Assembly (NCBI GenBank): GCA_031213475.1
Contig: JARUPZ010000007.1
Span: 7,683,586 to 7,747,585 of the forward strand
Source: Nereocystis luetkeana
Taxonomy: Eukaryota; Sar; Phaeophyceae; Laminariales; Laminariaceae
Direction of reading: 5' to 3'
Length of the DNA: 64,000 bases
Below the pieces are notes generated by a model that saw only the letters and a program-made list of their open reading frames with translations, ran no database searches and had not been told where the DNA came from. This document shows, one piece after another, positions 1 to 64,000 of this stretch. Positions within the stretch are counted from its first letter, which is position 1, and every line of letters begins with the position of its first letter. The position numbers and the translations under genes are program-made.

Positions 1-1986
1 GCCATGGGCCCGGCGCTGTTCTGCATGCCACTGCTGCCAATACTCAAGCGGGTCCGTGAGGAGTTCGAACCCCGGGGTGTTGAAGCCTTTGCCTACCTCG
101 ATGACATCAGCATCGGCATGTCAGAGATCACACCGGACACGGTGAGAGTAGTACCCTTTCTCCAGCACGAGCTGTGCGAAATAGGCATTGCCATTAACCC
201 CAGAAAGACGGTTGCTTTGCCTCCCAAAGGGCATATGCCTACGTCGGAAGAGATAGCACTTCTGAGGGGCATCGGTGTTCGCATTGCGGAAGGGGGTGGG
301 GTAAAGGTGGTTGGCGTGCCCATAGGCACTGATGCATTCGCGGTGAACAGCGCCGTGGAGATAGTCCGAGATGGGGGAGCAGAGCAACTCGCGCGCATCC
401 TGCCGCGTATGCCGGACAAACAGTCGGCGAACCTCATCGCCACCAGTTCAATGGTGCAGCGGACCTCCTACATTGAGCGGGTAATGGACCCGGAGCTGTC
501 ACTACCCGCGTGTCAGCGGGCAGACACTAGCGCAATGTGGATGCTCGAGCGCCTTCTCGAGCTTCCAGGGACAGCGGACGAATCGCCGTTCTTTGCGGAC
601 GGATGCCCGGCGAACCGGTTGACGCTACAGCCGCACCAGAAAGCGCAGGCGAGCCTCTCCACAGGGGCCGGGGGGTTTGGACTGTCGTCGGCTGAATCAA
701 GGAGAATGTCAGCGTCCATCGGGAGCTTAGTGGCGACGGTGCCAGAGGTCCTCGCCGACCTCTCCGGTTCATTAGGGGAAAAAGTCCGAAGGGAGTTGCC
801 CAATTCGGACCTCGTTCGCCGCATATGGAGCAGCATCAGGGACCTTCGCGGTATCCATGGGGTATCGGAGGAGGCAATGGCAAACGTAGTCCCGGAAAGT
901 TGGCGGAACAGGGCGTTCCGCGCAAGCGAGGAAGGAGGGACAGAACAGTATGATGTGGAGGTACTGCCGGCGCATGACGCCCAAACGATTAGCTCCCACA
1001 AGGCGCAATACAAGCTGGGGCAGCAGATCAACCGGGTACGGTACCAACGGTACGTTGCTTCTCTGAACCAGCTCCCCGAGGTAGCAGACCCGTCGGATCG
1101 GGACGACGTGTTCGGGGGGACGGAAACCAGAGGTCTTGCCAAGGCTCGGCAACGGAGCCTATCGGGACCAGGCGCAGTCGCCTGTTTGCGTGCAAGGCCC
1201 GTGGACATGGCACGTATCATACCGGCTTCTGAGTTCGTGTCTATGGGACGGCGCTTCCTGGGAATGGAGGAGCCCATAGCGGCGAGGTGCCCCTGCTGCG
1301 AAGCGACGGATGTCACCACACGTCACGCGCGTACATGCCACCGAGCAGGCGCACAGGTTAACCAGCATCAGCCGCTAGTCCACGCGCTGTCTCGCACCTT
1401 TAAGCGGTTGTCCATCCGCCACCAAATGGAAAGCGGAGCGCCCTTCAACGCCGATAGAAACCTCCGCATGGACATAGTGATAGAGAGGGGAGGCCTCCGA
1501 GACGCTACGTCATCAGAGTACCGCAACAAGGCGATACTCCTCGACGTCACGCATGCAGACCCCCAAGCAAGGGTCCACATGCGGGCTGGCAGCGCTGATC
1601 AAGACGGTTCAGCCGCTTCCACTTCTGAGGCGCGAAAGCGCAACCACTACGCTCGTGCAGGACAAGTGTCCTTCGACGAGCGCAGCCATAAACTTGTCAC
1701 TCTCGCGGTGGAAAGCTTTGGACGCCTCGGGAAGGAAGGTAGCGATTTCATCGACCAGCTGGCGGCGAGCATCGTTGGAGGAACGGACGGAGGATCTTTA
1801 GCAAGAAAAGGGGTTTGTAAGGAGCACCTTTTCCAGGTCATATCGGTGACTACCCAGGTCGCGATCTCGCGCAGAGTGCACCGATATATGCTCGCCCTGC
1901 GAGACCGCCAGGCCGCCAGGGGGAGAAGGGAGGAGGAGGGAGGACTACTACCGATGGCGTGGGGGTGTAATGTAGATGCGGAGTAG
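1..1986 (+). CDS. LINE polyprotein, C-terminal part: reverse transcriptase palm, zinc knuckle, restriction-like endonuclease
   Basis: The frame is open from the window edge to a stop at 1984-1986, about 660 residues. Residues 1-10 (GPALFCMPL) match the end of the reverse-transcriptase QGDPxGP motif, and YLDD at about residues 31-34 is the catalytic YxDD box. A long thumb/linker follows. Near residue 428 a CPCC...H....C cluster resembles the zinc knuckle that precedes the endonuclease of R2/CRE/NeSL-like LINEs. Beyond it, MDIVIERGG (about 489) and AILLDVTHAD (about 510-519) have the spacing of the PD...D/E-x-K-type nuclease core. I infer an RLE-class LINE; the clade is uncertain. The N-terminal part lies outside the window. 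No in-frame break is visible, so the copy may be young. Confidence 0.8.
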   Translation, partial: AMGPALFCMPLLPILKRVREEFEPRGVEAFAYLDDISIGMSEITPDTVRVVPFLQHELCEIGIAINPRKTVALPPKGHMPTSEEIALLRGIGVRIAEGGGVKVVGVPIGTDAFAVNSAVEIVRDGGAEQLARILPRMPDKQSANLIATSSMVQRTSYIERVMDPELSLPACQRADTSAMWMLERLLELPGTADESPFFADGCPANRLTLQPHQKAQASLSTGAGGFGLSSAESRRMSASIGSLVATVPEVLADLSGSLGEKVRRELPNSDLVRRIWSSIRDLRGIHGVSEEAMANVVPESWRNRAFRASEEGGTEQYDVEVLPAHDAQTISSHKAQYKLGQQINRVRYQRYVASLNQLPEVADPSDRDDVFGGTETRGLAKARQRSLSGPGAVACLRARPVDMARIIPASEFVSMGRRFLGMEEPIAARCPCCEATDVTTRHARTCHRAGAQVNQHQPLVHALSRTFKRLSIRHQMESGAPFNADRNLRMDIVIERGGLRDATSSEYRNKAILLDVTHADPQARVHMRAGSADQDGSAASTSEARKRNHYARAGQVSFDERSHKLVTLAVESFGRLGKEGSDFIDQLAASIVGGTDGGSLARKGVCKEHLFQVISVTTQVAISRRVHRYMLALRDRQAARGRREEEGGLLPMAWGCNVDAE

Positions 1987-2185
1987 GAAGCGTGGCGTAT
2001 AGATACATAGTAGGTAAAATATCTCGGTAAATGGTGGGGGTGCAAGGGAGTACACGCAGGGAAGGAGAATTGGTTCGATGAAGTTAGTGGTATTCGATGA
2101 ATTATGTCAGCTTTTTCATTTTGAATGGATAACGCCCTGCACATTGTCAGAAGGCAAATAAAAAAAAATAAAAATAAATTATCAG
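1..2185 (+). mobile_element. 3' half of a non-LTR retrotransposon (LINE) with restriction-like endonuclease
   Basis: The element enters from the left edge of the window inside its reverse transcriptase and runs through a long open frame, a 3' untranslated region of about 180 bases and an A/T-rich tail (AAATAAAAA type) near 2160-2180. Its last 30 bases before the tail (GCACATTGTCAGAAGGCAAA) recur at 54669-54715 as a severely 5'-truncated stub with an ATA-rich tail, and in modified form at the 3' end of the SINE-like repeats of this window. The lack of terminal repeats, the A-rich 3' end and 5'-truncated stubs fit target-primed reverse transcription. Confidence 0.8.
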
Positions 2186-3017
2186 GTACCCTGGTACATA
2201 ATACCACGTACCGGTATAATTCACTGCATGCAGTCTAAGAGATCGCTGTTGTTTGTGAGATTCTTCATTTTATTTGCTGTTCCCTCTTTTATGGTGGCTT
2301 CAGTCTCCAGTGCGGAATCAACAACAACTATCATATCTGACGGCATTTTTCTCGCAGAATCCTCCACGTTTTGGCCGTACATCACCAGCGAGCTACGTAT
2401 CCCCTCGCTACCTTACCGGCAAGCAACCAAACGGTGTTTGTAAGCACCACCGCAGCGACTACCGCTTGTAGTACCGGTTCACGCTCAACCCGCTGAGCCT
2501 GCGACAACTACAAAAGGCCGCGAGAGGCAGTGTGGACAATTATTATTGTTTCATGGGAGTTGCCATGCATACGCAGATAGATACTGCCCTGTAGAGTCTG
2601 ATTGATGTGTTCGTCCAATGCACCTACCTATGGATGCTCCAAAACACATACCATGTGTACTTCAGTTGTTCGCATCGCGACCCTCCGCGACCTTTTTTTT
2701 GCTTTCGCCCCCTGCACGGCAGCCGCATGCATGCGTGACGCTGCAAGCAAAATGGTCATTATTTTTATTCCCCCAGCCCAACCCGAGCTTGTACGTAAGC
2801 TGTAGTGCCGAGAGTGTTACTGAGTACAGGTACATGGTACCTGGTAAGCTGTTTGAAAATGTCCCCGCCGACGATATTTTCCCACGTAATATGTGCGAAT
2901 CTACAGTTAATACTACTCTGTGTTGTTGTCCTGCAATTCTCGGAGCTCGTCCATTTTCAGCTTCGTTTTGCGGATATCGAGTAGTTTTTCCCAGTTTTTG
3001 GTTTTACGATCCAGCAT
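2186..3017. other. Intergenic stretch without recognisable gene
   Basis: Only short chance open frames are present. The left end has a degenerate cluster of the TACC(A/T)GGTA motif (about 2185-2215) and one clean TACCTGGTA near 2839. Nothing else is supported. Confidence 0.6.
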
Positions 3018-3171
3018 CTCTCTGCGTATGTGTGTGTTCTTCACATTAAAACCGTTCTTTCTACCCGTCGACATCCGGCACAACCAGTGTCCGTGCGATT
3101 CTTCAATCCTAGAAGAGATACAAGTTCTGTGTGGTCACAAAGCTACGCCACAGAGATACTACGTTGCCACG

Positions 3172-3194
3172 TACCAGGTACCAGGTACCTGGTA
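3172..3194. repeat. Three tandem TA-CCWGG insertions
   Basis: The site reads TA followed by CCAGGTA, CCAGGTA and CCTGGTA. The paralogous site at 43411-43420 reads ACGTATGCAG with no insert, so exactly 21 bases (three heptamers) have been gained at a TA, each leaving a new TA. Confidence 0.85.
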
Positions 3195-3231
3195 TGCAGT
3201 AAGCACAGCAGTGGGCAATGCAATGCCATGT

Positions 3232-4524
3232 CATCATACTTCCGTTCCCCTCGCTGCCTCGGCAAGGAATGCTGCGAGGCATGCCCTATCAGGCTAATAG
3301 CGAGTGGGGTAGGTATTTCTGGCGGGTGTAAGGCCGGACTCACCCTCAAGGAGTGATACCTTCTTGCTGCTGCCTGTGGCCGCGAGGCTCAGGCGGCAGT
3401 AGAGTTGGGTCGTACGTGGTGCGTCAGGCACGGAGACCTACGATTCGCGCGTCTTTTTTAGGCAGCTGCGGCAGAGCAGCAATGCTCAATCGGGGTGTCC
3501 GTGCGCGGAGGCAGGCGCCACCACAGACCACACTACGGCACAGTCTATTGCGCCGGTAGGAGGCTGGATTCGACGACGAGGGAGGAGGGAGACTGAGCGC
3601 CGACGTGCGGGGAAGAGACGGATTGACCTCCCCCTGCGCGAGAATTTTTATTTTCCAGATCAGAACCGCAAGTGCGAGGAGCATTTTGTTTTTCAGGATG
3701 ACGGAAAAAGGGAAACGACTGGAAGGGAATGGCAACGAGTGCACGCGCAAAGGAGCGGGTGGATTGGGCCAAGGTGGTGATGCGGCCATGAAGAGCGGCA
3801 GGAAGACGGTGCATGGGGACCCATGATCTGCGCGCACACTATCATCACGAGAGAAGCAGTCATAGTTTGTTTTTTCCTGGTATTGTTTTTCACGAGGCAG
3901 AATAGTATCTACCGGTACTTGTTATAAACGTCGTCACTGGTCTTTGTAGTTTAACGAGTTATATACCCTTCATGGGGAATAACCTACGCAATTATCAGGG
4001 ACGTGGTATCATGACTGTGCTGCACCTTTTTGTGTCAAGACAGTCCAGGAAGAGATGGCGATCGTTGATATTCGTGTGGTAGTAAGGTTCGATTGCTCCT
4101 TTTTTCACTGCATATTATCCGCGAGTCTTCACTCTGGCAGCACTCCAGATAGCAGGCAGGACCTGGTGTGTTCCTCTTTCGTTTTCACGACTACCGTGCG
4201 TTTCGTACGGTGCAGGCAGCACTTCAGACAGCATCCGCTGTAGTCAGCAGCCACGAGTTGGTTAGTGATGGGAACGGGGGTACTCTTCTATGCTATAGTT
4301 GAGAGGATATACCCGCGGCCATGTTAGTTCAGTTTTGCACATGATCCCATTGGTTTTATCTTGTGTGCGCTTTTTTCGTCTCGTGTATTTTGAGGCAGCC
4401 GAATTTTCGTTTTTTTTTGTTTTTCGGATCTTCCTAGGGCTCCAGCACCTTTGTGTGACCACGGACTCCTTCGTCAGAGAGTTAATGTGAGAACAACAAC
4501 AACAACAACAACTATTAATAGATA
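3232..4524 (+). mobile_element. Insertion of about 1.3 kb with AAC-repeat 3' end, family unknown
   Basis: The block is missing from the paralogous locus, which passes directly from CAATGCCATGTCA to CAGGCACGACATAC (43441-43470). Its right end reads GAGTTAATGTGAG followed by an AAC repeat (4485-4512). The same end, with an AAC tail, is found at 39483-39510, so this is a dispersed repeat family with an AAC microsatellite tail, probably a retroposon. No coding capacity is recognised. Confidence 0.5.
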
Positions 4525-5568
4525 CGACAGGCACGACATACACATTCTATGAAATAGAGACACGAAAGGAAACAATCAAAGAGAAAACAAAAACAGAGTA
4601 AACAAATCGAAAGAGAAGAAGAAAAAAAATGAAAGCAAAGACTAGAAGAAACAATCTGTCGTGCCCCCCCCCCGCAGGCGAGGTGGCCAACATTTATTTG
4701 GAAAAGAACGAGCGAGAAAAAAAAGAAAAAATAACAAAAACACCAGTGCTTGTGAACAGAGTGAGATAAAGAACCAAGGAAAAAATATATATACCAGGTA
4801 CATAACAAAGAAGGGAAAATAACAGGCAGACCAAAGCCCAAAGCACCCTCCAGGTGGCGGCAGCAGTTTGTGGTACGAGTAGTACAGCCAGGTTCCCCCT
4901 GCTAATCCGCCTGGTACCTTGCTACCCAGACTACCGCGTCTCTGCCCTGCGTTCGTCAACTATGCCCAGCCCCTTGGCGTCAGACAATACGAAACGAGCA
5001 GAGCAGGTTCGTCATCCAACCACGCCACACGACTCCTTCAGTACTGTTTATCGATCAGAAAATGAAGAGAAATAAATAAAATGAAAAATCACGGAGAATC
5101 AGCGCAAGAAAGAAAGAAACAAGAGAAAAAGAGAAGGCAAGGGAAGACCACGTTCGAACCAGCTGCACCGGTTGATGGCACGAGTAGTAAGGTCATGTTC
5201 TACTTCCTAGTCGGCCTGGTGCCTCGCTACCCTGTCTGCCATCTCCTTCCTACTTTCGTCTACCGCAGTTTCCCTTCTACTCCTCTTGTTCCCCCCCCTC
5301 TCCGCATTCCCTTGGTCGGGCTTTCTGCCACTTCTTCTGTTGCCCCCTCCACCCCCATTCCCTTGGACACCATCCACGGCGGATGCGCGGCGCTGCCTGC
5401 TCATCTCAGCCTCAGCCTCGTGCCACCTCACCATGAACCGTTCGGCTGCTTCAAGGATCCCCCGGTATGTACGTCTGCACATAGATACGTATTATTACAT
5501 GGTGGTACCAGTCTGTCCCTAAATATAAGGGAGTTTCACTTGTAGCATGAGGTTCTAAGTGAATACTT

Positions 5569-5602
5569 TTACGGGGGGCCAATGTTAATCTACAGGACTA
5601 AA

Positions 5603-5657
<55 letters not shown>

Positions 5658-5662
5658 ATTAA

Positions 5663-5743
<81 letters not shown>

Positions 5744-6005
5744 GCTTGCCATCCGGCAATGTGTAGGGTTGTTCTAATAAACGACTAACCGAAAGTGAAG
5801 AACTCTCCAGACCAAAAGCGCGGCAGTATCCTGCGACAAATCAGAACTGATGTGACGCTCATGAAGACTACTACAACCAACATCTCTCCATCTCGTCCAC
5901 CAAAAAACGACCACTTGTTGGTAACAATAATAGCTAAATATATACCAGGTAGGTTTTTGCGTGCACCGTAGGTCCTACCCTGGTATTTAATATGGCCCCC
6001 CGTAA
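5569..6005 (+). mobile_element. MITE-A copy split by SINE insertion
   Basis: The left part (5569-5606, ACGGGGGGCCAATGTTAAT) and right part (about 5929-6005, ending GGCCCCCCGTAA) are the two halves of the TA-flanked palindromic MITE described at 16657. Between them lie a TAA-tailed SINE on the minus strand and its TTA microsatellite. The right half also carries two small inserts, CCAGGTA at 5945-5951 and CCCTGGTA at 5978-5985, each placed directly after a TA and absent from the other MITE-A copies. Confidence 0.7.
5605..5876 (-). mobile_element. SINE-like retroposon (variant 2) with long TTA-repeat tail
   Basis: The body 5744-5876 is the reverse complement of 43557-43697. Its 3' end (minus strand) is CACATTGCCGGATGGCAAGC followed by a TAA repeat of about 140 bases (5605-5743). 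The microsatellite is therefore the retroposon tail and not an independent repeat. Confidence 0.65.
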
Positions 6006-6039
6006 TAATAAAATGAATAAAGGGTCGATTCGTGTGAAT

Positions 6040-6835
6040 ATTATATTATTATTTATCTTGCCATCCGACAATGAGCAGCATGATCTTCAACATGGATCAC
6101 CCATAACTTTCCCGAAAGAAGAAAACCTCGGAAACAAAAGGAAACCCATGCACCAAGTCTACCTCGGCGTCTACCTCCCTTCTGTTTTTATATTGGAATG
6201 GCAACTACGCTATATTATTACTTCGTAATATTATTATTAGATTATTAAGCTTGCCTTCCGACAATGTGCAGCATAAACTCTCACGTTGATCAATCAAAAC
6301 ATTCCAGAAAAAAGAAATCTCCTTGTACGAAGGAAACCTATACACCAAGTATATCTACCTTCTATGCCTACTTATTATATATATGTGTTATCTACGCTAC
6401 CCTAAATGTTGTCTTTGCTCCCTCCTACATCTTATTGTTGTTATTATTTCTCTTGACATCCGACAATCAATGTGCAGCATGATCTTCAACATTGATCACT
6501 CATAACTTTCCCGAAAGAAGAAAACCTCGGAAACACAAGGAAACCCATGCACCAAGTCTACCTCTCCCTTCTGTGCCAACTTTCGGCTTGTCTACTCCAT
6601 TTCTGTCCTTGCTCCTTACTTCTCATTACGTTCTAAGATGTACTCGTTACTTTTACTCTTGCATCCAAGCTCCATCCCCACGCCATCGGTGTGGGCCTGT
6701 CATCTCCTCCCCCTCTGCTCCTTATCTGCGTTATTTAGTCGGAAGGCAAGCATAATAATAACAAAAAAGTTATGAGTGATCCATGTTGAAGATCATGCAC
6801 ATACATTGTGGGATGTCAAGAGAAATAAGAATAAA
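6040..6835. mobile_element. Cluster of SINE-like retroposons (variant 1)
   Basis: Three minus-strand copies (about 6040-6185, 6228-6360, 6436-6640) and one plus-strand fragment (6765-6835) share the 3' end GATCATGCTGCACATTGTCGG plus ATGGCAAG and an A/T-rich tail. Divergence between neighbours shows repeated insertion into one place and not a recent tandem copy. No polymerase III boxes were recognised in this family. Confidence 0.6.
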
Positions 6836-6839
6836 AATA

Positions 6840-7584
6840 TACCAGGACCTGGTACGTACGTAATGGGTCGAGGGTTCGATTCCAGGCATATAATATGATA
6901 ACTTTTGGTCCTTTTCTCTCCATTTTTTCGCTGTTGTTTCTGTCGTGGAACACGGAAAAGTATTCTGTCCGCCAGTGATACCCCCCGCATACTTCAACTT
7001 GAAGATGGTAGGCCCTTTTTTAGAGGATATATATGAGGCTACTAAAAAACTTATAACAACACTACGATAAAACAAATGCATTATTATTCATGTTGTAAAA
7101 TAATGACTTGAAAAAATACCAGATTTCCTTCCTGGCTGGGAGCTTATTATGGAGAATTTTTCCGAGCATCCGGGGGGGGGGGTGATACCGATCCATCCCC
7201 GTTTTTTTCATCCCCTCGCTTCCCATATAATATACCTGGTATCATGTTGAAACATTGAAGCAAAACTTCAAGAGTTCCTCATGCATGCGCAAGGCATGCA
7301 CTCATTCACAGCATCAAGCCACCTTATACTTCGAGGTTTCCGAAAGTACCTTATGTTTAGAAGCAGACTGGCCTGGTATATGATACCAGGTACGCCTAGC
7401 ACGCACGCGGGCATATACTCACAGTTCAGTGCTTTTTAGCAGCAGTCGTGCAAGCATGCGGCAGAATGTTTAATATGTATATACCGATACAATGGAACGT
7501 GAGAAGAAACGTGACGGAAAAGCATGACGATCACAGCACACATACATATCGGCCACATGGCGCACTCGGGCTGCCGCGGGTAAG
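6840..7584. other. Intergenic stretch, no gene recognised
   Basis: It contains three TACCAGGTA-type motifs (6840, 7232, 7380) and a lone GGGTTCGATTCC near 6870 that resembles a tRNA T-arm but has no partner A box at normal distance. No other feature is supported. Confidence 0.5.
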
Positions 7585-7946
7585 TGTTATAAGGATTACC
7601 CTGGGCTGGGTAATCGATCGATCTTTTACCCCTGTAGCTCAGTAGGTAACACCTTCACGTTTGACGTCGTCCAGGTCATGGGTTCGAACCTCAAATCGAA
7701 CGTTTCTTATTATACAGAAACGCTTGCGCGTGCAAACAAACCTAAAAAACACATCTATCTCCCTGCTTCCCCAGGTAGGTAATGAAACGAAGCGGGTAGG
7801 TCAGCGTACGAACGTATGTATGTATACGGTCCCGACACCCCAAAGATCCCGCCGTGTAGAGGGGGGGAGAGTGTTATAAGGATTACCCTGGGCTGGGTAA
7901 TCAATCGATATTTTACCCCTGTAGCTCAGTAGGTAACACCTCCACA
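7585..7946 (+). mobile_element. TRIM-like element with tRNA-type promoter, copy T1
   Basis: Direct repeats of 75 bp bound the element (7585-7659 and 7872-7946). They begin TGTTATAAGG and end in a TCCACA-type sequence, so the element starts TG and ends CA. A purine-rich tract (AGGGGGGGAGAG) lies directly before the right repeat, as in LTR elements. Flanks TAAG and TAAA could be a 4-bp target duplication. Each repeat holds TAGCTCAGTAGG, a perfect tRNA-type A box; a B box GGTTCGAACC lies 22 bases inside the left repeat. It looks whole in structure; it has no coding capacity. A dimeric tRNA SINE is the alternative. Confidence 0.75.
7635..7690 (+). promoter_or_regulatory. Putative type-2 RNA polymerase III promoter (A and B boxes)
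   Basis: A box TAGCTCAGTAGG (7635-7646) matches the TRGCNNAGYNGG consensus. B box GGTTCGAACC (7681-7690) matches GGTTCGANNCC. The spacing of 34 bases is normal for tRNA genes. The A box lies in the terminal repeat and the B box in the internal part. A hairpin (CGTTTCT...AGAAACG) with T-rich loop follows. Confidence 0.65.
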
Positions 7947-8441
7947 TAAATAAGACTATTCACTACGCCTGATAGCATTACTACTGTGCAGTCGTAGTGT
8001 CCGTTTTACGACACGTACGCACAGCACAACAACAATATGATAATAGACCAGCCGAAAGTTGGCACAGAAGGGAGAGGTAGACTTGGTGCATGGGTTTCCT
8101 TTTGTTTCCGAGGTTTTCTTCTTTCGGGAAAGTTATGAGTGATCCATGTTGAAGATCATGCTGCACATTGTCGGATGGCAAGATAAATAATAATGATATA
8201 ATAATGGTCCTACGAGTGAGTGCGTTGTGGAGCGCTCCCACCAGGCGGTTTAGGTAAACCTTGGTCCCACAAGTTTTTTTTATTATTTCTCTTGCCATCC
8301 GACAATATGCAGCATGATCTTCAACATTGATCACTCATAACTTTCGCGAAAGAAGAAAACCTCGGAAATAAAAGGAAACCCATGCACCAAGTCTATACCT
8401 CCCTTCTGTGCCAACTTTAGGCTTGTCTACTCCATTTATTT
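7947..8441. mobile_element. Two SINE-like copies facing each other tail to tail
   Basis: A plus-strand variant-1 copy (about 8045-8195, ending ATGGCAAGATAAATAATAAT) and a minus-strand copy (about 8277-8441) meet across a spacer of about 80 bases. The spacer has no recognised content. Confidence 0.6.
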
Positions 8442-8629
8442 GCTGTCTGTGCTCCTTCCTTCTCCTTTTTTTATTGTTCATCACACCCCGCTGGTAGTTG
8501 CTGTAGTACACCAGGTTACAGCAAAAACAGCACAGTACTGCTCAGAACAACAGTAGTAGATATACCAGGTGATCCGATAGATGTATCGGTACCTGGTATC
8601 ACTCTGTCCCTCCCCGCTTAATATAAGGA

Positions 8630-8741
8630 CCTTTTCTAAGTTTTTTAGGACCGCAGTCCCGTTTTCGGGACAAAATACATGGAATTTGAATGGTTTGTCC
8701 CCAAAACGGGTCTGTCTGCGGTTCTTCTGCGCAAAGGGGCT
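8630..8741. mobile_element. MITE-C copy
   Basis: This is an imperfect palindrome built from ACCGCAGTCCCGTTTT...GGGACAAA and its reverse complement, TTTGTCCCCAAAACGGG...TGCGGTTCT. See the better copy at 42071. Confidence 0.6.
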
Positions 8742-10850
8742 ACTAATTAAATGAGTCATCACGGTTCTTTCATTTCGGAACAAACAGAGTGTGACATTTA
8801 TTTTGTCTTCTTACTTACGTGGCCGGGCGTACGTTTCCGTCGGCCGATCGATCGTGTCACCGCTTCGTGCGCCTTCCCCCTACACATATGGCTCCCTGCG
8901 ACCCTCCTCGCAGCCGCCCCAGCCGGTCGATCCGGCGACACTTCCTTCTCCCGAGGTCTACCTATCCTGCCTGTCTGTGTGTGCCGTTACGTCGATATCC
9001 GGTACGAGGTAGTATATCGGGTACTACTCTCCGGTACGGACGGCGGTGTAATAGAATGAGATAGGGCTGGCGTTGAAAAATAATTCGGACCTGTTCGGGT
9101 TTTTTTATTTTTTTTATTTTATTTTATTCCGGCCCTCTTCGTCCGCGATGTTCGTGTTCTCGAATTCCTTCCGGGCTGGTGTGCGGTATAATATCCACCA
9201 CATCATCGGGTACAACGATTTTTGTTATCTATCTATGGTTAATTGTATCCGACTTATGTGCTATATATATCCTTGCAGCAGCTGCTCCTCCAGTTGTTCG
9301 AACCTTCTCCCAGGAGCCTATGAATGAATACGGCCCTGCGGTCCTGCGTCGCTTTCCAGTTTGTATCTGACCTTTCCTTGGAAGATGACTCCCCCCCCCT
9401 CTGGCCTTGTTCGCCACAAATGGAAATATGTCCGGCCCTGGTTGGTAAGAACAGTGCAGTTAAGGCCCGCTATTAAGAAACGTCGGTTCGGCGTTTAGGC
9501 GCAATGCATTATTTGTAGGCACATACTCCAACCGCATTTCTTAAACAGACGTTTCTTATTTGTTGGGGCTTTTGTCAACCGCTCCATCTCTTCAACGGGA
9601 CATACATTATGTTTAGGGAGATTTTGGCGACAGGGGACTGGATATTATGAAATTATCGGGTTGATTGAAAAAAAAAACGAAGGAAAACAGGAACCTCCGC
9701 ACGGTGGGATGAACCCATGGTGTGTTGGGTGTTGGATGTTGTACAAGGTGCTATAGTCCGCGTTTCAGATTTTATTCGGCGTTCCCAAATAGAACTTTGT
9801 TCCTTATCTCCTGTGGGCCTCGATCGCGGCTGTTTCTTAGGCTGCAATATCCTATTGCTAAGATCAAGGTCGGGACACTTTGTATCCCTGGACAGGTTTG
9901 CCTACTCGTTGGTACTCACGTGTGTTGTTTGCGTAGAGACAGAAGAAGAGCAGCTTCATTCCTTTCGTGCACGCGAAGACTGAGAGCCAAGCTCGTGGCT
10001 CGCTGGGAAACCCCCTGATTTTCTATCTAAGATACGCCTCCCGAGTACTACAAATACTAACTCAATACAACCCAGGTAACTACCGGGCTTACAGCCTCAT
10101 TCAAGGCAGTATCATAACACTATCTTGTCGGCCAGTGTGAGCTACATTTTTAACGCTGCATTTCTTATTCCTCGTGAAGGGCCAAACCTCAGTTTCTTAC
10201 CGATATATTTCTTAATAGCGGGCCTTAAACTATACGTACGAATCACGAAAAGGCGGCGCGAAAAACCGCCAGGAAGGACGAAGAACAGCAACAGCAGTAG
10301 TAGAGTTTACCAGACGCGTTCTACGATAGAGGTATTACTAGCACATTTCCGCGGACCGTTTTCTGAATGACGGGGTTCCTTAACCTAAAATCGTGTTTCG
10401 AAACAAATCATTCTTGTGTACATGGTCCATGGGATCACTCATCGGGATGAAATTTGATTTTCGCTGAAGTCAGTTTTCGGGTGAGGTCCGGAGCCCCTTT
10501 AGTGAGGAGCCTCAGAAAGATCAGGGTGAGCCTCTATCGTAGAAGGCCTCCACCACTTATTCGAGATTTGGTGTGATCGGCCTCGGGTCAGGCTTAGGGT
10601 TGCTCTGATTAGGGTTGGGGTTAGTTCTATTATATACCAGGGTAGTCGTCTCGAACACAGCGTGTGTCAACCCTTTTCTCGAATATAGGTGGTAACCAAC
10701 CCTCAAGGCGAACGGGGACAGCCGGCGGGAGCGTAGCAAGAACTATCGGGGAGGTACAGTAGTAGCCAGGCGAGCAAGTCCGAGCCGTCTTCCGTAGGCT
10801 AGGTACTGATTGCGGCCACGCGAGGAACACACCAGGTCGACGATGGCCCA
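8742..10850. other. Intergenic stretch without recognised gene
   Basis: Short open frames on both strands have no recognisable domain. Low-copy A/T-rich DNA with a T-rich tract near 9100-9125. I see no RNA gene and no clear transposon. Confidence 0.5.
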
Positions 10851-10859
10851 AATCAGGCT

Positions 10860-13110
10860 TTAATCTCTTGATCAGCCCCCCCCCCCCCCCCCGCCGACGC
10901 CCGCCCCGCGCCTTGGTATCGACGGCCCGTGTCCTGATTGCAGCCTTCGCGTGTCGCACCTCTCCGCGTTGTGCCATCTCTGCAGATCGGCCTCCGCTCC
11001 GTCCTCGACCTGTTGGCATCATTATATCTACCGGCCTTCTAGAATCTGCGCTGCTTCGTGTATACCATCCGGTGAGCTTGATGCCGTCGAACTGCTGCAG
11101 ATTGCTCTTTAGGCGACCCTGTTGGCGGTCGTATCCCCTTCGCGACGTCGTAGCTCTTGACCTGCGATCGCAAGGCTGACACGTAACATGAGTGATGGAC
11201 GTACACAACCCTGGGGCTTAGCGCGAGCCGCTGTTGTGCTGGCTCGTGAGCTTTGCTTCCTAATAATAGAAGAAATCTGGGGTGTTTCAAGGTGGCGCTT
11301 TCTGGGCCGAGGTGGGAGAAACCGAAGTAAAAAATGAGGAGTGCGAGAGAGAGTCATTGACTGATCGAGTGGGCGTTACCATTCTCGGTCAACTAGGCAA
11401 AACACATGCTCGACGGCTAGATGTATCCTACAGGTCGTTGTACTGACCGACTATGCTCCATAGTCGACATCCACCTTAGCGTGTGACAACATATTTTTAA
11501 TGCTACTACTGCCAACTTTCTTCGAAGGCTCTGTCTTGTAGTTGTGCTTACGCGATACGCGTGCAACTAACCGAACACCGAACAGGAAGCGCTGAACAAC
11601 CATGTAGTCACGCCGCATACTGACTATCGGTACGAGACTGCCAAGTACCAGTCACTACAGTGGACAGACGGCGTACTTACGCTGCCTGTCATGCATACCA
11701 GTTATACGTATACCATGGTGGGCTTGAATAATACTGTAGAATATCAATATTTCGACGATTGTTTTGTTGACCAAGAAACAAAACAAACTGCTGAAGCTGC
11801 TCACCACATGCCCTACAAAGGAAACGTGGCGCATAACGTAAATGTTGCCGTCAAGCTGGCGTGCTCCCATGCGATTACGATGTCCAGGCGGTCGAAATGA
11901 TGATGTTGCATTGCAGAGACAGCAGAAACGATGTTCCAGTAATCCAAGCGATGATGCTGCAGAGACTCCAAAAGGATGTTCCCACAATCCCAAACGACGA
12001 GAGTGCAGCGACCCCAGAATTTTTCTCCGGCAGTCCCAAACGACGATGTTTTGGTGACCTCAAACACGGTGTTTCGGCAGTTTCAGTCAATGACCCCTTT
12101 GCTGCAGGAGTTCGGTGGTTCTTAACTCGAAGCCGCCGCCGAAGTCGTCGTCGAAGTTGATGAACGGTGTTTCGTCGTTCTCGAAAGGAAGAGAGTTGAC
12201 GCTGAGGATACAGAGGAATCACACGCACGACGCTCCCAATTTGTAGCAGTCGGCGTCGTTGTGGGAGGTAGTCTTATACACCGAACATCAGTTATTTGCG
12301 CTGTCCACAGCCCCAGCAGCCTCGATTCCAGGTTTCCCTGCCTGCTTAGGCGTTGTGCACTACTATGGTGGCCGTTCTTCCAGTTGTCGTTGCGGGCGAT
12401 GTTCAAGTCTCCCATTCTCGCCGCCCTGATACTCGGGAGTCGAACGTTCTGTCTCGCGTAGCCGTGCAGTCCACCGACTATAATACAGCAGGGCGACCCT
12501 GGCAAGGTCACCGCAGGTCTCAACATTTGTACGTAGCAGCTCCACCTTCACAAATTTTCTCCGCTCGACGCACCCGATCGACTCAAGCTCTACGCTGATG
12601 CGCCAAACGCATTTCAAAACTCACAATCGGTTGGCGGTCGTAGCTTTTCTGCCTCGTCGTCGATCTCAACCTGTCAACGGTTTGTCCGCATGTGGCGTGC
12701 ATGCGTGGAACATCCACAGTCCAGAGACTTGGCGCAAGCTGCTGTTGAACTGGCATATGAGCTTCGCTTAGAAGGAAAATGACGGGTAGAATGTCACAAG
12801 GCCGCGCTCTCTGGTTCAAGTTGGAAGACGCAGGAAGGGGGTATGGGAGAGTGCGAAAGCGTGATCAATCAAGTGAGCGTAATCATACTAGAGTATATCA
12901 ACTTGACAACATACATGCTCTACGGCTAGATGTACCATATGGGTCATCGACCTGACCGTCCCGTCGCACTGCTTCTTGAAGCTTGCCGATGGACGTTGAT
13001 GCTTGGTCGTAAGAAGTTCTCTACTTTGTGTATGGTTTTTTATTGGCACGCCATTGCCTGAATAACTAGCGGGTGCGCATGGCAAGCACAGACACCCTGG
13101 AGTACTTCCC
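10860..13110 (-). mobile_element. Decayed repeat, two divergent copies, possibly LINE endonuclease remnants
   Basis: Segments 11000-11450 and 12500-12960 align, for instance GACGGCTAGATGTATCCTAC against TACGGCTAGATGTACCATAT, both in the same direction. On the minus strand 12526-12240 reads MGDLNIARNDNWKNG, similar to the GDFN box of apurinic-type endonucleases of LINEs, but the frame is broken and the match is short. The two copies are old. Between them, 11890-12060 holds degenerate tandem units around ATCCCAAACGACGA. Confidence 0.35.
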
Positions 13111-13451
13111 ATGTCGGCTAAACGATATATTTCTTGATGATAGCTCTATCTAGACCATGCTAGCGCACCCCCGTTCTCGTTTTGTCCATCCAAGGTTAGC
13201 GCCGCACGGTGTTATGTTCGAGCACTCATGCGCAACTTAGATACGACAAACCGGTGTTGGGTGTAAGGGCTTATATTGCTCATTGGTGTCGCACGTAGTA
13301 AGCACTACCTGCAACAACTGCGCTTGTTCTGCCGACGCTACACCTCCCCCCCCTGCTGAAATTTCGTGCCATTCTCATCATAGCAGTTACAAAAAAAAAC
13401 ACTGCCCGTGTCAATCGCCTAAACTCTCCTATTCACGATCAGATCGTCAAC

Positions 13452-15535
13452 ATGTCGCAGACGAGCGCTACGGTCGAACCAGGGGTAGAGGAACAGGGGC
13501 CGCGTGCACCGTCACCACCTTCCGTCAAGATCGAGGATTCCAGCGAGGAACGCCCGCACGGATCGAAAGAGGGAAAATAAACCTTATCGCACACGGGCGC
13601 CACGGATGGACCCAGGGTGGAGGTAAAAGCGCCGTGTGCACCATCGCCGCCTGCGACCAAGGAGAAGAGTTCCAGCGGGGAGCGCATGGACGAACCAAAC
13701 GAGGGGGGAGAGAAGGATGGGGAGGAGGAGGAAAAGGAGGAGGAGAAGAAGGAGGAAAAGGGGGAGCGTACGCCATCTCTTGAGAGCCGCCGGATGGAAA
13801 TCGATTGTGTGCGTGCAACCTTGGCCGGCTTAACAGCGGCAAAAAAGAAGGAAAAAGAGGCTGTTGCCGCACTTGCAGAATGCACCACGGGTACCCAGCG
13901 ATGTATCGCCGCACACGCGATGGCGAAGGCGCGCTTGGCTTCTACCATCAGTACCCTCCGGGTTGCCGCATTAAAACGACGCGCCGATATCGTTCGGCAA
14001 CTAGAATCAGCGGACGCTGCCATCGCTGATTTAGACCTCGACCCAGCCACGCTCTCGGTGGCGCCCTCTGTGTCCTTGGCGCCCCATTTTCCCGCAGAGC
14101 CCGCCCGTCCTCGACGATCCCCGAAGTTTCCGCTACGCCCTCCGCCGCCCCACCCACTGACCCTGCAGCACCTGGCACGAGCGACCCCGTAGTTTTGGCT
14201 ACGGTGCCTGCCATGGACGCTGCTTTGCACGCTCCGCCCCCTGTAGTTTTTCCTACGCCCCCCACCTCGCTTCCCACGAATTCGGTTTCGCCCGCCGTCA
14301 CCGCCCCCGTGGTTTCGACTACATCTTCCGTCATGCGCACCGTAAGCCTTCTTGTGCGCGAGAAACCCCCGCGGTTTTTACTGCGCTTTTCCCTCCCCCG
14401 ACACCCCCCGCGGTTTTTACAGCGTTCGAAAGAGGCCACGCTGGATCAAACCCTTTAAGCTTACGGGCTCGATCACCTATATTCCGGAGCTTACGGGCTC
14501 GATCACCTATATTCCCGAGCTTACGGGCTCGATCACCTATATTCCCGAGCTTACCGGCTCGACGTATATTCCCGAGCTTACGGGCTCGATCACCTATATT
14601 CCCGAGCTTACCGGCTCGACGTACATTCCTGAGCTTACGGACTCGATCACCTATATTCCCGAGCTTACCGGCTCGATCACCTATATTCCCGAGCTTACGG
14701 GCTCGATCACCTATATTCCGGAGACACAAGTCGCGCCGCAAACGTGTTCCTACGATTTTTCCCAGGCCGCTCTGACTCCACCACCACCGCAGCTATCATC
14801 ACCACGGCAGCCGACTGCCAAAGATCCTTCCTCCACGTTTATTTCTGCGACCAGCGACCAGCATCCTTCACCTCGGCCCTGCGTCGTCTTCACGCCCCCA
14901 ACGGCAGCGACGCCTTTCATTCGTGGGGGCACGCGCAAAAAACTCAGCCCCTTCACGGCCCACACTATACAACGTCGCTGCGTTGGTGAGTTCGTCGCCG
15001 TCGCGTACAAAGTTGTTTTCACCGGATGAACCGGCACCTTTTCGTGGAAACCTGAGCGCGAGCTGCAACGCTCGGGGGGTACCCGCTACTGGTCCGGCAC
15101 ACCGGCACAAGATCATGGCCAGGTCTACAAAGAACTATCGCCAAAATCGCGCAACGACGCTGCCCAAAGCAAGCTATCACTGTGCAAAAGCGAGCTTTTC
15201 GGGTTCGCCTCGCCCGATATATGGTTCCACAGTATCGACACCTTTGTCCTACTACGCGGAGGCGCCCACCTCCGGTACAAGGCCCACGAGATCCCTCTGG
15301 TGGCTAGTCGCGTTTCCTGACAGACTCTACATCGTCCAATTCATCGACCACTCCGACCGTGTCGGGGTCGATTTTCATCCTGACCAGTACGCTTCTGCAA
15401 CACCGGATGCTAACTACGGGTTGTTGGGCCTTGAAATCCCCTACCGAAGAGTAAAACAGGGTTTGCCGGCGGTTCCGTGCATAATTCAGGAGGTGTATCC
15501 CGCGGGGCTCTCCTCTCTCCTTCCGTCGTAGCTAT
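13452..15535 (+). pseudogene. Unrecognised coiled-coil and repeat-containing open frames
   Basis: No family was recognised. The region starts with MSQTSATVEPGVEEQGPR, then a second, similar acidic segment (13579 on) rich in Glu/Lys, then a predicted helical coiled coil (about 13790-14040, ending RRADIVRQLESADAAIADLD) and a proline/alanine-rich tail. A decapeptide repeat array follows (14457-14723), then a low-complexity region and a last segment with VQFIDHSDRVGVDFHPDQ (about 15330-15390). The reading frame is not continuous, so the locus is either a decayed gene, possibly from a mobile element, or an intron-containing gene that I cannot resolve. A hairpin (TGCTCGT/ACGAGCA) followed by nine T lies at 15540-15574. 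Confidence 0.35.
14457..14723 (+). repeat. Tandem array of nine 30/27-bp units encoding LTGSITYIPE
   Basis: Nine units of GAGCTTACGGGCTCGATCAC plus CTATATTCCC translate to LTGSITYIPE. Two units are 27 bp and lose exactly one codon (LTGSTYIPE), so length changes preserve the frame. The array lies within a plus-strand open frame, 14352-15029. Confidence 0.85.
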
Positions 15536-15575
15536 ATAGGTGCTCGTAAAACACGAGCATGTAGTTTTTTTTTCG

Positions 15576-16300
15576 GGCAATACGAGTGGTTCTTTCGGGC
15601 TGCCTGCGCTCCCTGTTGGCCTACCAGGTACTATTTAGTCAGCCCGAACGAGTGAAAAGCGTGGCATAACGATCCAGTCAGGCTTCATTCCGCCTCTGGC
15701 TATTTGCTTGCCCTGTTTTCTTTCCGTAGCAGGCCACAACCAGTCATGACCACCGGCAATTCGACCTTGCGTACGTAGCGACATTCTTGCTTATTTTTTC
15801 CCCCGCGGGGGACACTAAGGGGATTACTAGGTATATTGATTGCCAGCTTTCAACGGTAATGGATCGAGCGCTCTATTAAAGACGCTTTTGACTGGGGAGC
15901 AAACGTTTTTTTTCTTCGAGGGGGGGGGGGGGGGGGGGTCCCGTCGATTGCCTTTCCTTGCTTTCCAGGATTACTTGCGGGTTTCGCTACCTTTGTCGCA
16001 TCCGCATACATACCTCGATATTTTGTTTTGTTGTCTCAGTGTTTTCGTCTTCACAGCCCGGTTGCCTAGGGTGTTACACCTTGTCTACGCATGGGAAACA
16101 TGCATACTACGTAGATGAGGGTTTCGAGCCCCCTTTCTCCCTCGATGTGCCCTTTCGCTCGGTGTTCGCCTAGGATTATTCTTTTCATTCGGATGCGTTT
16201 TTCCCCATTCGAAGAGGCGTTTTAGTCTCGCGACGTACGGGGTGTGGAGTAGGGTCTACTGCCTTATTCCTTCCTAATGGCCTACCAGGTATACCAGGTA
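15576..16300. other. Intergenic stretch
   Basis: It contains a G run at 15921-15938 and three TACCAGGTA motifs (15622, 16283, 16291). No gene is seen. Confidence 0.5.
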
Positions 16301-16301
16301 T

Positions 16302-16640
16302 TGTTATAAGGATTACCCTGGGCTGGATAATCGATCGTGTTTTCACCCCTATTGCTCAGTAGGTAACAGCTTCACAGTTGACGTCGTTGGCAGAACACGG
16401 GTTCGAATCTCACTTCGAACGTTTCTTTTATAGAAACGCTTGCGGGTGTGTCCCCGAAAAACATATCTCCCTGGTTCCCCAGGTATTGAAACGAAGCGGG
16501 TAGGTCCGCGTACGGTCGTACATGGTATAGACGCTCCAAAGATCCCGCCGTTCAGAGGGGGTGTGTGTGACAAGGATTACCCTGGGCTGGGTAATCGATC
16601 GGTCCTTTACCCCTATAGCTCAGTAGGTAACACCTTCACA
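16302..16640 (+). mobile_element. TRIM-like element with tRNA-type promoter, copy T2
   Basis: Terminal direct repeats of 75 bp (16302-16376 and 16566-16640), TG...CA ends, a G-rich tract before the right repeat, and flanks GTAT/GTTT compatible with a 4-bp target duplication. B box GGTTCGAATC type lies inside. The element looks whole in layout, but its boxes are diverged, so it is older than T3. It inserted next to two TACCAGGTA motifs. Confidence 0.7.
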
Positions 16641-16656
16641 GTTTATATGTGTACTA

Positions 16657-16765
16657 TTACGGGGGACCATAGTTAATAATAGGACAAAATATTGTTAGTA
16701 AAAATGGTTAAATATGTAGGTTTTTATGTATACCATAAGTCCTATTAACTATGGTCCCCCGTAAT
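16657..16765. mobile_element. MITE-A copy
   Basis: The 109-bp palindromic element is bounded by TA on both sides. Terminal inverted repeats are TTACGGGGGACCATAGTTAA and its complement. TA duplication and size suggest a Tc1/mariner-type MITE; no transposase source is in the window. Confidence 0.85.
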
Positions 16766-17256
16766 ACTACATTTTTTCATTAGGTGCTTCGCATCTTCGA
16801 TTGGTTTTCTCTCTCTGGTTTCTGGGTCAAGATGAATTGTAATATTTCCTTGCATCGCTGCAGTATCTCTTCTAGCGAGGTATGCTTAGCTGACCCTGTT
16901 TTTGTTGCGTAATAATAGATACATTTCATCATCGTGAGACAGAGAGGGGAGTACTGCCTACTGACAACAACAGACGACCTTCGCACCCCACTGCTACACG
17001 ATGATCGATCTGGGACAACACCGCGAAATAACGAATACCATTATGAATCGTGTTCGAAGCACCAGGTATACCTGGTAGGTTACAAAAGAGGAATAACGTC
17101 GCCCACCTCAAGTGGAGGAAAAGCGCATACCTGGTAGTGTGGACTTTTCTGGATTCCTCGACCACGAAACGATGGAGCTGCTTCGCATCCAGCCCTACTT
17201 GCAGTCAGAGGTCCGAGTTGGGGGTAGGGGGGAGGGTATCGGAAGGGGGAGAACAT

Positions 17257-17580
17257 GGGAGGGGGGGGGGGGGGTGCTCGATAGGTGAGATGTACTCGAT
17301 CGCATGCATGGCCGTAGTCGTATGACCATAGACCCTCGCATCCCTACAATGCCGGGACGGAGCATGTCGGGTTTTCACCGACCAGTCAGACATTGCTTGC
17401 ACCAAGCGCGAAGCGCCGTGAGGTGTCTGGCGAGTCGCATGAAGGGTGAGCTGCATCCTACTAAGAACCGCTTGTTGTGAGGCGGACTTGCATATGGACG
17501 ACAGCTTTAATGAGTTGATTTCATTTCCGGTGTAGGCATTTCCAGAGACAGCAATGGGAGTACTATGCAACTGCCTTTTG
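17257..17580 (-). mobile_element. Repeat D with oligo(C) end
   Basis: On the minus strand the repeat passes through GACGGAGCATGTCGGG-type sequence, GGTCTATGGTCATACGACTA and ATCGAGTACATCTCACCTAT and ends in a run of C (G run at 17257-17272 on the plus strand). The same order is found at 26375-26625, 35100-35196 and 57795-57866. Confidence 0.65.
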
Positions 17581-17807
17581 GGTGCCTTACCTTGAACACT
17601 ACGTGATACGATCATTCCCACTTGTTGTGCGGAGTAAAGGTTATTTACCTCGAACGAGTGATCTAACTCGACAACCAGCTGTGGGTAACCGCCAAAAAAA
17701 AACAAAAAAAAACGGTACCCATGGGAGGGGGGGGGGGGCGGTCGTGCGAAAGTATCAACTGCATTACTAGTGTGCGTTTGCTGATTTAGTCGCGTACTAA
17801 CGTACTA

Positions 17808-17908
17808 TTACGGGGGTCCATATTAAATAGGGCCAAATATTGTAAGGAAAATTAAATATATTGTTTTTTGTGTGCACCATAGGTCCTATTAACTATGGTC
17901 CCCCGTAA
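17808..17908. mobile_element. MITE-A copy
   Basis: A diverged copy of 101 bp, with TA on both sides and ends TTACGGGGGTCC / GGTCCCCCGTAA. Confidence 0.8.
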
Positions 17909-19074
17909 TACCTGGACAGTATTGCTGCGCAGACATATATATTGATTGCTCTCCCCGAGGGCTTTTCCCGTCCCCTTTGTGCAGGGCGAGCCCCCTCCGG
18001 AAACCAGATTGTTTGAGTTTGGATTGAGTCTGTTGACGTTTTGTCCTGAACCGCCTTAAACTTGTTGCACGCTCCCTATTTACTACCTTGGTACAGCAGT
18101 AGTAGTTTTTTTTCTCTAGTGAGGGGTCGTGCAGGGGGCTCTCATCGACGTTCCAAATACATCTTTTTTTCGCGTACGTGGGGCAACTAAAGTAAGCAGA
18201 TACGGCAGGTAGTATTTCAGGAACACCCGAGCTTCGCAGATACGGTAGGTAGGTAGTGAATGACTCCAGATGAAGCCTGTGTGCTCACTGCACTCATGCA
18301 ATTTGTTAGTGCTGCCGCACGCTCCGTCCTCCTGTGAGCGGGACGATGAACGAGCTCACCAGGTAGTATGCTTCGTACATTTAATCGGCAAGTATCGCCC
18401 CCCCCCTCCTCGGATGTACTGCCACCCCTTTCTGCAGTTAGTTACACGCGTGATCGGTAGCTGATTCGTGCCAGTAGAGGACGGTGCAGTGGGAAAGGGG
18501 GCTATGGCGTGAAGACCCCGGAAAGGCCGAGACACGCAATACTCCTGAATGTTCCGCACCTCTATCCCTTTACCTGGTATCTGTCACCCATTGCCATCAC
18601 GCATGATGCCACCGAAAACCATCGAATGACACCAAGTACCGCTCTCACAGAGTGCTGGCAGAGATGGTTAGGGTGCGATGAACTCTCGTTCCAGTCTTGG
18701 GAGCTACATGGGATGTCTATACTCAAGCGTGTAATTTGTCGACACTTTGCTCTACGTCGAACATCGGATGTCGTTGGGGCTTACACGCTTTGAAACGGTA
18801 GATAAACAACGGGAAAACCGGCGACAACAGGCCCCTTTACCAGTTACATGGGAATCATATTGAACAACATAAGAGCGCATGCCAAGAATAGCTGAGAGTA
18901 GAGTCGGTGCGGTGTTGTCGTGTGGGGGTGTGCAATGGTGTGTGGACTGGCACGGTGACGGTGGGAGAGCGAAGGAAGACAATCGCGAGGGCTGATACGT
19001 AGAGGGAGGAAGTAATCGCCGAAATGGTGGCTCAAAAATCGTATCAAAAATCGTACAACGCAAGGTACAGGACT
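17909..19074. other. Intergenic stretch
   Basis: No gene or clear repeat beyond single TACCTGGTA motifs (near 18575) is recognised. Confidence 0.5.
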
Positions 19075-19205
19075 ATGTTGTAAGGGTTACCCTAGGCTGA
19101 GTAATCGATCGGTCTTTTCCCCCTATACGAAGCTCAATAATAGGTAATACCTTCACATTTGGCGTCGACGGCCTATAGATCAGTAGGTAATACCTTAACA
19201 AACAC
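19075..19205 (+). mobile_element. TRIM-like element, decayed fragment T4
   Basis: The start (TGTTGTAAGGGTTACCCTAG) and the region up to GGTAATACCTTCACA match the 75-bp terminal repeat of T1-T3, followed by a short internal piece and a second partial repeat. It is an old fragment. Confidence 0.55.
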
Positions 19206-22200
19206 GCGATTCAAAACACTTAAACTCGTATCTGAGGAATCTCATCTAGCTTCAAAAATCACACAGGAAGTTTACTTCAAATGTTACACGTACGTATTTA
19301 CATGTACACGTAGCCGTTATTTTTACCCGGGAGGGAAAACCTACAGTAAGGGTAAACTCTTAGGACAATATTTGAACGGTGCGAGGTTTGTAGGACGCAA
19401 AAATAGCGAATTCCTGTTTCATGAACCCCCAGTTGACACTGCTGGGTGGAGAAGGAATGCATAAAATAGCGGAATATATCTACTTGCTGTAGTAGTGCAG
19501 CGCCAACGAATGCGTTTTGCCGAGCTGTTGCCTACCTGGCGGGTGTTAACATTTATTCAAGGTTTCATGGAGGCCTGGATGTTTCTGAGAATTTTCGGAC
19601 TTGATAGTAGGGAAGCGGCCGAAAACAGGTCCGTTGGAACTATTGATGACGTACTATTTACTGCAGGATATACTTCTTGCTGTGCTGCCGTTCGTTGCAT
19701 GAAATACAGTAGTATTGTATCATGTGCACCACTCACTCGTGTCGTTAACAACCCTTTTACCCTTGCACTGGAAGTCGGAAAGTAGGATGACCACCCTCCC
19801 TACCCCAGCAGCTATGCAGCTCGCGTTGCCTCGTGTGGTCGGAGCTGTGCAGGTTGTTGTTGTTGTAGTTCCCCCGGTGTGCAGCTTACTTTCGGCAAGT
19901 AGGACCCCCACCGGGTCGCACGACAGTCCGAGCCACAAACGCGCCAGCGAGATACAACAACTGGGGCAGAGCACTTCGAAACTTGCCACACTCATCATGC
20001 TCACGCAACAATTTACTTATCCACAGTTACTTCTCGTGCGACGCGGTGGAAAGGAACCGAGAACTTTCCAAGCACTCACAGTAGGATTCGTGCGTACCTG
20101 GTATCAAAAGGCTCGCATCAAAGGTGACACATGTTCGTACACAGTAGTATTAATAGTAGTAGTGAAGACCTGGGCCAACGATAATATGCGTTGCTCTGCT
20201 GTTCCCTACCTATTGATAGTAGGTGTCTATATTGAATGTTGGATGGATGAGGCATGGGTGGGTCATTCTGGCATGTACACAAAAGCAAAGAACAAAGATA
20301 CATATATGCGTTGCTCTGCTCTTCCCCGTGTACTGCTGCACTACGTATGTATGATGAGGGTTGAAAGTTTGCTCGGCGAGGACGTCACCGTTTTTTACCG
20401 CGTTCACTGCCGGAGGCGGGTGTTTCGCAACCCGTACGAGAGCCCCCGGAAGGGGCCGTGGAGCTTACAGCAACGCGATACATGATTGATTACAGTACGT
20501 AGTACATACCTGGTACCAGGTAGTAGGCCGTGTGGGTTGCAAGAGAAGAAACCGACAGATCGCGCGTGCGGGCCGACAACGCTATACGGCGGCTCAAGGC
20601 CGAAGAAAAAGGAGCCTCCCAAATATAATACCCAAAAAAACCGCCGTTCTGCTCGTGAACAGTCATAATGTAGATGTTCATAATAAATACCAGGTATATA
20701 TTAATGTGGATTTTTCCGAGTATAACATACCATGGTAGTGGTGTAGCCTTACTTAGCTAGCCAGAGTGTCGCGAACTCACGAGATCGCACCCACCCGTCA
20801 TCACCAGTGACACAACCACCCCCACACCACCATCACATCACGCGGTGCTTCCGAAAATAAAACAGGTACATAGGCATAGGCGCCTAAAAATCGGTTACCA
20901 CGTTTTTTGTTTTTTTTTCTGCCCCGGGGAGCGAAGAGGAAACCCCTGTCCACACTTATTTCTCAAGCTTTCGAACCCGGTTCGTTTCTTCCACCTTGGT
21001 CGGGCCTGTCTGTGACCGTCATTAAAGTGTGGTTTGCTCCGAGGATGTAGGCACCAGAGTCTAGATATTATCTCTCCCGACTCAGGTAGTGTGGGATTTG
21101 TTTTACCACGTACTGCACCCAAAACTAACGTGATGGCCATCGCTCGCTGTGAAAAAAGGGCAAAATAAAGTACAATTGTTACTCACTGGCGTCAACAAAG
21201 AAACCCCAAGTCTGACCGAGTAAATATGTTGCTGGCGATCGAGGTACAGTACTATAAGGTATGAATATAAAATCTTGCTCCTCAGCAATCCGGTACTTAC
21301 CAAAGCAATATTGCTTTTCATTTACCAAGGTTGTGTCGGCGCTTTAATCGGAGAGATTCGAGCCGCGCGCGCACCATACGGGGGAAAAAAACTGCCTACA
21401 GCCGCCTGTCGGTGAAATAATGCCATCATCGTGGGCGACTACAGTAACAAGAGGAGCTCGACGATATTGTCAATCAACTGCACTCAAGAAGAAATGTGGC
21501 TAGCTCGCACGTGGTCGGTGTGGTTCACAGGAGGTCGGCGAGCCACAACGACTCGCAACACGCCGCCCGGGATCTACGTATGGATACACAAGACAAGACA
21601 AGACCAGACAAGACAAGACAAGAACCACGTATAAATAGGACCAGAGACGTTTTGTGGCACACCCCATCACATGCCTCCGCCTTCTTCGGCAAAACCTTGC
21701 CCCCGAAAGCACCATACGGGTCACCCGTCTCGAGTACCTGGCCCACCCGTCTCTGCCTCCACGACACAGGAGAGCCTATAATCAAATAATGAAAGCGCGA
21801 GTAGCGTTACCGTCGCTCCACGGCCACCCGCCGCGACGGCTAAGGCAGGGGACGACGTTCACCCCCACCCCCCCCTCTGCCTCCTCGTCAACCCTTTCAG
21901 AACTCCAGTCCCGTTTTGGGGACACACCGGTGAAATTCCAAGTAGTTTGTTCCAAATTGTCCCCAAAACGAGACGGCAGTCCTAAAAGGGCTAATTAAAC
22001 ATCCGTACCAGGTGTGTACCCAATGCATCACGGCCACCAACACTATTACTTCCTCCCTACCTCCGTGCCAGCTTTGTTTCGCTCCTACTCCCACCGAAGT
22101 ACCAACCAAGTTGGAAATGGGCACAACGGCTTGACACCACAAATATGAAAAGCCTCAGCGACGACGAGCCACGTAGTCCATGTGCAAGCTCGCTACGGAA

Positions 22201-23966
22201 CGACGCAAGCAAGGTACATGGTTGTCGCTGCCAACGGACGCCGAAAGGCAACAACGCTACACGTAGATCGTGGGTAGCGCACGCAATGGATGACCGACCG
22301 ACCGACCTACCTACCGACCGGCCGACAGACCGATCTACCGACCTGGATTTTCTTCAGTAACCACGAATTGCAATCATTAAAAAACAACGAGGAAGAGAAA
22401 ACAAAGCACGAAACAAAACAAACCCAACGAGAAATAAAACTTGCTCGTGTTGTCGTGTCACACGCATCGAATCGACCCGTTCCGTCAGTCGTTCCGCACG
22501 TGTGCAACGCAAAAAGGCGGCGCGGGTGTCCCCCGAAAGACATCGCCTTCCCACCCCCCCCCCCAAACCCCGCCTACCCCACTAGCCGCTAAGCTCATGC
22601 TTTGCTGCTATGTACCTCCCCTTTGCCAGGGCAGGGACGATCTATTGCCGGCACCATTGCACCCGTACTGGACAAAACAAAACAAAACACACTGCAAGTC
22701 CGGCAGATCTTTCCACTCCCTCTGCGTAAAGCAACAGTCACCCCCCCCCCTCGCTCCCTCCCCGTTACTCTCCTATCCTCACTCAATATTCCACCCTCTC
22801 GAACCTCCCACCCACCCCCTCTTCCCCAAAACAAAAATTCTACCCCAACACCCACCACCCACCCAACCACTGCGCTCTAACAATCCCAACGTCTCGTGAC
22901 GCGCGACACTCCCCGTCCCCCCGAAATGAGACAGCATAGCGGAGTCCACAAGTTGGGACCGCTTTTGCGAGCACCGCTTTTTACCAGCGGCGTGGCGCCG
23001 AGCAACCATTCGGCGACCGGGTCGTGCTGCTCACTCTCGCCGATGGTCACACTCCTTGTATTCATGTGCCGCTACGGATGCCACTCTACTGTAGCACTAC
23101 GGATGCTACTGTACTATCACGTCGTAGCGGTCGTGGCTGCTGCTGCTGCTGGAGGTGGCGGTAGTTGTCTCCCTCTCTCTCGCCGCACCCGAACGTCACA
23201 AAAAACACACACACACACACAAACACACACCTCCTTCCCTCTGTGTACGCCTAGCCAACGAAAACATTTACAGGCAGATCGTAGCGTCATAGCCCCGGCC
23301 GCTCTTCCGCTCTCCCCCCCCCCCTCTCTGTCTCTTTCGCGCACGCGAGTGCGACCACCTATGTTGTCTTCATCTGCCATCCCTCTCCGCCCTCTTGCCT
23401 CCGAATTCCTGATAGTCTACTTCTCCGAGTCGAGGTTCTGTACGACACCGCGCAGCAGTGCCGCGCAGAGCGAGTGCCTCCACGCCGACCCTCTACTACG
23501 AAACCCCCCACCCTACTGCACCCCATTCCCTTACCCGCCCCCGAGGCAACAACCAGTCGCCACCGGCACCGCACCGCCGCCTGTCTCCTCCTGACATGAC
23601 GCGGCGAAATCTCATTCCTGCTACACATCCGGCCGCCGATCACGCCCCTGGTCCAAACTAAGAACTCCCTCTCGCCGTTCAACCGAAACCAACCCCCCCA
23701 AAAAAAACACAGCCAAACCGACCAGTCAACCAACTCACGAGCCGATGAATCAACCAACCAACCAACCAACCAACCAACCACCCGAGAAACCCACCAGTCA
23801 CATGAAAAAACAAAAAAAAAACTGGGGATACACTCATACGCGCATACAATTTAACACACAAGGAAGTACGCGGGGAGTGGGTTCAAGGGTAGCAGTTTTC
23901 GTAGTACTTGTATCAGATATCTCACGTAGCCCGCCTCTACTTTTTGTGTCTCATTCGCATTTTCTA
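19206..23966. other. Long intergenic region, low complexity
   Basis: The longest open frame, 19715-20485 plus strand (256 residues), has no recognisable domain and contains a repeated segment (ATGCGTTGCTCTGCT at 20186 and 20307); I regard it as chance. From 22440 to 23800 the DNA is C-rich with proline-rich frames, an AC repeat (23203-23230) and a CCAA repeat (about 23750-23782). One MITE-C copy and about five TACC(A/T)GGTA motifs (20095-20690) are present. Confidence 0.5.
21892..21990. mobile_element. MITE-C copy
   Basis: Ends ACCCTTTCAGAACTCCAGTC and GGCAGTCCTAAAAGGGCT form a long imperfect inverted repeat around GGGGACA/TGTCCCC. Confidence 0.7.
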
Positions 23967-25348
23967 CTAAAACGCCGCCACCGCCGGCATCGCCAAGGCA
24001 CGAGGGTCGTCGTTCTGGGAAGGGATCGGCGTGAGCATCCCCACGATGTGCGAGATCTGGCCGGGATCTTCGCTGGAGACCGGGTAGCAGCGTAGGTGGT
24101 TGCGGAAGCACTCGCCCTGTACAGGCAGGCGCGCATCCATCATCACACGGAGAGAAAGACGTAAAAACACACTCACACAAAATTACTGCTCGAGGGTGCG
24201 TGCGTGCGCACGAAAACAAAAAATCCGACATCCCATCCTCCATATTCCAGACCTAGACAGGGGGGGGGGGAAACGGGGATCTTCTGAACCAAGTACCAGG
24301 TCATCACTTTTTTTGGAAAAAGTTTTCGTCGTGATTGTTTTCGTCCAGAAGTCCCACCACCCCCTCCTGCGTTTGTTCTTCAGTGTGTTACCTTTTAAAC
24401 GAGTTCCGTGCCGTTTTCATCTTCTTTCTTGTCGTGCGTGCGTGCGTACGTGCGTGCGCCTCTGATTTTGGGGGATCGGCGCGACGATACTCGACCAGAA
24501 ACAAAATACGGGCGTACTGTAGTGGTATACTGGTGCACGCCTCGTACCAGCAAGAGTGCGCTACATCGAAAACCCCCTTTTTACTCCCACAAAATGTATC
24601 GAACACTACATTTTAAGTGTTTTTTGCACCATGAGCGTGGGTGCAATCAGATTCTACAGGGGGTTGGAAAAAGTCATAATTTGGGCCAGAGAGTTGAATT
24701 GAAGCCTTACACGATGCAGGGGGGCGTGTCCCCTAAAAGCCAGTTTTCATCATGAAAACGGTGAAAAAAAGTCGAGCCGAAAATTGCCAACAACCAAATG
24801 AGGGGGTTTGGGGGGGGGGGGGAGTTGCGTGCGTTTTTTTGGGCTGACGCAGCCTCAGGCTTACAGACGAACACTCACGAATACGTGGTACGTCTTTAGG
24901 TCGTACGAAACTCGTACGAGTGGTATCCACATGTGTTGAGGTCATAGAAAACCCGTGTACGAATACGAGCAGTAAAAGCGCGATCGGAGTCATCACACGC
25001 TTCTTGCAAAGATGAGATTATCGACGAAATCCTAGATTTCACAGTTAATGTATTAACAAACAAAACATAACACGCACACACTCAGCAAAAAACACACACA
25101 CCAACATGCATGCGCAAAAACCGAACATTTAACAGTCTGGACTATTTATTGGGTTCTGATATTTATGTACAAACGATCGTATTTTTTATCGCCCCGAGTA
25201 TTACCAGGTGCACAAGCAAGACTGCACGCACCTTTTTGTTGTGGTTGGTGACCACCATCGACGCCGCGTAGCCCTTGTCCGACATCTTGCACAGCTCGGC
25301 CACGCGCGCCATGTCCGTCTCGGCCCCCTGCGCACACGGTCCAGCGCG

Positions 25349-25425
<77 letters not shown>

Positions 25426-28400
25426 GGCCAAAATCCGCGTAACACACAACAAAAAAGTTAAAGCAGTAGTCGCCAAAAATACAACAAAAAAAGAAAAGAA
25501 AAGAAAAAAAAGTACGAGAAAAAGCAAAAAACTCCCACGCGCAAACAGACGCCTGCTTGGTGTGCATGCCGTGCATGCATGCATACTGGTATGTATGCGA
25601 CGAGCTCACGTTCGTGCGTGTCGAACCGTTGCGTGCCCCGGGGCACTTGAATAGCTATACTTTGTCCGGAAATGTACCGCAAGGACCGTACGCGAACAAA
25701 CATGAATACAAAATCGGCCCCTACATTTCCGAAGAGAGCGGCGTCTATTATGGGGGGCAACACACGTAACATTAGTACAGTAGAAATCAGAACCAAGCGT
25801 ATATATAGCGTGCAATCAGAGAGACTAACCTGTGAAACAGAGGGACCCTTTCCATTGAATGCAAAAGGTCCTCATATTCACGGACCGAGTGGTAAGATAT
25901 ACCAGATACAAGGCTATTTTCTTGGGTCTATCGTCGGTTTTGACGACCGCCGCCTTTTTTTTTTGGTCCATCGTCGGTTTTCGTCCACTTTGACGACTGT
26001 TTTTTTTTTTTTTGGTCCATCGTCGGTTTTGACGACTGCCGCTGTATGGGCCCCCGCAGGAGAAAACGAAAAGAAAAAAGGCAGGCCCTATTCGCACGGG
26101 AAGTAAGAAGAAAGCGCCGTGTTCCCTTCCTGCGACCGGATCCCCCTCCCTCCCAACGATTACACACGAGGTTGGGTTGGCGTCGGTTGGCAACGAAGCT
26201 GTGAAACATGCCGCTCACTATTCATACGTGAGCTAGACAACCAGGGTTGTCGTATGCTTGTTTTTTTATTGCGGTCGGTCACAGCTGGCCATCGAGTCGA
26301 TATATCCTTTGTGCGGGGTGGAGCACCTCTACTACGCACGAGGGGAGTGATCGTATCACGTGAGTGTTAATGGTAAGCCACCCACGACGCAAGTTACAGA
26401 GCACCCCCATTGCTGTCTCTGGAAGTGGCCACACCGGAAAATAAACAAACTCATCGAAGCTGTCATCCAGGTGCAAGTCCGCCTCACTTGGTGCAGGCAA
26501 TGTCTGCCTGGTCGGTGCAATCCCGACGTGCTCCGTCCCGGCATTGTAGGGATGCGAGGGTCTATATGGTCATACGACTACGGTCACGCATGATGTCGAG
26601 TACACCCCTCCCTTCCCCACCGGCACCCCCGGTCCACAACGCCGCGCATTTGCTTACCTGAAGGATGGAGAGACTTTTCCCTTCGCACTCCTCCAGCTCG
26701 AACCCACACAGGTCCGTCCACGCACTGTTGACGTGCGTGATTCGGAACGGGTGCTGTAGGCGGAACGGGAGGACAGCGGAAAAGAGAGGGCACGGGCAGG
26801 ACAGGTCAACAGGTCAACAGGTGGCCCGCGTGAGCAGGGGGGCACGCCCATAAGACCACGATTTACAGCATGAGTAGATGTGTATCATCTCGATCCTAAA
26901 AATGCCGGTGTGACATGCTGTGCAGGTACCTGTACAGTACAGATCAAACACAGGAAAGGAGTGCTGCATCATTTGCAGCTAGCTAATACAGGGCCCGCAA
27001 AACCGGCAACTTGAAACTCGGTACATGATGATGATGCAGACCAGCACACATCAGGGAAACTCGTCCCTTTTACTTAGGACTACAGCAGTCCCGTTTCGTT
27101 CCGGGAACAAACACACTCGTCGATTTTCCTGGCAATTTGTTCCCCTAAAAAAGCCAAAGGCCGGGTAGGGAGTCTCGCCGCCAGAAATGGCGGCTCAGAC
27201 GCCCAAGCAATACACCTATTATACCGTGTCAAGCAATTACCGGTAAACCTTTATATCCCCGCCGCCGCTGCTAACGAAGTACGTAATACCAGGCATGTCC
27301 TCTGATTTTTGTGCGCAGACACTGCTGTATGAACAACTATTTTTAGGCGCCCAAGCGCTGAAAGCCCGCACTATTGTTTGGCTTCCAACTGATTCATACC
27401 TCCCGTCTCCGGCTTTCAGTGTGAGACCCGGTGTCTCGCCCACCTCTGCTGTTGGTAATGTTGCCCTTGACTAAAAAGTTGAAAAAAAAAAAAAAAAAAG
27501 GTACTCCGCGCAAAAAAAAAACGGAGAACGCGGCAAGAACCCTCCTTACCCTTGGCGTGGTGACCACGATTCGCGACTTCTTGTCCTGGAGGGCGTTCTG
27601 GAGAGTGTTGGGCGCGACGGGGAAGTCTTTCTTGCCCGCCGCTCGCATCAGCTGCTGGTAGAACGCCACGGGGTCGAACGAGATGTCCAGCTCTTCCACC
27701 TGCACGCGTCATTATTGAAATCATAGGTTATACCCGGTATTAATTACAAATGATGCTATTGATATGATCACGACGGCGTGTATCACCGAACGGGATGAGT
27801 TGGTCATATCACCAGGAGGTACTAGGTACATACAGAACACAGGGAAAAAAAATGGTCAAGGTAGTGTAACATATCGCGATACCATCACCTATTTAATAGT
27901 GGGATAGTATAATCGCAACACGGGGAACAGCGTTACGCGCGAAAATGGTGAAAAGTAACTAGCTACTGCGAAATTAGCCTCGGAGTGAGGGAGGGAAGGA
28001 GGGAGGGAGGGAGGAAAGAAGGAACGTCTGGCGAAAAAAACATGGGGGCGTGAGTGGTGTGGGGCACGTGGGTGGGCATTTCACCTTGTTGTCGCTGTCG
28101 AACCGTGCTCGGACCATGCCGGACTTGTGGCACTCGTTGCACGCGCCGTGCGCACTGCAGCAAACAAAAAAAACGCGAAACTAAAAAATAAGTGTGAGCA
28201 GCCCATTAGTTTCAAAGCGGAGGACCCAAGCCTTGAGAAAGAAAAGGGAGAAAGGGGTTGGGATGGCGGCAAGCCTGGGAAGGAAAAAACACACGGGGAT
28301 GCAACACCCCATAAGCATATCGCCAATACCCCCAGTACTTCCCCAGTACCAGTACGAGCACCTCAGTACACCCCAGTGCCCTGCCCAGAGTACGGTGTAT

Positions 28401-31400
28401 CCAGAATATTGAGTACTGGTACGCCCCAGTGCCTTACAGCAGCGCGTCAGTACTACCGGTAACTCCCCAGTATGAGCACCCCAGAGTGCACACCGCAGTG
28501 CCCTATATATCTAGAGTACGTTATGTCCAGAATATTGAGTAACCGTGCGACCGAGCACCTCACAGCAGTACGTCATGCCCAGACGTACGGTAACTGGGAA
28601 TACTCGTACGGTTGTATTCTGGCGCCGATCTTCCTCCATGTCATTCCAATACCCCCCCCCCCCCCCCCCCCTCCCCGCTTCGTCTCGAAAAGGATGCGTG
28701 GTCAATGGTCAAACGACTGAGGCAAGCAACAAATGACTACGCCCCCCCCCCCCCCCCCCGCCTCACGTAAAACACGGAAACACACGTCAAGAGCGCCCAA
28801 ATGTTGGAGGTGTCTACATCTCAGTAGGAGTAGGAGCCGTGCTCCGTCTCTCGAAACGGATGCGTTTCATGGTTAAACGACCAAAGGCGGGCAACAACAA
28901 TGAGTTCGCCACCCCAGTCTCCAAAGGGATGCGTGGTCAATGGCCAAATTGGCCACGGCAAGCAACAAATGAGTACCCTCCTCCTCCTCCTCCTCCTCCT
29001 CCTCCTCCGCCCCACGCTCCCCTCCTTCTCCCCCCGTCTCCTCACATGGCGTCAAGCGTGGACATCGTGAAAGTGCACATCAAGCCGTCACTGTTGAAAA
29101 ACGCTCCGCCGCCATCACCACCACTGTCGCCTTCGCACCCCAGCGTGTACTCGATCGACACGGGGCCTTCGTTGCGGCGAGTCTTGGTACCGATGTTGTC
29201 GCAGCTCACGTTGAGACTCTGGACGTCCGAGATCATCCCTAGCGTGGCGTTGGCGGGGAAAGGGCAGCGCAGAGCAGGGGGCGGCACGAGGACGGGAGGA
29301 GCGGCGTTTGCAATAGTTTGCCTCCCTTGTTCTTTCTGGCTTTGTTTTTTTCTTTATTTTGGTGTTGATATTGGTTCGGCTTCCCCGGCAGTACTGAAAG
29401 AGTGGCGGCGAGTTTTCACCAATTGTCCTCATTCGTTCGGTACGTATTCAAGTTATTACGGGGGGCCATAGTTAACAGGACCAAATATTGTTAGTAAAAA
29501 TGGTTAAACATATAGGTTTTTATGTGTACCATAGGTCCTGTTAACTATGGCCCCCCGTAACAGGTACTACTGCTGTCAATGGTTTCGGTTCAACAGACCA
29601 GAGCTAGCCACCACCCTCATCTCAAAACGCAAGGACGGTGTGGATTTGACAATTAATACGGGGGACCGTGGTACATAGGACCAACAAGTCTTGCTAGTAA
29701 AAACAAGGAATTGTATAGGTTTTTGTGTATACCGTAGGTCCTATTTGCTATGGTCCCCCGTAATAGTGTACAAAACTGTCCTTACAAGAGTAAAAAAACG
29801 AGGGGTCTGAAGCTGCGGTCTCCAATTTGAACATTAAAAAAAAAAAAAAACACTCAAAACACAAAACCAGGTACGAGTACGAGTACCAGGTACCAGGTAG
29901 TAGTTAAGGAACAGAGCGGTACCCGGTATGACAGCAAAACAACAAGGATACCAACATCATACGTAGACTCATCAGACCTTTCGCGCCTCCGACAGACAGA
30001 CCATCGATTTCCACTCGATGATCTGAACCTTTCAAGGCAAACCCACTCCCGATTTTGCATGATCTACCTCAACTCTTTTAGAACCGCAGTCCCGTTTTGG
30101 GGGCAAACCATTCAAATTTCAAGTACTTTGTCCCCAAAACGGGACTGCGGTCCTAAAATCCCTTCTACTGCTGTGGCACTCAAGTCCTGTTTTGGGGACA
30201 AACTACATACTGTATCATTTGAGAGTTTGTCCTCATAACGGGCCCGCAGTCCGGGGTGGGAGCCTTATGCTCCGCACGATTTTAGCACATACTTCCTGGG
30301 GGGGGGGGGGTTGGACCCAAACTATACAGATCCTGCACAACCTATACAGCAGTAGATTTTCTATCTGTACAGTAGATAGATAGATCATGATCTATCTGTC
30401 TGTCAGAGATGTGACACCTTCAGAACTCCACGCCCCCTTGAAGCCAATAAGCCACAAAAACAACAAGTAGGCCAACTAAAATTCGCAAATGAAGCCAGTA
30501 AAACCAGAGCCAATTATATCCATGGCGTCAACGGGTGAATGAAATCAAAACCGTACGCCAAATCAATAGGTCTCATATTGGGCCTACACCGCAAAACAAC
30601 GCAAATTGATGGGAAAAAAAAAAAACGGTACCTGGTACGTAGGACGTGGGAGCCCTTTGGCCGGTGAAAGAAACAGGCCAACGACGGAGAAAGGGTCAAA
30701 GCCATTAGGCCAACGAAGGCATACATATCGAGGCCAGAAGGCAATAGTCAATGAAAACAATAGGCCCCCAAAAGCCCAAAAGCCTCCAAATCAAAAGGGA
30801 AGCTCCCTCACCGTCCACGCCGAGAAGCACGCGGCGGTTGTTGACGACATCGGCGGGGCTGAAGGAACGGTAAGGGGTGATCGGCATGGTCAGCCGCAGG
30901 TCTTCCGACACTAACTCGGCCCAGGCGTCCTCGTCCACGGAGCCTTCCGCGCGAAGGTCGAACACCTGATTTGAAGAGAGAAACCGAGCGGAAGAGATAT
31001 CGAGATATTTGAGATATTGAGATAGTGAGATACTTGTATAATAGTAAATATATTGAGACAAAACGCTATCTTGAGATACTGAGCCCACGGAACCTTCCGC
31101 GCAAAGGTGGCACACTTATTTCTGAGAAAGCTAAACCATGCACGAGATTATTGAGATACTTTTGAGGTAATGATATACTTTGAGAAACTTGAGAGAATGA
31201 ATTCAGATATCGAGATGCTGAGATACTGAGAACGTTCACAGAAATTTAGACACATTGAGAATGGAATGGAGAGATAAAAAGAACGCTCCGCGCGAAGGTC
31301 GAACACCTGTGTCTTTGAGAGAGAAATCTGAGAGAGAAATCAAGCACGAGTCCACGGATTTGGGAATCGAGAGATGACAGACGCAGAAGAGTCCGAGAGA

Positions 31401-34058
31401 TCGGGAGGTAGTCACCAACAAGAAAATAAGCAAACGAACGCATCTGCCCTCACCATCCGCAGGGCGCGGCGACGGTCATCGCGGCAGGTGGCCAGCTTCT
31501 GGGCGGCTTCCTTGTTCCTGGCCTCAACCTCTTCCTGCCGAACGTACACAAAAAAAAAAAAAACAAGAAAACGAGACAACGGACATGAATCGCAAGAGAA
31601 ACAACAAACCCAAAACTTCAAACCAAAACGAACAAATAACAAATCACACACAACCGGATCAACCGACCGACCGAGTGTATCAACCAACCACAACCGCTCA
31701 ACAATTGAAAAAAAAAAAAAAAAGGACGACAACAAAAAAGGAAATCAAAACAACCGCCGCCGACACTAATTCCTAAAAAGAGTCAACTGCACACCAGGTA
31801 CCTGACAGCAGAACATAAAAACCCAGAGTAGGACCGACTATTAATACACCACCACACTATTACGGTGGACCATAGTTAACAGGACCTATGGTATACATAA
31901 AAACTTATATATTTAACCATTTTTACTAACAATATTTGGTCCTATTAACTATGGACCCCCGTAATATTAATACGTACCGTGCCAGGTACCAAGTACACGA
32001 TAATACACCTCATTCTTGGTCTGCCGTCTTCTGTTCCACAAGACGCCCCCACCCCCCCCCCACCCCCTGCCCCGCCCCGCCCGACGGCGACGGCAATCGT
32101 CTGCAAAAAACATAAAGAAGGCATTTCCTTTTTTTCGGTCACTCACCGCTTCCTTGTGAAGCTGTGTCAGCTGCTCCTGCATCCTGTCGGTGCACTGCTT
32201 TTTCAAAGTGCGGGATTTGCGCGCCTGCCGGCGGTTGCGCTCCCTCTCCATCATCTTCTTGTCGTCCGCGCTCGACGTCTACAAGGGAATCGATCCGGGA
32301 AGGAGGTGGGGGTGCTCATTTGTTGCTTGCCTCAGTTATTAGGCCATTGACCACGCATCCCTTTCGAGTTCGAGACAGAGCACCGTTCCTACTCCCAACG
32401 CAAACACCTCAAACAAAAGGGCGCTCACTACGTTGTTTCCATGGAGTACACAGTTTTTTTTTGCCAATCATGTCCACTTCCTGTATCGCCGCCTGTGGCC
32501 ACCATCTGTCTGCTAGGATAGCGATCGTTTTCTCGCTGCTATCTAGTGTATCACACTGCTCCATGTCACATTCGTCTATTTCCCTCATCTCCTCTTTCCA
32601 ACACATCCCGTTCCTCCTTGAATATTTTACATTCTCCTACTATGTGAGTTGTGCCCTCGATGGCGTTGCCGCACGGGGACACCTGTGCATCTACTTCCTC
32701 CCCCTCCAGGCTACTGGTATACCCCTTTCTCCTTTCTGATAGGTCCAGGTCCCTTACACACGAAATCGCAGTTTCAGCGTTTTCGCGAAGTCCATTGGCC
32801 CGTGCAAATACGTTTTCATTCCTATCACCTCGCGCAACCCCCCGTATGTCCAAGTGTTTTCTCCGATTTCACCTTGTTTCTCAGCGCTAGCCTTCCCTTA
32901 CTTGTGCCTGTTCTTCTTGCACCTCCCAAACTTCTCTGCGGACATATGTTTTCTTGGTTTCCTCCTATATATCCTTCCATACTTTCTCAACTACGCCATC
33001 CCACCTAATTCAGCTCTCGCCCTTTCGGTACTTTCTCCCATACAGGCCTATCAACCATGGTTGACAACCCCTTTTCGGGCGTGTTCTTTAATTTACATCG
33101 ACATTTCAACTGTTTTATGCCTCTAGTTGTCTTGAGTGGGTGCATTCCCAATTCTGCTCTTAATCCTGGGGGGGGGGGGGTAATGGGTTAGGGTAAGGTA
33201 GCTTAGCCTAGGGTGGGGCGCGGGGCGGTTCGGGGGTGGGGTAGGCGGTAAGGGTAGGGTTGGTACTCGTAGGTTTGAGGCAGTCATTTAACGTCCCGTC
33301 AGCAACACTACCGCCGTCTCTTGACGGACGAAGGAGAGACCCCCCCCCCTCCTCCCCCTCGCCCAAGCCAAACTACACGAAGAAATCCTCGAACGTCGTC
33401 GGGTCGGTCTGTGCAACAGACAAGGAGTGCCTACGAGTCGGGAGGGAGGAGCCCCGACCCAGACGCAATGCACAGCAGCAGCAGCAGCAGGAATAGCGCT
33501 CGCAGCTACATTGCGGCAGAGACTTCTACGAGTTTTTCCCACCTCGCCTCCCGAGGAGGAAGAGCTCGTGTTCGTCCGGCTTCTCTTGTTTCTGTGGCCC
33601 ATCATGCCGACGTCGGACTGACCACGTAACAGATGCCGAGAAAAGGAACGGGGGGAAGAGGACGGGGGACATGTGGTGAGAGAGGGAGAAGCAAAACAAA
33701 GGGCCTCGCGTGCGTTGCGTGCGTGTGCTCTTCCCCCCTCCTAAGGGTTGATAAAGGGGGGAGAAACGGAAGGAAAAACACGACTTGACTGTGTGTTTGC
33801 TGGCTGGCTGGCCGAGTCAGACGAGACACAGAGCGGCCGCTGCGACGGCATCGACACGCAGCAGCAGCAGCAGCATTGCACGTAAGCAGGCACACCCTCA
33901 AACCAGCAGCAGCAGCAGCAGCCGCAACGGTACTGATGGCACAGCATAGCAACAGCTATGGCGGTAACAAACAAAAAGCCTTGCGGTACGTAGCAAAAGC
34001 AGCAAAGAAGCAGCAGAGCAGCAGCAAGGCCGCCGTCTGTAGCATCGAGGTGTGGCGC

Positions 34059-34091
<33 letters not shown>

Positions 34092-34234
34092 CACGCGCGC
34101 GAGCGCAAGCAAAGGATGCAACTGCACACCAGGTACACAACACGCACCCCGATGAATGAGCCCCCGATCATGGCGATCGTTTGCGGAAGGTTCGCCAGTC
34201 CTGCGTCGGTGTACAGTCCCATGCCGACCTCCAT
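23967..34234 (-). CDS. bZIP-PAS transcription factor, 11 coding exons, 427 residues
   Basis: Exons, in order of translation: 34234-34148, 33617-33543, 32278-32147, 31534-31454, 30965-30812, 29238-29046, 28154-28085, 27699-27550, 26753-26658, 25327-25232, 24116-23967 (TAG). All introns are GT-AG and all phases agree. A basic cluster HRNKRSR (37-43) may be a nuclear signal. The bZIP basic region is RERNRRQARKSR (66-77, N69 and R77 in the N-x7-R spacing), followed by a zipper that is weak in leucines (about 79-125). A conserved middle part includes FSPADVVNNRRVLLGVDG. The PAS domain starts at HPFRITHVNSAWTDLCGF (315) and continues GKSLSILQ-GAETD (339-351). The LOV cysteine of aureochromes (GRNCRFLQ) is replaced by leucine, so no flavin-cysteinyl photochemistry is expected. 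bZIP-PAS proteins are known in stramenopiles. I infer a nuclear DNA-binding regulator. The most upstream exon or two could be extended; a further 5' coding exon is possible because 34296-34235 is also open. Confidence 0.85.
24117..25231 (-). other. Last intron of the bZIP-PAS gene
   Basis: Donor GTGCGT after AAAAAG, acceptor TGTACAG. It contains homopolymer runs (G at 24260 and 24812) and no recognised transposon apart from a TACCAGG near 24295. Confidence 0.7.
25349..25425 (-). repeat. CCTG tetranucleotide repeat beside a splice acceptor
   Basis: About 19 uninterrupted CAGG units on the plus strand (CCTG in the direction of the bZIP-PAS gene) end only about 20 bases upstream of the acceptor of the exon 25327-25232, where a pyrimidine tract is expected. 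Confidence 0.9.
26375..26625 (+). mobile_element. Repeat D copy in an intron of the bZIP-PAS gene
   Basis: Matches 17580-17257 reversed: GACGTGCTCCGTCCCGGCAT, then GTCATACGACTACGGTCACG and a C-rich end near 26615-26635. It ends about 25 bases from exon 26658-26753. Confidence 0.65.
27065..27160. mobile_element. MITE-C copy, diverged
   Basis: Lies in the intron between exons 27550 and 26753. It keeps the AGCAGTCCCGTTTCG and TTTGTTCCCCTAAAA parts of the family. Confidence 0.5.
28640..29012 (+). repeat. Repeat E copies with C-rich ends
   Basis: Three adjoining copies in one intron share GGATGCGTGGTCAATGG and GCAAGCAACAAATGA. The first ends in a C run (28743-28759) and the last in a CTC repeat (28978-29006). 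A minus-strand copy at 32290-32380 lies in another intron of the same gene. Confidence 0.6.
29456..29560. mobile_element. MITE-A copy in an intron
   Basis: Inverted ends TTACGGGGGGCCATAGTTAA and complement; TA at the left, altered at the right (CGTAACAGGTA). Confidence 0.8.
29656..29763. mobile_element. MITE-A copy in the same intron
   Basis: Second copy less than 100 bases from the first, TA on both sides. The two are clearly different in sequence, so they inserted independently. Confidence 0.8.
30071..30256. mobile_element. Two MITE-C copies side by side in an intron
   Basis: 30071-30164 is well preserved (AACCGCAGTCCCGTTTTGGG to CGGGACTGCGGTCCTAAAA). 30181-30256 is a shorter, diverged copy in tandem. 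Confidence 0.7.
31086..31325 (-). repeat. Two extra copies of an intron-exon junction
   Basis: The acceptor and first bases of exon 30965-30812 (CAG then GTGTTCGACCTTCGCGCGGA) recur upstream in the intron at 31325-31279 almost exactly, and at 31130-31086 in decayed form. They are separated by degenerate GAGATATT-type repeats. Confidence 0.75.
31860..31964. mobile_element. MITE-A copy in an intron
   Basis: TA on both sides, ends TTACGGTGGACC and GGACCCCCGTAA. Orientation of the inner sequence is the reverse of the 16657 copy. Confidence 0.8.
32425..32853 (-). pseudogene. LINE fragment: C-terminal end of a reverse transcriptase protein, in an intron
   Basis: The minus-strand frame has CGNAIEGTTHIVGECKIFKE, the C...H...C end typical of many LINE proteins (cysteine, about 10 residues, histidine, about 4, cysteine), followed in a second frame by DRWWPQ. 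The two parts are in different frames, so there is at least one frameshift near 32566-32606. It lies in the intron between exons 33543 and 32278. A G-rich stretch with GGGTTAGGG at 33170-33260 follows in the same intron. Confidence 0.5.
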
Positions 34235-34640
34235 CTTGTTCAAAATTATTATCTTCCCCTTCCCAACTCCTTTCCCCTCCTCGTTTGCTGTTATATCTGC
34301 GAAACAAAAATGGCACCTGTCAAGAGGACAAGAAGGTAGCAGGTGAAACACCAGGAAACGAAAAAAAAAACTTTATACGTACGCGTATGTACAGTCACTG
34401 GACACATATCAGGTACGTGGTACTAGTACAAAAAAGAAATGCCTGTGGTACAAAGGGGAAAAAGCCCTACTATTACCACGTAAAAAATACCAGGTACCTG
34501 ACACCAGATACTGGCATAGCTTAAAGTACTACAGACAGTAAGTACAATTCTGGCCGTGAATCTAAGGCGCGTTTGATACGGACATCAGAGTCCAAACGGG
34601 GATGGCATTACCGCAGAGTGGTACCTGGTATAAATTTCCT

Positions 34641-34694
34641 TCCTGAGCGAGCGTAGCGGGCGGCGTAGGCCGCCCGCGGAGCGAAGCGCCTTGT
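34641..34694. repeat. GC-rich palindrome F
   Basis: GAGCGTAGCGGGCGGCGTAG and CCGCCCGCGGAGCGAAGCGCC-type halves form a strong hairpin. Further copies at 37832-37879 and 53362-53417 are at the ends of repeat G. Confidence 0.75.
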
Positions 34695-35099
34695 AAATAC
34701 TATTTTTACTGCAGTACAAAAAGCCGGTGGTTTGGAATATGACAAAAAAAGAGCACTCGAGGGCAGGGAGACGAAGAGACCAAGTCGGTAAAGCAAAGCG
34801 AAACGAGCCCACCAGGTCAAGACAAGCTAAGCTAAGCCAAGCTAAGCCACGCCAAGTCAGTTCAAGCCGAAACCACGACAACCAACCTAGAAAAACCGTA
34901 CCGAGCCAAGAACCCAAGTCGAGTCGAGCACGAACCAGACCAGCCAAAGCCAAAGAATGACACCACAAATGCATGTACTCGTAGCGAGTCCAAGGAAGCG
35001 AGGAGAGGATGAAATGAAACAAGAGCCCAGGAAAACCAGGCACCAGCGGAGACAGCCCAAGACATTCATCCACTCACTCTACCAATCGCAAAAAAAGGC

Positions 35100-35196
35100 G
35101 CGCGGGGGGGGTGCTCTCAATACCACGTATCATGCATGGCGTAGTCGTATGACCATACACCCTCGCATCCCTACAATGCCGGGACGGAGCACGTCG
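35100..35196 (-). mobile_element. Repeat D, 3' fragment with oligo(C) end
   Basis: Reverse strand CGTCCCGGCATTGTAGGGAT, GTATGGTCATACGACTACG, ending in seven or eight C (G run at 35103-35111). Confidence 0.65.
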
Positions 35197-35397
35197 GGGG
35201 AGTTGAACAAAAAGTAAACATAGCGAAGAAGGTGGAATAAAGAAACATGGTTCACTCCATTTGCAAGCACTTCGTGCCCAAAACGGGTTCGCAGTTCGAA
35301 AGGCACCACGCCCATACCTGGTACAAAATAATATACCCTGATATTGTACTTCAAAACCAATCAACACACACCCACTACACATAATTGTAATTAGTTT

Positions 35398-36070
35398 GTG
35401 TGCCCCGACACGTGGGAGAAGTTTCAATGGTGTTGGTTGTGTTCCGCGTACAACACGACTCACGATGTAACGGTCCGGGGGACACGTAGAGACAATAGGC
35501 TTGTTTGTTCACTCTTGGGGGGTATGGACATCCAAACGGCCCTTGAACTTCCGGGCAAAGTGATTTCCAGACAGATTGGTACGTCTCGGATAGCTGCCGA
35601 CAAACCACAACGCAATCCACTCCAACACGTCGAGTCCCACCCCGACTATGTTCGCGTTCCATGTTAAGACCAACTTCGGGCGGCTGCCGGGATCACAGGC
35701 CCGAACGCAGCTCTGCTCTCGACTACCTTTCCTCCACGCTGATGACATAGGTTGCATATCCGAGAGGGTAACAATCAACACCTCCCCCTCCCGAAACATC
35801 ACCGCGGCAAACGGACTGCCAAAAAAACAAATTCAGGCGTCAAACTCCACCGCGCGGACTGAGGCGAGTCCCAGACACGCCGACATACCCGTTCTCCAAA
35901 TGCAGGAGCGGTTACTCGAGTACAGGGGCGTGTCCGTGGCCCGCCTCACGCCTACGGTGGTTGGAGGTTGGCATAATCATTGCCGCGGCGAGGCTTCGGG
36001 GGGGAGGGGGGGGGGAGAGCCTTTTTTGACAGGCCTCGATGAACAAAGGAACCTCCGTCCCCACGCCTGA
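35398..36070 (+). other. Open frames of unknown meaning
   Basis: Two overlapping plus-strand frames (35398-35667, 89 residues; 35648-36070, 140 residues) include GTSRIAADKPQ and LEYRGVSVARLTPTVVGGW. I recognise no domain. They may be decayed coding sequence or chance. Confidence 0.2.
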
Positions 36071-37215
36071 CGGTGAGGAGTGAGGAAAGGCGGTCGGAAG
36101 CAGAGCTGCGATTGGGCCTGTGATTCCTGCGGCTGGCCGGGTCAGGTCAGGTCTATGCACAGGCTATCATACAGTAGACACACACGGTACTTCTAGGCGT
36201 CGAATGAGAAAGTATGCTATCGTATACGTTAGAGGAGATGGTTGTACGATGTGCGTACCAAGTGCGAGTAGTCTACTGCATTAGTGTATACCTATAGCCC
36301 TGGAATAGCGACACTGTCTTGAGTCGCTTTCGTTCGTATTTTTATCACGTGGTTGAGTGCGGCAGTCGCCCGGAGCCGGGCGCAAACACCGAACTTCACC
36401 ATCCCCGGTCCCCTGGCTGGACATTTCTTGACTTATTTCCCAGGCTGTTACACAACCATCTCGTCCGCTCGTGCACAGTTTAGTACACCGAGTACGATCA
36501 ACACAGGCGTTGACTGGTTAGGGTTCTTCACAATTCAAGCAAAACTTCATGCAAATATGTGAATGCTTGGGATTGGAGTAAAGTGTGTGTTTTTGGTCGC
36601 CAAGAACGATGCACGCAAATGGGTACCTGAGGAGAGGAGCTCAAGGACAAACAATAGGAGCGACCTTGGCCCTGCTTTAGCAAAATGGGTGCAACACAAT
36701 TCGAGGCTAAATCCTATCCCGTTCCTCGACCGCTTGAGAAAATTCTCGCCATAAACGCGTAGTGCGGAGTTATTAATAGTGTGGACTATCAAATCATAAT
36801 TTTGTCGATTCTTTGCCAAGTCGTTCATCACACGGGATCGGCCGTCTATTGATAGTAAGTAACAAAGCAACCCACATGAACGTGAGCCTGGAACTATGAA
36901 ATTGGTAAGTGCTCAGCCAGGGCGCCGCCCAACCTTTTCGAGGAAGTCGACCCCTTCCTCTGGCTGGCCTGGGCCCGAGACAGCACGACCGCCAGACGGC
37001 TTGGCAACAGCACATACACGATACAAACGAGCAATAAGAAATCGTGCTTTCGCTCAGAATAAGAAAGTCTGTACTGGGACTCCCATCTAAAGTGTTCATT
37101 GTTCTGCTGGACCAAACGCTGGGGAGGTGTCTGGGTAACTCGTGGCAGACAAAGGAGAAGAGGAGGTTCTGCCGAAAAAGATGAAAGAAAAAAAGAGAGA
37201 GAAAAGGAAAAAGGA
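36071..37215. other. Intergenic stretch
   Basis: No gene, RNA or repeat recognised. Confidence 0.5.
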
Positions 37216-37249
37216 AAAAAGAAAGTAGCCTCTATTATTACTATTATTA

Positions 37250-37281
<32 letters not shown>

Positions 37282-37282
37282 T

Positions 37283-37320
<38 letters not shown>

Positions 37321-37409
37321 TCTCTTGCCATCCGACAATGTGCAGCATGATCTTCAACACGGATCACTCATAACTTTCCCGAAAGAAGAAAACCTCGGAA
37401 ACAAAAGGC
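37216..37409 (-). mobile_element. SINE-like retroposon (variant 1) with TTA-repeat tail
   Basis: The ATT repeat at 37216-37321 is the reversed TAA tail of a retroposon whose body (to 37409) matches the cluster at 6-8 kb, including CTTGCCATCCGACAATGTGC and CGAAAGAAGAAAACCTCGG. Confidence 0.7.
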
Positions 37410-37517
37410 AGTAGCCTCTAGTAATAGGCGTGTTTGAGCTCCAGTTCTTCGAAATCAGTGTGGAGTAGAACAAATCGACCCTTCGAAAGCTGAAAGACGA
37501 TCAACCCCCTGTGCAAA

Positions 37518-37730
37518 CCCTTTCAGCACTACAGTCCTGTCGGACAATTGGGGACATAACTATTACGGGGGACCATAGTTAATAGGACCGAATGTTGTTA
37601 CAGTAGTAAAAATGGTTCAATATATAGGTTTTTATGTATACGATAGGTCCTATTAACTATGGTCCCCCGAAATATCAATCGGGATTTGAGTGGTTTGTCT
37701 CCAAAGCGGGACTGCAGTTCTCAAAGGTTA
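37518..37730. mobile_element. MITE-C copy split by a MITE-A copy
   Basis: Outer halves ACCCTTTCAGCACTACAGTC and GCGGGACTGCAGTTCTCAAAG are MITE-C. Inside, 37563-37672 is a MITE-A flanked by TA (37561-37562 and 37673-37674). MITE-C is therefore older at this site. Confidence 0.8.
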
Positions 37731-37831
37731 ATGTTATTTACGCAGTGTGTGTTCGCTCCTTCTGCGCGCTCTCCACGGTACGGTAAATATACGGCAATGA
37801 CAAAACATGTACCAGGTACCTGGTATCGTAT

Positions 37832-39166
37832 ACAAGGCGCTTTGCTCCGCGGGCGGCCTACGCCGCCCGCTACGCTCAGAGGTCCATGATTGGATATAGT
37901 TTTTTAATCATGATGGTAGTTGCAAACTGGCGACTTCATAATGCCAAGAGTCCCGCCGCCATGCTTCAGGAGAAAACAGCTCGGACGCCACATACGCTTC
38001 GCATCGCTGGCGGTTGCCGCACGTACATACATACCCCAGGTATTATTCTTTTGATCATACTATTGTATGTACGAAAAAAGAGAAAGCACCACAGCACGGC
38101 ACAGCGGCACAGCAACACCGCAAAAACAATGTAAAATGAAACCGAAAAAATCGGGAATAAAAACAAATCACCGTCCCTCCCCCGAAATAATGTTCTGCCT
38201 GATTGGAACACCTTGCACCGGTCAAAAAAGAAAAAAAATGAACAGCAGAGCTTCTCTCTCAGCCTCGTACGCCGCCCGCTCCTCTCGCGACCACCTCGCC
38301 ACCGATTCGGTACGGGGAAAGCTTTCCTCACTCTCTGCCACAGTCAGCCCATCGCCCGCCTCGCGTGAAGCCCGGCGCTCACCGTGGTCGTCGTTCGCCA
38401 GCTCGACAGTATTGGTACTCAGAGCTGGGATCTCCCTCTTTCAACTTCAGCGAGATTGCCAAAATAAGCACCGCTTGAACGTTATCTTGCAACTTCGAAC
38501 GACCCTTGTATATATGTATCTCGTACATACTCTATCCAAAATCGCAAATTCGGGCCACATAGAGCAGGGACTTTTTCTTGAATGAAGAAATTGATTTGCG
38601 GAAAGCGCGAGAGCGTGAGTTAGCTACATTCGATGAAAATCGACGAGCAGTGGGAATGCTGAACCCTATGCGCGACAAAAAATAAAGGCAGGTACCGGGG
38701 GGGAGAAGGGACGACACCTGTGACCACGGCTTGTCCAGAAGATCGCCGAGGGTAAAACCTCCTACGAGCTAGGCTGGAAAGTAAAAGTGATGTAGAAAGA
38801 AAAAAAAAAAAAAAAAAGAGCCCGTTCATGCATCCCTCGTGTCTCGAGGCACACGCGACGCCTAGGCACGAAAGCGGCGACCGCGCTCCTTGCAACCCCC
38901 CCCCTACCCGTCAGCACCCGCTGACACCCGTGACGGCGCCGGGCTCTCCGCCGTGCCGTGCTCGGAGTACACGCACGCACATGAAACGAATGAAGAAAAA
39001 AGGAAGAAAGGACCGAGAGTGCCAAGAGACATGGAGAAAACGAAGAACCGCTGGAAAAGGTCCGGCAAGTACTAAAAGGAGGCGGTTTCGAAGTGGGAGC
39101 TCTGAGAGGCCAGGAATGTACCAACCGACCACGCTCAGGGATTAGATCTAAGTAAGTGGTTCTATA
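37832..39166 (+). repeat. Repeat G, copy 1 (about 1.3 kb)
   Basis: Nearly the whole block matches 53417-52194 in reverse orientation, from the GC-rich palindrome F at one end to TAAGTGGTTCTATAC at the other. A segment 38545-38815, ending in about 18 A, is missing from copy 2. No coding capacity is recognised in either copy. It could be a non-autonomous transposon or a duplicated genomic block. Confidence 0.7.
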
Positions 39167-39690
39167 CATGACATGTGATATCATACAGTCGTACGTAGTA
39201 CCAGGTAACTATTATTATATACCAGGAATATATAGGCTGTAGGTCGTAACGTGCATGTTCGTTTTTCTTATCTCGCTCGCTAATGTCGATGTACGAGTAT
39301 TAATAGTGGCAACCCGTAACCTTCTGAACTCCCTCGAGTGGTCCAATTTGTCAAGCAAGCCAGAGTAAGCAAAAGCAAGTCAATCAGGGAGCATCAGCAG
39401 GGTCGACAAGGTATTTCTTCCACTTCAGAGTTATAGGAGCCTGTCCTGCGACCACGGACTGCTGTATTGTATTGTGGCGATGAGTTAATGTGAGAACAAC
39501 AACAAACAACAAGAGGCCGACAAAAAAAAACAGAAGAAACACCGAACACAACAGAACCGAGCATCACATTTCATAAAACAAGCCAGCAACAGAAAGTGAC
39601 AGCCGCACATGTCACACCAAACGAGCCTCTCTCGCTGCCTGTCGCCATCCGGGCTCGGGACGAGAGGCGCAAACGCCATTCCTATACTAG
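39167..39690. other. Intergenic stretch with an AAC-tailed repeat end
   Basis: TACCAGGTA at 39202, and the 3' end of the AAC-tailed family at 39440-39510 (GACCACGGACT...GAGTTAATGTGAG). Confidence 0.5.
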
Positions 39691-39794
39691 TACGGGGGGC
39701 CATAGTTAACAAGACCAAATATTGTTAGTAAAAATGGTTAAACATATAGGGTTTTATGTATACCATAGGTCCTGTTAACTATGGTCCCCCGTAA
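39691..39794. mobile_element. MITE-A copy
   Basis: The left end lacks the first bases (AGTACGGGGGGCC); the right end reads GGTCCCCCGTAA then TA. Confidence 0.75.
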
Positions 39795-41310
39795 TAGTAC
39801 ATACGAGTACAAAATACCAGGTACCAGTACGTTTAATAGGATAACACGACACGTGCGCGATATTATTTGCACTTTTATACGATCGGAACAAGGAGTCAAG
39901 TGTAGTACCTGTAGTTTCACACGCAATACCTGGTACCAGTATACCAGTAAAGATATACAGGTAAAAGAACAACATCGGCCACAATGTTCCTCGACGTCCA
40001 AGGATAATTTGCATGTATGGACAGCTCCCCTGGCAGCTCGCAGCTGAACGGCTCGACACTCAACACACGAGCTGTGAGTGTAAGTACGTACGAATCTGTC
40101 GTGGAAATGGGGCATCTACACCAGTACATCAAAACTGACCGCCCATGATTGCTACCACAGGTACAATATTATACATACTGCACAATCTCAATCTCAAGAC
40201 TGCTGCTGCAGAATGCAGACACCTTGGTGATGATACCAAAATCATACACAGCACATGTCGCGAAACTCAAAAGAGTTTTCACAGCGGAAAGAGAAAGCGG
40301 CCGAGGCGAAGGCGAAGGCGGCACGATAAAAAAAAAGAGCAGCCAAAGCGGGTCGAATGAGCACCTAGCCACTAGCCACAACCATCAAGCACGCACGGGA
40401 TCCCATGGCCGATCGACCGCGTACACAGCCAGAGGAGATTTCACCCAACTTTGTACGCACGCTGATCGCAGCAGGGCTGGGGGGACTCGCTCCTCGAGAA
40501 GGAAACAAACACGAAGTCAAGGAAGGGCGGACTATTGTTGCTCACTGCCTCCTCACTTCTCACGACAAACGAGGGGATAAGCGTTGCATGAAGCGACTCC
40601 CCCGCCTCGAGCAAGCAGAAGACTAGGTCGGCGTCGACCGCGTCTCGGGGTCGCGGCGCTGGTGATCACGCGAGCCTCGCGACTTCGCTTTATCTCCCAC
40701 TCCCTACCAATCGCAGCATCGAATTAACGACACCTCAAATTATATGGCACAAGGCATCCCTTGGAGAGCAACGCGCACACACCTTGAAGTCTCCGTGTGT
40801 CTCCTCAGAGTAGGACAAGAACCAACCGGGAAGGCTCGTAGCCCTCTATCGCCGGCAATGACACCACCGTGGATGTGTGTGTACCTCTCGTAGCAGCAGC
40901 AGTCACTCACGACGGGAACGGGCGGGACTACCAGTACGCAGACAAGAATTCAAGTAGTTGATGTTTGGGGGTAAAGGAGGGCAGCAGGCGCGTGCGGGCA
41001 CAGCGAACTGGCGAACAGCTACGGGCCAAAAGGCGACGTGGCACCAGAAAAAATCGGGAATAGGTTTTATATGATAATGCGTTATTATATCGGGATCGGG
41101 GCTCCTCGTTAGCAGCGAGGGTTGGCATTTTTTTTTAAAGCAACGCATTCTTATTGGTCAAATACCCGATAAAGAGGCCCAGCGAGATAAATTGAATTTA
41201 AATTTCGACTTTTGATTGCATCGTCCATTGATTGGCAAGAAGCCAAAATTCACGTTCGAATCGCGCTCACTGGACTGTCACACTGCTACTGCTGTCGCGT
41301 TTCGTGTCCG
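39795..41310. other. Intergenic stretch
   Basis: TACCAGGTA/TACCTGGTA at 39815 and 39930. Open frames such as 40149-40580 have no domain. Confidence 0.4.
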
Positions 41311-41319
41311 CCAACGATA

Positions 41320-41320
41320 C

Positions 41321-41371
<51 letters not shown>

Positions 41372-41640
41372 ACAGCAGCAGCAACAACAGCAGACCAGGC
41401 AGTCAACCCTCCTCGTGCCTGGCCCCAGACGCCGAAGAGGAGGAGCAGTGGCAGGATGAGCACCAACAGCCTCCGGCAGCAGCACCCGCAAAGCAGCCGA
41501 CGTCAATCAGAAGGCCTTGCTAGTAGTATCATCAGTAGTAGATAGAAACACCAGTGCCAGCACCATCAACAGCAAGCAGCAGCAGCAGCAGCTGCAGCAG
41601 CAGACCAGGCAGCAGCAGTAGCAGCAGTAGTAAGCAGCCG
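41320..41640. repeat. CAG-rich triplet repeats
   Basis: CAG runs at 41322-41361 and 41570-41640 with interrupted CAA/CAG between. They read as poly-Ser, poly-Ala or poly-Gln in the three plus frames. No exon structure around them is convincing. Confidence 0.7.
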
Positions 41641-41973
41641 ACCAGGCAGCAAAAGCTCTCCTACGAGACCAGGCCTAAGATCTACCGCGGCAACAACTTG
41701 AAGCTTCTGTTGAAGCCACAGGTGAACTGCAAGTGGTATTACTCTTCTGTTTTCATGGTACACGCTTGATCCAGAGCACAGAAAAACAACTACTGCAGTA
41801 CCGACTTATTTACCAATACGACGGTTGTGAAGAGCACTGCCTGAAACGTCAGAACGAGTGGCGCAGTTTATGTTTTCTGTAAGACTCGACATAACCTCGA
41901 CCGTCGTCCATCGCCCGTCTCGCTTGTTGAACCCACCCCCAGATGACTGCTGCTGTGCTGACCGTATTCGTTG

Positions 41974-42166
41974 AACCCTTTCAGAACCGCAGTCCCGTTT
42001 TGGGGACAAACCACTCAAATTCTTAGTGATTTGTCCCCAAAACGGGATCCCGAACCGGCACGTAACTGTCAACCCTTTCAGAACCGCAGTCCCGTTTTGG
42101 GGGCAAACCAGTCAAATTCTTGGGGATTTGTCCCCAAAACGGGACTGCGGTCCTAAAAGGGTTAAG
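41974..42166. mobile_element. Two MITE-C copies, the second inside a 24-bp perfect inverted repeat
   Basis: 41974-42049 is a copy lacking its right end. 42071-42165 is a complete copy (AACCGCAGTCCCGTTTTGGG, TTTGTCCCCAAAACGGGACT). The second is flanked by ATCCCGAACCGGCACGTAAC... on the left (42047-42070) and its exact complement on the right (42170-42193). Confidence 0.75.
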
Positions 42167-42309
42167 GTGGACAGTTACGTGCCGGTTCGGGATACTGGCA
42201 TATTGTGTACCAGGTATTATGTATTACCTGGTACCTGGTACCGGATGTATTATGTGATTACTGACATCTGGGTGCTAGGGATGACGCACGATGTCACCTA
42301 CCGCTGCTT

Positions 42310-42855
42310 CGAGTGAGGCATAACGTAAGTCCGGCAAGGAGCAGGGGCTACCTGCCGTAGACACAGCAGGGAGGGATGCTGTGTCGCCATCGTTGGATCG
42401 CTTCGACGATGGCACCGGGAGCAGGAAGGAGGAACGTGGTGGTACTGCGGGAGCTGATCACACACGGGAGGCCAGCTCGGCGGTCGAGGGCAAGATTGGG
42501 GCGTTGGCCCTGAGGGTAGAGCTCACCTTCGCCCTTTTAGAACCGCACTCCCATATATGTGGGGACAATTCACTCTAAATATAAGTAGTTTGTCCCCAAA
42601 ACGGGACTGGGGTCCTAAAAGGGTTAGGGGCCAACGCCCCAATCTTGCTCTCGACCGCCGAGCTGACCTCCCGTGTGATCAGCTCCCGCAGTATCACCAC
42701 GTTCCTCCTTCCTGCTCCCGGTGCGTTCCAACGATGGCGACACAGCATCCCTTCCTGCTGTATCTACGGCAGGTAGCCCCTGCTCCCTGCCGGACTTATG
42801 CTGTGCCTTACTCTCTGGACTGGTTCTCAATAGAGTCGCCATCATCTCAAGCAGC
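42310..42855. mobile_element. Inverted duplication of the LINE 5' region with MITE-C at the centre
   Basis: The left arm (about 42325-42530) matches 48245-48455 in the same direction. The right arm (about 42630-42850) is the complement of the same sequence. MITE-C (42532-42625) sits at the turn. In the intact LINE the same place is already a natural hairpin (AGATTGGGGCGTTGGCCCC and complement, 48427-48511). Confidence 0.7.
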
Positions 42856-42857
42856 AG

Positions 42858-43245
42858 TTCAGCATGATACGATTTTTTACGTTCCTCCGCGTCTGCGGCT
42901 GCTTGTTGTAAACCTTCTTGGAGAGCAAGGCCCTGCTCCGATACTACGGTCCTAAGATCATCATGGGTGCAGGCCCTAAGATCATCATGGGTGCAGGATC
43001 ATCATGGGTGCAGGTCCCTGCACCCATGATCATGGGTGCAGGTCCCTGCACCCATGATGATCTTAGGGCCGTAGTATCGGAGCAGGGCCTTGCTCTCCAA
43101 GGTTTACAACAAGCAGCCGCAGACGCGGAGGAGAGCACCCATGATGATCTGAGGGCCGTAGTATCGGAGCAGGGCCTTGCTCTCCCAGGTTTACAACAAG
43201 CAGCCGCAGACGCGGAGGAGCGTCTAAAATCGTCTCATCATGCTG
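42858..43245. repeat. Fold-back repeat with direct repeat units
   Basis: Left arm 42858-42980 and right arm 43040-43245 are complementary, from AGCAGTTCAGCATGATACG to GATCATCATGGGTGCA. The loop holds several GGGTGCAGGTCCCTGCACCC palindromes. The right arm carries an extra direct copy of a 72-bp unit that reads HDDLRAVVSEQGLAL in frame. Confidence 0.75.
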
Positions 43246-43556
43246 AACTGCTTGTGTGTGTTCTTCACATTAAACCGTTCTTTCTACCCGTCGGCATCCA
43301 GCACAACCAGTGTCCGTGCCGATTCTTCAATCCTAGAAGAACATCTTCAATCCTAGAAGAGATACAAGTTCTGTGGTCACAAAGCTACGCCACAGAGATA
43401 CTACGTTGCCACGTATGCAGTAAGCAAACTGCAGTGAGCAATGCAATGCCATGTCACAGGCACGACATACACATTCTATGAAATATAGAAACGAAAGGAA
43501 ACAATCAAAGAGAAAACAAAAACATACCAGGTAGTAGACAAATCGAAAGAGAAGAA

Positions 43557-43697
43557 TAGTCTTCATGAGCGTCACATCAGTTCTGATTTGTCGTAGGATA
43601 CTGCCGCGCTTTTGTTCTGGAGAGTTCTTCACTTTCTGTTAGTCGTTTATTAGAACAATACACTACACATTGTCGGATGGCAAGCATAATAATAATA
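43557..43697 (+). mobile_element. SINE-like retroposon (variant 2)
   Basis: Runs from TCTTCATGAGCGTCACATC to CACATTGTCGGATGGCAAGC plus a TAA repeat. It is absent from the paralogous site near 4612 (AAAGAGAAGAAGAAAAAAAATG). Confidence 0.75.
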
Positions 43698-43846
43698 AAA
43701 AAAATGAAAGCAAAAACTAGAAGAAACAATCTGTCGTGGCCCCCCCCGCAGGCGAGGTGGCCAATACTTGAAAAAAAACGAGCTGGGAAAATAAAATAAA
43801 ATAAAGCAACACAAAAAGCACCATCGCTTGTAAAAACAGAGTAAAA

Positions 43847-44132
43847 GGTTCATTCTTATCGGAGAGCGTTTTTTCCATAATTTCCGATGTTTGGAAATAA
43901 TTGGAGATATGTATCAATATACGGAGGCGTTCTGTCACTATTCGTGAAATTCTCCAGAAACAAAAATATCAAGTTCGTTATATTAACATTCCAATATTTG
44001 GGGGGAAAAAAACAGGAAAATATGGAAGATTGAAAAATTGCGCGAAAAAAATGTCGAAAAATTGGACAAAAAGCTCTCCGATAAGAATGACCCTCGAAAA
44101 TTTGGACAAAAAGCTCTCCGATAAGAATGACC
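43847..44132. mobile_element. DNA transposon-like element with 28-bp inverted ends
   Basis: Ends GGTTCATTCTTATCGGAGAG and CTCTCCGATAAGAATGACC are inverted repeats. The right end is present twice in tandem (44080-44094 and 44117-44132). The paralogous site at about 4755 is empty. Flanks GTAAAAGG/GTAAGACA could be an imperfect 8-bp target duplication. Superfamily not assigned. Confidence 0.6.
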
Positions 44133-44544
44133 GTAAGACAAAGAACCAAGGGAAAAAAAACAAAAACAAAGGGAAAATAACAGGCAGACCAAAGCCCAAA
44201 GCACCCTCCAGGTGGCGGCAGCAAGCAGTTTGTGGTACTAGAGTAGTATAGCCAGGTTCCCCGTGCTAATCCGCCAGGTACGTTGCTATACCCAGACTGC
44301 CGTCTCCGCCCTGCGTTCGTCAACTATGCCCAGCCCCTTGGCGTCAGACAATACAAAACGAGCAGAGCAGGTTCGTCATCCAACCACGCCACACGACTCT
44401 TCAGTACGGCTTATCAATCAGAAAAGGAAGAGAAATAAATAAAATGAAAATCACGGAGAATCAGCGCAAGAAAGAAAAAAACATAACAAAAAGAGAAGAC
44501 AAGGGAAGACCACGTTCGAACCAGCTGCCCCAGTTGGTGGCACT

Positions 44545-44885
44545 TGTGAGGGTGTTACCTACTGAGCTATAGGGGTAAAAGATCGATCGATTACCCAGCC
44601 CAACGTAATCCTTATAACACTCTCCCCCCCTCTGAACGGCGGGGTCTTTGGGGCGTCGGAACCGTATACGTCCGTACGCTGACCTAGCCGCTTCGTTTCA
44701 TTACCTGGGGAACCAGGGAGATGTGTGTTTTTTAGGTGTGCACGCGCAAGCGTTTCTGTAAAAGAAACATTCGAAGTGAGGTTCGAACCCGTGACCTGGA
44801 CGACGTCAAATGTGAAGGTGTTACCTACTGAGCTACAGGGGTAAAAGACCGATCGATTACCTAGCCCAAGGTAATCCTTATAACA
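44545..44885 (-). mobile_element. TRIM-like element with tRNA-type promoter, copy T3
   Basis: 75-bp terminal direct repeats (44885-44811 and 44619-44545), TGTTATAAGG start and CTCACA end, purine tract GAGGGGGGAGAG next to the 3' repeat, and a perfect 4-bp target duplication (CACT on the plus strand, 44541-44544 and 44886-44889). The host site is known from the empty LINE copy near 5185. A box TAGCTCAGTAGG and B box GGTTCGAACC are intact. It looks whole and is the youngest of the copies here. Confidence 0.8.
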
Positions 44886-44913
44886 CACTAGTAGTATGGT
44901 CATGTTCTACTTC

Positions 44914-47900
44914 CTAGTCGGCCTGGTGCCTTGCTGCCCTGTCTGCCGTCTCCTTCCTACTTTCGTCTACCGCAGTTTCCCTTCTACTCCTCCTGTTCCC
45001 CCCCCTCTCAGCATTCCCTTGGTCGGGCGTTCTGCCACTTCTCCTGTTGCCCCCTCCACCCCCATTCCCTTGGACACCATCCACGGCGGATGCGCGGTGC
45101 TGCCTACTCATCTTAGCCTCAGCCTCGTGCCACCTCACCATCAACCGTTCGGCTGCTTCAAGGATCCCCCGGAACCACTTCCCCGCCTTTTTGGCTGCAG
45201 TGGACCACAACGCGGTCCCAACTCCAAACACCAAGGGGGCAACTTCCGTTGACCCTTCGGTGGCTCGGAACTCCCTAAGGTCTTCGACTATGCATCTATG
45301 CCAAGTCTTACACTGTCCGCCTGGTCTAGGGTTCTCCCCACCAGCTATCGTCCCGAACATTACCCGACTGGGTAATCGCTCCTTGCTTTGCCGTGCCACG
45401 CCCCCCGCAAAGAAGAGCCGCCGTTTACGAATGGTCGTTTCGATGCTCTCGCAACGTGTCATCTTGAGGGCCTTCGCGTATGAGAGGGTGGCATGGTCAG
45501 CACGAAGTCGGCGCTGGAAGCCAATGACTCGCAACAGGACTTGGTGGTGAGCCGTTCGAAGCTTGGCAAAGTGTTCCGCTCTGAGGGTCCACGTCACACA
45601 CCCGCACAGCAGGGTCTCAATCACCTCGGCCTTCAGCATTCGGACTTTAAGGCTAAGGGGGGCGGTCGTCCTATCATACAACTCCGGGCCGAACCGTTTG
45701 AGGCATGCTCGCATGAGGCGGATCCGTCGGTCGATTTCGAGCGAGAGGGCAGCGTTTTTGTGGATAACGCCGCCTAGGCATAAGAACTGGGTCGTCTGCT
45801 TGTACCTCTGGCCTGACGCTTCGATGACGAGCGGTGGTGCGAGGGTTGTCTGGTCTGGTGTTTGTAGGACCATTGTCTCTGTCTTCTTTTCCGACACCGT
45901 GAGGCCTGCTGCTTCGAAGACAGTCACGATGACTGTCATCATTTTCGCGAGCCCTTCAGCCGACTTCGAGACAATTCCTGCATCATCGGCGTACAACATG
46001 CCCCATACAGCCCTTCGCACGCACGCCAATGGCTCCTGCTTCTCTGTTCGAACTACTCCAGCATCACTGAGTTGGACCAAATCCCTTACGATGGCTTTGT
46101 TTTGGCTGAAGCGTACTAGTACGACGTGTAACGCAGCAGCGAATAACACGTCGAACAGTAACGGTGATAGTACACAGCCTTGCCGCAGCCCCTGCGTGAC
46201 ATCAAACCATTCCGAGAGCTCGCCGTCATCAGTACGCACGCGAGCCCGCATGCCATCGTTGAAATAACGGATAATTCTCAGCATCTTGGTTGGTACGCCA
46301 AAGCGTGTGAGTACCTTCCATAACAGCTCTCGGTGGACAGAGTTCTGCAGATCGATGAAGCACACGTACAAGGGGATTCCCCTCTGTCGTCGAGCTCTTG
46401 CAACCGGCGCACGACGAACAACCTATCAATCGTTGATCGTGCGGGGCGGAAGCCGCACTGTTCCTCAGGGAGTAGTTCCTCGGTCTCGCAGTAGTTGCTG
46501 AGGCGGGACGCGACGATTTTCAACAACACTTTTGCCTGCGTGGGCAACAAGCGAAATCCCTCTGTAGTTGTTGCAGTCAGTTCGGTTCTTCTTTTTGTGA
46601 AGGACCTTGATGATCGCATCTTTCCATTGCTGGGGGACTTCTCCTGTAAACCAAACATTGACAAGGATGTTGTGAAAGCACTGAGCGAATGCCGGGTGGT
46701 CGATTTTTAGGAGTTCGACCGGGAGACCATCTGGCCCGACAGCTTTCCAATTTGACATCCCCTCAAGTGCTTCTGTCATCTTGTCTATGGATGGTTCATC
46801 TTCAAGCGACAGTTTAGGCGGTCGCGGTGGCAAGGGGTCGATGATCGTGGGATCGAGTTTCAGCGACTTCGTGTTCAAGAGTTTGTGGTAAAACCCCGCC
46901 CATCGTTCACGAATTCGCACCTCATCCCGTAAGAGCGTGCCATCCTCGTCCCTAATGAACTGTTCGCTCCTCGCTATAGTCCCTTCCAATCCTACCGTAC
47001 TCTTAAGGTGCTTGTAAAAGCCTCTCTGGTCGTTGTCCGCTAGGAGTCATTCGGTTTCGGCAAGGTACGCTTCGAAGTACGCATGCAGTCCTGCGGCAAT
47101 CACCTTCTGCAGGTTCGCACACGCAGATCTCAGGGTCTTCCACGCGGTTCTATCCCGGGGGTGGGCACGCAAGAATTGTCGTGCATCCTCCCTCGCTGTC
47201 CATGCTGGTATGAATGCGGCCAAGGTTTCGGCAGACTCACACCATCCATGTCTGCGGTGGCGACGTGCAGGGGGTGGTACCTCTTTTTCGACCGCATCAA
47301 GAATAGCCGTAGCGAAAAACTCAACCATACCAGACGTAATACGGGACTGGATAGGCTGGTTGAGAGTGGAGATGACCCTGGCGACTACTCGTTCACGACA
47401 CTTTCCATCGGACATAAAAAGCTGCCTGTCGAACTCTCGGCGTTTTGTCGGTCTACGTATTTGTCTGTTGGGCGCAAAGTGACCACCGAGTCGGACTTTG
47501 ATATACAATATGTTGTGGTCTGAGTCAGCCTTAGCTGGGGCAGGAGGCTGTGGGACGACTTTAGCATCTTGTACTCTAGGTCGATGGACTTGACGGGTTA
47601 GGATGTAGTCGATCCGCTTACGGTCATTCGGGCTGGTGCCGTTGTTTGTATGCGATATCCCACCCTTGCGCGTGCTGAAAAACGTGTTGGTGAGAGCTAA
47701 CTTGCAATTGGTGGCGAACGACAGGAGCCGTCTGCCATTATCGTTACGATCATCACGTCCATACGCTCCCAGCACTCTACTTTCATCATCACCGCACCCT
47801 TCCTTCCTCTGTCCAGTTCGCGCGTTGGCATCCATCAGTACAAACAGACACTCTTTCGACGGGAATTTTTCCACCAAGTCCTCCAGCTTCTGCCAGAAAA

Positions 47901-48253
47901 TAAGTTTCAGTTCGGCGTCCTTGGTAACGACGAAATTGACTGCCGCGCATTTGCTAGCCAGCTCAAAGCGCATACCTGGTAGACGTTAGCCGCTCGTCAA
48001 CGAACTGATGAGTATACACAGACTTACTGCGCAACGACCCCTTGACAGCTAGTCCTACTCCGTACAGCCCTTGCCTGGTGGCTGTTTTTTCCTGTCCTGA
48101 ACAGAAAACACGATACCCTGCCGCACGGAACGTCGTGCTGCCGGACCTCCGAGTTTCCTGCAGGCCAGTGAAGTCACAGCCGAGTTGCCGTCCCTTCGCC
48201 AGTACACGAGATGATGGCGACTCTATTGAGAACCAATCGAGAGAGTGAGGCAC
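44914..48253 (-). pseudogene. LINE open frame: APE endonuclease and reverse transcriptase, four breaks
   Basis: The endonuclease shows LQETRRS (about 48165), LMDANARTG (about 47830) and SDHN (about 47530). The reverse transcriptase shows [51 protein letters not shown] and [10 protein letters not shown] (near 46000); the C-terminus has [10 protein letters not shown] and a glycine/arginine-rich end. Breaks: a CCAGGTA insertion at 47975-47981, a TGA at 47047-47049 where CGA is likely, one extra A in an A run near 46530, and a one-base shift near 46383. [14 protein letters not shown] also lacks about four residues of the usual [22 protein letters not shown]1-like clade is a guess. Confidence 0.85.
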
Positions 48254-48639
48254 AGCATAAGTCCGGCAGGGGGCAGGGGCTACCTGCCGTAGACACAGCA
48301 GGGAGGGATGCTGTGTCGCCCTCGTTGGATCGCTCCGACGATGGCACCGGGAGCAGGAAGGAGGAACGTGGTGGTACTGCGGGAGCTGATCGCACGGGAG
48401 GTCAGCTCGGCGGTAGAGAGCAAGATTGGGGCGTTGGCCCCTCAGGTGAGCTCTCGAACACTACGGAGGGTCTCGAGAGCTCCCCGGAGGGGCCAACGCC
48501 CCAATCTCGTGTATTTATGTGATGCTTGACATCTGGGTGTTGTGAGATGACGCACGATGTCACTTCTGCTGCCCCTACCGCTGCTGGGAGATAATAATAA
48601 ACGACTTGAATCATCAAACCATCGATTGTCTGGGTTTAT

Positions 48640-49281
48640 TGACTACCAGTGTGCTTGGGGCTGACGAACAGACCGCCCATGTTTCAGGATGCAATGGAGA
48701 TCAGCTTGTACATGAAGAACGAGCTGACCGACGTGATCCAGCCGGCACTTCTTCTGCAAAAGCTGAAGATGGAGTCCCTGCCGAATGTCGTGTTCGACCC
48801 CCCCCCTGCCGCCGCTGCTGTTGGTGTCCTTCGTGAGAGCGACCAGCCGGGTGGAAAAGAAGGAGGTCCTTGGTGTAGACGCAGAGTGGGAGACGGCCGA
48901 TTCGGGGGGGGGAAAGTGGTGGCCATCAATGCACCCCCCCCAGCACGGCATGCCCTTCCTCTTCCACTTGCAGAGGGCTCCTTCTGGGTTCACAAAGGAG
49001 GTGTTCCCTACTGCTCTCGAGGGTCGACTATTGTGAGCGTAGCCAACGGCGAAGTGTCATTACAAGTAACATCTGGGTACGTTTTTTCCTGTGTCCTTTT
49101 TTTGTGGCAGGAATACGTGCACTTTTTAGTCTTTGCACCAACTTGCACGGCGACCGCTTTTCTGCTCGAGGCCCCCCCTGCGCTGACTAGTATCGCCATC
49201 CAAACGGATGCTGCGCAGGTCTTCAACCACTGCGGCGTGCAAGCGGCGAATACCTTGTACTTGCACCCGCTCCCTAAGTGA
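48640..49281 (+). CDS. Possible host coding sequence, unassigned
   Basis: A 210-residue frame with no certain family. Segment ELTDVIQPALLLQKLKMESL reads well in one frame (48720-48785), and after a C run (48799-48807) the adjoining frame reads KKEVLGVDAEWETADSG, which resembles motif I (GxDxEW) of DEDD 3'-5' exonucleases. A GT-AG pair (donor GTAACATC at 49069, acceptor TTGTGGCAG at 49111) would remove 43 bases in phase. The frame ends at 49281. The LINE 5' end lies just upstream on the other strand. The exonuclease idea is weak. Confidence 0.3.
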
Positions 49282-50826
49282 AAACTGGTGTCAATAGTTT
49301 ACTCATGCCGATAGCACGCCGCCTTGACGGCATGCCTGCTGGGTAAGCAGTTGGTGCACCATGTCATTCCTTTCTCCCGCTGCATGAGCGTTTGTCTCAA
49401 CCACACACAACGGGACTAAAGCTATGCGATAAATTCACCTCGGTTGTTCTGTGCAAAGAGATGGTCGACTCGAAGTGCGCCGTCGCCTCGCCTCTGCGTT
49501 CCCTGAACCTGAGGATCTGTGCCCGGTTTGAAACGTATCGAGGAAATACGGTGGCCGGTCAAAGCTATATATTCGATTGACGTGGGTACTGCAGTAGTAA
49601 CCGGAACGCCCAGCGCCCCTCTAGTTCTGCACACATAAGTACCCTCGTCCTTCTCGCTCTCGTCTACGCCCCCCTGCGCGAAACAAGTCTGGTCTACGCC
49701 CTCGCCGCGAAACAGGTGCGCCTGTACAGCATCAGCTACTCACTGCGCGTGAAGCTCTCTGTCATGGGGAAGCTCGGACGCGGCTGGTCGGGCGGTGGGG
49801 GGCGGTCAAGACAATGAGGGAAACAACACTACAGTAGGTGCCTTCATCCTGTACGCCAGGTCGCCACCGATACCTGTGTCATGAAAGGCCGGGCAAGCGA
49901 CGAGCAAGCTTTGCGCGGAAGTACATGCGGCATCCACTGCCGCAGGCCGGGGCACAGCGTCCCGAACCGGCGCCCTACCTCCCACCTGCAGGGAATCGCA
50001 ACAGACGGTGGCGAGGGGTTTTATGCGGCCGCAGAGGCGAGCGTGCTGCGCAGGAAGGAGTAGGGTTTGCCGAGAGGGGGGGGGTGTACGCCAAGACAAA
50101 AACACGGCCTGAATCTGCTGAACCAGCCTCTTATCCGGCGTTGCGGGGTGTATGTATCACCCCGCAGGCGGAATCTTACAAGCCGCCGCTGGACGATGGT
50201 GCGGAGGCACTGGTGGCTTCAACAACGAGAACCTTCCTACGGGGAACACCGCAAAGGGGGCAGGTGGAGTCATTGGTCGTTTGCTGGGGCTCTACCGTAA
50301 GGATGGCGGCATGCGTGTAAACATTCTACGGGTATTTATTTTCGCGTTTAGTGGAGTCTGACGCTTCTGATGCAAGCGAGCGATATGGGGCAGCCCTTGC
50401 GTTTGACTGAAGCTTTGGTTTCACTGTCCTATACGCTCCTCTAGCGTGGGCCGCATAATTTCCCATTCAATTCCCAGATGACACTGATGCCGGAAGTGAT
50501 GACGCTGCAGGTGGAGCCAAAGCAGGCAACGAGAGGATCGGTCTCGCCCGTGGCCAGGACGGCAAAGTCGCGGGTCTCATGCGACCAGGCGACAGAGATA
50601 TACTAGTGAGAGGCGGATGTAGATGCTTGTATAACTTTCGAAACAGCATGTAAATGCTTGCAAACTGTGGTGCGTATGTGGGCAGCCTGCTCTCGGTTAC
50701 GAGTCGTGCAAGACACGGGGAGTACTCTTGTTGGCAGGGATGGCTTGCTAGTTTTCTTAAACAAATAGATAGCGGTACTAGTATTCGAAATATAGCTTCT
50801 ATAATGTAATATGTAAACGGGGTCAA
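49282..50826. other. Intergenic or unresolved gene region
   Basis: Several short plus-strand frames look exon-like, for instance DDTDAGSDDAAGGAKAGNE near 50477-50533, but no splice model or family is supported. Confidence 0.25.
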
Positions 50827-50854
50827 ATGCGCCTACGTTTCCAGATGAACAAGA

Positions 50855-51457
50855 GTGGTTGCTCTCCTAAATCGGCGCAAACGTTTCGAACTCGTTTTCG
50901 GGGCACAACCAATCACCGCTGTCGCGGCAACAACTATTATTGTCTTCTTGTTGCGCCCCTCGTGTTCAGGGCTACCGCCGGTATCTTCGCACCCTCTTCG
51001 TCATTTTCATCAACAGGAAAATAGCCCGTCAACTCCAAAGCTATGCTTCGGTGTTTGCGAAACGCGCATAACTCCTGATCATGAATGTCGCAGCGGGGTC
51101 GTCAGGGGGATGATGCAGCAAGCCCCGCCCAAGAGTTTAAGCACTGCCGCGGCCACGCCTCGATTGTTTGCTCCCGACCCCTCAATGCGGGGTTCGTTGG
51201 CGTCATCCATGGTTGCGGCCGGGACGGTGGGGGCAGGGGCGGAGATGAGTCCGCGCATTGCAGTCGTGGGTATCGCCACGGGGGGGTGGGTGGAGGGAAT
51301 GGTGGTCGTACACCGATTGAGTAGTCCGGAGGTTGCGAGGAATGCGGACACCAGAGGAGTGGATGGTCTCAGATCGGCCGTGGACCCCTATTTGTACGAG
51401 CAACGATGTATCGTGCCTGCTGATCCTCCCCCAGGGACGTCAAAGCGCAGAGGATAA
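50855..51457 (+). CDS. Hypothetical 200-residue open frame
   Basis: Unrecognised. The frame is alanine-, glycine- and valine-rich with a possible short hydrophobic stretch (TAVAATTIIVFLL, residues about 20-32). There is no support from neighbours. Confidence 0.25.
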   Translation: MVALLNRRKRFELVFGAQPITAVAATTIIVFLLRPSCSGLPPVSSHPLRHFHQQENSPSTPKLCFGVCETRITPDHECRSGVVRGMMQQAPPKSLSTAAATPRLFAPDPSMRGSLASSMVAAGTVGAGAEMSPRIAVVGIATGGWVEGMVVVHRLSSPEVARNADTRGVDGLRSAVDPYLYEQRCIVPADPPPGTSKRRG

Positions 51458-52193
51458 TTGAGTTTCGTCCCTGCAAGTTGCCTTTAGCCCGTGGGTCGTA
51501 CGAGGAATCTAGGTGGGCTGGTGTGGTCGCAAAGGTGAATGTCTTGAGTTGCCACTGACGTTGAACATGGGCTAACGTGCAGGATTTGCACTGCTTACGG
51601 TGCTTTCCGTGGTTGATTTCGTCTTAATTCTTAACAAACGTCTCGGCGTTCTCGATGCGTTGCAATTTGTTTTCTTGGAAAGGGCCGAGGGCGGCGTAAA
51701 ATTGTGCGCTGTGTGTGTTGTCTAAAATGCAGTGAACTTCGTCATTACACCATCGCACAACTCTCCATGTGCTTAACATAGAAGCACATTATACGAGGTA
51801 CCACTTCCTCCGTACAAGTTGCGGTGAGTATCTCATATGTGATCGTTCTGTATCGTCAGAGATACTTTCTAAAGCAGCTAGCTGCACTCGTACGTACCTG
51901 GTATAATACTTTTCTTCTAGTTTATCGTTGCCTATATTTTGTGACGCCACCCCCACAACCCTTCACCAGCAACTAATATACCGGCACTGCAAGCCTACCC
52001 GGTAACCCAACGTGAAAAACCGCTTTGCAATCGGTTATATCTCGAATATAGATAGGTGCTATTGCTTGAAACCGACTTGTAACGTAAAAAAAAGAGAAAT
52101 TTTCTGGCCCTCTACCAGTGCAGGTAAAGGATCCCTCTCCGTAAAAGAAATTGGCAGGATGATAAGAAATTTGAGAGTGGTCATACTGAAGCC
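51458..52193. other. Intergenic stretch
   Basis: TACCTGGTA near 51895; nothing else recognised. Confidence 0.5.
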
Positions 52194-53417
52194 AGTATAG
52201 AACCACTTACTTGGATCTAAATCCCTGAGGGTGCTCGGTTGGTGCATCCCTGGCCTCTCAGAGCTCCCACTTCGAAACCGCCTCCTTTTATTACTTGCCG
52301 GGCCTTTCCAGCGGTTCTTCCTTTTCCCCATTATTTCTCTTGGCACTCTCGGTCCTTTTTCTTCCTTTTTTCTTCATTTGTTTCATGTGCGTGCGTGTAC
52401 TCCGAGCACGCCGCGGCGGGAGAGCCCGACGCCGTCGCGGGTGTCAGCGGGTACTGACGGGTGGAGGGGGGGTTGCAAGGAGCGCGGTCGCCGCTTTCGT
52501 GCCTATTACGGGGGACCATAGTTAATAGGACCAAATATTGTGAGTAAAAATGGTTAAATATATAGGTTTTTATGTGTACCATAGGTCCTATTAACTATGG
52601 TCCCCCGTAATAGGCGTCGCGTGTGCCTCGAGACACGAGGGATGCATGAACGGGCTTTGTCTGGCCTCATTTTGTGATTTTGGATAGAGTATGTACGATA
52701 TATAAGGGTCGTTCGAAATTGCAAGATATCATTCGAGCGGTGCATATTTTAGCAACCACGCTGAAGTTGAAAGAGGGATCCCGAGCTCCCGGTCTGAGTA
52801 TACCAATACTGTCGAGCTGGCGAACGACGGCCACGGTGAGCACCGGGCTTTACGCGAGGCGGGTGACGGGGCTGACTGTGGCAGAGAGTGAAGAAAGCTT
52901 TACCCGGACCGAATCGGTGGCGAGATGGTCGCGAGAGGGGCGGGCGGCGTACGAGGCTGAGAGAGAAGCTTTGCTTTTCATTTTTTTTCTTTCTTGACCG
53001 GTGCAAGGTGTTGCAATCAGGCAGAACATTATTTCAGGAGAGGGACGGGGGTTTTCTTTTCTTAAGACTTCCCGATTTTTTCGGTTTCGTTCTACATTTT
53101 TTTTGCGGTGCTGCTGTGCCGCTGTGCCGTGCTGTGCTTTCGCTTTTTTCGTACACTCGTACAGCATATCGAAATAATAAATTAAGTACCCTACCTGGGG
53201 TATGTACGTACACGTGCGGCAACCGCCCGCGATGCGAAGCGTATATGGCGTCCGAGCTGTTTTCTCCTGAAGCATGACGGCAACTACGATCATATTTAAA
53301 AAAACTATAGTCAATCTTGGACCACTGTCCGCTTCGCATAGTAATTTGATGTGCTTTTCCGTCCTGAGCGAGCGTAGCGGGCGGCGTAGGCCGCCCGCGG
53401 AGCGAAGCGCCTTGTAG
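52194..53417 (-). repeat. Repeat G, copy 2
   Basis: Inverted relative to copy 1 (37832-39166). It contains one MITE-A (52506-52610) and lacks the A-tailed 270-base segment present in copy 1. The GC-rich palindrome F is at its 5' end (53362-53417). Confidence 0.75.
52506..52610. mobile_element. MITE-A copy with proven TA target duplication
   Basis: The site reads GTGCC-TA-MITE-TA-GGCGTC. Copy 1 of repeat G has the undisturbed site GACGCCTAGGCAC at 38858-38870. Confidence 0.9.
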
Positions 53418-53681
53418 AACGCACCTTCCCCAAGTAACGAGTTCAGGCTGGACCAACGTTCCTGTTTCTTATGTTTTCTCGCTGTTGTGATGTGTTTTTG
53501 TGATGTAGCTCACCCGAGAAAAATGCCTTCATATGATTTTCGCGCTTCTCGCGAACAATCTACCTGGTTGGCATAGATTTTTGCTTGAGCCCTACCCACC
53601 CTACCCATGGTCCCTGAGCCGGCCACCCACAGGTTCTCCGGGGGAAAAAAATCCCTGACCAACACGATATACCCCCCCCCG

Positions 53682-53720
<39 letters not shown>

Positions 53721-54668
53721 CGAGCAGGATTTTCGCCCGTTTTTTTTTTCTGGAAAGCCCTAATATTGTGGACACGCTTCGACAACAAGCTTTGAACATT
53801 TACATTTCCTTGCTCTTGCCTGCCCAAGCTCTCGTGTTATGATACTGCTATGTATGAGGTTGAAAGCCCGGTAATTTCCTGGGTTCTGGCACTGGGATCG
53901 TATTGGTGGTATTGCGTGGTCTCACAGTCTCCGTCGTGCACGAAAGGAATAAGGTGACTCTTCTATCTCTAAGCAAGCAACACATGAGAGTACCAATGAG
54001 TACCGGCTTCATGTTCTGCCGTCGTCGCCATTTGTGAGGGTCTTTGTCCGTTGGGCTGAAGGTAAAAGGTTAACCAATTGCCTGCCGAATCTAAGCCTCA
54101 TAACAGCACCATGCAAACCACGCGCACCAACGGTATCCGAAGGCCGTTTTGGGGGCATGGTAGACTCTGCTTCGTACGGCGCTTGTGAACGACGGGCGGT
54201 TGCCCGAACACACCGCTGGGCACGGGCTAACGAGCACGTTGTGACCTCGAAATTTGAGGAGGATGAGCCACAGCCCGAAGACAAACAAACGCGAAAAGAT
54301 AGGCCTGGCTGGGCAGACGGCCTGTGAGATGGAATCTCGCTTATTTGTACCGGGCTTGTCCGACGGTCGGTGAGATTGGAATCTCGCAGACTGGGCAGGC
54401 TTCGGTCCGTGATTCGAATATATCACGGGCCGGGCCAGGCGCGGTCGGCCCGGCCCGGCCTGGCCGTGCTCCACTCGCGAGAGTTGGCTCCATCCGAAAA
54501 AACACACCTGGTGACTTTTATTGTTTGAGTATCCTCGAGCCTCCTCGTTTTTTTTATCGAGGCCGGGGCTCCTCGTCTTTTTTTCAGCTGGGAGTTCAGT
54601 TAGTTGTTGTGTGTGCGATATGCTCAACACAACGAGTACTACAGTACTACTGCGCCGTGCTGCCACGT
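53418..54668. other. Intergenic stretch with a long C tract
   Basis: A run of about 47 C, broken by one G, lies at 53672-53718. Open frames near 54000-54330 are not recognised. Short GGCCCGGCC palindromes at 54440-54470. Confidence 0.5.
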
Positions 54669-54715
54669 ATAACGCCCTGCACATTGTCAGAAGGCAAATA
54701 ATAATAAATAAAATT
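54669..54715 (+). mobile_element. Stub of the RLE-type LINE 3' end
   Basis: AACGCCCTGCACATTGTCAG plus AAGGCAAATA is identical to 2132-2161, followed by an ATA/AAT-rich tail: an extreme 5' truncation. Confidence 0.75.
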
Positions 54716-55880
54716 ATGTACGTATGTATGTACTGTTGCTGCTGTGTTGTGCCGTGATCATATTCACGTATCTGGTATCTATTTATTGATGCTTCTAGTG
54801 AGCATGATGTGTGCCCTGCGCACCATTCACATTGTTTCCATTAAAACTTTATGTGTCCGCGTTCCGCTTTACGGTATACGATGGCGATGATGACTGGCAT
54901 GCCAATAAATGGCGACGTGAGGATTCGATCAATCTGATGAAAATAAATAAAAACAACACAAGCAACAGGCACAACTTACTAGATGTTGCTGGTCGTTTTG
55001 TGTGGTGTAGTGGTGTGATGGTATCACGCACCTGTGAAGCACCAATACAATGGTGTGTCAGCGCAGTGACAGCCGCTGTAGGCTCTATAGCGCGGCAGAC
55101 AGCAGGCAGCGTTCCTCTGTTGTTGATGTTGTGAATCGAACGGGGGTTCCAAAATTGGCGAACAGGTGTTGGTTCTGTGTGACCACAAACTATTATTACG
55201 AGCTCAGCAAAGAAATATCCCCCCTACCCTCCGTAGCTATACTTGCTGTGCTGTCCGGAGTTTTTTTTTTTTTTGCATGCGCATGCTGCGCCCTCGATCG
55301 GCCCTGGAATGGGGCGAGCGACTACTTTACTACTACTGCTAATAATGCTGCTTGCTGCTGCGTGAAGCGGATGTTGGTTGGCTGGGAGGCAAGTGGGCTA
55401 TCTATGCTATACCAGGTATAACCAAACAGAGAAATCAGTAGTTCAGGGGTACACAGGGAAAAAAAGAAGAGAAAACGGACCTACACTCTCGCCACCATGT
55501 CGGAGTTGAAAACAAAGCACCGGGTCGGGATTTTCGTAGGAATTTAAATGAAACGTGATTTTTTCCCGTTTTTTTAACTTGATTCTAGTGACCCCCCCCC
55601 CCCCTTTGGTCTGGCTGTCTGGGGCTAAAAAAAAATGCGACCCGACCCGTCGACTTTTTCTTCGTGTATCCAAGGTGGATGTACCCTCGGATAAACGTGA
55701 TGATGGTGATCGTGATGAAAACATACGCATTGCATTTGTTTTCAGAGGAGGAGGTGTGCACAGCAAGCAGAATAAAGAAGGCTGATGGGGTAAACAGACC
55801 TTTCCTGGGATGCAGGTTGGGTTGTTCACCAGGACTGCCTACTGCTGTACTAAAATATGTATGTAAATGCTGCGACCTGT
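54716..55880. other. Intergenic stretch
   Basis: No gene recognised. TACCAGGTA at 55407 and a C run at 55593-55605. Confidence 0.5.
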
Positions 55881-56540
55881 TTCTCCCGTGGGGGCGGTGA
55901 TTAGAAGGTAACATTCTCTTCGATATTTTTTACTCGGTTTAGTCTCGCCGGCAGCACTTACTTGCCTTGGATTCGAGTGGAAGTACTGTATGTAGTGATA
56001 GACGCGGGGGGGGGGGCTGCCACATACGACAACCTATATATGTTCATCCTAATAGATAGTACTCAACGATCGCCTCCGCGAAGGCTTCGACCTGATGATG
56101 CGTGCGGCAAGGGCGCAGCCGTTTAAAATAATAAGTGTGTCCGTAGGTGATCATAGAGTGACCCTCATGCGGACAGACAGACATACGTTTTTTTCTGATT
56201 CCGTTCTAGAGACCACAAGTGTACCACTTGTGGAATATTGCGCCCTTTTCTCCCATGGGGGCGGTGATTAGAAGGTAACATTTTCTTCAATATTTTTTGT
56301 ATCGGTTTTGTCTCGTCGGCAGCACTTGCCTTGGATTCGAGTTGACGTAATGTATGTAGTGGTAGACAGGGGGGGGGGACGGGCTGCCACATACCACAAC
56401 CTATATATATGTTCATCCTAATAGATAGCACTAATCGATCGCCTCCGCGAGGGCTTCGACCTGATGCGTGCAGCAAGGGCGCAGCCGTTTAAAAATAGAT
56501 ATGTCCGTAGGTGACCATAGAGTGACCCTCATGCGGACAT

Positions 56541-56577
<37 letters not shown>

Positions 56578-56625
56578 AAGGCACTCACTTTTTCTGACTC
56601 CGTTTTAGAGACCACTAGAGAAAGC
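55881..56625. repeat. Tandem duplication, period about 367 bp
   Basis: Unit 1 begins TTCTCCCGTGGGGGCGGTGA at 55881, unit 2 TTCTCCCATGGGGGCGGTGA at 56248. Both contain a G run, ACCTATATATGTTCATCC and a GACA stretch, expanded in unit 2 (56540-56576). Confidence 0.85.
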
Positions 56626-57650
56626 TTTGGGGCACCACCTCTCAATCTAAAGTCACGCATGTAGCACCCCCCATCCAATACATTTACCGGTAAGTCTTTA
56701 CGTACCGATTACCAGGAACTGGATGATTAGCCCCCTGCCTGAAGAGTCGTAAATATCGTAAATACCAGGCAAAAGTATTAGGTATGATAGATGATCACAC
56801 GGCTATAATACGACGTCAGACAAAGAGACGATGGCAATCGTAATATCATCAACTACGCATATATCGCTAACACCCCCATTTCGTCATCATCCGGTCGTAT
56901 GCTTTTTGTATCATCGTACATGCGTAATCACACGAAACGCGACGCGTCGCCTTAATCCAGACCTCAACCAAAATATATACGGCATGGATACACACGCGCC
57001 TTGCCGCTTGAAAACAGGGCGCCAGCCCACCAGGTCATCACGCACGCTCACGCAACAACAAAGACATCAAGCAGCGCCCACGCGATTTATTGGCTGACAA
57101 TGGCGGGTACACGAGCACACACTTTTAGTGTGCGCCATAACATCTACCAGGTAAAACCTAGCGTAAATAAAGTCCAAATACAACGAGCAGTCCCAGCTGG
57201 CAGCTGCCAGACAACTACTATCACTCGCTGCAGCCGTTGCATTAATAGTTAAGTTCGTCTGATGACAAAAGCAAAAAAAAAAAAAGAGAAGAGAAAGGCC
57301 TGAGGGCCGATGCTGCCATCAAAGAAGCACGACCACGACCGTACGCGCGTACTGCTGCAGCTGCTACTACTGCTGCATCATATACCCCCGGCACAGGCGG
57401 AACTCTTCTAATCTACCACACTATTCCAACAACTGCCGCCAGCACCCATAACGCCCTTAAAAATACCGCTGCCACCGTCAGATCACCACCGAGCGAAGTT
57501 GCTGCAGCCGTCCACCCCATACCTCGACTAAAATAAATGGCAAAAAAAGCAACAACCACGACAGCCACAACGAGACAAAAAAAAGGCCGCAACAACAACA
57601 ACAAGCATCGCGGGAAAAAACGAAGCAACTCAATTGAGAGGTACTAACTT
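56626..57650. other. Intergenic stretch
   Basis: TACCGGTA near 56690 and TACCAGGTA at 57147. No gene recognised. Confidence 0.5.
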
Positions 57651-57651
57651 T

Positions 57652-58190
57652 CCCTCGTCGTTCGTTCTTTCATTCACTCATAATTCTGTCATCGTCATCG
57701 TCTCTTTCTCTGCTTCTCTTGTGTTTCTGTGTCCGATCGTATTCAATCATTTTCACCCCCCCCCTCTCTCCCCCCCCCCCCCCCCCGCCTCCGTCTATGG
57801 TCATACGACTACGGCCATGGATGAGATCGAGTATATCTCTCCTATCGAGTACACCCCCCCCCCCCCGCCTCCTCCTATCAACTACCCCGCGCTAGCAAGA
57901 GAACAAGCGAACGGCCGAGCCAGCAGCACAAGCCACGATACCCGTCTCCAATTTCCCCTCGTCGTACCTTCTTTCACTCACACATAACTTTGTCATCCGC
58001 ATCGTCTCTTTCTGTCTCTTTCTCTCTCTGCCTCGTATTTTTTAGTCCGATCGTATTCAACCAAAACCCCCCTCCCCCCCCCCCCCCCTTCGCTCCCCCC
58101 TCCTCCTATCACCTACCCTGCGCTAGCAAGAGAAAAAGCGAACGGCCGAGCCAGCAGCACAAGCCACGGTACCCCCCCCCCTTGTTCTCT
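57652..58190. repeat. Tandem duplication, period about 304 bp, first unit carrying repeat D
   Basis: Both units run from CCTCGTCGT through TCCGATCGTATTCAA and a C run to GCGCTAGCAAGAGAA and GAACGGCCGAGCCAGCAGCA. The first holds a 70-base repeat D end (57795-57866) between two C runs. Confidence 0.75.
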
Positions 58191-58946
58191 CAGCCAACAC
58201 CTCGCCGCCTCTGGTACGAAACCAACGCCGGCGAGACCCCCCCCCCCTCGACAACAAATTCTAAAATCGACGAGTTGGTCTACATGAAACGCCGAGTGTC
58301 CTATTAGCACTACTACTAAAATCACGCCGGTCCGACAGTACGGTCGGAATTAATCGCAAAAAGCTACAAAAAAACAAAATAAAAAAAGAGGAAGAGAGGA
58401 GACGGAGAAGGCGAGGCAGGCATACACACCAGAGAACAAAAAAACGAAGACAAAGACGAGAACGAAAAAAGAAAGCAAAAACATCAAAAGCGCGGATTTA
58501 TAAGCGTTGTCGGGATGCCCCTCCCTTCCCCCTCCGAGTCAGTCGAGTCAAACAGCTACCAGCGACACGCTACATATTATGCACCACAGGAAAGAGGAGG
58601 TGAGGGGGGACGAGCAGCAGGAACAGGAACGGGAGCAGCAAGGGGGGGGGGGGCAGTACCGGCGGGGGAACCGAGCGACGCGTTGGGCTCTCACGTAAAT
58701 AACTAGCACACGAGCTCGCACGCACAACCGTGATGTAAAATCCCCGTACCCGCTCTACTTGTTATGGAGGCGTTATTGCCTCGAGAAGAACAAAACGGCA
58801 GATAGAAAGAAAACTCCTGGCCAAGCGCGTGCGTGACTCCAGACACACACCAAGCACATCATCGCAAAGGGTCCCTACTGATAGCCCTCTCCAGCCTCCT
58901 CTCGCTCGACCCCGAACCCGTTTTTCTCCTCGTACTGACGCGAGAG

Positions 58947-58980
<34 letters not shown>

Positions 58981-59201
58981 CCTCCGGCCAACAAAAAAAA
59001 GTAAAAATACACACGGCAGAGGAAAAATCTCCGCACACAGGTTTTTTCCCGTTGGATACGATTGCATTTTCGTTGAAAAGACAAAAGACACCAGAATAAA
59101 GGAAACAAGTACGTAGAGGAGAACGAAAGATAAGATAAGAGAAGGAAAGCTAAAACACGACCCCGCCGCACCCTACCCCCACCCAACCCGGCGCAGTTCC
59201 G
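58191..59201. other. Region downstream of the SWI3 gene
   Basis: C tract at 58949-58977 and low-complexity A-rich DNA at 58370-58500. The polyadenylation region of the SWI3 gene should lie below 59202, but no signal is certain. Confidence 0.4.
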
Positions 59202-62200
59202 TCACTCGGAGAGCATGGACCTGGCCTGATCCAAGAGAAGCTCTGCCCTGTCGTGCTCAAGCGACTGTCGCTCCGTTTCAAGAACCTGGGAGTCGACGGC
59301 GGTCGAGATCGTCGATTCATCGTGCAGGCGGCGGCGGGGGTAGATGGGTGGGTGCGTGGGTGGGTGTGGAGGGAGGCGGGCTGACTGAGACGAGGGTTGA
59401 GAGATGGGGAGCGATATTTTCGTTCTCTTTCGGTTACCTGGTATAGACAGAAGTGCCAGCAGGCTGATACCATATCGCTCTTCTTCATAAATATCTGGTG
59501 TAGTTCATACGAGTAATACCAACAACAGGCGGCGATACTGGGCTACTCGTCTACCAGGTAGTCTATACTTGGAATAAAATGAAAACGTGCAGGTACTTTC
59601 ACTTTTTGACTTTTTTGAACACACAGCACCAAACGAAATCCGGGACAGAGCGAGGGAGGGAGAGAGGGAGGGAGGCGGGAGCCCCGCCACTCAGCACCCC
59701 GGGATCTAAGCTAGGAGAACAGAGAGGGCAAGGACTAGAGGTTTACAGCCGAGAGCTAACTTGACGAGCAAAAAAACGGAAACAAACACAAAAAACAAAA
59801 CAAAGGCGCCGCCGTTCTTCCCATCACGACCCGCCGCTCTTGCAACGGAATTTCCCACAGAAACAGGAAAACGTGTATCACACTACCAACTGTCGCGCAG
59901 ACATACACCGACACAGACGGGGGCATACGGCGACCAGCATGAATGGAGAGTAACAATGGGTTACCGCCTTGGGTCTTCAGAGGAGGAAACGCGTGAACAC
60001 AAAGGACGATTACGCCATCAGCCACACGGAAGCAGCCCGGGCTGTTGGGGTATACGTATAGGGGATGCGCCCGAAGCGCAACATGGTGTACCCAGGGAGA
60101 CTTATGACACGCGCGCAGCATGATGTACTGCTGCACGGTTTTCCTACAATAGGCGCATGGCTCATATCGCAATACTCGTCGCTTTTTTTTTGCCGCTTTA
60201 CATCCTCATTTATCGCACTCGTCGTTTTGTTTGCCGTCGTACAGGGGCCCCTAAAGGGTTACGGTAACCTCAGGGGGCGAAACACACTAACCTGCTCTAG
60301 CTCATCAAAGCAGTGCAGCTTCGCCTCCAACCGCTGTAACCTGCAAGCACGAACAGAGGCGGTAACGGACAGATAATTAGATGCCGATGCAGCGCGGCAT
60401 GCGAAAAGACAAGAACACGTTGGTGGAGAAAAGGCCCACGAACAGCAAAGCACTCGTAATGGTAACGTTTAGCGGGCACGAAATGTCCGGAAACGTGTAA
60501 TTCTATTTGTGGAAAGGCGTTACGCCATAACCTACATCGCAATCGTGGACCTTTTTTGTCACGTTGATCGTCATTGCCTGTATGATACGGGTAATCGCGA
60601 TATCAATCCTTCTCGTTTTCTTAAGTTGTGGTTGTCAGGATTCCGTTGCAAAGTCACGGTTGGGGGAAAAAAATCACGTTTCGCGGAGTAGGTCACGAAA
60701 TATCACGGCAAAAGAGCCCACGAATCGTGAAAAAAAAAATGGATAATCAAGAAGGATTGATGGTTCGATTGATACCGGTATTAGCTACAAAAACGTGACA
60801 AAAGCGCACGAAAGCGCCCCGGTTTCAATCTTAATTTCTCGTCGAGAACGATCTCAACCAGGCGCACCCCCCCGCTCACGTGAAAAAAATACAACGGGCG
60901 AGCAAGAAAAACTGGATAAACCTCGCGCTGCGCTGCGAGGGTATTCACCGGGGTGGCTCAAGCAAACGTCCCAAGGTGCCGCAAGCTTTTTCTCCTCACC
61001 TAGCCTCTAGCAGATCAGACATGAGCGCCTCTGTTCGCCGCTCTTCCAGCTCCGCCAGCCCGCGGGCCTGCAGTCCCGCCAGGGACAGCACCGCCGCCCT
61101 GGCCGCGCCGACCAACCCCACCCCGGCGCCGGAGCCGCCTCGGTCCCCGCGCATCCCAGAAGAAGATGAAGAACAAGAAGACCCGGCCTCTTCCGAAGCC
61201 CCTCGCGATCTCCTTCCGTTGGGTGTGGCAACGGCGGCGGCGGCAGCGGTAGCGGGCGCACCGGGACCGTTAACACATGCGGTTGCTTCTTGCCGACCTC
61301 CTACCGCTGCAGTCTGGCCTCTGATATCTCGCATCTCGACGTCATTGTCGTCGTTACCACCCCCACCGACGCTACCAATACCGCTGCTAGCCCGCGACCG
61401 CGAAGAATCTCGTCCAGTGGTGGCTCTCCCTCCGCCCACCCGAGCGGCTCGAGCGGCCCGAGCGGTGGCGGCGGCGGCCGCCCTGCGAGACACCTCATCC
61501 GCCGTGGCTGCGGCAGCGGACATCGCCGCCTCAAGCACATCGGGGTGGACGTTCGAAACGAGCGCCGACGCGAGCATCAGCGCGGGTGCCGCCTCGCCGA
61601 GGTGAGCTGGTCGCTTAGTACGGTGACCGAGGCCTTGGTCAATACTGTCTTTGATGCTGCTGCTGCTGCTACTTCTGCTTCTGCTGCTACTCTTGGTGTT
61701 GTGGTTGCTGCTGTTGCTGCTGTTTTTGCTGCTGGTGCTGTTGGCCATGGTCGTGGCGGTGGCAGTAGCGGCAGCGGTGGCGGTAGTGCATCCGCCGCTA
61801 CCGTTACCGTTGCCACTATAACTGCCGCTGCCACCGCCACCGTCAACCCGAACCCCCTCCGTACCACCCCCCGCGGACAATCCGGCAGCCGGAGGCGGTG
61901 ATACGCTAGTCGCAGGCGCTGATCCGTCAGCCGGGGGCGCCGACGTCGCCGCCGGAGGCTTCCCAGACAAGGGGAAGGAGGAGGAGGGACCTTCCTCGCA
62001 CGATGATGGCACAGCGGTAGGAGTTTCTGCCGCGGCGTTTCCGTTGCCCGCTTTGATACCAATAGCCGTGCCGGAACCAGCAGCCACGACGGCCGCCGCC
62101 GCGGCCGCCGGGCTCGCGTCCATCGCGGGCGTCGCGGTCGGCGAAGCTCCAGTTGCGGAAGCCGCTTCCGCTGCTAGCGCCTCTGTCGCCTCTGCCGCCG

Positions 62201-63508
62201 CCGCCGCCGCAGGCGGTGCCGTAGGCGCCGAAGATGGCAAGGACGCCGGTACTTTCTCCTCTTCTTCCGCTCCTTCGTCTTCTCCGAGCGCCTCCTCTAC
62301 GGCAAGGCTCAGGAATCGCTTCATGCACGCCGCCGGCGTATGGCCTCCGCCCACCTTTGTTTTCGTCGAGTTGGCAGCGGGTGGAAATCAAGGGAAAGCG
62401 GACAGGGAGCGCGGGGGGCGGGGTGGGGTGGGGTGGTGCCACGGACCCGTGCCATTGCCAAAGGTTTTACCACACACGAACGGCATGATTGGGGCCTAGC
62501 GACAACGGGGGAGGGTCGATGTTGATTGCCCTACCGGAGAGTTGATTCAAATATGTTGTATCACCGTCAGAAAACATCACGGCGGCGCTAACTGGGCTGG
62601 GTCATCGAAACAAAATTCCAACATACGTCCGCCCTCTTATCGTCCTCTCGCCGGCTGTAAGACACCGTAGCGTCACCGCCCCCTTTACAGAGCCATCGCT
62701 CCGACCCTACCGTAAAATATGCGAACCCAAGCTGACCGCTTTGGCTCCTTCAACATGACATGTCCCTTATCAGGTCAACGCGAGCTCAGTCGCACCAAAA
62801 ACGCCTGTACGCACCCAGTTCCCCGCCCCTCTCTGCTCCCCACCCTCTGCCGCCTCTCCCAAACAGCTCCCACTGCCCGTCGCTTTTGATTTACAGAGTC
62901 CGACCCTACCGTAAACTATGCGAACCCAAGCTGACCGCTTTGGCTCTTTCAACATGACATGTCCCTTATCAGGTCAACGTGTGCTCAGTCGCACCAAAAA
63001 CGCCTGTACGTACCCAGCCCCCCCCCCCTCTCTGCTCCCCATCCCCTACCGCCTCTCCCAAACAGTTCCCAATGCGCGTCGCCTCAAAGGCCTCCACACC
63101 TGCTGCGCCACGAGCTCCCACTGATGGGGGTGGGCAAGCGCCGCTTCCATCAACCGAGTCAGCTCCTGCCGAGGCCACGCCTTCTCTACAGCTGCCGACG
63201 CGACCCTGCACGCTTGCGCCCCCCACCCCCCAGACGTCCCCCCTTCCCTCTCCCCCCCTCCCCTTCTTGCTGCCGCTCCTCTCGCCGCCGCCACCGCCAC
63301 CGCAGCCGCAGCCGCAGCCGCAGCCGGTCGGCCAGCCTGTCTCTCTCTCCGTGCGTCGCCAGCGGCCTTCAAGGCCCGCGACGGAGGGGACGCAGCCGGG
63401 GTCGGGTTCCAAAGGTGCATGGACGGTGGCGTGACCGGGTAGGCAGGCGGCCGCTTACCGCCGGTGCGGGTGTTGATGAGACCGAAGCGATCGAGAAACT
63501 CGTGTATC
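59202..63508 (-). CDS. SWI3/SMARCC-type SWI/SNF subunit, C-terminal part
   Basis: Exons in order of translation: 63508-63100, 62354-61000, 60340-60292, 59285-59202 (TGA). Phases agree and give 631 residues in the window. The start (IHEFLDRFGLIN) is the last helix of a SWIRM domain. A low-complexity linker leads to a SANT domain, KAWPRQELTRLMEAA then WELVAQQ, continuing after the intron with VGGGHTPAACMKRFLSL, exactly the SWI3/SMARCC pattern. A long Ala/Ser/Asn-rich region follows, with the conserved APALMLASALVSNVHPDVLE. The end, LAELEERRTEALMSDLLEAR, LQRLEAKLHCFDELEQ and VLETERQSLEHDR, is the family's C-terminal coiled coil. The protein acts in the nucleus as a core scaffold of the remodeller. 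The SWIRM N-terminal exons lie upstream of 63508 and partly beyond the window; I could not place them. The acceptor before 62354 has a poor pyrimidine tract. Confidence 0.85.
62700..63085. repeat. Tandem duplication in the SWI3 SANT intron, period about 199 bp
   Basis: CCGACCCTACCGTAAA at 62701 and again at 62900; both units continue with AGCTGACCGCTTTGGCTC, TTCAACATGACATGTCCC and TCTCCCAAACAG. The units differ at a few percent of positions, so the duplication is fairly recent. Confidence 0.85.
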
Positions 63509-64000
63509 CTATCGAAAAAAAACGAAAACAAGAAGCGTAGGGAAAAAAAAAGGAGCAGGAAAACGACAACAACAGCGAAAACAAGAACAAAACATCAAAA
63601 TAACAACAAAGGCAACGACAACAGCAGCCAACAGACAGACGGACAGGCACGCACGCACAAACGCTTGCAGGCACACACGTGATTGATAGGGGGGGGTGGG
63701 GGGGGGGGTGAGCACGGGAGGATGATGGGCGTGCGTGAACATCAACACCAACCGTTTTGGGCGCAGAGGTCGTCAGCGGCAGCGGCAGCGTCAACGACAC
63801 TGGCCTTATCGCTGTGCCAACTCGGAGCGCTCGCCAATCAATGCACGTAGGTTGAGGGTTACAGCAGAAAACATATGTGTTTGTCTAAGTAGGTCAGCCG
63901 TCCCCTCCCCTCCCCCCAACCACACCCCCCCTCCCTCCTCCGGCCTCCCTCGCCCTCCCCCCCTCCTCTCCCCCGGCCTCCCACGCCCTCCGGTTCCCCC
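63509..64000. other. Upstream part of the SWI3 gene, unresolved
   Basis: Should contain an intron and at least one SWIRM exon. A short frame near 63750-63830 is the only candidate but does not fit the family. C-rich low-complexity DNA at 63900-64000. Confidence 0.35.

Follow-up and report, generated by a model that had tools for sequence, protein, structure and literature searches.

The 64-kb window, by which we mean the whole stretch of Nereocystis luetkeana DNA that was analysed, contains exactly 40 copies of the 9-mer TACCWGGTA, 21 with A and 19 with T at the centre. We treat these as putative footprints and list them unstranded, as placed by the window motif count. Single copies of TACCTGGTA lie at 2838..2846, 7233..7241, 8590..8598, 17069..17077, 17128..17136, 18571..18579, 20095..20103, 30629..30637, 34622..34630, 35315..35323, 39927..39935, 47973..47981, 51895..51903, and 59435..59443. 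Those of TACCAGGTA lie at 4792..4800, 5943..5951 (in sequence related to a 110-bp MITE), 7384..7392, 15622..15630, 20688..20696, 34488..34496, 39199..39207, 39815..39823, 42208..42216, 43525..43533, 55410..55418, 57145..57153, and 59552..59560, with two further adjacent copies at 16283..16300. The remaining copies are chained as heptamers that share TA: three at 3172..3194 and two each at 20507..20522 (unlike centres, T and A), 29884..29899 (A, A), 37810..37825 (unlike, A and T), and 42225..42240 (T, T). For 3172, 5943 and 43525 the count was joined by paralogue alignments, which also revealed an unstranded 6-base variant, TACCCTGGTA, inserted relative to its paralogues at 5976..5985. The half-site/variant scan added the 6-base variant TACCAGGGTA at 2187..2196 (minus strand) and 10635..10644 (plus strand). 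The preliminary description of this DNA, which reported about 40 copies and TA-sharing chains, had placed them within 1 to 2 bases of these positions (the first copy begins at 2838 rather than 2839), and the chains were located at 20507, 29884, 37810, and 42225.

The number of copies is far above chance, as had been claimed from a random expectation of about 0.5: 100 dinucleotide-preserving shuffles of the window gave a mean of 0.25 and a maximum of 2. Genome-wide (465 Mb), TACCWGGTA occurs 182,395 times, or 0.39 per kb, versus 1,744 for the reversed pattern, an approximately 105-fold difference. Composition counts were made on a 346-kb sample, not counting N bases, that comprises the window and 39 other stretches and is partly non-random, with 14 loci picked via transposase matches and 5 via a TACCWGGTA match. 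It takes in L001 to L004 and L007 as well as the 14 transposase loci; left out were L005, L006, and L008 (overlapping L004/L007), L037 to L045 (viral), L046 to L085 (motif-chosen), and L092 (rbcL). This sample contains 142 TA-CCWGG-TA sites versus 3.1 expected under an order-2 Markov model, the assumptions of which can be violated by repeats. When the permutations of CCAGG between TAs were counted (30 classes), the runner-up was GGACC with 14 and the median was 1; the GGACC string is also found in a MITE of the window. The related sites TACCGGTA (16 versus 5.0) and TACCAGTA (32 versus 10.3), likewise named in the preliminary description, are over-represented. In nine stretches of viral contigs with a chained motif there was no enrichment, the 9-mer count being 2 in eight and 3 in one.

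Paralogue comparisons show that the motif is gained at TA. In a 279-kb sample, 23 of 115 maximal sites have a paralogue that spans the site. At nine of these 23 (one, L021:1844, is weak because it sits in an AT repeat), one or more paralogues can be aligned, ungapped near the site and with a single TA, to the flanks once these are joined. The proposed 5-base insertion with TA duplication is thus borne out there as a gain of TA plus CCWGG over a single TA, and duplication of a TA target is a Tc1/mariner trait. Four more sites have an empty paralogue bearing another dinucleotide instead of TA, and for the other ten no ungapped empty alignment was obtained. Examples with an empty TA are L024:2187, L013:6350, L024:8898, and the chain at window 3172, where 21 extra bases, or three heptamers, stand opposite one TA: the paralogues at window 43366-43456 and in L007 are empty, with a single TA, and the paralogue at L028:1414 has TACTGGTA at the identical TA. 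Different products at one TA are likewise seen between the paralogous sites L003:1501 (A) and L024:2187 (T). Of the 12 paralogues that span 5943..5951, 11 have the empty TA; at 43525..43533 the insert is absent from three paralogues, where the position is non-TA.

The sites also share a target. Their flanks are AT-rich out to ±7 bp around the TA, with T favoured at +1 and +6; at +7, W is found in about 90% of 112 flanks versus 53% at all TAs (binomial P of about 4e-17, from rounded frequencies). These values come from 56 unchained sites, 70 of 126 having been removed by a broad chain filter, and the two flank sides were pooled, although TA at +6/+7 is present on either side alone. A palindromic AT-rich target around TA is again a Tc1/mariner trait, and mariner/Tc1 elements are described as favouring bendable sites of this kind (PMC5481204). 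A target-flank score, built with a narrower filter that kept 105 of 136 sites, averaged 0.73 (leave-one-out) for the canonical footprint versus -0.94 for all TAs. Other insert lengths scored alike: 0.39 for 4-base CCGG (13 sites), 0.37 for 4-base CCAG/CTGG (25 sites), and 0.93 for 6-base CCAGGG/CCCTGG (8 sites). By itself the score is non-specific, since AT-rich strings and the MITE-derived GGACC (0.99) are also high, and its single-substitution row, which contains canonical sites via N positions, was not used. TACWGTA was considered as a further footprint of a CCAGG-tip element and rejected; it is over-represented (93 versus 38) but has no preference in common with the footprints (-1.00, and -1.01 for TACSGTA).

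A short insert, a duplicated target, and small length variants at like sites, the usual traits of a footprint, therefore all occur here. Moreover, the 6-base variants are polar: genome-wide there are 11,422 copies of TACCAGGGTA (control 409) versus 1,578 of TACCTGGGTA (control 362), an excess ratio of 9:1. (One tandem array has a TACCAGGGTA every 528 bases.) Read from sequence, this polarity favours a single tip, 5'-CCAGGG, and would fit a 3' overhang of 4 to 6 bases, usually 5, with a central A:A mismatch. The centre is W in 182,395 and S in 10,882 sites genome-wide, or 17:1; the S-centre sites score -0.44 on their target flanks (11 sites), below what simple footprint decay would predict. One-substitution relatives are in excess by about 82 (49.6 + 41.7 = 91.3, minus 9 for the centre position counted twice) versus 139 intact sites in 346 kb, which indicates that the scars decay and are inherited. 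In the same 346 kb, slight excesses were found for CCAAGG (4 versus 0.7), CCCCAGG (3 versus 0.3), and TACAGGTA, which mirrors the 4-base variant (23 versus 14.4, target-flank score -0.55). These three count against an excision model, which does not predict them.

In our view the sites are probably heritable footprints left by the excision of at least one cut-and-paste DNA transposon that inserts at TA and duplicates it. The parent would have tips reading 5'-CCAGG(G), with expected ends TACCAGGG...CCCTGGTA. Excision would cleave one strand, that joined to the target by its 3' end, at the tip, and its partner about 5 bases inside the element, sometimes 4 or 6, a stagger that we infer from the footprint lengths. 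Both flanks would then carry the 3' overhang CCAGG; the overhangs would pair through CC/GG on either side of an A:A mismatch, end joining would ligate them, and the mismatch would be fixed to A or T, giving TA-CCWGG-TA. For such scars to be inherited, excision would have occurred in the germ line. Each footprint would supply two new TAs, each with another TA seven bases off. This arrangement agrees with the target preference; hot sites would therefore be hit again and heptamer chains would grow. The footprint reading in the preliminary description fares well on the scar itself (TA pairs, flanks, length variants, polarity, the W centre, and mixed W in chains); the parent transposon that it supposed was not found.

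Scars of this type are known, while their scale and 5-base form appear new; among the papers listed by literature searches, partly at title level, none was seen to describe such a dispersed 9-mer repeat or footprint. Sleeping Beauty and mariner are described as leaving 3-base 3' overhangs that end joining makes into footprints (PMC7827188), much as the model supposes here. The Sleeping Beauty footprint is printed as TAG(T/A)CTA (PMC2874221), where the preliminary description gave TAC(A/T)GTA by the same logic. As described, footprints of Sleeping Beauty and further Tc1/mariner elements share with ours the TA duplication, a short palindromic insert (tip-derived there and, on the excision reading, here), and a central A/T choice (PMC7827188, PMC2874221). 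They differ in having three bases rather than 5 (4 to 6), and here there are about 182,000 copies per genome with the parent not seen. Indeed, the stagger of Tc1/mariner elements is 2 to 3 bases in the described cases (PMC7827188, PMC4561436, PMC5481204), and the stagger of five bases suggested by the footprint lengths here counts against the excision model. Footprints of Stowaway/mariner MITEs in plants, as reported, also combine TA duplication with a short insert, there retained from the element end; the rice excision products described are complex and varied, whereas in this genome a single sequence prevails and the searches turned up no carrier MITE (PMC4561436, PMC4423477). The IESs of Paramecium are described as TA-bounded and present at tens of thousands of places, as here, but their excision as precise and somatic, whereas the scars here persist and decay by mutation and so are inherited. 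A programmed elimination of the IES type, somatic and leaving no inherited scars, does not fit this sequence record, because substitution-decayed, and therefore old and inherited, scars are frequent.

If the excision reading is true, a single genome retains roughly 182,000 intact scars, or about 0.27% of its bases (7 x the count). It would be a dense, readable fossil record of past excisions, easily overlooked by transposon annotation, and a direct measure of excision, target choice, and end-joining outcomes across evolutionary time. It would also suggest that self-complementary tips may make excision repair near-uniform, and would predict a so far undescribed transposon whose stagger is five bases, possibly a useful tool.

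The transposon with TA duplication, CCAGG ends, and a DDE transposase that the preliminary description envisaged was not found in 346 kb, among 40 of 601 candidate ends, or by profile searches. No TIR-bounded element with CCAGG tips flanked by TA came to light in the 346 kb, where inverted repeats between exact ends TACCWGG/CCWGGTA up to 8 kb apart (731 pairs) were about as frequent as in mismatched controls. Relaxed ends (3,503 pairs) gave a slight excess at 10 to 11 of 18 matches (76 versus 56 and 34 versus 21), and its best members proved to be the 110-bp MITE. A TIR scan of 279 kb gave one weak match (13/20). Half sites, TACCWGG without a following TA, number 120 in the 279 kb and 180 in all sequence examined. 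Twenty-four pairs among the 180 agree at 10 or more of the 12 bases that follow; the 13 with a similar left flank are ordinary repeats, and most of the 11 with unlike flanks look like shifted repeats, chains that have decayed, or coincidences. Two candidate leads are two-copy half-site sequences, one at window 31800/34135 (both minus strand, sharing TGTGCAGTTG) and one at 38042 (minus) and 53192 (plus). A nested-insertion scan yielded just the MITE and other repeats among the matches listed (the first 71 events, ahead of those from the window).

Candidate ends TANNNNATACCAGGGV occur 601 times genome-wide, in a pattern that barred T as the seventh base; 40 hand-picked from 100 of these, a number that would miss a minor family, held no recurrent family, and their one recurrent pair was identical, a duplication taking in the flank. 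What looks like a CCAGGGCA extension is more plausibly TACCAGGGTA whose TA has decayed. At E 0.001, the DDE_3 profile (PF13358) matched no sequence among 30 candidates; Transposase_1 (PF01359) matched none of three, and its control matched nowhere either. DDE_1 (PF03184, pogo) gave 28 matches; none of the 14 loci inspected was seen to be bounded by CCAGG tips, one family having CAGTACCGG tips and the rest no convincing TIR. A pogo-like family of this genome (L035, L086 to L090), a DNA transposon that is flanked by TA and matches DDE_1, was rejected as the parent since its tip is CAGTACCGGCCCGCTAGTAAG, not CCAGGG.

A TA-specific transposase-like enzyme with no conventional parent, or an element in a handful of copies, might conceivably write the self-complementary CCAGG tip uniformly, the scar seeding its own further hits through the new targets with TA seven bases from TA. 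We think this rather unlikely; were it true, the seven-base scar would rank among the genome's most numerous dispersed units. The alternatives named in the preliminary description, a micro-element and a selected binding site, account less well for the length variants and polarity. It is improbable that the heptamer TACCWGG is written straight into TA sites by an enzyme, perhaps on a template, without any larger transposon being involved: no carrier emerged from the TIR, end, or transposase searches, the product is nearly uniform, and heptamers chain, but neither 4- and 6-base products with fixed A-strand polarity nor a 17:1 W/S split with both A and T is predicted, and we know of no precedent for such direct writing. 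CCWGG is the Dcm recognition sequence, and a palindromic 9-mer of such abundance might suggest a modification site, or a protein-binding or regulatory motif born by mutation and kept by selection. That origin is very improbable given the seven bases gained at TA between empty and occupied paralogues, the same target flanks around variants of other lengths, and the commonness of substitution-decayed copies. We find it hardly credible that the motif is ancestral to high-copy repeats and was amplified alongside them; some sites do lie inside repeats (window 5943; L013:6350), as do the copies in the tandem array with one TACCAGGGTA every 528 bases, but 87 of 157 spanning alignments are empty and ungapped near the site (many others are gapped, not occupied), site flanks are diverse, and a spanning paralogue exists for just 23 of the 115 sampled sites.

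Tandem duplication or slippage after a single original insertion per place is likewise a most doubtful source of the chains, which in the 279-kb sample comprise nine doubles and one triple beside 105 single sites. Genome-wide, W is alike in 9,539 of 15,917 tandem pairs, which is above half, and duplication could underlie about 20% of pairs; slippage can explain a minority of chains, and the excision reading does not depend on it. Yet W is unlike in the other 6,378 (40%), so most chains reflect repeated hits rather than slippage. Indeed, about 80% of tandem pairs behave as independent additions, and paralogues hit at one TA carry unlike products.

The window, which lies in contig C7 of a 465-Mb assembly, contains 40 copies of TACCWGGTA (W, a central A or T), a 160-fold excess over the 0.25 expected from shuffling, in line with the preliminary description's estimate of about 40 copies, far above chance. 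The genome-wide count against a control that it proposed gives 182,395 copies, compared with 1,744 for the reversed motif; the G/C-centred 9-mer occurs 10,882 times (control, 1,899). In 346 kb of non-N sequence (the window, 25 further stretches of the genome and 14 transposase loci), TA-CCWGG-TA was found 142 times where 3.1 were expected, and none of the 29 remaining CCAGG permutation classes flanked by TAs exceeds 14 copies. We consider it quite likely that these sites are excision footprints. The scar type itself is known already: according to excerpts of three papers (PMC7827188, PMC2874221, PMC4561436), Tc1/mariner elements leave scars of this kind. No five-base, self-complementary, genome-saturating version appears among the matches listed, or in the excerpts, from the literature on footprints and repeats.

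Comparison of paralogous copies indicates that the TACCWGG sites are insertions. Self-alignment of 279 kb yielded 41 seven-base gaps with good flanks, six of them exact rotations of TACCWGG. For 115 maximal sites, the two flanks were joined and searched against the sample; 23 of the sites had spanning paralogues. Nine of these testable sites have a single TA in a paralogue ungapped near the site, consistent with the earlier claim of a 5-base gain with TA duplication (one of the nine, L021:1844, sits in an AT repeat); four have another dinucleotide there, and for ten this search returned no ungapped empty alignment. At L024:2187, AACAC[TACCTGG]TACGTG, seven of ten spanning paralogues are empty; the occupied site at L024:8898 is a single TA in 16 of 29; and the 21 bases of three heptamers at window position 3172 are ACGTTGCCACGTATGCAG in two paralogues. 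Two repeat families show different products at one TA in different copies: centre A at L003:1501 versus centre T at L024:2187, and the three heptamers at window 3172 versus a 4-base form at L028:1414.

Target preference was read from 112 flanks of 56 sites, chained sites removed, against all TAs; left and right flanks were pooled, which makes the table symmetric by construction, and P values were computed from rounded frequencies. Counting outward from the TA, enrichment was seen for T at +1 (0.51 versus 0.29), A at +2 (0.41 versus 0.26), T at +3 (0.48 versus 0.27), A/T at +4 and +5, T at +6 (0.49 versus 0.26) and A/T at +7 (0.90 versus 0.53). The preference is present on each side separately; a TA at +6/+7 occurs on the left only at 9 sites, on the right only at 7, on both sides at 7 and on neither at 33. 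Mariner/Tc1 elements are biased to bendable palindromic AT-rich sites, as an excerpt of PMC5481204 states.

Length variants between TAs are also in excess in the 346 kb: CCAG/CTGG (32 versus 10.3 expected), CCGG (16 versus 5.0), CCAGGG/CCCTGG (10 versus 0.9) and CCATGG (3 versus 0.3), together with CCAAGG (4 versus 0.7) and CCCCAGG (3 versus 0.3), neither of which so far fits the footprint scheme. Scored over 315 kb for fit to the canonical flank preference (canonical sites leave-one-out, 0.73), CCGG (0.39), CCAG (0.37) and CCAGGG (0.93; small sets of 13, 25 and 8 scored, respectively) resemble canonical sites, whereas TACWGTA (-1.00) and TACSGTA (-1.01) do not, all TAs scoring -0.94 and 11 S-centre sites -0.44; AT-rich and MITE-derived strings also score high, so the score alone is not specific. 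Genome-wide, the 6-base form TACCAGGGTA occurs 11,422 times (control, 409) versus 1,578 (control, 362) for its mirror TACCTGGGTA, the former count being slightly inflated by a tandem array with one such footprint in each unit. That array, at positions 1304145-1308362 of contig C1, has TACCAGGGTA at exact 528-base spacing, with seven copies from 1305185.

When each site is oriented to show its A strand, TA is followed by a largely invariant CC, then by A and one, two or three G. This pattern of fixed CC and variable G is the one expected if the second cut falls at varying positions within a tip 5'-CCAGGG, leaving overhangs CCAG, CCAGG and CCAGGG, each annealed to its like; a tip 5'-CCTGG would place the length variation beside the TA. 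Identical strings would also arise if 4-6 tip bases were retained on one side, so that the counts fit this route as well as they fit overhang annealing.

Two-heptamer chains sharing a TA (TACCWGGTACCWGGTA) number 15,917 genome-wide (control, 2), with the same W in both heptamers in 9,539. If independent additions yield equal numbers of same-W and different-W pairs, about 80% of the pairs could be independent and about 20% duplications. Mixed chains on the + strand of the assembly are A-then-T in 14 cases and T-then-A in 5 among the matches listed.

The scars support the TA-specific transposon postulated in the preliminary description, but the other part of that proposal, a carrier with CCAGG ends and a DDE transposase, was not found in our searches. 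TIR scans of 279 kb and 346 kb, and the listed rows of a nested-insertion scan, contained no TIR-bounded carrier with CCAGG tips. No tip family emerged among 180 half sites (TACCWGG without a following TA), two two-copy leads aside, or among the 40 candidate ends read of 601 genome-wide. At window positions 31800 and 34135, both on the minus strand, two copies of TACCTGG continue into an identical ten-base string, TGTGCAGTTG, and differ in their left flanks, possibly a two-copy tip or chance. DDE_3 matched none of 30 candidates at E 0.001; Transposase_1 matched none of three, and its control gave no match either. DDE_1 gave 28 matches in the genome, and 14 of these loci were read. One pogo-like DNA transposon family among them (L086:1437-3624, and in L035, L087, L088, L089 and L090) ends in TA plus CAGTACCGGCCCGCTAGTAAG inverted repeats, its TA-flanked inverted repeats reading CAGTACCGGCCCGCTAGTAAGAAAC, and carries stop codons within the matched frame in five of six copies; the remaining loci read had no convincing TIR. 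The parent may be a few-copy element, many families sharing only their first six bases, or extinct.

The 346 kb hold an excess of about 82 one-substitution relatives versus 139 intact sites (double counting of the centre position corrected), a crude estimate of about 0.07 substitutions per site. At an assumed 1e-9 mutations per site and generation, only about one fixed excision per several hundred generations per haploid genome would suffice to leave 182,000 scars, a number not out of reach for a modestly active element. As the scars decay, they appear to be inherited rather than remade in each soma.

Also in the window is a nearly palindromic 110-bp MITE, with TA and TTACGGGGGACC as its boundaries (16658-16767, 29454-29563, 31858-31967, 39688-39797 and 52504-52613). 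By inspection, the reversed control of our candidate-end pattern matches this MITE; the 37,204 control matches genome-wide correspond to two per MITE if both ends match. A reverse transcriptase match (RVT_1) at 44914-46422 on the minus strand probably belongs to a LINE-like element; neighbouring frames as far as 47985 have no Pfam match. Finally, rbcL gave 131 matches, most of equal score, on many short contigs (C62 and above), and is plastid sequence retained in the assembly many times over. Eighty residues of it suggest that the genome is probably that of an alga whose plastid is of the red lineage: their best matches are RuBisCO chains 7yk5 and 8bdb, which we take to be of the red (form ID) type.
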